From positions 3,146,607 through 3,210,606 of the forward strand of contig CM037866.1 in assembly GCA_021292105.1 (NCBI GenBank): a stretch of 64,000 nucleotides of DNA. Direction: 5' to 3'. The notes under the pieces were generated by a model that was not told the DNA's origin, ran no database searches, and worked only from the letters and a program-made list of their open reading frames with translations. Below are positions 1-64,000 of the stretch, piece by piece (positions within the stretch are counted from its first letter, which is position 1; the number at the start of each line of letters is the position of its first letter). The DNA is from Anadara kagoshimensis. Its lineage: Eukaryota > Mollusca > Bivalvia > Arcoida > Arcidae. A program made the translations under genes and the position numbers.

Positions 1-475
1 TAGTGGGAACAAGCTCTACCATAGCGTATTGATTGAGAAACAGATACACCATAAACAGGTAAAGCAGGTATATTGCTGAATAAAAAAAGAAAGTTGACAA
101 TAGAAAAATTGAAGTCATCACGTTTGTCATATAGTTTCAAGTGTAGCCTTTCATGTGTGTCATAACTCAGGTATAAGTCTAAATATGAAGCAGAACTTAA
201 GAAATCAGTCGTGTCTTTTATTTTAAGTTTACTAGGATAGATGACATTTGCATTTGTCGATGGTATCTTCGGTATATTTTTGTTTGGAATCCGTATGGTG
301 CTTGACAAAATAACCAGAATCCCTGTTCAGCACCAGATATTTGTATCTTGGCTTACCGTTTTTATAAAAGAAAGTCAAGTGAATAATTTCTTTAAGACGT
401 TCTTTCAATTTAGAATGAGGGATAGTGGTGTATAGTGTAGAAAAATCAAATGTATATAACATTTTCATTAATGAT
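1..475 (-). pseudogene. Penelope-like element reverse transcriptase fragment, internally deleted
   Basis: Read on the minus strand, the right part gives the RT motif A region (FDFSTLYTTIPH) and the segment up to KQKYTEDTI. The left part gives the C-terminal RT region ending near the IRYGRACSH-like segment found in the better copy at 8938-10047. The stretch between them, which in that copy holds motif B (GIPMGTNCAP) and the catalytic YIDD, is missing, so this copy cannot be active. It runs off the left edge of the window. Family assignment rests on motif order and on similarity to the other copies in this window. Confidence 0.8.
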
Positions 476-481
476 TAGAAA

Positions 482-485
<4 letters not shown>

Positions 486-518
<33 letters not shown>
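486..518. repeat. (AT)n microsatellite
   Basis: Uninterrupted AT dinucleotides lie directly beside the 5' limit of the minus-strand PLE fragment. A shorter AT run is near 795-810. Confidence 0.95.
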
Positions 519-520
<2 letters not shown>

Positions 521-584
521 AAAAATTGAAATAATGTCTTACACATGGTAGAAAATATTTAAAACAAAAAAATAACTAAGATAA

Positions 585-1900
585 CATTTTTGCTAACGTT
601 TTCATCCTTCTTGGGACTTTTCAAGCATACCATAACAACTGTGATTGTTACGTCATCATATTGTTTATGACGTCATTCGATTGTTTTCAGGGAAGAGTTC
701 TTTTTAAAGAGAGATAACTCATCGTTCGTTGAGTTTTGCTTTGAAAATACTGGTAAAATAAATTTCTTTCTCTATTCTAAAGTTTTGATTGTCATATATA
801 TATATATATTTTAAAATAATTAGACTAAACTAGAATTAAAAAACTTGTATCACTTCATTTTACTCAAATAGTTGAATTGATATTCATTAGGAGTAAGAAG
901 TTAATTGTTGTTGCTATGGTAAAGTCACATGACGTAATATTGACGTAATAATAATAAAGAGATATACTATGTAATTGTTCTACTGCTTAATTTGCATTTA
1001 ATTTGGCTCTCAATTTAGTTTTGAAAAAAGACTCTTTGAGATCTCTTTGCCTCTCTGTGGTTTCTTTCATGAATTTGTAGGTGTGAAAAATGGTTAATTT
1101 TGGTGTTTTTTCCCGAGCACATTGCCTATATGTCCACTAAGAGGTATTTGTTCATATTGTGGATGATTTATTTGTTGTCTATGGACTGTGACTCTAAGTC
1201 GCAAGTTTGTGCCTGTTTGACCCACGTAATGTTCTCCACAACCGTGACATGTGACAAATCAAGTTATCACTTGCACAGTTAATTTTGGCTTTGACGTTAA
1301 AAACAAAGCCATTAATAAGGCGTTTAGATTGGCCTTCTTCTAAGTGAATACATGTTCCACAATTTAGTATGCCACATCTTTTGACTTTGTAGATTTCTTC
1401 ATTATAACAGAATCTCGCTTTCGTTAGTATTTTTTCAATGATAGCGATTGTCTTTTACTTTTAATAATTTTGTTTGTTTCAAAGACACGCTTCATCTTTC
1501 ATTGTTGCGTAATATGGGAAGACTGTTGTAGATGTGTTTAAATAATTCAGTCAATGTAGATATAAATGATTGTTTAATTGTTCAGGATAGTTTCTTTCTA
1601 TTACGAATCCCTTTAATTCCTGTAATCTAATGTTGAGTATATGGTTTTCTGATATTATTGTGCAGAGTCTCCTAGCTAGATTGTAAGGTATACTATTTTT
1701 AATATGTCGCGGGTGACATGATTCAGATGTGAGATATTGTTTTATGTCCGTAGTTTTGTAGAAGATATCTGTTTGGATTTTGTGTTTACAATATATTTTT
1801 ACTAGAAAATCTAAGAATGGTAATTGAATGGAATCAGATTCCATTGTGAAAGTAACTGCAGCATAAAGTTCATTTAAGAAAGAACGACACGAATTTAGTT
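585..1900 (-). pseudogene. Second PLE fragment: RT C-terminus plus GIY-YIG endonuclease, frameshifted
   Basis: On the minus strand, 1551-1844 is open and reads FLDFLVKIYCKHKIQTDIFY, then KQYL and SCHPRHIKNSIPYNLARR, a segment typical of PLE reverse transcriptases just before the linker. Further along the minus strand come a CGILNCGTC cysteine pair, then CHGCGEHYVGQTGTNLRLR, which matches the core of a GIY-YIG endonuclease (a YVG-T signature and a following basic helix). A frameshift is needed between the cysteine knuckle and the YVGQT core, and there are stops elsewhere, so it is dead. This is an endonuclease-bearing PLE, different from the FDFSTLYTTIPH-type copies, where no endonuclease is seen downstream of RT. 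Confidence 0.75.
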
Positions 1901-2196
1901 CTTAGATGTTCTACATTACATGAATTAAAGGGATTCTCATCAGAAAAAAACTATTAATCAATCATGGGGTTTCAAAAGCTAGATCTATAGAAAAACAGAA
2001 CTACGAAGGATTCAAATAAGAAATAATGAAAACGTCATCCCATTTATATCTACATTTAATCCAAAATAACCTGAAATATTTAAACACTTTTTGAGTAAAA
2101 TGAAGTGATACATACTTGTTTAAATTCTAGAGAAGTCTTATCATTTTTAGGATTATATACTACTTATGCAAGACATTTTTATTATTTGAACTATAT
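1901..2196. other. Unassigned AT-rich stretch
   Basis: No coding frame, RNA gene or repeat could be supported between the PLE debris and the mini-exon segment. Confidence 0.6.
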
Positions 2197-2470
2197 ATAT
2201 ATACGATAATTTGTTCCTTATGCATGAATAAAATGACTTAATGCTTTGATTTGCAGTCTGAAAAAATAGTTGGAAACAGTCAATCACAGAAAGATGTAAG
2301 TAGTCCATATAATCACAACAACCACTCCAGGTTTTCTTGACCTTTTCCGACCGTTATTCAGTTTGGTCTGAACGGCAATGGAATTTATAGCACTGTAAAC
2401 TTTTTTTAGACAGTTCAACGGTTAAGTAAGTACCTACATTCTTTCAATTAAACACGTCATTTTAGCGTCT
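2197..2470 (+). repeat. Exon/intron segment repeated near 18-19 kb and 25 kb
   Basis: The stretch leading into the mini-exon at 2257 (GATAATTTGTTCCTTATGCA and following) and the later part with GAATTTATAGCACT recur in the same order and strand at 17960-18060 and 19113-19230. The later part alone recurs, more diverged, at about 25010-25095. In the second copy about 1 kb of extra DNA separates the two parts. This looks like ancient local duplication of an intron with a small exon. Confidence 0.6.
2257..2295 (+). CDS. Candidate 39-nt mini-exon (uncertain)
   Basis: Thirty-nine nucleotides are bounded by a TTTGCAG acceptor and a GTAAGT donor, with an open phase-0 frame reading SEKIVGNSQSQKD. It would join in frame to the phase-0 start of the exon at 21630, so it may be an upstream exon of the Hsp70/ART gene. 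The homologous copy at 18025 has a TTTGTAG acceptor but no GT donor at the matching place, so that copy looks like a dead exon. No protein family can be named from 13 residues, and a chance match to splice consensus is possible. Confidence 0.3.
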
Positions 2471-3289
2471 TATTAATTGGAAAGTGTTAATTAGAAACAA
2501 TTAACAAATATTTTTATGTTTTGTTTATGCGAACAAGACAAATTTCTAACGCTGAGGCGAGTTCAGAGAAAGCTTTAAAGAAGCTTTCACAATTTCAGTC
2601 ACATTATGTTTCTTTAAGAATAGGTCAATTGTGGTTCATAGTTACAATTAAAACCTCAATGACTTTAAAACTTTAACATATATATTACAGCCTCATTTGA
2701 TGTATTTGATAAAAAAAGTGGAAATGTGCGACTTTAAATTGAAGGTTTGATTTATAAAGCAAAACTTCGACAATTGAGTCTAAACATCGTTTATTTTCGT
2801 GCTACATAAATTCCACAGAATACATGTTGACCCGTTCATAATTTTTATCGCATGAATCGGCTTATTTTATACCCATAAATGTACTACAATATTTCATATA
2901 TCAAATTTAAATTTGGCGTTCGATTCGAGATGGAAATTTAAATTCTATAATTATGGCTTTATAAGATTTCTTTTACTTTAATGATAATTTAAAATTTCTA
3001 TCGATGCCTTTGACAATTCTTAGATTCAAACTTATTACTTTGCTTACAATAAAAGTTAGAATTTTATTACAAGTACTTTGCTTTTCTCGACCTTCTGTAA
3101 ACTGACTAAAGAACGCTGATCTTAGGAATAACATCAAATAATAATAATTGTTAGTGAAATAGTTCAGTGGTTGAGTAATTTTAGGAGAACATGTACTTAA
3201 CACTTATTTTACACTTATTATAACATATTTGACTGTCGTCATGAGAAAAGGGTCCCTATCTTTTTTTACGTCACAATTAAATAATTAGT

Positions 3290-4800
3290 TTTGCCTATTT
3301 CGCGGCGAAAACACGGAAGTCTTTCTTTTAATTATGGAGACGGCCAGGTTTACTATGCGGTGTTGTATAGCTGTAAAAGTTCACATGAAAAATTATTTTC
3401 AAGCATGGATCTGATGTTATTTCAAAACAAAAGACTTCTAACGTTTTCTCTTGAAAATCAGCTTGAAATTCAACTTGATTTTTAAACTTGTATGTTTTTG
3501 TACCATGACTATTTCTCTTTGAAATTTTGACATAATAAAACAATATTGTTGTAATTTTTTTCGCAAAATAATATACCAGGTGCATACTGTGTGGATATCT
3601 TGAAAAAGGCAAAAAACCAAGATCCTTCATTTGGCAGCAATGTACACTAAATCAGGGTAGTATTTTAACAGTCAAATTCGCATTTATGGGTGTAAACGCA
3701 TCAAAGGCGAGTTTGGCATGTATTTAAATTTCGCATGTATGACAAAATCCTGGATGACATGCATACTTACAAAAAACTTCATTTTGTAATGGCACCTGAT
3801 TGCACTTAAAAATCACTATGAGTCTAATCAGCAGGAAACTTAATTTTTAAAACTTGTACGTTTTTGTACCATGGTCTTTTTTTCTCTTTTAAAGTTTGAC
3901 AAGATATTACAATTATATTGTAATTTATTTATTTTAACAAAGTACTATACCTGGTGCATGCGGTGGCAATGTCTGAAAAGAGTAAAAAAACCAAGATCCT
4001 TCATTTATCGTCAATGAAAACAAATATGGTCGCGAGCTTCAGTGTACACTCAGTTCAGTGTAGTATTTTAACGGTCAAATTCGCATTTATGGGTGTAAAC
4101 GCATTTTAAACAGATTTTTCATGCTCTTTAAATTTCGCATGTATGAAAAAATCCTGGATGACACGCATACTTACAAAAAACTCAATTTTCTGACGGCACC
4201 TGATTGTTCTAAAAATCACTGTAACCTAATTAGCATGAAACTCGACTCGATTTTTAAAACTTGTACTTTTTGTACCATGGGGTTTTCTTTTTGAAATTTT
4301 AACATAATATTACAATATTATCGTATTTATTTTAACAAAGTATTATACCTGGTGCATGCCGTGTCAATATCTGAAAAAGCAAAAAACCAAAAGCCTTCAT
4401 TTGTAGTCAATGAAAACAAATATGGCCGTGATCTTCAATGTACTGGCTACTGGTACACATTCATTGTACATACATCTGACGTAGTGACGTCAATACCGTG
4501 TTTCGCTTCATCACACAGTCATGACTGTTGCATGATTATCGATTTTTCTACCTACATGCACTAGCAGCTGCAGAGCATGTTTACATTGCACTGACATCCA
4601 ATCATTACATGTTGCAGGGTTTTTACCATTTTTGAGGCCCAAAAATATTGAAAGATAGAAATGGGACATCAAAGTTATCGGAGTTTTATAGAAAATTATA
4701 GGAGTTTCGACTAAAATTAAAGGAATGTTGTTAAATAATTTACACAAAAATATACTTCTATGACCTTTTTTACAGCCATTTCTGTTTCTAACTAACATAA
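3290..4800. repeat. Degenerate ~370-400 bp tandem repeat, copy 1
   Basis: The motif ACCTGGTGCATGC and its variants recur near 3575, 3947 and 4345. Each is followed by a CCAAGATCCTTCATTTG-like segment and, 70-110 bp later, by GTATTTTAAC. The block ends with a unique stretch (GACGTAGTGACGTCAATA near 4480) shared with the second copy at 11140-12345. No coding frame is conserved between units, so this is a repeat of unknown class. Confidence 0.75.
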
Positions 4801-5201
4801 AATATTGGCAACTGCAATATACGCTTACTGGTTTAAAATGTTGTTTAATATATGTACTAGATGAAAAAAGTGTCCCCTTTCTGAATTCCTGAACCTATCA
4901 GTAACAAAAAAGGTTAAAAAATATAGGAAGTACTGTCCAATCTACCTTGAAGGCCACATCACATCTATATAATGGTCACCTGCCTATAAAGCCCAGTATA
5001 ATTATATCCTAATTGTTTTGTTCATATTACTCGAACCTGTATATACAGGTCACTTGTCCATTAAGGTAACTTGTACTAGTTCCTTTATGTGGCGTTTATA
5101 GACAGGTTTAACTGTGTAGAAAAATATAGCAATGATAGGACCTCTTATGTTGATTTCCACTCAAAACAATATGCCTTACTGGTCCAAATAATCAGCATCA
5201 A

Positions 5202-5233
<32 letters not shown>

Positions 5234-7672
5234 GGAGAGAGAGGGAGCACGTGGATGATGGCAAGGTAGGATTTGAGGAATTTAGAAAATGCAAGATTAT
5301 ACAATATATTTACCCATTACAATCCATATACATGTACATGAGTAGGCTACCACAATATTTTACTTATATCAAACCAAAATCAGAATATGCAGGTGTAACA
5401 AAGTATTTTCAAATTAAAAATAAAATGCATACACTAAATAATTAGAATGCTGCATTAAAGCTAACCAAAAATAAATCTCTTTTTTCATACATTTTAAAAT
5501 TAATTGTACATGTGAAGCAGTCAAGGACTTAACATTTCAATGAGGGTAAAAGCATAAACTAGATTATGTTAAGGCAGTGCTTGTGAAAACAATATTCATC
5601 ATTGACATGGGTTTGTTTAATTTTATTTTAGTTTAGCTGTTGGTTAACATCTTTAGACCAAATTTCATATATATATATATAGGCATTTTAGTTGTTTAAT
5701 ATGTAATTTTAGTGTTTATATCATAATCATATTCTTCCCTGACCATTTTCAACTTTTAAGGGTTAATTTGTGGTTGAATGTCACACAAATTAAAGTATAA
5801 ATAAGAGTAACATCAAAAACTTATTTTATTTTCATATCAATTTGGTTTATTTAATATAGTTTTTATTTTAATATTTATTTTATCAGTCTAAAATGGTTTT
5901 TATCATAATTATAAATTAAAAAATGCACAAATCATGAGTTATCAGTGGTTAAATCCATGAATTAAAACAAAATCAGCAAGAAATAGCATCACATACCATA
6001 AGTGAAATAAGGTGTTTGTTACTGAATACAAGAAAGTTTATAGGTGCCTTACATTGCATGTGCCAACTGATCATGTACCTTAGTTTCAAGATTTCTGTCC
6101 AAATTTTAAAAAAAAAGTGAAATCATTTTCATATTGAAATAATCAGTATGGGGAATCTTTCTCAGGTTCCTTACTTGTTCATCATCTGAATAAATTGACA
6201 ACTTATGATTCGCCATGTTAGCTTAAATTTGAGATACTCTGGCTTTTAAGTCAACATCAGATGATGGACACGTGTATTGGTGTAGGTAACTCACAGCTAA
6301 ACACATCTGTCAAACTAAATTAAGCAAAGTGATTTAAATGACTTGTTGAATCAAGATTATATAGGACAATTTGCACAATTTGCAGTCCTATCTGTTTATG
6401 GTTAAAGTTATTTCAATTATGACATTAGCAAAAAGATGCTGTCTCTTCTAAAGTTTTAATAAATAGAGCAAAAAAGTAGAACTGCCATGTGCTACTAAAA
6501 AAATATAATTCAAATGTACTGACTTTGAATACATTATAATAATAAAAAATTGAAAATCAGCACATGACAATTTCATAAAAATTCAATAGTAGGAGAGTGC
6601 CAGAGCTTAAAACAAAAAATAACAATAATGGAACCACGTGTGTCATTTTGTGTTTACAGAATTTCAAATGACTTTTTCTTTTAAAATTTGATTAGACAAA
6701 TAAATGGGACTTTATAATAAACCATGAATTCATGCTTTGTATTAAATAAGGAAGCCGCTGTTTTTATTACATGAGAATTTGAAAAAAATATAATTAAGAC
6801 GAGTGCCAAATTTCTGATGAAATTCAAAATATACATACTTATGTTTTTAGCTAAATCCAAGTTGAAAGATGTACCTCATCTAAGAAATATTTTATGTAGA
6901 AATCAACATTTCCTGTCCAATAACAATGGTAAATAGTTTGAGTAAACCTATCCCTCGTGTATTTAAAATCAAATAAAATAAAATAACTTAGTCAGTTGAA
7001 TGTTATGTAGCAGCGAAATAAATTGAAGGCCTAAAAAACCTACAGGCCAATGTGTCCTGAGTACATACAGGCCAGTGTATTTGTATTCATGCAAACTTCA
7101 TATATTCAGTGGTACCGACAATTAAAGCTGCATGTAATATGGTGTAAACACCATGATTGCCATGTACAAAATACAAAAGGATTTTTCGGGAATGCAAAAA
7201 ATAATTTTAAGGCGATGACGGCACTTTTTCTAAGATGGCTATACCATGGACACGCAGATGCAGGTTTTTTATTTCGTAAAATTTCAAAAGAAATTTCGAA
7301 TTTTCTAAATAGTCTTACGCATATTTATATTTCGTAACAATTTACCGTATACTTTTAGACGTTTCCCACTTCGATAAACTGCTAACTCTGTATACGATAT
7401 ACGATTAAGTGGGGTTCATTTCAAAAGAAGTTATTGAACGTATATATTGTTGATACAGAAAAGTCTAATACAAACATGATTTACTAGTAAAACATTTTTA
7501 ATTTTTCTACCACAAATTAAATTAAAGGTCATTCACAATACGATTATATGTTTGCAAGGTAGATGACGTCAGATGTCATGGATTATTTTGTACACATTTA
7601 TGTCACTGTTGAACATTCTACGGGAATGAACTTCATGAAATATTTTTTATTTTTATTTATTTATTTATTGAT

Positions 7673-7704
<32 letters not shown>

Positions 7705-8150
7705 TTATTTTTTTTATTTTTTTTTTAAATCGGGTGATTTTATTTGAATTTTTATGTGTGTAAGGATACGTTTTGTCACCAAGAATATTTTAGTCGGAAG
7801 GAAACTGTAAAGTTATTTCCCGTAGTTGATATTGCTGTGCGTGATTTTGATGTCGCAAAAACCCGCAATATAACGAAATGACCTACCAATGCGAACTTTA
7901 CATGTATTGTATTCTGAGCAACAAGGTAATGTACATATTGAAATTATATATTTTTTGAAAAATATCATTTTTGATTTTGACAAAGCTTACAACCTGTGAT
8001 TCTGACAACCATCACTTTAGTCCCATGTTCGATATTAGTGCTTGGTGGCACGTGTCTTAATTGGCGCTATTTTATAAAAATCGCGTGTGCTACATCGCAA
8101 CTCATATGACATGTCCAATTCAATTTAAAACATTTAAAACTGACAAATTT
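4801..8150. other. AT-rich region without recognisable genes
   Basis: I see simple sequence only: GT and GA runs at about 5201-5245 and a TTTA run at about 7645-7705 with a T-rich tail. Open frames here are short, low in complexity or start inside the microsatellites. A stretch at about 7355-7425 (CTGCTAACTCTGTATACGAT) recurs inverted near 11030-11095. Confidence 0.55.
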
Positions 8151-8212
8151 GATCTCCCGAGATCAGGTAACAAGAAAACATAAACAATTATTGTCAGATA
8201 TCTAAAGAATAA

Positions 8213-8870
8213 ATGGCTATATTGACTCGTGAGCGGACAATAGGAATGTTTCATGGCGAAAGCAACGTCTCACATATTGCAAGAACACTTGCTTGCATGC
8301 GTGTTAACATTCATTCGATGGTACGGCGGTTCCAACAAACAGGAACGACATCAGATGCCAATTGGAGTGGTCGACAACGCAAATGTTTTCAAGAAATTGA
8401 CAGATTCGGTTTAGACAATGTTATGGTATGTGGTAGCATCTGCTTCGGTCATAAAACCAGTTTGATTGGTGTTGATGAGAATTCACATGCGCAGAAATAT
8501 CGCAATGACATTTTTGCTGTAAAAGTTATACCATTTTTAACCGTTTTGGACAAGGCCCCACCACATTTCAACATGAAAATGCTCGTCCACATACGGCAAT
8601 ACTCACTTCGGCTTTTTTACAACAGAACAACGTCAACGTTGTACCGTTGCCCTCACAATAACTGGACATGTCGCCGATTTAGCATCTTTGGCATTGATTG
8701 GATGAAGAGGAAGAGTAAACAATCAAATTACAACGCTGGTAGATTTAGGTCGTGCCTTACAACATGAATGGACGAAAATTCCAAGCCATGTGATTAACCC
8801 TGACGTCAATTCCATGCGTCGTTGCCTCATTGCGCGCATCAACGGAAATGGAGGTTATGCACGCTATTGA
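8213..8870 (+). pseudogene. Tc1-like transposase pseudogene with internal deletion
   Basis: The N-terminal ~55 residues (MAILTRERTIGMFHGESNVS, then a helix-turn-helix and RFQQTGTTSD..SGRQRK) match the paired-type DNA-binding domain of Tc1-like transposases. The frame then jumps directly to DNVMVCGSICFGHKTSLIGV, the middle of the DDE catalytic domain, so roughly 100 residues, including the first catalytic Asp, are missing. Downstream, DKAPPHFN keeps the second Asp environment. Later parts in shifted frames read DLGRALQHEWTKIPSHVIN and SMRRCLIARINGNGGYARY, the normal Tc1 C-terminus, ending near 8870. It is a dead, deleted and frameshifted copy just upstream of the PLE fragment. Confidence 0.85.
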
Positions 8871-8937
8871 ACTTTCGATTGTAAATTACATATTAACCAA
8901 TTTGAACATTATTTACAACTTTACAACGAAGAAATGA

Positions 8938-10047
8938 ATTAAATTAAATCCATACAAGGAAAGATATATAGCAGGCTCATCTAAATGTACTACTAAATCT
9001 TTATCGGTAACTCTAACACAAATTTTGACAATCGTCAAAGATGGTCTTCAGTCTTATTCAGAAAAAGTATATTCTACATCTGGAATCAACCAAATGTGGA
9101 TTCTCAAAAATTCTAAAGAATTACTTGAACATCTTGCTTCTAATACTTTATCTCATGTAAAAAGTATAAAAACATTTGATTTTTCTACACTTTACACCAC
9201 AATCCCTCATTCTAAATTGAAAGAACGTCTTAAAGAAATTATTCACTTGTCTTTCTTCTACAAAAACGGTAAGCCTAGATACAAATATCTGGTGCTGAAT
9301 AGGGATTCTGGTTATTTTGTCAAGCACCATACGGATTCCAAACAAAAATATACTGAAGATACCATCAACAAAATGTTGGAGTTTTTGATAGATAACATAT
9401 TTGTTGTGTTTGGTAATATAGTTTTTCAGCAAACAATCGGTATACCAATGGGTACAAACTGTGCACCATTGCTTGCTGATTTGTTTCTTCATTCTTACGA
9501 GGCAGAATTTATGCAGAATCTTGTTAAATCTGGAGAAAAAACTGTCGCCAAATCATTCAACTCAACATACAGATATATAGATGACGTTCTGTCTCTTAAC
9601 AATCCTAAATTTGGAGACTATGTAAATGTCATCTATCCTAGTGAACTTGAAATAAAAGACACGACTGATTCCTCAAGTTCTGCTTCATATTTAGACTTAT
9701 ACCTGAAATATGACGCACAGGAAAGGCTACATTTGAAACTTTATGACAAACGTGATGACTTCAATTTTTCTATCGTCAACTTTCCTTTTTTATGCAGCAA
9801 TATACCTGCTTCTCCTGCTTATGGTGTATTTGTTTCCCAATTAATACGCTATGGTAGAGCTTGTTCCCACTACGGGGACTTTGTACAACGAAGTAGGCTG
9901 CTTGCAAATAAATTGTTGACTCAGGGATATTGCAAGCCTAGGCTTATCAAGGCCCTCAAAAAGTTTTATGGCCGTCATCACAGTATTGTTGATAAGTTTG
10001 ATTTCTCTGTGTCCAGGATTGCCTTGGATATATTTGACGTCTCATAG
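8938..10047 (+). CDS. 5'-truncated Penelope-like reverse transcriptase, catalytic core intact
   Basis: Open from the stop at 8935-8937 to the TAG at 10045-10047. It begins inside the RT fingers region (NPYKERYIAGSSKCTTK) with no genuine start codon, so the element is truncated at its 5' end. RT motifs are in order: FDFSTLYTTIPH (motif A, catalytic Asp), GIPMGTNCAPLLADLFL (motif B) and YRYIDDVLSLNN with the YIDD box at 9574-9585 (motif C), then a thumb-like C-terminus ending FDVS. Pattern and wording match the PLE type common in aquatic invertebrates; no GIY-YIG domain follows. It is the best preserved of at least four RT copies here. Because it lacks its N-terminus it is probably inactive, though the catalytic residues remain. 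PLE assignment is from motif memory, not a search. Confidence 0.85.
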   Translation: MKLNPYKERYIAGSSKCTTKSLSVTLTQILTIVKDGLQSYSEKVYSTSGINQMWILKNSKELLEHLASNTLSHVKSIKTFDFSTLYTTIPHSKLKERLKEIIHLSFFYKNGKPRYKYLVLNRDSGYFVKHHTDSKQKYTEDTINKMLEFLIDNIFVVFGNIVFQQTIGIPMGTNCAPLLADLFLHSYEAEFMQNLVKSGEKTVAKSFNSTYRYIDDVLSLNNPKFGDYVNVIYPSELEIKDTTDSSSSASYLDLYLKYDAQERLHLKLYDKRDDFNFSIVNFPFLCSNIPASPAYGVFVSQLIRYGRACSHYGDFVQRSRLLANKLLTQGYCKPRLIKALKKFYGRHHSIVDKFDFSVSRIALDIFDVS

Positions 10048-10250
10048 TTCCATGTTCCTTTCACACAATTTTGATTACACACGTGGCGGGTGTAGCTAGC
10101 TAAACAGGAGGTGCTTACCCTTCCGGAACACCCGGCCTCACTTCCCTGGTGGAAGTTCACGTGTCTAACCTAACTTGTCAGTTCCAAAGTTTTTACTTTG
10201 CTTCTGGGTTGTGATTCGGAAATGGATAAGTATGTTTGTTTTTGATTAAA
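10048..10250 (+). mobile_element. PLE 3' untranslated tail (reference copy)
   Basis: The sequence after the RT stop contains TAGCTAGCTAAACAGGAGGT, CACCCGGCCTCACTTCC, GGTGGAAGTTCACGTG and TTTTTACTTTGCTTCTGG. These four blocks recur in the same order as solo tails throughout the window and define the 3' end of this PLE family. Confidence 0.8.
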
Positions 10251-11139
10251 CTGTATTCAAGATTTTTTTATTTTGACCTCTTGCCCTTTTACGCCTTAAA
10301 AGAGCATTTATCTCCTGATTGTTTTGAATGAAATTGATTTATAATTTTTCAAAAATAAACCATGTAATCCGATTATTAAAAATGTTTGAGAATTATCACC
10401 ATTTTGAAATAAATGTTTGATGTAACATGGGGTGTATAGTTTCTTTTGTTGTTCAGTATATTTATAAGAAAATAAAAAAGTAATTAGAAGATTTAGAAGA
10501 AACGTATATCAAGATTCAGCTTTGCTCATGAAATCTCATATAAATATCCAAGTCCAATGTCAAAAATAAATAGAGTCCTCCAGATACTATATACGTAGAC
10601 CATGACAATAAAATTAAGATGTCCAGTTGTATGTTGGCAAAAATACCGTTTGTTTTACAATGAACTAAAACGTTACAAAAAGTTTAATCTGCCTTTTTAT
10701 TTATGGCAGGTAATGTCTCGATACAAGTGAAAGCAATATTGACTTATGTATCGTACCATAAAACAAACGACTGTATAATCTATGTACCAATGTTTAGTTT
10801 GTGCACGCAATCGATTACACTGATTAAAAATACATTCACATAAAGCAGTCAGTTTCTTGGTTTCGATGGAAAATAGATATCATGCTACTGCAAAACTGAA
10901 TAATTGTTTTATTGATTAAAATGTTCTGAGAAGAGATTCCAATAAATATCTAGTCGGCTTTATATAAAAATGGATGGAAAAGGCGTGAGAAGTCGTGAAT
11001 GTATACATCTGATGACATTGAAAATTTTGAAATGACCCTCAACAGTATATCGTATACAGTCAGAGTTAGCAGTATATCAAAGAGGGAAATGTCTATTTAT
11101 AAATATATATTTTTAAACACAATCAATACAGGGAAAACG
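10251..11139. other. Unassigned AT-rich stretch
   Basis: No gene is visible. Positions 11027-11100 are an inverted, diverged copy of 7355-7425. Confidence 0.5.
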
Positions 11140-12345
11140 CCGAGAGCAAATTGTGTTTCGGTTAAGTTTTTTTAACCTTTCCTGGTCGAAAAAACGGGAT
11201 TACTTTTTGTCAAGTGTCCGAACCTCGAAAAATTCCTCCACATTCAGTGTCGTATTTTAACAATAGAATTTGCATTAATGGATGGAATCATTGTATAAGC
11301 TCATATATCATGAACTTAAAATTTCGTGTTAAGGATACTTGATAGATGATTTTATATTTATAAAAAATTCTCGATTTTTTGACAGCACCCGATTTCTCTT
11401 GAAAATCAGCTTGAAATTCAACTTGAATTTCGAAACTTATACGTTTTTTTACCATGACTATTTCTCTTTAAAATTTTGACATAATATAACAATATTGTTG
11501 TTATTTATTTTCGCAAAATATTATACCTGGTGCATGCGGTGTGGATATCTTGAAAAGGCAAAAAACCAAGATCCTTCATTCGTCGTCAATGAAAAAAATA
11601 TGACTGCGAGCTTTAATGTACACTAAATTCAGTGTCGTATTTTAACGGCAAAATTCGCATTTATGGGTGTAAACGCATCATCAGCAAATTTGTCATGAAA
11701 TTAAAATTTCGCATGTATGAAAAATCCTGGATGACATGCATAGTTACAAAAAAACTCGATTTTCTGATGGCACCTGATTGCTCTTAAAAAACACTGTTAG
11801 CCTAATCAGCATGAAATTCGACTCGATTTTTAAAAGTTGTACTTCTTATGTACCATGGTCTTTTCTCTTTGAAATTTTTGACATAATATTACAAATTTAT
11901 TGTAATTTATTTTAACAAAGAACTATACCTGGTGCATGCGATGTCAATGTCTGAAAAAAGCAGAAAACCAAGAGCCGTCATTTGTCATCAATGAAAACAA
12001 ATATGGCCGTTGCCTTCAATGTACTGGCTACTGGTACACATATATTGTACATGTACATCTGACGTAGTGACGTCAATATCGTGTTTCGCTTCATCACACA
12101 GTCATGACTGTTGCATGATTATCGATTTTTCTACCTACATGAACCGTCAACTGCCCAGTATGTTTACATTGCACTGACTTCTAATCATTACATGTTCTAC
12201 CATTTTTTGAGGTCCAAAAATATAGGAAAAATAGGAATGTGGCATCAAAATTATCGGAAATTTATAGAAAATGATAGGAGTTTCCACTAAAATTATAAAA
12301 ATATTTTTTAATAATTTACACAAAAATATACATCCATGGCCATTA
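11140..12345. repeat. Degenerate ~384-400 bp tandem repeat, copy 2
   Basis: This is the same family and orientation as 3290-4800. The ACCTGGTGCATGC motif occurs near 11526 and 11927, and GTATTTTAAC near 11253 and 11637. The terminal unique block with GACGTAGTGACGTCAATA is near 12060. Unit order and terminal block match copy 1, so the whole block was duplicated or transposed. Confidence 0.75.
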
Positions 12346-13024
12346 TGTTTGTATCACCCGGGGATTATCTGAGTTGTTGAATAACAATAAAAGGTGTCTA
12401 ACGATTTTATATGTCTTTTCAATGAAGATATAGCAACTAAATTAAATATTATTGGTAACAACATCCAGCAACAGCACCGTGAGTACGTCTGTGAATGTAA
12501 ACAAATGAAGAGTTACTGGCCTTGGAGGTGAAACAACACATTTAATACATTGTATAGCATTGTGCTTCATAATGTGGTCGTTGTTATGCGTTGTGGTGTA
12601 GTGGATTTGACTTTAGAGTATCACTTTTTATCAAACACAGGCTCCGAGAGTTTGAATATCTCTGACGTTTGTTTTTTTGTTTTTTTTTTTTTAATAATTT
12701 TAATAATAATTTTAATTTATTTCCGTAGCGGGAAGGTTGCATGATAGGGTCCATTAAAATGAGGTATAAGACAACCAAAGAAAACAAACAAAACGAGGAG
12801 AGAGACAGAATTAGCACCATAATTTCACTTTAAACGTACAGTAATTTGTTGGGTAGTATTTAAGATATTGAATGACATCGATCAGAGAAATGGTTTTAAG
12901 CTTCATCATCCGTCATGTGAACACGTTGGAACAGGGTTCAAAAATGTCATAATGACTTCAATATTAATAGCTTGGTTGGTCAGAGACATATATTGTTTTA
13001 TATATCTCTGGGTTGGTTAAATTA

Positions 13025-13191
13025 GGAGATAACTATGTTACATTTGAAGAGTTCCGACCGTAAAACGTGGATTTTACTGTCGCAAAATGAGTTCTACCTG
13101 GCGACGCTTGCGGAGCCAGGTAAACGGTATTTGCGACAGTAAAATCCACGTTTTACGGTCGGAACTCTTCAAATGTAACATAGTTATCTCC
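13025..13191. repeat. Perfect 62-bp inverted repeat hairpin
   Basis: The left arm 13025-13086 and right arm 13130-13191 are exact reverse complements over all 62 bases by eye. The 43-nt loop holds a further 7-bp stem (ACCTGGC/GCCAGGT). A diverged relative lies at 19441-19594. The structure fits a foldback element or MITE core. Perfect arms imply recent formation or gene conversion. Confidence 0.9.
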
Positions 13192-13595
13192 ATTCTAATG
13201 CAAATAAAAAAATAATGATCAAATTAATTAAATAAATCAAGATTTCCGATGCTACAGTTAGACATTGTTTAGTACAGACCTGTATCATTGCGCCACAATA
13301 CAAATATAGTTCTATCACTAAAGCACTTATATCCATAGGTAATATAATTTTATTGTTCGAAATACAGATGCCGAATAAATATCGGTATTTAAATATAACA
13401 AAATCTTTGTTTACAACGATGAATTATGTCATTACGTTTTGTAAAAAAGCATGTGTACCGGCGTGTAGGAATACATGACGTAATCGTAGTCTAGACAGCA
13501 CGTGACGTCATAACTCCGACCGTAAAACGTAGATTTTACTGCGGTCGGGGTCCAATCAAAATCCTGTTTACAAAATCTTTGCATTAGAATGTTGC
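13192..13595. mobile_element. MITE-like element with short TIRs beside the hairpin
   Basis: It starts ATTCTAATGCAAA and ends TTTGCATTAGAAT, forming short terminal inverted repeats. Internally it has no coding frame. Near the right end a partial copy of the hairpin arm sequence (CTCCGACCGTAAAACG near 13514) appears again. The copy at 19585-20375 has the same order. It could be one composite element together with the hairpin. Confidence 0.6.
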
Positions 13596-13942
13596 TTAAC
13601 GTCGTATCAGCAATTTTTTCAGCTTTACGCGACAAGAACTATTTTTTTAATCTCTATGGATTAAGCTAGGAACAATTTAGTGTTTGCATGTGAAGTGCGA
13701 GTGTGTTGTAAGGTGTGCCTTGTACTATCGCGCACTCAGGGCTAGCTCACCGAGTACTTTACAGACAAGCGTTTCATTTACCCAGTCCATTGAACTTATA
13801 CCAGGTCAACGAGTAAAGGCCAACCGTGAGCAAGGGAAATTCACTTCACCACATGTAGTCTAAGCGGGACTCTAACTTACAGCGATGAGAGAACCTGAAT
13901 TTGTAGACTGACGTCTTATCCATTAGGCTACCTCAGCATCTT
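13588..13942 (-). mobile_element. tRNA-headed SINE, copy 1
   Basis: On the minus strand the head reads TAGCCTAATGGATAAGAC (A-box-like) and, about 45 bases on, GTTAGAGTCCC (decayed B box; the copy at 60560-60904 has GTTCGAGTCCC). The body shares GCGCACTCAGGGCT, TACCAGGT and GTTGCTTAACGTCG with the second copy. The cloverleaf does not close well, so this is a retroposon and not a tRNA gene. Confidence 0.8.
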
Positions 13943-14539
13943 AATCAATATTAATGGCCTTAAAATAATTGTGAATTAGATAATTAATTTTGCAGATGAG
14001 AACGGTTTGGCATTCCGTTCTCCAACTAGAGATCGAGATGCATCTACATTCTAATTAAAGTAGAATGTCAATTCATAAAATATATCAGAAAACGTGTTTT
14101 GCTAAAGGATAAAAGGCAATTTGTATATGTTATTCATAATTGTTGTTTAAATTTTATCTATTTAATTTATAAACTATTTATTTAAATACCACATGTTTGT
14201 ACTTAGTATCGGCGCGAAAAAAACCTTGGTCACTTGCGCATGCTAAGAAATGCATTGGGGCGTTTTTAACATTTCTTTACCAAACACCCAAAACGCCCAC
14301 ATCTGTATGTTTTGTTTTTAATTTTGGATATGATGGACAAACAGAAGGAATTAAATTTTCTGAAAAAAAATGTCCGTTTCTTTTTTCTTTATTATTGTAA
14401 AAAGAGAAAACGTGTTGGTAAGACCTGTCTTACAAAGAAACAAGAAGAAATCCAAAATCTTAATACCAAGTGTACCAGTTGCGCCTTTGTACCAAAACAA
14501 AATGTTACTTTTAACTTCACTCAGAATATATGTATACAA

Positions 14540-14800
14540 AAGTAGCTTAGTTGGTAGAGTGAACACTTCATAATGTGAGAGGTCTTGGGTTCATTTCAGA
14601 CAGCTGGGTCTGACAAAAACTTGAACAATTTCGCCAAGTATTCGGCATTAGAAATGCAAGTCAAGGAGTCCTTGGAAGAGACCTTAAACACCGATGACCC
14701 GTGTCATCGCAGGCATTGTAAACAATTCTCCCTGTACATTGCACAATTCAATTCAAACTTTTTTCACTCTAAACCACCGGAGATGGTACAAGGGGTATTT
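14540..14800 (+). mobile_element. tRNA-derived SINE fragment
   Basis: TAGCTTAGTTGGTAGAGTG resembles an A box and D arm, and GGGTTCATTTC resembles a B box, spaced as in a tRNA. The following sequence (GGAGTCCTTGGAAGAGACC) is a non-tRNA body. It is probably a SINE of a different family from the copies at 13588 and 60560. Confidence 0.6.
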
Positions 14801-15103
14801 GTTTTAATATAACATACACGCTGCAAAGGTAAAATACTATTCTATTACTTTTCTTATAGCTGGAGCAATCCTCGATATAAGTAAATTATTCTCTTAACTA
14901 GAACGTAAATTGCCTTTCAATCAATCAATTAATGAATCCATCAATAAACCATATTTTGATAGAAAGATGGATACACTTTATTTTCTGACACTCCGTAAAA
15001 TTCAGATTTTTTATGTAAGATTATGTTTTCAATTGCATCTGAATCACTTATTGGACGAGAACTAGGCATTGAACAGTACCGAACTCGTCTGTATTTTTAA
15101 TAA

Positions 15104-15562
15104 ATGTATTTATTCCGATGTCTTAGATTGATACGGGCGAATTCCAAATATACAGCAGTTTGTGTTTGCTTTTACAAAAGTTTAGAATATTTTACAAGAC
15201 AGAACAAAAATATGTATACAACGACTTATTTTGAATGGCACATTTTGGCAGGACTCAACACTGCAGTCACTTTTTTAATAAATGCAGATTACAGGACATG
15301 TACGATGCTTTATAGACAGGAGTTCTATAGGATTTGCGCAATTAAAGCGTCAATACTGTCGGATCGATGTTGGCACTCTTGGATACTTGCACTGTTACAA
15401 ATTCTGTATATAACAATAAAAGGTATTGCATACAGTGTTTATGAACCCAGAAACGGAGAATTGAAAGATGGAAAACATTTTAATCAGCTTATTTCTGATC
15501 GGTCCTGTATCATTTTGGATCATTTTATCAGCACATATAATAAGATATCATCAACTCAGTAG
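15104..15562 (+). other. Open frame of 152 codons, weakly OTU/vertnin-like
   Basis: This open frame runs to 15562, into the first retrozyme unit. Around residues 105-133 it reads CWHSWILALLQILYITIKGI then AYSVYEP. This resembles the W-x-x-M-W...L...PI-SVYP segment seen in OTU-like and vertnin-like proteins of invertebrate genomes. The frame upstream (FSIASESLIG) also hints at the start of such a domain, but stops interrupt it. I regard it as a decayed domain fragment, possibly related to the OTU-like exon at 21630. The resemblance is from memory and weak. Confidence 0.3.
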
Positions 15563-15761
15563 GCAATAACTTCGTATTATTGTCAGAAATATACTTTATT
15601 TGTCTAAATTTCCTGCAAGTTAAAATTTGAAATTTCTCAAAAACTAAGGTATATTCCCTCATGCAAAGTATTTCCTTAGCTTAATTTGGTAAAATATATA
15701 TTTGGTCCTTTGGATAGCTTTTCAACATCTTTAAAATAATTTTGGTTTCCTAACTTTAGTC

Positions 15762-15810
15762 CAAGCACTACTGATGAGGAATTGTATTCCGAAACGGCCG
15801 TCTAGTGTTG
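15762..15810 (+). ncRNA. Type I hammerhead ribozyme, unit 1
   Basis: Stem I is CAAGCACTA with TAGTGTTG (CACTA/TAGTG, one bulged G, then CAA/TTG). The core CTGATGA is at 15771-15777. Stem II is GGAAT-TGT-ATTCC, then GAAA. Stem III is a tiny ACGGCCGT palindrome. The cleavage triplet GTC ends at 15802, so cleavage is predicted between 15802 and 15803. The palindromic stem III suggests action as a dimer, as in other short-stem-III hammerheads. Confidence 0.9.
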
Positions 15811-16101
15811 TAAAATTCAAACTGGTATAATATGTAATTTAAACCCCTGAGCCGATATCTCTGCTGGTGGCTGGTGCCCCGAGGATATCATCAACTCAGT
15901 AGGCAATAACTTCGTATTATTGTCAGAAATATACTATATTTGTCTAAATTTCCTGCAAGTTAAAATTTGAAATTTCTCAAAAACTAAGGTATATTCCCTC
16001 ATGCAAAGTATTTCCTTAGCTTAATTTGGTAAAATATATATTTGGTCCTTTGAATAGCTTTTCAACATCTTTAAAATAATTTTGGTTTCCTAACTTTAGT
16101 C

Positions 16102-16150
16102 CAAGCACTACTGATGAGGAATTGTATTTCGAAACGGCCGTCTAGTGTTG
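16102..16150 (+). ncRNA. Type I hammerhead ribozyme, unit 2
   Basis: It has the same layout as unit 1. Stem II has one C-to-T change that keeps a G-U pair (ATTTC in the 3' arm). The core and GTC cleavage site are intact, with predicted cleavage after 16142. Confidence 0.88.
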
Positions 16151-16441
16151 TAAAATTCAAACTGGTATAATATGTAATTCAAACCCCTGAGCCGATATCT
16201 CTGCTGGTGGCTGGTGCCCCGAGGATATCATCAACTCAGTAGGCAATAACTTCGTATTATTGTTAGAAATATACTATATTTGTCTAAATTTCCTGCAAGT
16301 TAAAATTTGAAATTTCTCAAAAACTAAGGTATATTCCCTCATGCAAAGTATTTCCTTAGCTTAATTTGGTAAAATATATATTTGGTCCTTTGGATAGCTT
16401 TTCAACATCTTTAAAATAATTTTGGTTTCCTAACTTTAGTC

Positions 16442-16490
16442 CAAGCACTACTGATGAGGAATTGTATTCCGAAACGGCCGTCTAGTGTTG
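16442..16490 (+). ncRNA. Type I hammerhead ribozyme, unit 3
   Basis: Identical to unit 1 over stems, CTGATGA core, GAAA and GTC. Predicted cleavage is after 16482, giving a 340-nt monomer with the neighbouring sites. Confidence 0.9.
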
Positions 16491-16781
16491 TAAAATTCAA
16501 ACTGGTATAATATGTAATTTAAACCCCTGAGCCGATATCTCTGCTGGTGGCTGGTGCCCCGAGGATATCATCAACTCAGTAGGCAATAACTTCGTATTAT
16601 TGTCAGAAATATACTATATTTGTCTAAATTTCCTGCAAGTTAAAATTTGAAATTTCTCAAAAACTAAGGTATATTCCCTCATGCAAAGTATTTCCTTAGC
16701 TTAATTTGGTAAAATATATATTTGGTCCTTTGAATAGCTTTTCAACATCTTTAAAATAATTTTGGTTTCCTAACTTTAGTC

Positions 16782-16830
16782 CAAGCACTACTGATGAGGA
16801 ATTGTATTCCGAAACGGCCGTCTAGTGTTG
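16782..16830 (+). ncRNA. Type I hammerhead ribozyme, unit 4
   Basis: Identical to unit 1 over the whole motif. Predicted cleavage is after 16822, about 38 bases before the array ends. Confidence 0.9.
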
Positions 16831-16926
16831 TAAAATTCAAACTGGTATAATATGTAATATAAAAAACTGAGATAAAATAGGTCAAATTATCAAACCAATA
16901 GCATGTTTATTTCAGCGCATTCAAAA

Positions 16927-16929
16927 AGT

Positions 16930-16972
<43 letters not shown>

Positions 16973-17010
16973 TTTTTTATTTATTTATTTATTTTTATTT
17001 ATTTATTTAT
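16927..17010. repeat. (TTTA)n microsatellite
   Basis: Long TTTA tetranucleotide run with one interruption, directly after the sequence that follows the retrozyme array. A second run at about 17174-17230 occupies the same place in the flank lacking the array. Confidence 0.95.
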
Positions 17011-17011
17011 T

Positions 17012-17230
17012 GAACCCATTAACGGAGAATTGAAAGATGGAAAACATTTTAATCAGCTCATTTCTGATCGGTCCTGTATCATTTTGGATCATTTTATCAG
17101 CACATTTAAAAAGATATAAAAATATGAGATAAAATAGGTCAAAGTATCAAACCAATATTATGTTTATTCCAGCGCATTTATTTATTTATTTATTTATTTA
17201 TTTCATTATTTATTTATTTGTTTATTTCAA
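17012..17230 (+). repeat. Duplicate of the retrozyme flanks without the array (empty-site paralogue)
   Basis: 17012-17117 matches 15443-15547 upstream of the array (GGAGAATTGAAAGATGG, CGGTCCTGTATCATTTTGG). 17118-17173 matches 16861-16926 after it (GAGATAAAATAGGTCAAA, CAAACCAATA, CAGCGCAT), then TTTA repeats. Here the two flanks are joined directly at AAGATATAAAAAT, which reveals where the array entered the other copy. Confidence 0.85.
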
Positions 17231-17959
17231 TTCTTGATTTATAATGCATGTGCTTCATTTAAATGACCACATAAGTCAAGAATTATAAAATACAATGGGT
17301 TTCAAAAATTGTTAACAAAATGTTTTTAATAATTGAAACTACTTTTCTTGTAAAATGACCAATCATAACTAAACTTTATGGTGGGTGTCGGCATGATATT
17401 GAGTTTGTAGGGAGATTTAAAAAGGTAATGACATTTATGTGTAATTAATATTCTGATTTTTTAAACAGAAACACCCAATACATTTTAGATTTTCAAGTAT
17501 AGAACTCGGTAAAATTTCTTGAAGATCAGGGACCGTTATATCTTTGGCTCTGAAACTACCTTTACACTTTACGGACCGACCAGATCAAGTCACACCAAGT
17601 CAATAAAGCAGAGACCAACAAAATTTAAAAATACTGATTAAACTCTGTTACACCATGTATCAAGATATCAAATGTCCAGCACCGTCAGAAGAGTGACAAT
17701 CACTTTTAAACGATATTCGAGTATTAAAAATTGAATGCAAAATTGAAAGCACTCATGAACACTTGACCAATAAATTGTGAAGTCATGCAAGTTTTTGTGA
17801 CGTCATATTTTCATTTTAGGATTTGTGTTTTACTTTAAAAATTTGGTTACACGTATAAAATATAATGGACTTTCATAATATGCAAAAAACTCAATTTAGA
17901 AAATGTTGACCAAGTTGTAGGTTTTCGCATGTACCGGCATATATATATATATATATATT
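17231..17959. other. Unassigned AT-rich stretch
   Basis: No gene, RNA or repeat could be supported here apart from low-complexity sequence. A short AT run at about 17938-17958 leads into the repeated intron segment. Confidence 0.5.
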
Positions 17960-19230
17960 ACATACTGTAACGATAATTTGTTTCTTATCAATGAATTAAA
18001 TAACTTAATGCTTTTAATTTGTAGTTTGATGGATACGGTGAAAACAGTCAATCACAGAAAAATGAACTTCCGCAAAATAACTAAAGAATGCTAATTTTAG
18101 GAAGAAACATCTGATTTTCGAAGGTTTACATTATCACTTGGTCAACAATTTATTTTCAATTACGGAATTTTTATACAACAAAGCATTCTTTAGAACATTA
18201 ATATCTTGAGTTTGACTCAAGTTTATTGCCTCAACGTCTTTCAAATGAAACAAAACGAAAGGTGTTTGCGTCTATTCATTGAATCATTACTATGTCATTC
18301 AGAAATAACATTGTATGTAAAAATACGAAAATTTTGGAACCATCTTCCGTTTTCAAATTTATTAAATCGTTTGATTTATATTTTGTATCAACAAAATTCA
18401 ACAAAATATGGTGTAATCAGATTGAAAAATTTGACTCTACCTTCGTTTTGAATAGACTTTTCCATATATCGACCATAATTTTATTTTAAATATTTTAAAT
18501 GCAAATATTGGAATAAAGTTTTGGTAATGGCGAAATGTTAAAAGCTCAAATATTTGTGACAAAATAATGATCAACTTTAGCAAAATAAAACAAGTATGCA
18601 TGTTTAAATAAAAGTAAAACTATTTTTTTTATTTTTCGCCTATTTAATACGAAACTAGGAAAATTGTTCTTTTTATTTTTGTAAAAATTGTTTTTGGAAG
18701 AGTCTTTGATCGATACTTCACTTTCAGATTTTTATTTTCTAGGGAACCAGTCGCAAGATATCAGAGTTTAAAAAAAATCCACAAACTTCAGCTCTTTTTA
18801 ATTGTTTGATAACTTTTTTGGTATAATTTTATATGTGATGTTTTTCTTATATGAAACTCTGTTTGAGACCAAATGTAAATATAGGACTATCAACCAATTT
18901 GCTAAAATGAGGTCACTTTTTTCTTGGGTTTGTCTATACCCGTGACGTCATAGAATGGATATTCCAACGATTCGGAATGCATGTCGTGCATTGCATTGTT
19001 TTAAATAGTTTTACGATTTAAAAACCCCAAGAAAGATTTTCAAAAATTGAAAAATAAAAAAATAACCCTTAACTGCCTAGTGAAACGTTTATAGTTATTG
19101 CATTGCAGTGTTATTCAGTTTGCTTTGAACGGTAATCGAATTTATAGCACTATAAACGGGTTTTTTTAGACATTTCAAAGATTAAGTCAGAAACTACATT
19201 CGTTCAATCAAACCCGCGTTTTTAGCGTAC
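17960..19230 (+). repeat. Second copy of the 2.2-kb intron/mini-exon segment, with 1 kb of extra DNA
   Basis: 17960-18060 matches 2200-2295, including the acceptor and most of the mini-exon (AACAGTCAATCACAGAAA), but the donor is lost. 19113-19230 matches 2350-2465. The intervening DNA contains a frame at 18206-18451 that I could not assign. Confidence 0.6.
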
Positions 19231-19440
19231 ATACCGACTGATTAAATTGAACCAATAACAAGCATAAAATAAATCCATTTTGATTGGTTGGTACCGATCC
19301 ATCTGCGCTTTTTATAACTGACGGGCTAATGTAAATTTAAAAACCTCTTTTCAACAATTGGGTCGTCTGTGGTATATTTTGCATCTCGTGCCATAGAAAA
19401 CATTATTATATATCTTGTTTTCTTTGGGACACGTTACATT

Positions 19441-19594
19441 AGAATTGAGAAAACAATGTTATATTTGAAGAGTTTCGACCGTAAAATGTGGATTTTACTG
19501 TCGCAAAATGATTTTTACCAGGCGACGCTTGCGGTAGTAAAATCCACGTTTTACGGTCGGAACTCTTCAAATGTAACATTGTTTTCTCAATTCT
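19441..19594. repeat. Imperfect inverted repeat hairpin, relative of 13025-13191
   Basis: Arms of about 60 bases from AGAATTGAGAAAACAATG to its complement at the right end share the TTTGAAGAGTT and CGTAAAA..GTGGATTTTACT core with the perfect hairpin, with a few mismatches between arms. The outer ends differ from copy 1 (GAGAAAACAAT versus GAGATAACTAT) but remain complementary to each other. Confidence 0.8.
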
Positions 19595-20375
19595 AATGCA
19601 AATCAAAAAATAATGCAAAATTTAATTGAATAAATGGAGATTTCAGATGCTATTGTTACCCATTGTTAAGTACAGACTGTCGTTACGCCACAAATGTAGT
19701 TCTATCATTAAGGAACTGATATTCAAGAGGTACAATAATTTTATTGTTCAAAATACAGATGCCAAACAATATCAATATTAAAATGTAACAAAATCTTTGT
19801 TTACAACGTATTTCGGAAATTTTTCGCGCGTGTCTTTTTTTCGCTTTTATTCACGGTGATGGAAAATCGCTAAAATTTTCACTATAGTGGGTGTGATATT
19901 TTGACTATTTTACGATTCTATACGTCGTATCATTTTGACTAAAATATTATCCACGTATATTGAATAGCATTCGCAAGTGATGACAAAATCGGTTGCAAGT
20001 CAAAGTTTGAACAAGGAATTGATTAATTTATTTGGAAAATCTTAAAAAAGAAACAAAAGACTGATAACTTATAATAGTTACCTTTATTACCAGTCATTAA
20101 TATCATATCCATATCGTGAAAATTACACACAGTAAAAAATTTTACCTACTATTTGTTTTCTAATGAATCTCGGAAAAAGCCTACGCAAAAAAAATCCTGA
20201 TATACGGTCTATCAATTCGTTTTGTAAACAAAACCACGTGTACGGGTGTGTTGGAATACATGATTTAATCGTTACTTAGAGACCACATGATATCTTAACT
20301 CCGACTGTGAAACACAGATTCTACTACGGTCGGGGTCCAATTAAAATTGTGTTTACAAAATCTTTGTATTAGAAA
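19585..20375. mobile_element. MITE-like element, second copy
   Basis: It starts ATTCTAATGCAAA and ends TTTGTATTAGAA. It shares internal blocks with 13192-13595 (ACAAAATCTTTGTTTACAAC; CGGTCGGGGTCCAAT) but is about 390 bp longer. The extra part (about 19810-20210) has no recognisable gene. Confidence 0.6.
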
Positions 20376-21039
20376 TATGTTTTAATATATGCGGAATTGT
20401 TTAGAATTTTTTAAATATGTTTTTGTATTCGCTTTTACAACGTGCATTTTGGAACGCAAAGATAGCCAATCAAGGACGGTATATTACCTCATGACTGTTA
20501 AAATGTTATTGGTTTTGGCACTGTGGACTTTGAGCTTACATGTATAAATTGTAATTCAAATACGATTTTTTTACAAAACTTTTAGCTCGGTCTGAATCAA
20601 ACAGTAACATTATCCAATTTTATAATTACATATCTAAATACAAAGATACCTTTCTGTGTATTTTTCATGCGTTGCTTTACATTGCAGTACAAAAAGCTGA
20701 AAATATTGACATCATGTTCATAATATCTAAATTTAGCAGACAAATGAATGATCTCACCCTACACATTGATTTATCTAATCAAACATAAACATACTGGTCT
20801 GTATCAAAATCAAAATCAAAATACTAAAGATGAAGCTTTAAAAACTCGCAAATTAAGTTTAACTCGTGAACTTTTACCGGTTAAGAGAGCCGGATGCACT
20901 AACTGTCAAACTAGCTTCACCCTCCACAATAAAAATGAAAAAGAATATGAAACGAACATTGAAATACTAAGCGTCAAAGGATACAAAAATTATACTTACC
21001 CACAATATTGTCATAACAATAAAAATCTTGCTTACTTAT

Positions 21040-21300
21040 AAATTGTTGGCCTTTGATGTTGCAAGCCAAGACCTAACAAGGCCTTTCAAAAGTTTACATT
21101 ATTGACGTACTCGTATTTAAAATTATGTTGAATATATTTTGCGTTTCAATTGTTAAGTTTACGCTATTTCACGCATGACGCAAGTAGCTAGCTAAACAGT
21201 AGACGCTTATCTTTTAATTCCTGGGCACAAAAATTTATATCTCTGTTAGATCCACGTGCTTACTTTATTTGCCAGTATTAAAACTTATAATTTCTTTTTG
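21040..21300 (+). mobile_element. Decayed PLE 3' tail
   Basis: It holds GCAAGCCAAGACCTAACAAG (the RT C-terminal coding end, diverged), then TAGCTAGCTAAACAGTAG and CCACGTGCTTA, in the order of the reference tail at 10048-10250. The preceding frame at 20748-21041 was not recognised. Confidence 0.65.
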
Positions 21301-21629
21301 AGATTTTTGAGAACATAAATCGATATGATTTTGATCGATAAATTTAGATTATTTTGAATATACAAATTAACGAATTTCGACTGATAACTTACGTTTAATT
21401 TTGTTACTTGCAAATAACAGTGTTATATCCTGCATACAACTACATGTATGTATTCATACGCATATATTAAGATAAAAAAATTGATATTCATATAAATGCA
21501 ATCATATTTTCTATCTTTGAAAATGGACTAATATTTTTTTATTTGAAGCCATATAAACAGATTACAGATATGTACAGGTAAAAGGAAATATCTCGTGTCA
21601 TAAACATAAACATATTTTCTATTTTACAG

Positions 21630-21804
21630 GAAGATCCTTTTTTGTTTTATGCAGCTTCGATATATTATCAACTCCATATCCATGTTATTTCTGCTGTAAA
21701 AGGGGAAGAGTACGTTTTCTATCCATCAGATTTGCCATCAAAACGGGCATTATGTGGTCACATCTTCATTGCTCATTTGTCTGGAAAAAAATACTGTCGT
21801 TTAG
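21630..21804 (+). CDS. Exon: OTU-like C-terminal piece
   Basis: Acceptor TTTTACAG, donor GTAAAT, phase 0 in and 1 out; 58 residues. EDPFLFYAASIYYQLHIHVI followed by GHIFIAHLSGKKYCRL resembles the end of OTU-type folds, where a GDH-L-AA-x-Y segment leads to IxVIS and then GHI...HYxSL. In that alignment the usual catalytic His before Tyr is Lys, so activity is doubtful. The acidic/Cys part of an OTU domain should lie upstream and was not found. It could belong to a separate upstream gene, but its phase fits the next exon. Confidence 0.55.
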
Positions 21805-24800
21805 GTAAATATATACTGCATAAAACAAGATTATAAATAGATATGTTTTCAATGTTACTCATAACTTATTATTATATTGATTAATATTTTCAATAAGATT
21901 TGACATTAAAGATTTTTCCATTTTGTTTTTAAGCACTTAAACTCATGCTTGTCGGAGTCCTAGACTAAAAATCATTGTAACGATAAATTTAAAATTTCTA
22001 TTGTCTACCATTAATATATTCTGGGGTACTTTCAGCCCAAAGTTAATAAAATGTGCTTTAAAAATCTCAAACTGTTTATCTTGAATAAGACATTTAAATC
22101 AGCAAATCGGGAAGAAAATAGGTTGAACGATTAGTCAAATAAGATTGTGTCAATTCTATGGTGAAATTTTACGTGTTTAGCATAATTTGCAATATTCAAA
22201 GTTTTAATATGCTTTGGCATTGTAATTTGGATTTGTTTTAAGTATAGTCTTCGATTAATCAATTCTTATTTTCATATGCCCCTTAGAGTACCTCATATAT
22301 TTGATATACTAAACGGTAAGTTTATGTAGAGAATAATACATGGTAATATACATATCATACGCCATATCGAACCGAATATCAGACCGTGTTTTTATTTTGT
22401 TTATCACATGCTCAAAATTCCATCATGTTTAAAAAAGATACATGTATTACAGACATTTGTACAGAATTTGTTTATGATAACCTTTCTGATATCGATAGCA
22501 GCCTGGAGATAGGCTTTTCCGAAAAGACACATGCGATATGTGATATGGTTGCATCATTTTAGCCATATCTAAGCATGCAAAAACTACGTTTTTACTTCTA
22601 TGTATATGACAAACGTATACTTGTTGTATCTTATCTTTGATTACGATATGTCTTCATCCAAAACATGTTACATTTATAACGTAACACTTTTGATTTACAA
22701 CTCATCTTTAATGATTCAGATTTAACTGTGAACCGTGCCGGTAATATACCATTCTACAATACTTAGTCAGACTCCTAAGTGACTTATTTATGTAGCTCTG
22801 TTTCAGTTTCTTCCAGTCATCTTTGACAGCTCTTTTATGAACAGATAATTTATAGATCTTTCCTTTCTACATACTACATTTTTGGATTTACCAAATTCCG
22901 TAAACCTGTTAGCGAGTTTAAATGTCAACAGAAAATAAAAAGTATTTGTGATGAATTTTAGAAACAATGTAAAGTACAAATGTTTAAATTACAAAAGATG
23001 TAAAACTACGATGATTTAAATTTCGTATTGTACATAGAATACTCAGTACAAATCAGTTTTTTTTAAAAAATACATTTTATAGATAGTGATTTATGTAGTT
23101 TTTGCCATTAAACACCAGAAACACTTATTCTTATTTTTGTGAAAGTAGGTTTGTTGAATTTTTTTGCAAAAAATGTTCAAATATGGATAAATGATACATT
23201 GCATTTAAATCTAAAACTTACTGTCCCATAAATCATTTTTGGACATTTCCTCCAAAATGGCAATATAGTAAACTTATGTATTATTCTTGCGAACCTTTAT
23301 CTCTATAAACACAAATTAAAAAACAGTCTTTCATGCTTAGAAGGTCTGAAAAAAGAAAATATTTATTACAAAACAATAGATGAATACAAATGGTAATTAA
23401 TTTTAAATACGGCACATTTCTGCAGAAATGGGGTCTTTTACAGGTAAATTATATATAAAGTCATTATTTTACTATTATTGTTATTTTCCCTACTGTATGC
23501 AATTTGAACAGTTCCTTTAATTGCACTATTGCAGTGTATTTTTTTGTTTGAATTAGTCAGCGAGTAAAACTTAAAGATTATAAAAATATTGTGAATATTT
23601 TTAATATGTAAAAACGATTCATATAGGACGAAAACATATTTTACCAAATTAACTTAAGGAAATACATTGCATTAAGGCGTTTACCTGAGTTTTTGATCAA
23701 AATGAGCTGTATGCCATTTCTAAGCATATTCTAATAGACATGCCTAGAAAAAAAAGTTATCGTTTTTAGGATTATCTGTAACCTTCACCTTTGAACCCAT
23801 GACCTTCATTCATATAACAAAATTATTCTTGTGCCGTTAACTACACTATGCTAATAACCATGCATTTACTAAAAGTTTATAGTTATTGAGATAATAAACG
23901 ATTTTAAAATTCGTTTGCATCTGTGACTGTGGACATACATTTATTTATCAAAATGATAATATTGACATATCCTACAATATTATAATATACATGCCTGTAC
24001 AAACATAATATAATTGTCAAGATAATTAACCATTTTAGCATTTGTTTGCATCTTTGACCTTCACATTTTAACATATAACCTTCGCTCATATATCTTAATG
24101 GTTATTATGTAAATACTAACACTACTTTAATATAAACGCCTATTAAAAAGGTGTATAGGTTTTGAGAAAAAGTTTTTTAACAAATACTCATTTTCCCACT
24201 ACGTACCTTATCATTTCCCCATTTTTTGCCTCTACGATTTGTGAAAATTAACACTAGATGCCTTTAATATTTTTAAATGAAGTTTCCTAGCTAAATCGCT
24301 TATACCTTTAAGGGAGATATTTTTATGACTTTCCTTTTACCACTTTTCGGGTCGCCAAGTAAATCCCTTTATTTGAACAAATCTGATATCTCATTACCCA
24401 GACATCTTGATTGCTAAATATCTTTAAATTAAGACTAGAAAGTGTAGAGACGTTGTTGATTAAATTGTTAAAAGTTTACACACGACGGCTGACGCACGAT
24501 GAACGAAAGAAAATGCGAAAATCTCATCTAATTCTTTTGTTTAAGTGAGTTAAAATTGGAATACATTGACGCCTTTGGTAATCTCTAAGGTGAGTGATGA
24601 AGAGGGCACTATTTTTAAACAGTGGAGATTCCCACGCGTTGGGATTATTCCAGATAGAGGTTGGGGATGGTTACTTACTTCCATATATATATATAAATGA
24701 CTGGTTGCAATTTACCCTGAAATATTTATTTTCTAATGCTTAGTAAAAATTAACAATAGAGTGATAGAAAATGAAAGATTCCAGTGTCATTCCTACAACG

Positions 24801-27800
24801 TTTTCATAATATCAAAACCCACCGTCTGTAAAATATTTCTATAAACTTTATAGAAATATATTTACATTTATGATATTTGATTGTATTTAACTCGGTTTGA
24901 GGTCAAATGGAGTTATAGGACTATAATTACATTTTCTAAGATTTAAACAAATGCAAAATGTAAATATAACCAGTTTGCTGTCCAGAAATGGCGTTTATAG
25001 TGTACATTATTTAGTTTGCTGAAGTTATAGCATTATAAATGTCATTTCTAGACAATTCAATGGTTAAATTCGTCACAAACGTTGGTTCAATAAAAGATTT
25101 ATACACTATAATTGTTTAAATCACTAAAAGGTTATCTATTAATTGTGTTTTTAGGACAGGTTAAAATCTTTCAATAATCATTAAATATGATTACCAGTAA
25201 TATCCAACTCAATATATTTGTTAAATTAAGTTATAGAATATTCACCTCAAAATGACATTTCATAGGCAATTGCTCAGATTTGTTTTAAAACAAAATCTTT
25301 AAGCTCATTAAAAACAGGCTGTGGTTTTGGGTATACGTGTTGTCAAGAAATAAGAATCGAAATATGCATTCATCTTTCTTAATCTCTCTATTTATGTTTT
25401 TATCATTATTTGGGAGGTCGGTTTCTAAATCGCTGTATAAATTCCCAAGCCCGAGTTAAATAGAAATATGATAAAATTGGTTGTAATGTTTGTCATAAAA
25501 ACAACAAAAGATACACTTATAGAGATTAAAAGAGAGAAGGTAAATATTGCAGTTTACCTATGAAAATGCATTATTATTAATAATTTCATTTTAAGTTTGA
25601 ATACTGTTAATTTCTAATAATGCATTTAAACATAGTTTTAATTAAGTAAAATAATAATAATTGATCACAGTAAATAACCTAGCTCAAACTGAATAAGAAA
25701 ATGCACAAAGTTCTATCTGTAGTTTGATTATTGTTATCATTATTTGGTATCTGATTTGGACATTAATTTGTAAGCTTCGGGAATCCAATTTGGACATAGA
25801 TTGGGTTGTTTTCTTTCACTTTGATTTGACATTTATTATTATTTATTATTTCAAATAGAAAATGTAAAAGAAGATATACCAACAAGCTTACCACTTAGTA
25901 GCGATACCATTATAGCAATTGACTGTGGAACAATATTCACTGGTTTTGCGATTTCGTCAAATCAATATGACATCTTGAAATGTTTGAAGCTAAATGAGAA
26001 TGTCTTTTGTAAAAAAGATGGCAAAACTTACCCATACAGACAATCAACAATAAAATTAATAAATCAGTCCATATCGTCAGAGACAAATGGAAGCAAAGTA
26101 AGTGAATAATATATCCTTTAATATATTTTTGAAAAAACAACATCATACAGTTAATGGATAAAAGAGACATAAGGATTTATTAATCTCAAAAATATTATGT
26201 TTTTGGGGTCGATAAATCTTAATGTCTATCGAATCAAAAGTCAATAATTGTTTTATTGTATAAACAATAATTTTTATCATCATATTATCTTGTTTTAAAT
26301 TACAACATTTTACTACAAAAAAAAAACCAAATAAATATGTTTGTTTTACTTATCACCAGAAAAGCAAAAAATTCAATCCAAACACAACTGTTTACAGAAC
26401 ATATAGTAAAACTGTCACTTTTATAATTTAAAATTGATGTAACAGTGTTTTTTAAATTAAAAAACAAAACAATTTCTTTTCGCAGAAGTATCTTTTGTGG
26501 TTTCCAATGTTACATTACATAACGTCGTTTGTGTTGTTTGCGCAGTGAACATTGTCCATTCTAACGTCCTATAAACGTCGCGTGCGTTTTTGTGCGGTAA
26601 ACATATCGATTTATCAGGCTTGTTAAACGCTTGTTAAACGCCTTCTCAGCCAATCAGAAAAGTACAAATCATTGGTCATATAATAATACTCTATACTATC
26701 TAGTTTTTTTTAGTTGTCACATTCGGTACTGTCTAGTTTCGAATCCAAGTCGCAAAGATACTAGTGTAAGAAAATGTTTGGTGGATTTCGTCTTATAGTT
26801 TAATGTTCCAACTCAGCACTTTATAGTTGGTAAACTTTTTTCAGTTCTAGAAATAGATAATCTTTTCTCGCTGCTTCATTAGATCAGCATAGTTAGCCCC
26901 AGTGATAGAGATTCCAGCAGGTTTATAATTGATTAACAGAACACCCTTAGAATCCCAAAACACAGTGACCATGACTTTGCCAGCTGGTGATTGGTTTTTG
27001 AATTTCTTTATTGGGGGTGAGCCAGGGTGCTTCCATTGTATGGACTCTTTTTTGGAATCCATGTTTCATCACCAGTTACTTAACGTAAATGGAAGCTCTC
27101 CGGGTTATCATTATAAATGCCAAGAAGCTCCCGATTTGACTGGAGTGTTTGGAAGCGATCCTGCACATTAAGGTTTCTCGGGACCCATATTGTTGATACT
27201 TTTGATATCCCAAGATGGTCATGGATAACCGTGTATACACTTACATGTGAAATGTCACACTCCTTAGCTATATCATCGATTCTAATTCGACGATCATTCA
27301 TGATGGGGGTCTCCACAGACATGACAACTTCCTTTGTGATGGCATTAGCTGGCCGACCTGACCCTGGTTCATTCTTTAGTGAGGTGCGTCCACGTTAAAT
27401 TTAGCTGACCATTTTGCCACTATGGAATAGCCAGGACCACTGTCACCGTACACTTCGACCATTCGCCGGTGAATTTCTTTGGCATTTGATCCCGCTACTG
27501 TGAGGGACATTATTACTGCCCTAAACTCAACATTTTGATTTTTCATCATTGCTTGGTGGTCACCAACTTTTAATGCTTTTAAGAATTACACAAATATGTT
27601 GTGACAAATAAACTTGAAAGTTTATAATGTTTAAAATGCGGAATGTTGTGTTGTCTAAATAAGTAAAGAAAATGTATTACGCTTGGCTGAATACGTTGTT
27701 CTATGAACTTTCTGACTTCCTCTCGTAGTTGATTACCGCCTTACTTACTTATACTTGTAGATAGAACAACGGTTAGATATCAGTGATTTAACAACAGATG

Positions 27801-30800
27801 TTGTTAGCAGATGTGTAAATGAAATTAAAAAAGAAATAAATCAAAAGTTTCAAGGAAGGCTAAAAAATATCCAATACATCGTTGCATTGCCTATAGAGGG
27901 TGACACAGATACGAAAATGTGTTTTATCAAAGAAATAGAACTTCAGGTAATGTCTCTTTCTTTACTCTATTTAATAAAGAGATAACGCAAGTGAGTGAGA
28001 GAAAGCGGAGTAAGAGTGGCAAAAGAAAAACGTTCAATGAAGAAATGTCATACATGTACTAAAATATATTGTTAAAATTCAAACTGAAAGTGGAATGTAA
28101 TTTTATACTTTGTAAACATAAAAAATTTATATTCTGCGATAACGACTCTACTTCAATTTAGTGATTGGTATGTAAAGAAAATACAAAATAAAAACACAAT
28201 TTAAAATAAGCACACTTTACCGATTACAACTGGAGTATAACTGGATAAGAGAACTAGGCACTGCTCCGCCGTATGGATGTATTGACAACATCATTCAAGC
28301 ATGGATTGTAACAATGTAAATGTTTTACATTTGTTCAACAAAACTAAACGTAACAAAAGAAGTCATGGACAACGGCATGAAAACCAACCCAATTTCCATG
28401 ATGTTTTTTTATCTTTCACCATTCCTACAGTAACCTTTCGGATTACACCATATCCAAACTAAATTTTATTCTATATCACTATTACATCTTAGACAGTTAC
28501 ATGGATAATGCATTTCTAACACTATTGTAAATTCTAATACACCAAAATATAAACTTAATGCTATCATCATTGATATTGCTTTTAACAGATTATTTAATCA
28601 TGTCCTGCTCCGAAAAACGATTTTCAGAACGATGATCAACGGCAATATCTTAAATAACCCTAACCAGGATATAAATGCTATACATATGTCTTCAGAATAA
28701 ACAAATACAATCTAAAGTTCCTGCTTATTTCATCTGCTACCTCTAGTTTCCCACTTTTACAATAAATCCGTTGCATCTAGAATATTCAGCTATAGACAAA
28801 TTGCAATGATAGAATTACATATCACATGAGTCTTAATTTTACAGCTGTTCTTCATCAGTAGAGCTTAGACCAAAATTATGAAACCAAGTTTTTTTCCAAG
28901 ATGTTGAAAAGAAACCATAAAGACTAAAATAAAGTTTACCAAAATTAGCTAAGTTAGAACGTTTAATGAGGGAGTATATCTAGTTTTTGAAGAATTTTAA
29001 ATTTTAACTAGCAGCAAATTTATAAAATAGTATATTTCTGACAATTATACACAATTATTGGCTACTAGGTTTGAGATATCCTCCGGACACAAGCAGAAAT
29101 ACCGGCTCAGGGGTATAAACTACAAATTATACGTCTTATTTTTTTATTTTAATTCAATCTTTATAATTGTACTCCACCTACCTGCTCTTGCTCGTTTTTT
29201 TCCTATATTTAGGGACCAGTTGGACATGTAATAACAGATGATCTCAATATGATTGATAACACCAAATTAAGATCTTCACTCTCAAAAGGTCATAAATATG
29301 GAGAACCTTAACCTTTTTCATTTTTAATGTACGAGACGGGCGAGATTTTCCCCCATATGGAGCTCACTTCCTGTCGATTATCGTGCAAATAATTCATTGA
29401 AACAAGTAATAATTCAAATAGGTTGATCGAATACCAAATATTTACGTTTTTTTCGCTATTCTGGCTGATCTCCAAGTGTAGCGTTTGAAGAGTCGCGATG
29501 ACGTGATTTCTTTTGATCGGGTCAAAGTTCAATTCAGATCGATAACCACTGTAAGACAATAAGCGACCGGCATTCCCACATGCATCAACCATGATCACAC
29601 AGTATATATTGCGGGAAGATACAAAATTTGCCGATTTCAAGTCAGATAAATTGATAACCATAGTTACCTGACACAAACCTATTACGAGGTTAGCATAACC
29701 ACAGTATATGACTTCTACGGTATATGCATTTTGTGCTCTTTGCAAAGAGTAGTGAGTGTCTTACCAAAATTGTTAAGTATAATGTCTTTAGATTTACGAC
29801 TTATATTAAAGTTGTCAGTTTTGTATATGTCTGGCTCATCATCGAGACAAGGTATATACATGTAGGTAACATCATCATATAATATATAGTCATTTATGGT
29901 GCCAGTTTTTGCATTAAGATCACCTGCAATTATTAGGTCATATCGATTATATTCAATTGAAATCCGTAAAATGATTTCATTTAGTGTCTCTATGCCATTA
30001 TCATAATCTTTACCACAGTAGAAATTAGAAACCCTCTGGGGCTATATATGGGAAACACAGTATTATACCCCTTGCATCAATAGAACATGCTACGTTTTCA
30101 ATTAACAAGAGGACAACATCTTCTAAATTATCATAAATTTGAATGACATTTGACACCGATTTTTTAAGTAACACTGATACTCCACCATACACTTTACCTG
30201 TATGAATCGGATGGTGTTTTCTTATTGATTGAAAAATATTAAAGTTTTAAGAAACATAGTTATTGAATTCTTTAAGCTTTCTTTGAAATATTTCCTGAAA
30301 AGCAATACATATATAATCATTTATTATATCAAAATTAAGTTTTTGTGCTTATTGAGTTTACTCTTTAAACTGTCTATATTCTATAATCACTTTACCTTCC
30401 TTCATATGGGTTTTGTCACATCCTTATGCTGATACTTTGTATTCATTGTCCGCACCTGGTTCATTTTCTTTAGAATACCTATTAAAGAGTTTTCTGAGGA
30501 ACACAATATCACTTGATGAATCGTCCCAGCGGAACATATCACTATCAATTATCAATTTATCATACCATAGATAGGGTTTCTTCCCCTCTTCTCTGGTTCT
30601 CAAAAGATATTTAGTCAACAATCTTCTAGTGTGTCTTACACGTTTTGTAAAATCTTCATTGAATTTATGTGTGCTGCCTTTTAAACATTTCTTGCTTCTG
30701 ATGATATGGCATATTTGTCACTATAATTTTCAAGAACTGGTTTAGGACCAGTTTTTTGCTGGAAGTCGCACACAGTTCGTCATTTCAATTCTATCGACAT

Positions 30801-33800
30801 CACTCATCCTTAAAACTTTTTTAAGAAAGACTTGACACTAATTTTCACGTCTCCTTTTTCGTTTTTAATACCATAAAATATAAGATTGTTTTTTTTGTGG
30901 ATTTCGCTTGGACATTTTCTAGTTCTTTACTTATAGAGGAGACTGATTGTTTCAACTGAGCATTTTTTCTTTCCAGTTCTTCTACAAGTTCATCTAGCTG
31001 GTCAATTTTCCCTAACATCTGAGCGCAGTGCTTTATACAGTCACTACACATCTCCTCAGAAATGACTCGTTTACTTTCAATTGAATACCGTGCACTTCCG
31101 GTGTGATTTTACAACCCAATTTGTTTGGGAAATTTCCTATGCGGACTTTATACAGTACAATGTCTATACCCATCTTTACCTGAATACGTTATCACCAAAG
31201 TTTTATACCATTTATTTTTCATCTTCGCCATTTATCGTCACAAAACATATTTTGCAAAGCCCTGCCGCCTTGTGCGTGTTTTCATCTTGATCACCAGAGC
31301 GCTTTAACAGACGTATACAACAAATATCTTGTTGTCCCAGCTGATAAGGCTACTAACAACATCATTCTGGTTTGTAAGAGATTCTACATTGAATGTTTAA
31401 TTAAGGAACTTTATTTAGATAGTATAACAGATACCCTACATGTATTTTTACAAAAAGATGAAGTTCTTACAATCATATTGGGGCTTCTTCAGTCTTTTAA
31501 AGATTAAACACTTGACCTTTACTACTTGCATATGATTCCTAAACTCCATAAAATCCACACAAGTAAAACTATGTAGCAGGTTTTATCTAAATGTATTACT
31601 AAATAATTATCAAAAACTCTAACACAAATTTTGACAGTCGTCAAAGATGGTCCTTAGTCTGATTTATAAAAAGTTTATTCTACATCTATGATCAACCAAA
31701 TGCGAATTCTTGAAAAGTCTAAACCATTTCTAAACCATCTTGCTTCGTATGATTAATTTCGTGTAAAAAGTATAAATCAAAATCAAACATACCATGTCCG
31801 AATCACTATCCAAAAGCAAAGTATAAACTTTGAAATTGATCATGACAAGTCACGTAAGATATGTTAATTTTAATTTTTCTACGCTTTACACCACTATCCT
31901 TTATTCTAAATTCAAAGAACATCTTAAACAAATTATTCACTTGTAGTTCTTTTACAAAAATGGTAAACCAAGATATAAATATCAAGTGTAGAACAGGAAT
32001 TTTGGTTGTCAAGCATCATACGGATTTCAAGCAAATATATCCTGAAGGTATTACAAACATATATTGAATGATGGCGTTTATGATAAAAAACATATTTGTT
32101 GTGTTTGGTAATATAATTGTACAATGAACAATCGGTATATCAACGGGTACAAACAGTGCACTACTACTTACTGATTTGTTTCTGTATTTTTATGAAGCAG
32201 AAATTATGCAGAACCTTGTTAAATCTGGAGACAAGACTTTCGCAAAATCATTTAATTCCACATATAGATATAAAGATGACGTTCTGAGTCTTACCAATCC
32301 TAAATTTGAAGAGATTATGTGAATGCAATCTATCCTTGTGAGCTTGAAATAAAGTTCTGTCTCATATTTAGACTTTGACCTCAATTATGACGCCGTGAAA
32401 GGCTACAATTAAAAGTTTAAGACAAAAATGATGACTTCAATTTTTTATTATCAACTTTCTTTTTCTATGCAGCAATATTCCTGTCTCTCCCGCTTATAGT
32501 GTATTTGTTTCCCGATTATTACGCTATGGTAGAGCTTGTTCCTACTACGGGGACTTTTGTACAACGACGTATGCTGCTTACAATTAAATTGTTTTCTCAG
32601 GGAAATTGCTAGCCTAAGCCTATAAAGTCCCTCAAAAAGTTGTATATTACAGTAATGATGATAAGTTTGATGTCTTTGTGCCCAATATTGCCCTGGATAT
32701 ATTCCATGTTTCTTTTAGCGAATTTTGATTGCACACGTGGTTGGTGTAGCTAGCTTAACAGGAAATGCTTATCCTTCCAGAACACCCGGTCTCACTTCCC
32801 TGGTGGAAGTTTACGAGTCTTACCTAATTTTTCAGTTTCAAAGATTTGACTTTGCTTCTGGATTATAATTGGGCATGGATATATATGTTTTTTTATTGTG
32901 TTACATTCTAAAATATAGAAACAAGATACTAGTGTTTAACAAAAAACTAAATTATTTTAAAAATTTGTTTAAATTATATTGGATGCTTGTTTAGAAGTTA
33001 AACATTAGATATCATATCAACGTGTTACCCTACTATTTAAGCAGAAACTGGGATGCGCTGAAATAATAATTTTATTACTTTTATTTGTGCTACATGAAAT
33101 AAATAGCGTATTTAATATAAGTGTTTAATATTTTGCAGGCTAAAATATCACGAGACAGGTTGTCAGTTGTGACTACAAAGGAAGTTGTAAAGTATCTTTG
33201 CTTAAAGTATAGTGATAAATATGAAGGTAAATGTTACAATATATTCTATGTTAAAATGGATAAAACGAAATAGAAAAAAAGTATCTGATAAAAATGCATT
33301 ATATATAAGAAACGCAATCAGGAACAGATACAAATTATTGATGATACGAACACCCCAAAAGACGAGAGCAAAATAGTAAGCCTACTGGTTTTTAAACTAT
33401 CAACTTTAGACGTGCACTGATCGTTTGTAACACCATTATCTGTGCTTCAATTTTTTTCTTACATACTTCAACTTAGGCTTTTAAATTTTAGTTTTTTTCA
33501 GAAATTCAAAAAACCGTAAAACATTCTGAAAACATCGATTTTGACATAAAGTATCCTTTTATCTATCACAAAACAGATATAATTATTAAAGTCATTAAGG
33601 GATACAATATAAGTTGTTATAAACACTCATTAGAATATATTTTATAAATGTGTTTATGACACCCGAGCATACCACCAGCAAAACTTTCTTTATAGAAACC
33701 GTTGAGATTGACTTATTTGTCACTGTTACTCCAGGTTATGTAATAAATGCCAAGTATTGTACTATCCACCTTGTACATGTAGTGTAATACTGTTTTCATG

Positions 33801-34952
33801 TAATGTAATAACACCTTGTTATGTAATAAAAATAAGATTTCACGTAATTTAATAAAATTTCGGTGTAATGTAATCAAAAACAAACATACTAATCCATGTC
33901 CGAATCACAATCCAGAAGCAAAGTAAACACTTTGGAACTGACAAGTTAGGTTAGACACGTGAACGTCCACCAGGGCAGTGAGGCCGGGTGCTCCGGAAGG
34001 GTACGCACCTCCTGTTTAGCTAGCTACAACCGCCACGTGTGAAATCAAAATTGTGTGAAAGGAACATGGTACTATGGGACGTTAAATATATTTGGGGCAA
34101 TCCTTACACACGTGACGGGTGTAGTTAGCTAAACAGAAGGTGCTTACTCTTCCGAAGCACCCGGTCTCACTTCCTGACTTGTTATTTCAAACGTTTTTAC
34201 TTTGCCTCTGGATTGTGACATGTTTTAGCAAGTTCATTGTGGAAACAACATAGCAAACATACAAAGTATCGGGTTACCAAACGCATTCTGTAAGCTGAGC
34301 ATGCACATACACACACACACACACACACACGCATATATATATATATATATATATATAATTAATGCTGATGTTTGCTGGTTTTTAAAATAAATTTGATCAA
34401 TATGACAGCTCTACACGCAAACCCGTTTGAGACTATTCTGTAAACGATCAAGTTACTTTTTATAAATGCAATTGAATTATTTTACATTAAAAAATGTATG
34501 ATTCTTTTTCATTTTTTTAACATAGACAGGGGTGATGTTTCTGTTTTAAGAGGAGCTATACAGATGATTAAGGACAAAATAGACAAAGAAGAAGAGGTAT
34601 ATAGTGCCTTTCATTGGTTTATTGTTTTTTTATTATTATCCATTGAAGTGTAACCTTTCAATTTGCTTATATTGTGTCACGTAGTTTTTTAGATTGTGAT
34701 TGTACCACAGATATCTGTTAAAAACTTCACGTATGCTTGGAGCTAGTGGTCAGTTGCTTTCTACATCTAGCTAAAAACTGTATTGATGCGTCGAATGCAT
34801 ACAATAGAATACGTCTAACAACCACAGGCTTAGAAGTATTTCGAAAATTACTGGTAGAAAATATTTTGAATCAATACTAAAAAACAAGTATTGTGCAAAA
34901 CGCTGGAAAATGTTTACTTTAAAATCCTTACTAATAACGAGAGAGAGAAAGA

Positions 34953-35016
<64 letters not shown>

Positions 35017-36849
35017 TGTGTTTGTGCGTGCAGTCCCAAAAAAAAACTAAATATCAGTTATACAGTTTTACACATCAAGACAAACTTTGCTTTTTACATA
35101 AAAAAATAAAAAATAAATAAAATATAAATTGAAATCATATTGCAATATGTACTGGGGATAATTGTGGTAGAATTCAGTAGATAAGAAATTGGATTATGGT
35201 GATTCGATGGATCTTTGTTTAATAAAATGTGTTGAGTTGAGTAATGGTGTTAAACGTCCAAGTCAAGATGTTTCACTTATATCAAGACCTAGCCAGTTAT
35301 AGATGAAGGTGTAGAAATTATTTTGCCGGTTCGTTGCGCTTATAACATTATCGTATATTATTATTATTATGACTACCCGTCACCAAATTTGAGGAATCCT
35401 ATTGTTTTTACTTTGTTTTTTCTTATTTCTTTTCTTCTATAAAGACCTACTATGCTGAAGCAGATCTCGAAACGGCTCGATTGATTTAAATGAAATTTGG
35501 TATAAAACATCTGTTGTCTTTGTAGATATGCAAAATATGATCAATTGTACTATCTTATATTGGTTGGGTGTAAATTGTGTAATTAAATTTCAAACATATC
35601 CCTGCCCTATATGTATATAGGGGGATAACTCTTACCGAATTTTCCTTTTTTAAGAGAATAACATAGTTTCCAGATTCTATTTTTGTTTAATATATTCTCA
35701 ATTAAACTGCATTAAATGTTTTAAAATATATTAAATTTTTATGATATGTCAAACACATTAAAATCGTTTGTAGAAGGACGTATTTACAGTACCGACCAGT
35801 CACAACATAACATCCAAGTTAACTTATAACGCAGAGATTATGACTGCTATAAGTTAACTTAGGAGCAGAGATATGACTGGTTAAAACTGTCCTGGCGACA
35901 GCTTCAGAAAGCAGAGATTGTCCTGGAAAATGTCCTGATGACAATGTCCAGGACAGTTCTCGTTCTTGTTCTTATTCCATGACCAGGACCGCGCATGCTC
36001 ATTTGAAACTAAATACTGTTCTAAATATTGTCCTAAAATTGGTCCTGCTGACTATTTTTGTCACGAGGACCGCGCATGCTTAGTACAGTTCTATTAACTG
36101 TTCTAAATTCTGTTCTAGACTTAACTTCACGACTGCTTTTGTCGCCAGGACGGCGCATGCTCTGTTGATTTGCTCTAAAACTGTTCTAAATCCTGTCCTG
36201 GACTTCGTCCTACGACTGCTTTTGTCGCCAGGACCGCGCATGCTCTCTTACAAAACATGTGATTATTTCACACCTGTGCGATTTATCGATGTAGACCAAA
36301 TGTGTTTGTAAATAGCAACAGAAAATGCCTCCCTTGAAAGTGAACAGATTGTCGTTATACATTAGGGAATGAATCGTAATGCTGAGAAGAAGTGGGAAAA
36401 CTGTTGTGGACACTAGACAGGAACTTATAAATTCAGAAGGAATTCAAATTACAAGACAAGCCATTAGTTCATTTCTGGAGAGATACAGACAGACTGGTTC
36501 TTTGTCAGATGTTCCGAAAGAAAAAAAACAGACCCAGACGTTTAAATGATGAACATATGAATTTTATTGATATGTCTATTACTATTCTTAATCATAAAGT
36601 CAGCGGGACTGGAGCTCGTGACCCTTAGGTTCCCAGACTATACATTCTTATCTGACTCTTCATCCTTATTCATTAGGCCACGGAGGAGATGATTCAACGT
36701 TTTATAATCTATATATAAGTTAGCTATAAGGATATGTGATCACGCGAACAGCTTTAAATCTTTCATATTTTAGATAACAATTTAAAAATATATGTATATT
36801 TGTCATTTTACTCCATTTGTTAAATATCTTATTTATAATAATAATAATA

Positions 36850-36902
<53 letters not shown>

Positions 36903-37448
36903 CTGTTACAAGTAGAAAGGAGACACTATCTTAAATCCATTTCATTTTTTTAAATTTATTTATCTATTCATTAATTTATTAAGTTTTTCAATATGAAAAT
37001 GTAATATTCTGGGATTTTTAATCTTAAATTAATAAGTCATTAATTGAAGGACGGTATCTGAGAGCTTTATTTGACTTAATTTGTTGAATGTGCGTGTTCT
37101 GTGAGTGACTAATTGTAAAATGTAACTTACGTTAAAGAAAACTAGAAAATAATATTACACAAGTGATGGTAATGAGAGAGAGAAATTACTTTTTAAAATG
37201 AGAATCTGCATACCTTATCAACATATAAGGTAACTGGTTGATAACAGAAGCAAATTCCAACCAATTGAACCAGACGGTAGTATATTCTACGTGGAAAATG
37301 TACCTGCATGGTGTTAACCTCATTAACAGATTAATTACCTATAACCAGTACTCACACCAGGTTTTTTTTTTATTAAATTAATACTTCTATAATTTCATGT
37401 GATTGAAATTAATAATTATGTAAATAAATAAGTAAATAAATAAATACA

Positions 37449-37507
<59 letters not shown>

Positions 37508-38332
37508 ATTCATTCATTCATTCATTCATTCATTCATTCTAAACTTTGACGTTGAACCAGCGACATTTAACGATGATTGACTCTCTTGTTTCAAAATATT
37601 TTTAAATTTCTATTATTGTTTCTAGATCTTTTTATTAAAAACGAAATAAAATTCAAATGATTATTTATTTGGCGTCAGATGAGCAATATGTCCTACACAA
37701 AAAAGATAAATACGTGGAAAATAGTATAAAAAGTGCCGCATCAAATTTGAAATGAAAGACAAGAATTAAAAAAATAGAAGAAAAAAACTCGTTTTTAAAA
37801 AGAATTTAGCTAGAAAACCCTTAGTCTGAAACACCAAATCAGAGAGGTCATCTTTTTGGATTTCTTATTTAATTGTTTTTTTCTGCATGTATAATGGATA
37901 ATTTATGTGATGAGAGAGAGAGAGATTAGCTTAAATTTCTTAAATAAATGGTAGTATATGCTCTTCTGCTTCCGATAATACCTTTTGTCGAAAATTGTTT
38001 GTGGATTAACACAGAGATTTCATATGGCTACAATGAAAATACATTCTGGTCTCAACTTCACCCATTACTTGTTAGAGAAAACTTTGTAGCAAATCGCATC
38101 AAAAGATGGTTCAGCTCAGCACGGTTTGAAGTTTTTTATTACAAACTGCCTTCAAAAAACACCTGTGACAACCCAATTTGACAAAAAGTACGCAATTTGA
38201 AAAAAAATCTTTTTAACTATAAAACATCTTTGATTTCAACTACTTTTTTCGAGCAGTCGGGAGACCGATAATAACCAATAGGAATAAACGTGCACCAGGC
38301 AGTTTGATAGGCAGTGCACTAAAAAAAAGCAG

Positions 38333-38367
<35 letters not shown>

Positions 38368-39659
38368 AAAGATTTTATAAAAAAAACGAATGGACTTGGA
38401 CATTTTATTTTAGTTGTCGGCTTGTCAACTTGTCGATTTGTTGACCTTTTGAATTGCCATCTTGTTGACCTGTCTACTTGCCTATTTGTCAATCTGGAGA
38501 GAGAGAGTGTGTGTGTATTTAACTAAGAATGTCTACGATTAATATTTCTGCGATACTAGTATGCAAATATTTAAATAGACCAGGCAGGTATAATGATATA
38601 CAGACAACCTGATATTTCAACTCCAACAAAAAATGCATTTTGTGTGATTTATTTCTTCGGTTTAAGACAATTGTTATTATCATTTCGATCCCGGGACGGT
38701 TCTGACTAAGAGATGAGTAATGACTGTACTTTTTTCAAAGCCGACATTTAGAAATGAAAGACACGGGTCTTAAGGACGAGACCTCAAAAACCAAGTTCCC
38801 GTGTCAAGGCAATTCTGCGTGTTTCCCATGAAGCTGGTGACTTAACGATGTAATTAACTTATTCTTGACTGGGACTTTTTACCTATTTAATCAATCAATC
38901 ATACAGAGATAGCAGTAAATTCGTCATATATACAACTTCAATATTTTAATAATTAAAAAAAGTTTACGACACTGTAAACCCAACCCTCTCTCTCACTCAG
39001 ACCTGGCGATATTCTAAGCCTTGAAAATAACTTATTTTGTTCGGCAAACACCATTTAATACATTTCTGGAGATTAAAAGTCCCATGCCTTCACTTATTCG
39101 TGAGTTCTAGAATGGTCGAAAATGTAAAACCCTAGCGAACTGACACTAGAGCCTGCCCCATCCAGTTTGATGCAAACCTTAGCAGAGACGCTATGATCGA
39201 CAGAAAATTTACGAGGTCAAGATTTTGCCAGTTATGTTGACACGGCCAGTTCTAGTATATATTATATATATATATATATATATAGTTTAATCAAGTAAAC
39301 AACTTTTTCGGCAAGCAAACATTTTCACACTAGGATTAGTCTGATTGGCAGCTGATTGGAATTCAAATCTAAGCGTTGAAAAGTCTGATTTTATTTTTAA
39401 TTATTTTTGTAATTTTACATATATAGACTATTTCCAACTACATAAAATATTTGCCGAAAATGATTTTCTTTTTTCGACCAGTGACATATAATAGTGTATA
39501 AATAAATAAATATAAATAAATAAATATGATTTGAAAATTTGCAGTCCGACAAGAGCCAAGATTTCCATACAATGTATTTCAAAGACTACTTTTTCCCGAT
39601 CATGAAGAAAATGTATTTAAATGCATCTTTGATTGAATATGTGACCAAGATTCCAACGA

Positions 39660-39693
<34 letters not shown>

Positions 39694-40214
39694 TTATATT
39701 TTTTATTTATTTATTTATTTATTTATTTATTTCATTTGACACTAATAAATAATCGGTAAAATGATGAATAAATGATTGAAAATTTAATAACCGGTGGTAA
39801 AATTTTATTATAGTTATTTTTTAAAATAACAGAATTCTGTCATGCGCCCGTTGTCCGTTATCAGTCGATACATCATATTTTCTTTTCACAATCGGTTCTA
39901 AATCCAAGACAACATCAAACGTGTCATGAAATCCTGCTATCTGAACACCTGTCAATCAATTTTGTTAACTGTTAGAACACTTCCTGTTGATTAAATGTAC
40001 GGGTCTCTATCTAAGGAATGTCTAATTAACAAACTTTTTATGAAGGTGGACTATTAAAATAATAATAATTATCCCAGAACCTGTGGACCAGCTATATTTA
40101 GAAGATGGTATATAACGTAATAATCTGTAGTAAATGTCGCTGATAATAACAATCAATAATTCTTAACCCAGAGACGTTATTTCGTTACCGAGGAACTTCC
40201 GATGACTGACAGGT

Positions 40215-40275
<61 letters not shown>

Positions 40276-40378
40276 TAATAATCAGCTTCTGTTTCTCTCC
40301 GGAAAAATTATTTATGTGATTCTGACATGCAAGAACAATTAAATAAATAAATGAAGAAATAAAATTAATACATGAAAA

Positions 40379-40425
<47 letters not shown>

Positions 40426-41500
40426 ATAGGAACATAAACAAACTAGTAAATTTATTTATTTATAATATTTTTATTGTTATGAAATGCACATTTAGGAAAT
40501 AGACTATTTCCAGGTGTACAGGTCTCGGGTAAAATTTGGCAATTTTAAAATATATGCTAAACGAGACTATACTTTTTTTAAATGTATGGCTAAGTGAGAC
40601 TTAACAATAAAAAAGAAAATATACAGTTACCTGTATAAAATATTTTCATGCATAAAGATGGTTTAAAGGTGGCATAAAGGACTTTGGAAAATAGGAATCT
40701 TTACGCTTATGGTCTTTATGCCATCTTTATGCAAAGCTTAAAGATGTGATTTCATCCCGTGAATAGTCTTGGGTACCTGAAAAGACCAACCTATTCGACT
40801 GCGTGACGTTCATTTATATCAGGACGTCACCAGCAATAGGTAGCAATAGTAGCAGAAATGTTGACCTTTGCCGTGCGCCCAGGACAATGTGCAGCGAGGG
40901 TTCTTTAGCGTACCACGCCTATTCCGTGGCACGGGGCATCGGATATAAAGGTCTCATCCGAAGGCCCATTGACTTTCATTTCTAATTGCCGAGTGCTTGG
41001 TGAAAAAAAAATCACCACGATTTCAAATATTGGCCAAACCCGGTCGGGGTTCGACCTTACAGGGTGAGCAGTCTGCCAACTGAGCTACCGTAGTGGTTGC
41101 CCCATACTGAGTTACCGTACATATGAACCAGTTAATCCTGAATCATACACCCTCTTTTGACTACTCACCTGGGCAAGTGACTAACTTACCACCTGTTTCC
41201 ACTGGCAACCACAGTGTTTCGGCTGATGGCTGGTGAAAAATCAATTCAACGGCGATGAATATTGCATAATGTATGAAAATATTTATTTCAAAAAATGGAA
41301 TTATCATAATATCACACGTTTCATCATGCATCCGTTTCTCTTGAATCATGTCTTCCAAGCACAAAACCTCGGTCATTCTAAAAATATTTTGTTAAGTGCA
41401 AAAAGGTCGAATTGATCTGTCAACCCTTCGATAGAACCTCTGATAGCAACTTCATTCAAGTAAACAAGTAGACTGGAAACTCCTCTCAAAAGGAGAAAAA

Positions 41501-41546
<46 letters not shown>

Positions 41547-41760
41547 CAAGATAATTAAAGTGTCTTTAATCAATAACGTGTATTTTAGATGGATTAAGTA
41601 TCGACAAGAAATCTCTAAATAAATAAAACCGTATTTCATGTCGATAAAAAAAATGTAAAAAAAAATAATGAGCTTCAGAACTAATTTGAACTTTTTAATG
41701 CCCAAACACCTGTTCAGTGATTGTAAGATTAAAAACATTTTTCGTTATAATCTGTGTAAC

Positions 41761-41806
<46 letters not shown>

Positions 41807-44321
41807 GAGGCATCATCTCTCTCTGCAAAATTAATAAAATTTTATTTCTTGGTCGATTTTCTCCAAACAAACGCCATACTATTTGGAATTCACACTTTAG
41901 AAATAATTTTGTCATTGATATATTCATTAAACGAAAATTAATAATAAATTTAGTTCACCTCACTCATCTTGTTTATTCTAAACTTCCTAACTAATAAACC
42001 GTGACCGTGACCATTTCACGGATCAGGACTGACACCTTATCGCAATTAACTTCTAACCTGATATGGTTTGTTTTCAACGATTGTTATCGTGGTTATAAAG
42101 ATTTTCTAGTGATATCTGAATAACATAAACACACGTCCTTGGCATATTAGTAGTTTATACATATGTAATGATAATAAATACTAAATAAATAAATATTAAA
42201 TAAATAATTAAATAAATAAATAAATTACAAAATATGTGATAATACAGGATCACGCAGTACGATAAACTATTTTTGTCGTGTCGAACGTTAACCACGCATG
42301 CGCTAAAGCAGAGATTTTTCCAAGACAGAATTTAGAAAAGTAGCAGAGATTTTCCTAGGACAGGACAGGATTTAGAAAAAGCAGAGATTTTCTTAGGACA
42401 GGACAGGATTTAGAAAAAAACCAGAGATTTAGATAGAACAGAATTCAGAAAAATAGCAGAGATTTTTCCACGACAAAACTTAGAAAATTCTTGTCCCGAA
42501 AAGCAGAGATTTTTCTAGAACATAAATTTGACTGATTTTGGCCAAAAGCAGAGATTTGAACGTGACATCTCTGGTCATAAGAACGGAGAATATGACTGGT
42601 CAGGCAGAGATTAGAAAACTGATTTTGTCCTAGAGAGCAGTCGTAGAACATGTTTAAGTTAACTTATAGCTGTTCAAATCTCTGGTCAATTGTCCTGGAG
42701 CAGAGATCCTGACCAGAGATTCTGACTGCTTCAAGTTAACTTAATGTTATGTTGTGACTGGTCGGTACTGTAACAAATTTTAAGGGATATTTCACAGTTC
42801 GTATGTTTTCAATTTTTATATTTTTTAAAATAAATAACACACACATTGTTGGTCATATGCTGCTATTCATAAACAGATCACTATTAGCAGATCTGTGACA
42901 TATCTATTGAAATGCTGTTATTAATGATTACCAAAAAATATCTTATACAATTTGTTTTAAATGGATATATGTACAGTATTGATTTGATTGAATCGAAATT
43001 GAACCAAGTATTCATAATGTGGCAATCACATGACTTCTGTATTAGTATAGAATTTGTAGACACCTGACTGTCACGGTCATACTTTTCAGTTACTGAAATT
43101 TGATATATTGATAAAACAATAGCATAACATTAAGATTTATGTAAAGTGTGAGGCTTGTGTGTTATAATACTGTATGTAAAAAGAAAAAAATGGAGTTATA
43201 TTAAAAAAATCTATAGTACATATAAAAATGACCTATAAAGGTGTTACATGATTTAATACCTGGGGAAACCAATGTTGAACGAACATAAGCTGGTGATAAC
43301 ACTTTAATTATACCAAGCTTTCACCGATGAGTAACTCCAATCATGTTCTTTTTATCTTTAGAGACAGTTCTCAACAAAATTTGCCATATTATCATTTGCT
43401 TTCTCATAAAATAACCTCAATATTTGTTTAAAATTAAAAAATACTAACAAGGAAAAGTACCTGAAAAAGCATTAAATTAATTCTGTATATAGAGAAAAAA
43501 TCCAAAAATTTGCAAATACTGTGAGTAGGCTAAGACATGAAACACCCGTTGTGAACTCAATGATCTAAAACATTTATTTTGACGCCTGAATCACGCCTGT
43601 ATTATATACTTAATTAGTCCATTTTCAAATAATGGGACCATATTGCTTTTTCCAAATCAAAATACTTAAAAACTTTGAGAAATTACACTTTACGTCATCT
43701 GGAATGGACATGTTGTCCATGTTTCCACCCAAACCGTTGTCTATAACAAGTGTGATATATTAAATGTTGACCGTTATTAAAGTTTTTAATATATGCAAAT
43801 GGGATCACCAAAGGAACATACTACTACTGAATGTTGTAAAAATATGTAACATTTTTTCTATGTAGTGAAATAACGTAAAGAGAAAAAAATAATATACTGT
43901 TCGATGCACTTTTTATTTTCAAAACAATATCAAATACAAAAAATATGCATGTTTGGTTTCAAAAATTTAAAAGGTATAAAAGATATTATGAAAACGACTG
44001 TCTCTAAAGATGAACAATAGTGACCGTCCAAAACTCCAGACGTGCATAAAAACGATCAATATAATGTTTAATTAAGATAATATATAATGTATAGATGGTG
44101 CGGAATCATAACTGGTATTCCAGTTACAATCTCTAGTTATTATTTTTATTTTTACTATAATTATTATTATCATTACTACTGTTATTATTATAGAAAGATT
44201 ACTATTCTGTTCGTCATGTAAATGTCTGTGTTTTCTAGCCTGATGTAATTTAACATTCAACTCGATATATTTTCGTTTAGTTAAAAGAGAACTTCAAAAA
44301 GAATTTGATAGAAATGCAGGT

Positions 44322-44383
<62 letters not shown>

Positions 44384-45729
44384 AACACTTATTAAATTTC
44401 CTGCCAGTTTAAATTCAAAAATCCTCAAACACTTAGGTGTACTATCTCATGCAAAATATTTTCTTAAGCTTATTTTGGGAAATTTTATTTTGCTCTGGCT
44501 CTTTTGAATATTGTTTAACCCCTCGATAAAAGTTTTGTTTTGCATTACATCTGAGGAGTTGTACTCCTAAACGGCCGTCCACATCGAACTTACCTCAGAT
44601 TAATAACTTAAATCCAGTCCGTGTAACATATAACACATGGTATTTTCATTTGAGACTATATCACTTGTCTTGTCACAATACACAGTTACAAGTTAAATAG
44701 TGTAACACTTTGCATGAGGAAATATATCTTTGTTTTTAAGGAATTTAAGATTTAATTGTTTAAAACTTCTCATTGCATTTTTTACTTCCTGTTTGATTTT
44801 AAGTCAATATCAAGTGATAATGTGAACTTAGGTGTAAAATCAATACAATTCAAACCGAAAGGCCTATAATCTTTGAACGGAATATACATAATGAGTATGT
44901 AAAGTTCTACAAAGGTTACAAATACATGTGTCCTTAACCTTCGTTCGAGGTCATACTGAGCTAACATGTAAAAACGCTAAAAATGACCTCTTCTCATGTC
45001 TTCAGACATAGAATCAGTGTGTTAAGTTCTACAAGGTTTGCAAACAGATTTGACCCTGATCGTTGTTAAAGGTCACTATAACCTTATTTGTAAAAACGCA
45101 AAAGATATCGAATCAGTGTGTTAAGATCTACAGATTTTACCTTGATCTTAGTTCAAGATCACAGAGCCTTTGTATGTAAAAACGCTAAATCGCTAAATGA
45201 CTTTTTTTTCCTGAACTGGAGTGCCTATAGACATAAAACATCATATATTGTACCAGTTTTACAAACATACCGAATAGATATAACCTTGATATTTATTTAT
45301 GGGTATAATGACCTTTTTTTAAAACGCTTAACTGACTAGTACTTTTCAACCAAAAGGTCTATAGACATCAAACTTCATAAATAGAATCACTGTCTTTAGT
45401 TCTATAAAGTTTGCGAATAGATTTGAGCGTGACCTATTGTGCTAAAAATGGTTTTTTGTCATGACCTCAAAAGAATATTCCCATCACACTTCATTTATAA
45501 AATCAGTGTGTTGACTTTTAAAAAGTTAAGATTAAATTTTTCCTTGACCTTTGTTCATGGTCACAGTAAGCTTTTACATAAAAAATGTTTAATGAATTCT
45601 CACGAAACAAAAGTCGTATAATTATCAAACTTCGCCAGTGACTTTAGTTGCAGTTACCGTGTATGAAAAAAAATTAACTTCTTTTAAGGATCCAAAAGAC
45701 ATATTATCATTAAACTCTCTCCCTCTCTC

Positions 45730-45811
<82 letters not shown>

Positions 45812-48800
45812 CGGCATATAACAATATGTCTACTTGTCGTGAGCCAAAAGTCATTCAACTTAATACATAGGATCAGTGTGTTGAAAAATAGATTTGGCTT
45901 AATATAAGGTATTTTATTAGTGGAGCGGCTAAGTAAAAAATTTGGCCAAATAGTTCATTTTGTGATACAAGTATGAAACTTGTTACATATGTTTATTGGA
46001 TCATGGACTTTGCAAATCCACCGTTGGCAATTTCAATTTCGACCATTTTCAAGATGGCCGACATGAAAAACAAAATTGCGGCTTTAAGAGGTCTATATAT
46101 TCATTTATTATATGTAATAAGATTAAATTTAAGCTTTTCAATCAGATTTTAGCAATAAGATATGTATATTTGTCTGTAGAGGTATTTCTTTTGTTAGACC
46201 CCTGCCGGTAAAACCGGAGGGGACTATAGTGTTTGCCGTCCATCTGTCTGTCTGTCCGTCAAACTGCCTCAGACTGTTCAGAAAACTTGTACCCCAACTC
46301 CTCCTAAGCTACTGAAGGATTTAATTGAAACTAATCAGAAATGATTAGTAAATAGTGCTGTGTTGCATATTTAAAGATGGTTGCCGTTGATTGGTTATGT
46401 GACCAGATTCTGCATTCTGATTGGTCGAGATAAAAATGTTGATTAAAAAGTTAGAAAGTTATATACAAGTGGAGTGTTTTAGAAGACATCATAATTTTGT
46501 GTGTTTGTTGTCCGTCTGTCCATCTGTTTGTCTGTCTGTCTATCTGTCTGACTGTTCAGAGACTTGTATTCGCAACTCTTACTGAATGGATTTAATTGAA
46601 ACTAAGCTGAAATAAATAGTATATAGTACTTTGGTGCCTATTCCAAGATGATTGTTGTTGATTGGTCATGTGATGAGATTTGTAAATAATCAAAAATATT
46701 TTAATTTTGGCCTAATAAAAACTCTTAACTTAAAATACAGCATCCATAATATACAGTGCTGTCAAAAGAAATTACATCATTATTTTGTTAATGCTAGCTT
46801 TCTCTTGAATATTATTAGATTAAGCTAACTCTCAATATCAGTTTGTTTGTTTAGAACACACACCTTGCATTATTTTTGTGATATATATATCTATGCACTC
46901 TAAAAACTTGACAAAGGATATATTAAAGAATGTTTGGCCTTTTTATGTGACAGGCCGGCATACCCAATAGCAAACATTATTTACATGTTTGTTTTTTTAA
47001 TTTCATATTTTCAACGGCAGGGGACATGCATTGCTTGCAATACTGACTGTAAGCTTATTAAAGCAAATAGTTAAGGGATTGTGAATTTCCTGTAAAATAG
47101 CTCCATCAAGTCACAGTTGCAGCTGCATAGTACTGTACATGGCAGACTGGATCTATATCAGTTTAAGTTCTGTAAACAGAACCTTTTTTGCAGCCACATC
47201 TCACTAGTTTTTGCCAACAAAAGCAACCGCTTGAAGAGAAGTCCAGTATGGTACCCGGTGATAACCATCTTTTACCAACCCCATAAAAATGGAGATGGCT
47301 TTAAATGCATGGAAGAATGGACGTGCTACTGACCTAGGTCCTAAGGAAATTTTAAGTTCATGGATTTTGTCTTTGCCTCTAAATCTAAAGTGTGTCAAGT
47401 GTAAGTGAATTAAACACTGCGACTCCTATAACAACATCTGTATTAGAACTGCTAACAATAACATTCTTGAAATTACTTTTATCAGCATGTTTTATGTGAA
47501 GGAATATCCGTGTGTCAGCTTTTTCTTCTGAACAAGGAGCAACGTTGGTCTTGTCCACGTGATGGTTGCTACACACATCATCATTACATGTTGCAAGAAT
47601 GTGATTTTTGTCTCCTGTCTCAGAAACTATTTTTTGTGAGGTTAAAAGGTTAAAAAGCTCAGTTTTATTTTCGTCAACGATGAGAAAACTATTCCAACTG
47701 CTTGGTACTCTGCCAGTACCCAACACTTTTCGTCGAATTTTAGTACCTCTGAGCTTTGAGCTTTCATATTGTCATCCACATACACATCAAAGATTATGTC
47801 ATTTCTCAGATATTTCTGTGCAAAAGATTCACAAGTAATTGAAAGTATACTCACATCAGATGCATATTCATCAAATGTCTTGGAACCTCCGGGAGATCTT
47901 TCATTTACTAGAGCTAATCCGTCAATAATCATAACGTCAGCCTGAGGTTCATCATCTTGTTTATTTATGCACTTTTTCACTCATTAACTGCGATGTGGAA
48001 CCAGTCATTATTCTATTAAGAAAAAGCGACGGGGGATTTACTTCGGTTCCCATGCATGGGAAATTCATTTAAATCACATTGTCTAATTTGACATGATAAG
48101 TTTTAGACAGTGGAGGGATCGTCCTAGAATCTGGTGTAAATTTTATAGGATCCTGTTCAATGATTTATCGATAGTAGATGAAGGATTATAGTCTATGTAA
48201 TCCTCTTCAGCAGTAGTAAAAATCCTTTTGAAGAACAGGTGTACAAATTATACCATCTTCTACATACTGTGATACAACTGATTCGCCTATTAGACACGGA
48301 CTTTTTAGAACTATGTTATATAAAACACAGATTCCGTAATGGTTTAATATGTCAATAATTTGCCGCCTTCTTGATTTTTGTGTATATAAGCAGAGCCACA
48401 TAGATAGCAAAGAGTGTTTCATGAGCCTTTGAGTGTCCCTTGAAGCTGCCTTGTCTTGGCTGTTTGCGACAGTGTACTGAAGAAGATGAGCTAAAGCCAA
48501 ATCAGAATCCATTGCAAAATTATCATTAAATTGTAGGAAAGAAACTTAAGACTGATTTTTTTCTGACTAACTTTGCCTTGTCTAGTGAAATATGTAGATT
48601 TTGTAGTATTTCCTTTCGGATTGTGGATTCAGATTTTGCAAGTTGTAGAATTGCATGATATCGTTTGCATCAGTATCAAAAACTGGTTATGAAACAGCTG
48701 ATACCGAACCCCATGCTGAGTTTTAACAACTACAATTTAGACAAATGTGCCTTTGTAGTGCTGCTAAATTGTACATCATATTTCTATTATTGTGTATGGA

Positions 48801-51800
48801 TAAGTTCATAATGTTATCCTTTTAAATTTTAACAATGTGGTATTTTGTATATGGATATGATAAATACTACTTAGAACAATAGCTACATGCATTCAGATGA
48901 AACATACGCCGTTTTACCTTATAATCTCCTCTGAAATCGCCGCCATTTTGAATTACGATGATAGTAATCAAGCAGAATGCCACATTCAGACATATTTCAT
49001 GTCAGATCTGTAATATCTGGTAATTGTAAATAATAAATATGATCAACCGAGGTCACTGCTTTGCCTAAATTGGAATCTTATGATTTTTAAACATAAAACA
49101 TGAACAAAAAACCGCCATTTTGAATTTATTGGCAGCCATCTTGAAAATGGACAAAATTTGGATGGCAAACGATGGATATATAATGTACATGATACAAATA
49201 ACCTGTAGACCAAGTTTCATGCTTGTATCACAAAGTGAACTATTTTTGACTTAGCCGCTCCACTATATGGAAAATGCTAAAAATGACTTTTATTAACCAA
49301 AACGCTTGTCATCAGCAAATTCTATATATAGAATCAGAAGGCATCCATCACAGAAAATTTCTTTGATTTTGGCTAATGCGCAACAGGTGGGCGATATAGG
49401 CCGTATTAGGTCTCTTGTGTCATTCAATATGCAAATCAATAGGCTATCGATCGAAAACATATAACGTATCGACCATATTGTATATTATGTGTTTCGTTTT
49501 TAAAGCTATTTTGCCCTTAATACTATTCCATCGTTAAATGACGTTTAAATTTCGGTGGGTCTTCACTTTTACTCTTGTAAGTTGTAGTTTCCTTCGATAT
49601 TTGTCTACCGTCCTGTTTATTACATATGTTTCAAATTTCAGGCAAAAATTAAACTACCGGAAATCAAGTCATTTCAGGAGATTATGCAAAAAAAGGCAAG
49701 TATTTTATTCTTTTATTGAAATTTTAAAAAAATAACTACTTTAACCATAAAATAAATTTTGGCTTTATAACAAGCAATCCAAAAAGAACACAAAAGGTAC
49801 AAAGGCAAACATCGGAACGTATTGACTTAATGAAAGACATTTTGTAGTGAAATGTTAAAATGTTGAACAATTATGTTTTTATATCTTCCTGATAGGTTAC
49901 ATATCAACGTAAAATTAAATAGTTCATTTTTGGCATACGTATATTACAACAAATATTTATTATATTTTTGTTTACTGTATTTCCATCAATTGAGTACAAA
50001 AAGTTTTTATATTTTATTTCTTTCAATTAAAAATGTTTCCATTAAACTATCAATAAAATGAATATAAAATGCTCTGACCTAACCAAATTATATCTTTTAA
50101 TGTAAACAAAGTTATTTAGTTTTCCTGTACATAAGAAAACCCTTGGAAAATTTTGGAAATTTGATTAAATTTAAATTCCATTTGGGCCTCATTCAGAGTC
50201 ACATCAGGGTATTTAGGCTCAGGTAGGTTATTGTTGTTTGTGTTATTTTCCAGATGTAACCCTCAACGATAGTCAAATTATTATATCACATTTAAAATTT
50301 TACCGAGTAAGAATATATAGAAGGGAAACTTTTGACGTAGTTATATTTGATAATTTATAATTGTTCTATGTACAGAATTAAAATTACTCTTGGATGAATA
50401 AAAAACTTTTTTCTTATTAGGCCAGTAAATTTTGTATAGAAATTTGACAAATTTCTGTGATTTTGTTAGAAAGTACGACTCTATTCGTGCATTTTCCATG
50501 TGCACTTAATTTGTAGATATACAGTAATTATTTATTTCTCTCAATTGAAACAATCTAGACGAGACATTGTCGTTTTTTAAACTAGAAAACGTATCCAAAA
50601 TATAATTTATGAATAATTAAATCAAACATTTCTTTTCTATCTCCAGTCAAATAAAACTCTCAAACAGCTAAAGAAAGAAATTAATTACCCAGGATTACCC
50701 TAGATATATTTGCAACCAACAGTTCCATTTTCCTTACACTCAATTTTTATTACGCACGTAGAGGATATAGCTAGCTATAAAGGAGGCGCTCATCCTTTCG
50801 GAGTAACCATCCTCACGTCTCTGGGTGAAATGTCATGTGTTCAACATAATTTGTCAGTTTCAAAGTTTTAATTTTGCTTTAGGATTTGATTTTTCAAATG
50901 GATTGAAATAGTTGTTTTTCATATTAATTGATTAGCTTTTTTTTTTAAATATCCGTATTAAACTGCAGACAAAATAGGAAAAGAATAGAATTAGCATAAT
51001 GCAATAGAATAAGACACAAATAAACAAGCTCAAACGTTTAAATTTTGCGCCCATTCTAAGAACGCTTATCAAGGCCCTCAAAAAATTTATGGCCGTCATC
51101 ACAGTAATGTTGATAGGTTTGATGTCTCTGTGTACAGGATTGCCCTGGATATATTTGACGTCTCATAGTTCCATGTTCCTTTCACACAATTTTGATTACA
51201 CATGTGTTGGGTGTAGCTATCTAAACAGGAGGTGCTTTCCCTTCCGGAGCACGCGGACTCACTTCCCTGGTGGAAGTTCACGTGTATAACTAAACTTTAC
51301 AGTTTCAAAGTTTTTACTTTGTTTCTGGATTGTGATTCGAATATTAGGTTAGTATGTTTGTTTTTCATTATAAAGAGAATACTTCTAATTTATTGTGTCC
51401 ATTTGGTCTTTTTATTCATGTACATACAGCTGTATTTTTATTTCTACAGCTGATTCACTTATTTCGAACATCTAGCTGAGACACTATAGATTTTAATTTA
51501 ATAGCATTCCATACAATTTATGTATAAAAATATGCTTTTATAGCAATTTAACCTACATGATAATTATTAGATATTTGTTCGTCTGATTTGAGGCACCTGA
51601 AGACTGGTTTCCTTATAGCCTATCAAGACCCTTGAAAATTTTATGGCTATCGTTACAACATTGTTGATAAATTTGATGTCCATGTTTTTAAGATTTTTTT
51701 GGATATGTTTGGCGTCAAATAGGTTCCTGTTCTGTTTATTTTCAATCTTGTTTACACAAGTTGCTGACCTAGAAAACTAAACAAGGGTAGCTTAAAATTA

Positions 51801-54800
51801 CGGAGTATCCAGCCTCAATTTCCTAATGGACGTCATGTGTTAAATTCAATTTGTCATTTTTAAAGTAAACATTTGTTTTGGGGTGGTGGTTTGTACATGG
51901 TCTGATTGTTTTTATTATCACATCTTACTTATCTTTGACATTAACAGCAAGAGTGAGTTCTTGTTCATTTTTAATGTTTCAGCATTCATATGATTTGGAA
52001 GGGGAGGTCGAAGTTAAACCTGAAATACTTGAAAATGGACTCGGAATAAATACAGGAGACAAGGTGAGTGACAATATTCCAAGCAGTTATTTTATATTCT
52101 CTACAATCTGAAATAGAAGTTAGATTAGTAAAAAAATCTTATTAATTAACAAAATGTAAAAATACACAAAAACATTAACTAACAAATTGCACTGTAACAC
52201 TACATTAATATGAAATTTCGAATTACTTGTTTGACCAATTTAAGTTACACATTTGAATTGATTCTATACAATTAGTATTAGAGTACTATGTATGTTCTGT
52301 TTTGCTTTAGCATACATCTATACCTAATTTACAATATTGTTCAATTGACGTATCGCTGACCACACTCACAATGTTTCAACAAAAGGCCTGGCATGCTTAA
52401 ATTACACACAAAAATAATTAAAACTTGGCCTGAATTGTACCATTTAATGACGCCCCTGGCACCAGTAGGTCATAAGTTGCCGTGAAGCCGCTTTGGTACC
52501 GTGATGGCGGCCTTTGTCGGAACAATCTGGGCGTTGCCTGCGATCCGTCAATTATACAGGCTAGAGACGTCTGATTGCTAACTTAAAATAATGAGTTTAT
52601 GAGTAAAACTAAAGACAGTTTCTATTTGGTTTTTGTCAATCAACCATTTGTATTAGAACTTTTAATTTCATTATCTTTTATTTAATTTTTAATATTGCAT
52701 GGCGACATAAAACGTTTTGTGGACATTGCTACAGGTAGGGTTGCAACCTCACTGCATCTACAATGTATTTTTAAGCAGCTTGCTTTATTGTATAACATCA
52801 GCAAAATTAAATTAATATAAATCTTTTTTGTTTTTAAAGGTATTTGTATTGAGATATTTGCTGAACTTGTTAACATTATTTGATCTGCGGTCGTTATTTC
52901 ATTTACTCTCAAACTCTATTACATTGTAAAAAATGGGTTACCTTTTTTATTTGTTTATTTTGGGAATAAAAAAATAATTCGTCCAAATCAAAAGCTTAAT
53001 AAATACTGTTAAAAAGGAAGTATGATATAAAAGTAAGACACTGTTTATAATCGGATGAACTGATATTAGTAGTATTGTGTCTGACTGAAAACTCTTTAAG
53101 GCAATAAATAACGTGGCATAAAAGCTTAATTGGGGTAAAGGATTTATATCCCCGCTGTGTATCGCTCGGACATTCTTTACTTTACCTTAACAGTTTATTA
53201 TCTTAAAATATAATTTTACAATTTTGGTCCAAACAAACTCAACTGATAAGGTATTCTATTCCGAATGCATGTGTTTCTGGTAACCGTTTGCCGAATCATT
53301 TCTGGATATTAAATGTGTCAAAACCCCCTCCCCGTGATTTTTTCTTTCGGTTCCACATGTCTATTTCCGGTTTGGATGCAATATATATTTACTGATAAAT
53401 ACGACGAGAAAAACTAGTTTGGTAAGTCACATTTAAAGTGAATTTGAAATAAAACGGCCTTCGTTGTATTTGAACATCATAAACGCAAAAAAAGCTGCAC
53501 AAATGTCACAGAAATTGGCCATCATGTAGTTGCAAATAATTAACAGACGTAGAAGTCGTCGGGTATTAGTTTTGCGGAAAAAGTTTCGTTTCAATAGAAC
53601 TAAATCGCACAACCATCCCGATTTTCTCTAGTTTTACTGTCTCAACACCTCTCAAGTGTAGCTCAATTTATTTTTTCCATTCGAAATTTATTATTATAAA
53701 CAGATAAAATTTCCATATTTGCATGTCAAGTTACCAATCGTTAACAGGGTGATGGCGAAAAATAATTCCCAAACATTGACGTCACTTGTAGAAAAGGTTT
53801 CATGTTCTGGCCTACCTGTTTTCCAAACAGAGTCTGATTTTGTGTTCAGATAAAATGAAAAACAACAGGACTCGGCCTAAAATATCATTTATTTTATAGA
53901 ATGAGTTTTGTATCATGGTAGACTTCTTCTCTGTATGGTATAAACTTTTGTCAAAATGTTCACCCTGAAAAAAATCGAAGTTTTTGACTCTACCTCTAAT
54001 GACAAACACCATCCCCTTTACTAAGGCTTCCATTCATATGTTAAAAGGTATCATTGGTGACTGGCTTGACGACTGGACACTGATTAACACTTTAAACCGT
54101 AGTGACTAAATCAATCATCACATGAGTTTTGTGAATCATGGGTGGTCCTGGGCCCTTGTGATGTACTACTGGTTTAGCATGGTTAAACTTTACCATGCAT
54201 TTAGTGTATATGCATTTGAAGTAACTAAAACAACACAAGTTGTTGATAAAGGTAGGTGTATCGTAACAACTGAAGATCCTTGAATGTTCCATGCTCTAGA
54301 TCTAGTAAACATACTTATTTACACGTAACCCATCGCCTCGGAAGTGACCCTGTGACAATTTTGGAATATTCCGTAGACGATTTTTATCCACAAAAATAAG
54401 ATAGCGCGTAACCAGAAACATCCGTATTGGACGGCCGTCTAGTGCTGTTTCACATGACAGTTATAGCTTGCAGGAGGTGTTGCAATGCCTCGATTGGGAT
54501 ATATGTTACATCACATCACCCTCGACTGAGATCATACGATATCGGTCACAAACAGGTGACAGATTCTATTAATCTTGTCAGTTATAATGTTTTTACTATA
54601 ATATGGTTACGGATCTTTATGTTTGCTTCTGATTTTCAGCTTTCTTTCAAAGAAGCAGTAGAAGATGATATAGATAAAGATACAGACGACATCGATAAAA
54701 TGGTATTGTCTGCAAAACATGGAAAGTGGGAAGAAGTTTGGGAAAAACTGGAACAGAAGCCTTATATAGTGAATTGTATTCCAGAGGGACGTGCCTGGTC

Positions 54801-55788
54801 GGCTCTCCATCAAGCTATTTTTTTAGGAAACCTTGAAGCGGTCAAAAAACTTGTAGAAGATTTTGAAGCAGATCCCGGATGTTACACAAAACCTGATATT
54901 GCCAAGGTTGCAGAACCAGGAACAAATGCAGTGTTTTTGGCTAAAAAACTTCACAAAAATATAATTCATGATTATTTATTGAAACAACTTGTTATCAGGA
55001 ATCTTGCAATAAAAAGTCAGGATATCAATTTTGTAGACCACAGAAATAACAAAGCATACCCATTTCAAAAACATTCGTTGTTGAAAATAACCATGGCTTC
55101 TTACAAGTCCATTTTCTCGAGTGATAAATATCCTTGCAGAAACCAAATGGAACACCTATCAATAATAACAGATGGTATATTTAAAGCTTCAGATGCAGTG
55201 TGGAAGGATGCAGCAGTAAAGATATACCATACACTCTATGGAATCGAAAGGGGTCAAACGGAAAAACTTCTGAATTCTCAATCTAAAGAAGAATTCTTTG
55301 GAAAACTTGTCAGTTTGTATACAGGGAATTCAATATATCCTTTTCTCACACCAGCTCTTTCACGACAGCGAAAGACTCCATTTAAACCGCTTGCAATAGA
55401 TCTGTCTGTAGCACCATTTGCCCTAACCCTGACAGCCGTTCTAATGTACTGGAAAGACATAGAACCATTTGATGGAGTAACATACCGTGGAGTTTCATCA
55501 AATGTTGTCGATCAGTATAAAGAAGGACAAACATTAATGTATATATCCTTCATCTCTAGCAGTAAGCAACGATCTGTGGCTAAGGGATTTGCCAAAGATC
55601 AAGGAACATTGTTCATTTTTCTCAATATTGCCGCCGATGCAACTTGGCAACCGCGGTTTATCGAAAAGTATTCAGAGTTTAAACATGAAGAGGAGTGCTT
55701 GTATCCTTTAGGTGCTGAGTTTTCTGTTGTTTCTGTTGACAAAACAAAACGAGAGGTAACACTTACTCTGTTAAATTCGACAGTGTAA
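21630..55788 (+). CDS. Multi-exon gene: (OTU-like?)-HSPA12-like pseudo-ATPase-ankyrin-like-ADP-ribosyltransferase
   Basis: Gene-level entry; joined exons 21630-21804, 25859-26097, 27761-27946, 33139-33226, 33502-33550, 34530-34596, 44281-44319, 49642-49695, 51983-52063 and 54640-55788 give about 708 residues, 5' partial. Every junction is phase-compatible and all frames are open. Residues 1-58 are weakly OTU-like. Residues 59-268 match HSPA12-type Hsp70 proteins in order: phosphate-1 motif (76-87), the VALP strand (179-182), the helix equivalent to EPEAASIYC (about 213-221), then a jump to the VLRGAI helix near the end of the ATPase domain (251-256). The middle of the ATPase domain is absent, so nucleotide hydrolysis is unlikely. 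Residues 269-326 are linker, 327-440 ankyrin-like, and about 470-708 ADP-ribosyltransferase with R609, S632 and E676/E678. No transmembrane segment is obvious. I infer an intracellular immune or stress role, unproven. Upstream exons, promoter and start codon were not found. Confidence 0.75.
21805..25858. other. Intron, no recognised gene
   Basis: 4.05-kb AT-rich intron. A diverged copy of the 2.35-kb intron segment is at about 25010-25095, and low-grade repetition of CCTTCAC/ACCTT phrases is at about 23770-24090. Nothing else could be supported. Confidence 0.55.
25859..26097 (+). CDS. Exon: HSPA12-like phosphate-1 region
   Basis: Acceptor TCAAATAG, donor GTAAGT, phase 1 in and 0 out. The split codon joined to the previous exon gives Glu. 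It reads DTIIAIDCGTIFTGFAIS, the D-x-G-T-x-x-[ST]-G phosphate-1 loop of the Hsp70/actin ATPase fold in its HSPA12 wording (usually VVAIDFGTTxSGYA). The following ~45 residues are shorter and more diverged than in HSPA12A/B. The conserved PT-LL strand and FG-x-A segments are not evident. Confidence 0.85.
26840..27549 (-). pseudogene. mariner transposase pseudogene in intron
   Basis: Minus-strand fragments in changing frames read ISHVSVYTVIHDHLGISKVS (second helix-turn-helix), then WVPRNLNVQD, VTGDETWI (first catalytic Asp environment), QWKHPGSPPIKKFK, AGKVMVTVFWDSKGVLLINY (second Asp) and GANYADLMKQ. These are the ordered signatures of mariner transposases. The N-terminus begins at about 27549 (MMKNQNVEFRAVIMSLTV). 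Stops and frameshifts make it inactive. It sits wholly inside the intron between the first two Hsp70-like exons, in reverse orientation. Confidence 0.9.
27761..27946 (+). CDS. Exon: HSPA12-like ATPase, middle of lobe I
   Basis: Acceptor ATACTTGTAG, donor GTAATG, phase 0 in and out; 62 residues. Helix IEQRLDISDLTTDVVSRCVN is followed by NIQYIVALP, which aligns with the HSPA12 segment 'I-x-WV-TVPAIW' after its long helix. The usual W and the AKQFM motif are replaced (IEGDTDTKMCFIKE), as expected for a degenerate member. Confidence 0.8.
28200..29318 (+). pseudogene. 5' part of a decayed PLE
   Basis: The clearest piece is 29213-29315, reading GPVGHVITDDLNMIDNTKLR and ending HKYGEP. This is the conserved N-terminal block of FDFSTLYTTIPH-type PLE proteins (GHVVTGDLNIV..LR...GPKYREP). 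The coding thread then breaks and resumes at 31313. The upstream part (about 28240-28760) is full of stops and assigned only by position. Confidence 0.6.
28850..29125 (-). repeat. Fossil retrozyme unit, minus strand
   Basis: On the minus strand it matches the 340-bp unit: ACCCCTGAGCCGGTATTTC-like start, then AAATATACTATTTTATAAAT, AGATATACTCCCTCAT, TTAGCTAATTTTGGTAAACT and CAACATCTTGG. The hammerhead end shows CTACTGATGA but no intact stem II or GAAAC box. It is dead and lies within the decayed PLE. Confidence 0.7.
29760..30220 (-). pseudogene. LINE ORF2 endonuclease fragment
   Basis: Minus-strand frames read HPIHTGKVYGGVSVLLKKS, then SNFYCGKDYDNGIETLNEII and YDLIIAGDLNAKTG. GDLNAKTG is the conserved exonuclease-endonuclease-phosphatase (APE-like) motif of L1/Tx1/CR1-type LINEs. 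A frameshift lies between the first two segments. No reverse transcriptase follows. Confidence 0.8.
30424..31051 (-). pseudogene. LINE ORF1-like fragment (coiled coil plus RRM-like)
   Basis: The minus strand begins with a coiled-coil-like segment (LDELVEELERKNAQLKQSVS), continues in a shifted frame as NNLIFYGIKNEK (typical after the coiled coil of L1-type ORF1), and ends INEDFTKRVRHTRRLLTKYL then YDKLIIDSDMF, the C-terminal domain signature. At least two frameshifts or stops are present. Confidence 0.7.
31313..32890 (+). pseudogene. Decayed PLE reverse transcriptase with 3' tail
   Basis: It resumes the PLE thread with YNKYLVVPADKATNNIILVC, then frames with many stops show YSTSMINQMRILEKSK, FYASTLYTTI-type motif A debris, TIGISTGTNSALLLTDLF (motif B, altered) and YRYKDDVLSLTN, where the YIDD box has become YKDD. 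The 3' end carries the coding tail and the UTR blocks (TAGCTAGCTTAACAGG, CACCCGGTCTCACTTCC, TTGACTTTGCTTCTGG). It is inactive. Together with 28200-29318 it is one element split by the LINE insertion. Confidence 0.85.
33139..33226 (+). CDS. Exon: HSPA12-like 'EPEAA-YC' equivalent
   Basis: Acceptor TTTTGCAG, donor GTAAAT, phase 0 in and 1 out. It reads AKISRDRLSVVTTKEVVKYL, then CLKY, aligning with AGI...LIIALEPEAASIYC in HSPA12 proteins. The helix and its Y-x-C ending are recognisable, but the EPEA core is TKEV. Confidence 0.75.
33502..33550 (+). CDS. Small exon: late ATPase segment
   Basis: Strong acceptor (TTTTTTTCAG), weaker donor GTATCC, phase 1 in and 2 out. EIQKTVKHSENIDFDIK aligns with the HSPA12 helix-strand 'LLQ-x-AV..AF....IIP' that directly precedes VLKGAV. 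The next exon supplies exactly that. If this exon is skipped, the alternative acceptor at 34526 restores frame from the previous exon. Confidence 0.6.
33903..34080 (-). mobile_element. PLE 3' tail, minus strand
   Basis: The reverse complement of the reference tail: CAGAAGCAAAGTAAA, CACGTGAACGTCCACCAGGG, GAGGCCGGGTGCTCCGGAAG and CTCCTGTTTAGCTAGCTA. It faces the plus-strand tail at 34108-34215. Confidence 0.85.
34108..34215 (+). mobile_element. PLE 3' tail, plus strand
   Basis: ACACGTGACGGGTGTAG, TTAGCTAAACAGAAGGTGCT, GCACCCGGTCTCACTTCC and TTTTTACTTTGCCTCTGG occur in reference order. It lacks the central GGTGGAAGTTCACGTG block. It forms an inverted pair with the tail at 33903-34080. Confidence 0.85.
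34310..34362. repeat. (CA)n and (TA)n microsatellite
   Basis: CA repeats followed by TA repeats inside the intron before the VLRGAI exon. Confidence 0.9.
34530..34596 (+). CDS. Exon: HSPA12-like 'VLRGAI' segment
   Basis: Two acceptors fit: CATAG before 34526 (joins from 33226, phase 1) and ACAG before 34530 (joins from 33550, phase 2). Donor GTATAT, phase 0 out. GDVSVLRGAIQMIKDKIDKE matches the 'P-x-D-x-GLAVLKGAV-x-FG' segment near the end of the HSPA12 ATPase domain. The tail becomes charged and helical. The paired acceptors would allow one small exon to be included or skipped without changing frame. Confidence 0.7.
34957..35022. repeat. (TC)n-(TG)n microsatellite
   Basis: About 20 TC repeats run directly into TG repeats. 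The open frame across it is an artefact of the repeat. Confidence 0.95.
35940..36250. repeat. Left subterminal ~80-95 bp repeats
   Basis: GACCGCGCATGCTC or a near variant (GGACGGCGCATGCTC, ACCGCGCATGCTTAG) recurs near 35987, 36069, 36151 and 36232, with TGTTCTAAAT and CCTGTCCTGG-like phrases between. The right end carries ACCACGCATGCGCT near 42291 as a single inverted counterpart. Confidence 0.8.
36374..36570 (+). pseudogene. Transposase N-terminal HTH fragment
   Basis: The frame LRRSGKTVVDTRQELINSEG then ITRQAISSFLERYRQTGSLS resembles the Tc1/paired-like helix-turn-helix with its R-x-x-x-TGS-x-x-D end. A shifted frame then gives RPRRLNDEHMNFID. No DDE domain follows. It supports membership of the element in the Tc1/mariner superfamily. 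Confidence 0.6.
36596..36685 (-). mobile_element. SINE tRNA-head fragment
   Basis: The minus strand reads CGTGGCCTAATGAATAAGGA (A-box-like) and later GAGCTCCAGTCCCGCTGAC (decayed B box), the same head family as 13588-13942 and 60560-60904. No body is present. Confidence 0.6.
36838..36901. repeat. (AAT/ATT)n microsatellite
   Basis: A short AAT run turns into a long ATT run, giving a self-complementary stretch. Similar AAT runs lie at 40216-40270 and 41503-41545. Confidence 0.95.
37425..37540. repeat. (AAAT)n then (CATT)n microsatellite
   Basis: A long AAAT array is followed by about nine CATT units. Related AAAT/TTTA arrays lie at 39663-39732 and 40379-40430, and a CA run at 38336-38366. Confidence 0.95.
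40800..41098 (-). mobile_element. tRNA-derived SINE nested in the 7-kb element
   Basis: The minus strand starts GTAGCTCAGTTGGCAGACTG (A box and D arm), then GGTCGAACCCCGACC (B-box-like), followed by a non-tRNA body with GTGGTGATTTTTTTT and the phrase that on the plus strand reads GGTTCTTTAGCGTACCACGC. The body type is frequent in mollusc genomes by recollection. It is a younger insertion inside the TIR element. Confidence 0.75.
42285..42700. repeat. Right subterminal GCAGAGATT repeats
   Basis: About ten GCAGAGATT/CCAGAGATT motifs occur, several spaced about 40-60 bp apart and joined by TTTTCCTAGGACAGGACAGG or TTTAGAAAA phrases. They mirror AATCTCTGC-type motifs of the left end and could be transposase binding sites; this role is inferred. 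Confidence 0.8.
42773..44280. other. Intron remainder, no recognised feature
   Basis: AT-rich DNA between the TIR element and the 39-nt exon. No frame, RNA gene or repeat could be supported. Confidence 0.5.
44281..44319 (+). CDS. Linker mini-exon, 39 nt
   Basis: Acceptor TTTCGTTTAG, donor GTAAAA, phase 0 in and out; LKENFKKNLIEMQ. Charged and probably helical, with no family match. A long CT microsatellite starts about 8 nt after the exon, within the donor region. The exon is symmetrical, so skipping keeps the frame. Confidence 0.5.
44326..44381. repeat. (CT)n directly after a 5' splice site
   Basis: About 28 CT repeats follow the donor of the 39-nt exon almost immediately. Confidence 0.95.
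44382..44600 (+). repeat. Fossil retrozyme unit, plus strand
   Basis: It matches the 340-bp unit in order: TTAAATTTCCTGCCAGTT, CTCATGCAAAATATTTTCTT, then a decayed hammerhead. The ribozyme core is CATCTGAGGAG (the UGA of CUGAUGA lost), stem II AGGAG/CTCCT is still paired, GAAA has become TAAA, and ACGGCCGTC is kept. It is predicted inactive. Confidence 0.75.
44810..45645 (+). repeat. Degenerate tandem repeat with AATCAGTGTGTTAAGTTCTA
   Basis: Phrases such as ATCAGTGTGTTAAG, ACAAGGTTTGCAAACAGATT, CCTTGATC..TGTTCA..GGTCA and GTAAAAACGCTAAA recur about every 110-200 bp. The repeat reappears at 45850-45905 and resumes at about 49268 after the TIR element, which therefore inserted into it. Short frames here are not conserved between units. 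Confidence 0.65.
45712..45809. repeat. (CT)n-(AT)n microsatellite
   Basis: CT repeats followed by about 22 AT repeats. The 89-codon frame across it is an artefact. Confidence 0.95.
45918..49265. mobile_element. ~3.35-kb TIR element carrying an uncharacterised gene family
   Basis: The left end TAGTGGAGCGGCTAAGT and its complement at the right end (ACTTAGCCGCTCCACTA) begin imperfect inverted repeats of roughly 165 bases. These include TTGTGATACAAG.ATGAAACTTG and CCATTTTCAAGATGGC on both sides. A 9-base insertion separates the left arm from the right. Target duplication may be TA but is not certain. The flanks are one degenerate tandem repeat interrupted by the element. The interior carries the minus-strand pseudogene at 47205-48512. 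Confidence 0.8.
47205..48512 (-). pseudogene. Broken member of the 'EADTR...DTDVVV...FHAFTGCD' family
   Basis: Four minus-strand frames follow one another: 48512-48207 (MDSDLALAHLLQYTVANSQD), 47980-47642 (ADVMIIDGLALVNERSPG, TFDEYA), 47726-47385 (NKTELFNLL, APCSEEKADTRIFLHIKHAD, SSSNTDVVIGVAVFN) and 47398-47204 (RGKDKIHELKISLGPRSVAR, FFHAFKAIS). They match in order a large family of uncharacterised proteins in cnidarians, molluscs and fish, with motifs DG-A-VN, EEADTR, DTDVVV and FHAFTGCD. Here HAFTGCD is HAFKAIS, and frameshifts plus the gap after 48207 break the gene. The acidic motifs suggest a nuclease-type fold; that is speculation. Its place between TIRs suggests this family is carried by a DNA transposon. 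Confidence 0.7.
49642..49695 (+). CDS. Linker exon with probable GC donor
   Basis: Acceptor AATTTCAG, phase 0; AKIKLPEIKSFQEIMQKK. The natural donor AAG|GCAAGT fits the extended consensus of GC-AG introns and keeps phase 0 to the next exon. No GT donor is found before the frame closes (TGA a few codons later). The exon is lysine-rich with no family match. Confidence 0.5.
49740..50644. other. Intron, no recognised feature
   Basis: AT-rich DNA without supported genes or repeats, ending at the first of three PLE tails. Confidence 0.5.
50645..50910 (+). mobile_element. PLE 3' tail, diverged
   Basis: It has the RT C-terminal end (AAACTCTCAAACAGCTAAAG region), TAGCTAGCTATAAAGGAGGC, CCTTTCGGAGTAACC and the GTTTCAAAGTTTTAATTTTG block, in reference order. 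Confidence 0.75.
51055..51370 (+). mobile_element. PLE 3' tail, well preserved
   Basis: It starts CTTATCAAGGCCCTCAAAAA (the last RT codons) and continues with GGTGTAGCTATCTAAACAGG, CCTTCCGGAGCACGCGGAC, GGTGGAAGTTCACGTGTA and TTTTTACTTTGTTTCTGG. It is truncated at the 5' end so that only about 300 bp remain. Confidence 0.9.
51610..51905 (+). mobile_element. PLE 3' tail, decayed
   Basis: CCTATCAAGACCCTTGAAAA, TTGGCGTCAAATAGGTTCC, AGAAAACTAAACAAGGG and GTATCCAGCCTCAATTTCC match the reference tail with many changes. It ends about 80 bases before the next exon's acceptor. Confidence 0.7.
51983..52063 (+). CDS. Linker exon, 81 nt
   Basis: Acceptor ATGTTTCAG, donor GTGAGT, phase 0 in and out; HSYDLEGEVEVKPEILENGL then GINTGDK. 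Acidic, with no family match. Good splice sites and an in-frame join to the last exon make it the best supported of the linker exons. Confidence 0.65.
52064..54639. other. Intron before the ART exon
   Basis: No gene is visible. Near 54430-54450 the phrase ACGGCCGTCTAGTGCTG equals the 3' half of the retrozyme hammerhead (stem III, GTC site and stem I), a possible retrozyme relic without its CTGATGA half. Confidence 0.5.
54640..55788 (+). CDS. Last exon: ankyrin-like region plus ADP-ribosyltransferase
   Basis: Acceptor GATTTTCAG, phase 0, stop TAA at 55786-55788; 382 residues, numbered here within the exon. Residues 16-115 form ankyrin-like helices (MVLSAKHGKWEEVWEKL; WSALHQAIFLGNLEAVKKLV; NAVFLAKKLHKNIIHDYLL). 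Residues 145-382 fit NAD:arginine ADP-ribosyltransferases: TYRG with R283, YISFISSS with S306, KHEEECLYP with E350 and E352, then LGAEFSVVSVD. This is the R-S-ExE set that binds NAD and modifies arginine. No signal peptide or GPI signal is visible, so an intracellular enzyme is likelier than an ecto-ART. The frame extends upstream to 54427, but that part is intronic because the acceptor and exon phases place the start at 54640. The target protein is unknown. Confidence 0.88.
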   Translation, partial: LSFKEAVEDDIDKDTDDIDKMVLSAKHGKWEEVWEKLEQKPYIVNCIPEGRAWSALHQAIFLGNLEAVKKLVEDFEADPGCYTKPDIAKVAEPGTNAVFLAKKLHKNIIHDYLLKQLVIRNLAIKSQDINFVDHRNNKAYPFQKHSLLKITMASYKSIFSSDKYPCRNQMEHLSIITDGIFKASDAVWKDAAVKIYHTLYGIERGQTEKLLNSQSKEEFFGKLVSLYTGNSIYPFLTPALSRQRKTPFKPLAIDLSVAPFALTLTAVLMYWKDIEPFDGVTYRGVSSNVVDQYKEGQTLMYISFISSSKQRSVAKGFAKDQGTLFIFLNIAADATWQPRFIEKYSEFKHEEECLYPLGAEFSVVSVDKTKREVTLTLLNSTV

Positions 55789-57974
55789 AAATATTAGATT
55801 TCCTTACTGACAATACAACGCATACATCAAGAAACATGTAAGTGTGTGTATAATTTTGTTGTAACATTGTTCACTTGCTAAACAGAGATCATGCACATGA
55901 ACTCACGGCTGAAATTACTTAATTTTGTGCAAATTACATAAAATAGTAAATTTCATTTTGATTTCAACAATCCACAATTAAATGTTTCAACACTACTTTT
56001 CGATATTATGAACGTCGGAGAAATGAGTTAGACTAAAATGTTTATTGTTGAATCCTGTATATTGCTTTATTTTCAGTGTCAAATTTTCGAGATCTTCTCT
56101 ACAAACATTATTGAATTTTCGAGGTCTTCTCGAGAAACATTATTGCAGTATTTTGCGGCAGTTTTATTTTCGCAGGGACACAAATTACCGCAAATATAGC
56201 AAACACAGCGAAATATAAGCATTATACAGTGTCAACATTAAAGCTTTTTTGGGAGCAGGTTACAATGTTAATGATATTTAGAAAATGGATACCATTCTCA
56301 TCGATAGTGTAAGACTGTAAATACAACTTTACACCAAATTAAAAAAATAATGACGGTAGGATAAATATTTCAATACCTAGAAGTTATTAAAGCTATTTAC
56401 AACGTACTAGCATGTTTTTGCAAATCTTCCAGTGGTGAACTTTTATACTCAACCGATGACAATAACAACCTTTTTCATCACAAAGAGATTGGCAATTGTA
56501 ATCATAATGGCTTATTAGATGGAGCCGTTATCAGTACTAATTTGAGACGTTTTGGTCCTTTTTGTATTAATTGGTCTTATAGGAAAATTGACCGGTTGTC
56601 ATGGTATTATTTTTCGTTAAAAGTTTTTACATGAATTATAGAATATTGTCGATACCTAAATAAAACCAACATGTCTTTAAAAGAGATAAGTTTTTTACAT
56701 TTGTTTTGTATATATGAAGTGTGCTCGATTGTACTTATTTTTTATTGCAATTTCAACTTTGTATCGTAATGACTGAATATTATGTGTTAAAATTACGAAA
56801 ACAAAACTGATTACAAGTAGACATTCTTCAAAGCTGTTGTTTTGACTATACAGATTTGTATTTGGAAATGTTGATATGTTATGGATTCTGTGTACATGTG
56901 TTTACATGTTTAACTTTTATATATGTACGTTAGCATAGACGAGAAATGAATCTTATGAAACGTATATTAAGTGTTTCCTTTTTCTTATTATTTGTTTTTA
57001 ATTATAAAATGTTACAATGAAAATTGTTTTGGTTTTTTTTTAATTATTGAAAGTGTTATGTATACATTGATTAATGTTTACAATTACTTGCACTATTTAC
57101 TGCAGTATGTATATAATGGTAATTATCCTATGATTATGTGTGGATTTGGTACAATACGGTTTTTTCTTTTATGTTTCTCTGTTAAACGTCTTAAAAATAT
57201 TTGTATAATTTTGGTCCAAACACTACTAATGAGGAATTTTTATTTCGATACGGCAGTTTGGCGCTGCGAGATTAAAACAGGTTTAGTATGTTTCTCATTA
57301 TCGTATTTATTTCAAGGTACCATAATGACAGGACATAAGACACACAGTATTTCAGACAATAAGTCTTTTTAATTTTTTTTTTACAATAATTTTTTTTTCT
57401 TCAAAACTTCATGTTTTGCATTGGAAAATTATCGTGGTATCTTAAAGAAGAAAACAAAAACAAATAGGATGCTTTTCTACATTATATTATAAGTAAAAAT
57501 TACAATATATATATTAAATTATTCAGAATGTACATGCATATCGACACTGGCGAATTACTTTTCAGCTAATACTGTGTCTTGGCAATTTATGTTTAAAGGC
57601 TTAGATAGTTTTAAAGATTTGCTTCATTCTTTTATACACGTATTTTATTGTTTTGTTAATCTAAATAATGTTATTCTAACTTTATGATTATATTAAGCAT
57701 GTTTTCGTGAACAATAATTTCTAGTGTAAGGTAGCATTAACAGGGATGCTAGATCAAACATTTGTAGGCACCAATTGGTTGAAATGCATATACTCCAGTT
57801 TTATATTAAATTATTGTTCCCATCCATATTTTAGGCACTCGGTGTTATTTAAATTGTAGTACAGAAATGCTTTATGTTTTTGAAATTTGATTTGGTTTAA
57901 TCTTAGTATTATTTGTACCTATATCTGCATCTTGTTTGTGGTTTAACATGTAAAATATATTTTACTCTTAAAAA
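55696..57974 (+). repeat. Tandem duplication, unit 1 (ART 3' end and 3' flank)
   Basis: From TGCTTGTATCCTTTAGGTGC to 57974. It includes the last ~30 codons of the ART gene, the stop and about 2.2 kb of 3' UTR or flank. The offset to unit 2 is 2279 bp at the start. A candidate polyadenylation signal lies at about 56658 (AATAAA). Confidence 0.9.
57215..57270 (+). ncRNA. Fossil hammerhead in unit 1
   Basis: CACTACTAATGAGGAATTTT then TTTCGATACGGCAG keeps the hammerhead layout, but the core has CTAATGA for CTGATGA and GATAC for GAAAC, and no GTC site. Predicted inactive. Confidence 0.55.
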
Positions 57975-60147
57975 TGCTTGTATCCTTTAGGTGCTGAGTT
58001 TTTTGTTGATTTTGTTGACAAAACAAAACGAGAGATAACACTTACTCTGTTAAACTCGACAGTGTAAAAATAAGATTTCCTTACTGACAATACAAAGCAT
58101 ACATCATAAAACATGTAAGTGTGTGTATAATTCTGTTATAACATTGTTCACTTGCTAAACAGAGATCATGCAAATGAATTCACGTTTGAAATTACTTAAA
58201 TGAGTTAGACTAAAATGTTTATTGTTGAATCCTGTATATTGCTTTATTTTCAGTGTCAAATTTTCGAGGTCTTCTCTACAAACATTATTGAATTTTCGAG
58301 GTCTTCTCGAGAAACATTATTACAGTATTTTGCGGCAGTTTAATTTTCGCAGGGACACAAATTAGCGCAAATATAGCAAACATAGCGAAATATAAGCATT
58401 ATACAGTTTCAACATTAAAGCTTTTTTGGGAGCAGGTTACAATGTTAATGATATTCAGAAAATGAACACATTCTTATCGACAGTGTAAGCTGTAAATACA
58501 ACTATACACCAAATGAAAAAAATAATGATGGTAGGATAGATATTTCAATACGTAGAAGTTATTAAAGCTATTTACAACGTACTAGCATGTTTTTGCAAAT
58601 CTTCCAGTGGTGAACTTTTATACTCAACCGATGACAATAACAACCTTTTTCATCACAAAGAGATTGGCAATTGTAATCATAATGGCTTATTAGATGGAGC
58701 CGTTATCAGTATAAGTTTGAGACGTTTTGGTCCTTTTTGTATTAATTGGTCTTATAGAAAAATTTTCCGGTTGTCATGGTATTATTTTTCGTTAAAAATT
58801 TTTACATGAATTATAGAATATTGTCGATACCTAAATAAAACCAACATGTCTTTAAAAGAGATAAGTTTTTTACATTTGTTTTGTATATATGAAGTGTGCT
58901 CGATTGTACTTATTTTTTATTGCAATTTCAACTTTGTATCGTAATGACTGAATATTATGTGTTTAAATTACGAAAACAAAACTGAGTACAAGTAGACATT
59001 CTTCAAAGCTGTTGTTTTGACTATACAGATTTGTATTTGGAAATGTTGATATGTTATGGATTCTGTGTACATGTGGTTACATGTTTAACTTTTATATATG
59101 TACGTTAGCATAGACGAGAAATGAATCTTATGAAAAGTATATTAAGTGTTTCCTTTTTCTTATTATTTGTATTTAATTATAAAATGTTACAATGAAAATT
59201 GTTTTGGTTTTTTTTTAATTATTGAAAGTGTTATGTATACATTGATTAATGTTTACAATTACTTGCACTATTTACTGCAGTATGTATATAATGATAATTA
59301 TCCTATGATTATGTGTGGATTTGGTACAATACAGTTTTTTCTTTTATGTTTCTCTGTTTAACGTCTTAAAAATATTTGTATAATTTTGGTCCAAACACTA
59401 CTGATGAGGAATTTTTATTTCGATACGGCAGTTTGGCGCTGCGAGATTAAAACAGGTTTAGTATGTTTCTCATTATCGTATTTATTTCAAGGTACCATAA
59501 TGACAGGACATAAGACACACAGTATTTCAGACAATAAGTCTTTTTAATTTTTTTTTACAATAATTTTTTTTTCAAAACTTCATGTTTTGCATTGGAAAAT
59601 TATCGTGGTATCTTAAAGAAGAAAACAAAATCAAATAGGATGCTTTTCTACATTATATTATTAGTAAAAATTACAATATATATATTAAATTATTCAGAAT
59701 GTACATGCATATCGACACTGGCGAATTACTTTTCAGCTAATACTGTGTCTTGGCAATTTATGTTTAAAGGCTTAGATAGTTTTAAAGATTTGATTCATTC
59801 TTTTATACACATACTATATTGTTTTGTTAATCTAAGTAATGTTATACTAACTTTATGATTATATTAAGCATGTTTTTGTGAACAATAATTTCTAGTGTTA
59901 GGTAGCATTAACAGGGATGCTAGATCAAACATTTGTAGACACCAATTGGTTGAAATGCATATACTCCAGTTTTTTCATATTAAATTATTGTTCCCAGCCA
60001 TATTTTAGGCACTCGGTGTTATTTTAATTGTAGTACAGAAATACTTTGTTTTTGAAATTTGTTTTTGTTTAATCTTAGTATTATTTGTGCCTATATCTGC
60101 ATCTTGTTTGTGGTTTAACATGTACAATATATTTTACTCTTAAAAGT
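57975..60147 (+). repeat. Tandem duplication, unit 2, with ART 3' pseudo-remnant
   Basis: It repeats unit 1 with few differences, including one ~110-bp stretch missing after about 58198. It begins with the last ~30 ART codons (CLYPLGAEFFVDFVDKTKRE, reading to a TAA), without the catalytic domain, so it is a non-functional end piece. Confidence 0.9.
59391..59445 (+). ncRNA. Fossil hammerhead in unit 2
   Basis: Here the CTGATGA core is intact (59401-59407) and stem II GGAAT/ATTTC pairs with one G-U, but GAAAC is GATAC and the stem III/GTC part is CGGCAGTTTGG. Likely inactive. Comparison with 57215 shows the units decayed independently. Confidence 0.55.
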
Positions 60148-60559
60148 TAATATGTATTTTCTTTTTTTTCTTTTTTTACAACATTTGAAAATTATATTAC
60201 CCTATATCTGCACCATTTGTTTGTGATTAAAAATATAAAATATATTTTACTCTTAGTTGTAATTAGCCATGTTCATACTAGCCTTCAAAATAAGGTACGC
60301 GTACTTTGCTCATTTAAATGAAGCCAAGACCAAACACAAAACAACAATATAAAGAAAAGAGAAAAACAAGACGAAAACGACAAAGAAACAAAAACACTGA
60401 GTAGCTTAGTTCACACTATAGTGAAAGTGGTGTTCGACCCCAAACTGTTTTTTCATTTTCTCTTTCCAGTTACATTAAGCAATCTAAACCTTCCAAAAGA
60501 TTTAACCTATGACGCCGGCCTGAGTAATCAAACAGTACAATTTGGTTGGTTGGTTAGTT

Positions 60560-60904
60560 GAATGTTGCTTAACGTCGCATCAGCAATTTTTCAGCTATTG
60601 AGGAAGAGAACTATTTGATTAATCTCTATGGATTAATCTGAGAATAATTTTGTGTATGCATGTGAAGTGCGTGTGTATTGTATGGTCTGCCTTGTACTAG
60701 CGCGCACTCAGGGCTCAGCTCACAGAGTCAGTGCGCCGCAGACAAGCGTACCACTCTCCCAGTCCATTTTACTGATACCAGGTGAATCAGTAAAGGCTAA
60801 AAATTCACTTTCCCACATGTTGTCCGAGCGGGACTCGAACTCACAGTGGTGAGGGATCCTGGATTTGAAGACTGACGTTTTATCCATTAGGCCACCGCGC
60901 CCTC
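60560..60904 (-). mobile_element. tRNA-headed SINE, copy 2 (better preserved)
   Basis: On the minus strand: GGTGGCCTAATGGATAAAAC (A box) and GAGTTCGAGTCCCGCTCGG (good B box), then the shared body to GTTGCTTAACGTCGCATCAG at the far end. The A and B boxes would support RNA polymerase III transcription. It is preceded by a TTGG run at about 60543-60554. Confidence 0.85.
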
Positions 60905-61299
60905 TAGTACAATTTTTCGGACTTGTAACACAAGAGTCCCTATGGTCTTTATAGTCGGCGTTATTTGACGAAGATTACGCCATTAGAAAGTCGATACAAG
61001 TAATTGAATGACAACCATAGCAAGAAATGACAGCTTTTTTAAAACGTGTAAAACCGTCGTCAATTTGTACACAAACACATTGCGATACAATACTACGGTT
61101 AGACAATGCGAATCCATAGAAGTAAAAGGAGACAACTTAAATGATAGATATATAATAAAACTGAGACATATGAAATAAAAACACAGTTATTGGAGCGTTA
61201 GTTAAGTGTTTTGTAATCGTGGAATGTTATTAGTGTTCAAAGCGTATGTCTGTATGTACGTTATGTATCTGCGATAAAAAATGCTCTCCATATAAAATA

Positions 61300-62010
61300 T
61301 ATTCGGTTTTCTGTAAGGCTAGAGAATACGAAAAGAAAACAATTATATACCAAAGATACCATCAACAAACTGTTAGAGGTCTGTTCTTAGTAGACTCTCT
61401 TGAGTTTGGTAATATAATTTACAGCAAACAATCAAAATACCAATTGACACAACGTGTGCTTGTTTCTTTATTCGTATAAAGGCAGCATAATTTATTCAGA
61501 ACTTTGTTTAAAACTCGTTGCCAAATCATCCAACTCCACATACAGATATATAGATGATGGTCTGTGTTTTAAAAGACACGAATCGTGTTAAAGCCATCTA
61601 CTCTAGTGAGCATAAAATAAAAGATACGATTAAATCTTTCTTTAATTTTCTTTTTCAGACGTAGACATGTACTTCAATTATTAACGCCCCTGAAAGGCTA
61701 CATTTGAAGCTTTATGACAAATGTAATGACTTCAAGTTTTCTGCCATTTGTTGTCAACTTTACTTTTCTATTCAGCAATATACATATTCTCCTGCTTATG
61801 ATGTATTTGTTCCACAATTAATTCGCTACAGTATTGTAGAACTTGTTCCCAGTATAGGAACTTTAAACAGCGAAGTAAGATGTTTATAAATCATCTATGC
61901 AGGAAGATTAAAAGGCTTATTAAGGTCCTTAAAGAGGGTTATGGTCGTCATCACAATATAATTGATAAGTATGATGTTTAAAATTAATATGAATACACTT
62001 CACGACTGAT
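61300..62010 (+). pseudogene. Heavily decayed PLE reverse transcriptase
   Basis: In broken frames: YQRYHQQTVRGL (KYTEDTINKMLE region), NSTYRYIDDGLCF (YIDD box kept, 61543-61554), RLHLKLYDKCNDFKFS, SPAYDVFVPQLIRY and GYGRHHNIIDKYDV. Many stops make it dead. The 3' tails follow from about 62030. Confidence 0.8.
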
Positions 62011-62329
62011 TAGTCCATGTTCCTCTCATTCCCAACTTTGATTACATGCGTGTTGGATGTTCACATGTTTGACCTATTTGCCAACTTTATGTCCGAAACA
62101 AAGTCCAGAAGCAATTAAAATCTTTTGATCTGACCCGTGAATTATAATAATAATTATTAGCAAATAGAAACCAACGATGCAGTTACGAGGTGTACGCAGA
62201 ACAATAAACAAACAGAGGGTACACCCAGACAAAGCAACTGGGCACACTTTTTTCATGACGTTAACGAGTTTAATTTGATTAGCATTTTTGGATTTTGGTT
62301 GTGATTTTGAAATGGACAGGTATATTCGT

Positions 62330-63030
62330 TTTGTGACAAAACTACAGAATCAGAAGGTATGTTACTTTTAAGCACACGGTCTAACTTTCCTGGTAGAAGT
62401 TCACATGTGTTACTTGCTTTTTGATAGTGATTTAAAAATCAACAGCTATGTCTGTTTTTGATATAACCAAATATTGGCAAACTAGTTGCGATTTAAGAAT
62501 ATTTGCGATATTCCAAGAATGATATGCTGACCAAAAACAGATGTGTGTACTCAAAAAGGTTAAATTTTGGCTTTATTTTAAAGCACCCGACCACACTTCT
62601 CTGGTTGTAGTTCACGTGTTTAACCTAATTAACAAGTTTCAAACTTTTCCTTTGCTTTTGGATTGTGATATGGGATTTGACAGCTATGTCTGTTTTTGAT
62701 GTGACCAAATATTGACAACACAGTGGCGATCATAGATTTAATGACAATATTCAAAGAATGATCTGTTGTCAAAAAACAGATGTGCGTACTAAGAAGGTAT
62801 AATTCTGATGTTATTTTATAGCACCCGGCCTCACTTCTCTGGTGGATGTTCACGTGTTTGAATTTATTTAACAGTTCCAAACATTTTTTCTTTGTTTTGG
62901 ATTGTGATTTGGAAATGGACAGCTATGTCAGTTTTTGATGTGCCGAATATTGGCAACACAGTCCAATATTATTTGACAACATTCTAAGAATGATCCTTTG
63001 ACCAAACAAAAACATGTGTGTACTCAGAAG
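62330..63030 (+). repeat. Tandem array of PLE 3'-tail units, ~205-240 bp
   Basis: Three units start around 62351, 62554 and 62793. Each has AGCACNCGG-type and CTGGTGG-type blocks, GTTCACGTGTTTAACCTA, TTTGCTTTTGGATTGTGAT, GACAGCTATGTCTGTTTTTG and AAAAACAGATGTGTGTACTC. The last ends near 63030. Units contain sequence not seen in the reference tail, so they form a distinct tail-derived tandem repeat. Confidence 0.8.
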
Positions 63031-63079
63031 GTATACTTTTAAAAAGATGCGGTTTATCAGTATCACAAAAACGTTTGTA

Positions 63080-63375
63080 TTAAGCAGCTTCTTAACTTTT
63101 TATAGCCGCTCTCAAGAAATTGTTGATAAATGTGATATCGCTGCATCCAAAATTACCCTGGATATATTTGACGTCCCATAGTTTCATGTTCCTGTCTTTC
63201 TTAATTTTATTTCGCAAGCGACGGGTATTGCTAGCTAAACAGGAGGTACTTACCCTTCCCTTCCGTTGCATTTGGCCTCACTTTTAGAATTTATATGCTA
63301 TAGTTTAAGGTTTTTACTTTGCGGTGAGGATTGTGATTTGAACATGGGTCGGTAAATCTGTGTTTGATGAAATAT
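63080..63375 (+). mobile_element. PLE 3' tail
   Basis: The RT C-terminal end (GATATATTTGACGTCCCATA), then TTGCTAGCTAAACAGGAGGT, TTGGCCTCACTTTTAG and TTTTTACTTTGCGGTGAGG match the reference order. Confidence 0.8.
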
Positions 63376-63703
63376 AATAATTGTATTTCTACAGTACAAC
63401 CCGAGATAATCTTGCTGTTATACGTTATTCTCAACAAGAGGCCATACTTGCAGTTTATTTAAATAATTGATGAATAACATGCACATCTTGCTTGTTAAAT
63501 GACCATTCACCTCCTTTCTTCAGTTCCGTCTAGAACCAAATCGTTCGGAAAATAGTTTTACATGTATTTGGACATTCGTAATTTTGCTTTTTTAGCAACA
63601 TGAGCTACCTTGGATTTTTGCAGATATGTCAGACACCATTTTTGGACCACTTTTACCTAAGGACTTTCGATTTCCATGCTATATTTATTTAGAATTAATT
63701 TAG

Positions 63704-64000
63704 TACAGGTCCATCCAGAAAGTTTGGACACCCTATAAAAGTTATTCATAGCTAGCCACAAACTTGTTATAACAATTTTTGACATGCTTTATCAATGATT
63801 TGTTTAATAGTTGGTTACATATGACATACCACTAGATCTAATCCATGTAACTTTGACACAATAATTTTTCAAAAAACACTATTATCTCCCTTTGTCACCA
63901 TTCAAAGCAATTTCTCGCATAGCGATTGGTTAACTTACCGGGGTACATGGAATTATTTTCGAAAATCTGCCGGGGTACATGAACGCACGCGACGTTTAGC
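63704..64000 (+). mobile_element. Start of a Tc1/mariner-type element, cut by window edge
   Basis: TACAGGTCCATCCAGAAAGT followed by TTGGACACCC resembles the terminal inverted repeat of Tc1/mariner superfamily elements, with TA at the boundary. No transposase is reached before the window ends. Confidence 0.55.

Follow-up and report, generated by a model that had tools for sequence, protein, structure and literature searches.

Does a single gene in the window analysed here (64,000 nucleotides of Anadara kagoshimensis DNA, C10:3146607-3210606 of a 1.115-Gb assembly) join a relative of Hsp70 to ankyrin repeats and an ADP-ribosyltransferase (ART)? A first-pass annotation had proposed such a chimeric gene, with ten exons and a degenerate Hsp70 part of the HSPA12 type. 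With a probability of about two-thirds (0.68), the sequence is best read as one plus strand gene whose protein would consist of a shortened remnant of a HSPA12-like nucleotide-binding domain (NBD), followed by a linker, by ankyrin repeats and by an arginine-type mono-ART.

A seven-exon gene model

Seven plus strand exons lying between 25859 and 55788 were spliced in phase to give 621 open residues ending at a stop codon. The splice borders were GT-AG throughout, except for a GC-AG border after exon E. The compatible phases and open frame previously claimed for this gene were borne out for these seven exons; there was no evidence for any beyond them, and the ten of the first-pass annotation had not been itemised. 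No start codon was found for the seven-exon model and, as exon A starts in phase 1, an upstream exon is required. A first exon proposed near 21630 was rejected: its phase fits and it has both an acceptor and a donor (GTAAAT, at 21805), but it produced only chance-level matches near the paralogs and no Pfam match.

Exon A (25859-26097) was recognised by profile match, splice borders and phase as a shortened HSPA12-like exon 1, and contains the phosphate-1-like motif DCGTIFTGFAIS that had been pointed out earlier. Exon B (27761-27946; IQYIVALPIEGDTDTKMCFIKEIELQ) is the counterpart of HSPA12-like exon 2, with the phases of the paralog exon and a profile match collinear with those of A and C, and is weak alone. 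Exon C (33139-33226), also identified by collinear profile match, corresponds to a shortened HSPA12-like exon 3; by eye the B/C border falls in the same place as the paralog exon 2/3 border, and in the same phase. Exon D (34526-34596), in which the previously noted VLRGAI segment is located, is probably the rump of HSPA12-like exon 4, judged from its phases (1 at the start, 0 at the end), which are those of paralog exon 4, and from a by-eye likeness of GDVSVLRGAI to PDLVILEGSV; it is the weakest of exons A-D.

The linker is represented by exon E (49642-49695), which is open and in phase with a GC donor, and by exon F (51983-52063), which encodes 27 aa and adjoins the ankyrin-ART exon. Exon E gave no tblastn match; by eye it resembles IPSFSEQISEAQK of the Tegillarca protein P0002 and VPPTFEQQVIQAQ of the copies on contig C17, at the same place in these relatives. 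Exon F was matched by tblastn both in P0002 (E 0.002) and in exon F of the C17 paralogs (4e-8). Exons E and D are the least firmly supported of the seven. Neither an acidic linker exon nor an E2 exon, both present in paralogs, was found between 34 and 54.7 kb of the window, which counts against the model. The last exon (54640-55788) encodes ankyrin repeats, an R-S-ExE ART and the stop codon, in agreement with the original description.

Sequences resembling mobile elements lie in and around the introns. Mariner-type transposase-like fragments were seen by eye on the minus strand at 26847-27585, within the A-B intron. An open frame resembling reverse transcriptase (IPMGTNCAPLLADLF; 8938-10047, plus strand), is presumably Penelope-like; the B-C intron contains a decayed relative of it (about 31.8-32.9 kb, plus strand), and similar pieces recur near the paralogs. 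Comparison of the open reading frames of the window with one another returned mostly repeats.

The ankyrin-ART exon and its copies in the genome

The last exon scored 37.9 bits against PF01129 (cut-off 22.3; E 1.6e-9), so that its ART part passed a profile search, whereas the ankyrin families stayed under their Pfam cut-offs (Ank_2, 21.6 bits against 27.3). The ankyrin cut-off was passed by the Tegillarca protein P0006 (30.9 bits). In an AlphaFold2 model of the last exon, built from five sequences, the ankyrin part was fairly confident (residues 11-110, mean pLDDT by block 69-92), and Foldseek paired the model with ankyrin chains at a probability of 1.00 (best E 0.017, none at 0.001). Most residues of the ART part had a pLDDT below 50. 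The exon is 50% identical to Tegillarca KUTeg_024727.

The genome contains 21 PF01129 matches at E 0.001, and the regions upstream of six further copies were examined: c1-c4 at C17:40.827-40.957 Mb, c18 at C18:44.099 Mb and c10p at C10:3.021 Mb. The ART triad was identified by eye as TYRGV, FISSS and EEECL in the window, c1, c2, c18 and c10p, and R, S and ExE were kept in all five of these intact aligned copies. dN/dS of the ART was usable in six of ten pairs, the other four having saturated synonymous sites and several of those used being near saturation; the values were 0.37 (c1/c2), 0.17 (c1/c18), 0.22 (c2/c18), 0.20 (window/c1), 0.23 (window/c2) and 0.30 (window/c10p). The window ART thus shares with the PF01129 arginine ADP-ribosyltransferases a family score above the cut-off and the R-S-ExE order, and differs from them in being fused to ankyrin and Hsp70-like parts. 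The usual members of this family are secreted or GPI-anchored. The conserved triad is the only ground on which the ART may be called an effector. A 227-bp stretch at the 3' end of the ART exon (55696-55922) has a 93% copy at 57975-58199 on the plus strand, which is a relic of a local duplication.

Domain order in paralogs and in a second species

All four C17 copies showed HSPA12-like exons 1-4, an acidic linker, E, E2, F and the ankyrin-ART exon, in that order, each within about 9-12 kb. These copies are recent duplicates and were taken as one event. In c4, exon 1 matched the HSPA12 exon-1 profile at 90 bits (E 6.5e-30) and the joined Hsp70 part passed PF00012 (23.3 bits, cut-off 20.6), and by these sequence scores its HSPA12 nature is judged firm. 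The phases in c4 were 0, 0, 1 and 0 after exons 1-4, if a frame break within exon 4 is discounted, and the linker exons were likewise followed by phase 0; the series of window exons A-D and E-F was the same. Phosphate-2 and adenosine motifs were present in altered form in the C17 copies. Altered motifs of these copies include RFGST, against DFGTT in HSPA12 loci, and VDIGGQRTE, against IDIGGGTLD in the coral relative. The HSPA12 branch itself, comprising the Oculina HSPA12-like protein P0007 and the HSPA12 loci of this genome, shares the exon-1 region and collinear segments with the window gene and differs in being without ART; typical loci carry DFGTTYSGYAFS, the C17 copies RFGSTKSGYAFS and the window DCGTIFTGFAIS.

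Exon F was kept in six of six paralogs. The c18 copy has E2, F and the ART, with a weak linker match (E 4), and no Hsp70 match was detected in about 48 kb upstream of it; likewise, no Hsp70 part was found in about 40 kb upstream of c10p. Both results count against the fusion.

Protein searches, in which the candidates sharing most words were scored (n=8000 and 7997), returned relatives from Tegillarca and Oculina, and the closest proteins of known source among the candidates scored were from the blood clam Tegillarca granosa. In the model KUTeg_025031 the sequence extends from HSPA12-like exon 1 through the linker, E and E2 to the end of F, and KUTeg_025030 combines HSPA12-like pieces, the linker, E and the ankyrin half of the ART exon. 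The two models overlap; they are computed, carry consecutive numbers and lie on contigs of equal stated length. KUTeg_024727, which counts against the fusion, has F, ankyrin and ART behind another N-terminus. All three share parts of the window order, none has the whole of it, and the Hsp70 part is much shorter in the window copy than in the Tegillarca models. Occurrence of the same order in other bivalves had been named as a check, and the two overlapping models provide it in part. Neither of these two (proteins P0005 and P0006) had a Pfam Hsp70 match, which again counts against the fusion, and with a mean pLDDT of 44.9 the predicted structure of P0005 was too uncertain. When P0005 and P0006 were combined with the coral protein in one profile, it matched Hsp70 PDB chains (best E 6.9e-7), a match that the coral row may carry.

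As the order recurs in four paralogs and, in part, in a second species, the fusion is well supported without cDNA; the chimeric gene of the first-pass annotation stands in its domain order, and not in its ten exons. These data indicate that the fusion architecture is real in this lineage, that the window gene belongs to a small family of such genes in this clam and that the window copy is reduced and diverged.

One gene or two

The window could instead hold two adjacent genes: a short HSPA12-like one would end with exon D or beyond it, and a linker-ankyrin-ART gene would start near exon E. Exon D also reads past its donor to a stop 18 codons on, and could thus end a separate gene; the implied D-E intron is 15 kb, which counts against one gene; and KUTeg_024727, like the copies at C18 and C10:3.02, has the appearance of an ART lacking HSPA12. 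However, the phases agree across the D-E gap, and in the C17 copies and Tegillarca models the HSPA12-like part continues into the linker, E, F or the ankyrin part. Chance pairing is also unlikely, although HSPA12-like sequences are common: 141 matches were scored of 288 candidates, in keeping with the HSPA12 expansion in bivalves that had been invoked, and well over 100 exon-1 matches were clustered on contigs C3, C6, C9, C17 and C19. Among the HSPA12 matches listed, in which the window Hsp70 part is too diverged to figure, only C17:40.8 Mb falls within 300 kb of a PF01129 ART match, so abundance does not account for the pairing. Two genes are consequently considered unlikely, and single transcription of the window gene likely, as far as sequence can tell.

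Two HSPA12 loci of contig C17 (L048 and L050, at 30.39 and 30.81 Mb) are near-identical, lie ~0.4 Mb apart and carry an in-frame repeat (TSPKRDYVEE, about ten residues) before HSPA12 exon 1.

Possible maintenance or decay of the Hsp70 part

A less probable reading, and a rather improbable one, is that the locus is decaying, with an intact ART exon and a window Hsp70 part that is a relic no longer made into protein. The exons are shortened and segments lost, mobile-element fragments have been inserted, and each C17 copy carries a stop or frame break, which was counted against the fusion. However, all seven window exons are open with usable splice sites. Relative to c4, c1 and c3 had 5 and 12 indel columns, with counted substitutions of 1 and 2; this excess of indels far over substitutions among the three copies suggests, and does not prove, assembly error. 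In the Hsp70 exons of c2 and c4, leaving out codons with gaps or stops, there were 19 synonymous changes over 275 sites and 19 non-synonymous changes over 1018 sites (dS 0.073, dN 0.019; Fisher p 6e-5). That dN is lower than dS speaks for selection acting on the Hsp70 part.

The Hsp70-like signal of exons A-D

Window exons A-D measure 239, 186, 88 and 71 bp, against 306, 213, 148 and 646 bp for paralog exons 1-4, giving a Hsp70 part of ~195 aa against 437 aa in the paralog. Phosphate-2 and adenosine motifs were not found on the plus strand of the first 56 kb of the window. The word "degenerate" used in the original description fits both results.

The exon-1 sequences of 20 HSPA12 loci in this genome, but not window exon A, were made into a profile. 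Exon A was the top match to this profile among 2123 open reading frames of the window (both strands, at least 20 aa), at E 5.5e-4 and 17.8 bits; the next had an E of 1.8, and the best of 1660 forward open reading frames of the c18 and c10p loci an E of 0.55. The A-D chain matched a five-row HSPA12 profile in two collinear pieces at 17.0 bits, a score reached by none of 20000 chains of random window open reading frame pieces, of which the best eight all contained exon A; as A-D were first chosen by eye, this test was not blind. Plain alignment of A-D, which is weaker evidence, was equalled by 8/500 (C17), 24/500 (Tegillarca) and 8/500 (coral) shuffles. The assignment of B, C and D would follow from order, phase and collinear match, and is weak for each exon alone.

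The Hsp70 character expected from profile searches was therefore recovered with the HSPA12 exon-1 profile in exon A, but not with Pfam Hsp70 (PF00012), which had no match in A-D, a result counted against the fusion. The best Pfam match of A-D was LepB_N (E 4.6e-4, 20.3 bits, under the family cut-off of 25); a PDB search with A-D returned no Hsp70, the Pfam and PDB matches (LepB_N, DUF2321, ClpA) being below cut-off or not significant, and A-D alone had no protein relatives at E 10 among 531 candidates. The Hsp70 evidence from the window by itself is weak; it is the paralogs that tip the balance towards the fusion reading. That A-D are open by chance and have no Hsp70 ancestry, as the failure of single-sequence searches to find Hsp70 and the individual weakness of B, C and D might suggest, is very improbable given the exon A match to a profile built without it, the random chains and a phase series equal to that of the paralogs.

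Proposed function of the fusion protein

If one mRNA spans the Hsp70-like through the ART exons, the single gene favoured here would give a fusion protein, which we infer to be intracellular. Its Hsp70 part would lack ATP hydrolysis, in view of the segments missing in the window and the altered motifs of the C17 copies, and could act as a binding or regulatory scaffold; the "sensing module" proposed for it earlier is of the same inferred kind. The ankyrin repeats may choose the partner, and the ART may act on arginines in a protein of the host or of an invader, in stress or immune defence. Tentatively, these genes might encode effectors that are specific to ark clams and work inside the cell; a catalytically dead HSPA12 part, fused to ankyrin repeats, would sense ligands of stress or of invaders and would control an arginine ART.

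For the bivalve TRADD-N multidomain immunity proteins, the available part of one account (PMC8195603) describes a lineage-specific shuffling in which HSP70, ankyrin and ART domains take part, without assigning HSP70 and ART to a single protein; TRADD-N and the death domain were not seen in the window gene. No report of HSPA12 and an ADP-ribosyltransferase in one protein was found in the literature excerpts available. The earlier statement that no protein of this order had been described needs qualifying in that the Tegillarca models, entered as "hypothetical protein", already show the order in part. The novelty is a combination of known families in a new domain order.

The tentative effector family would be, if true, a so far undescribed coupling, in one chain, of a Hsp70 relative to protein ADP-ribosylation. 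An enzyme-linked HSPA12 copy would give a readable output, as the target of the ART would point to the HSPA12 ligand. It would also show that a chaperone-like domain has been recruited into a lineage-specific effector gene.
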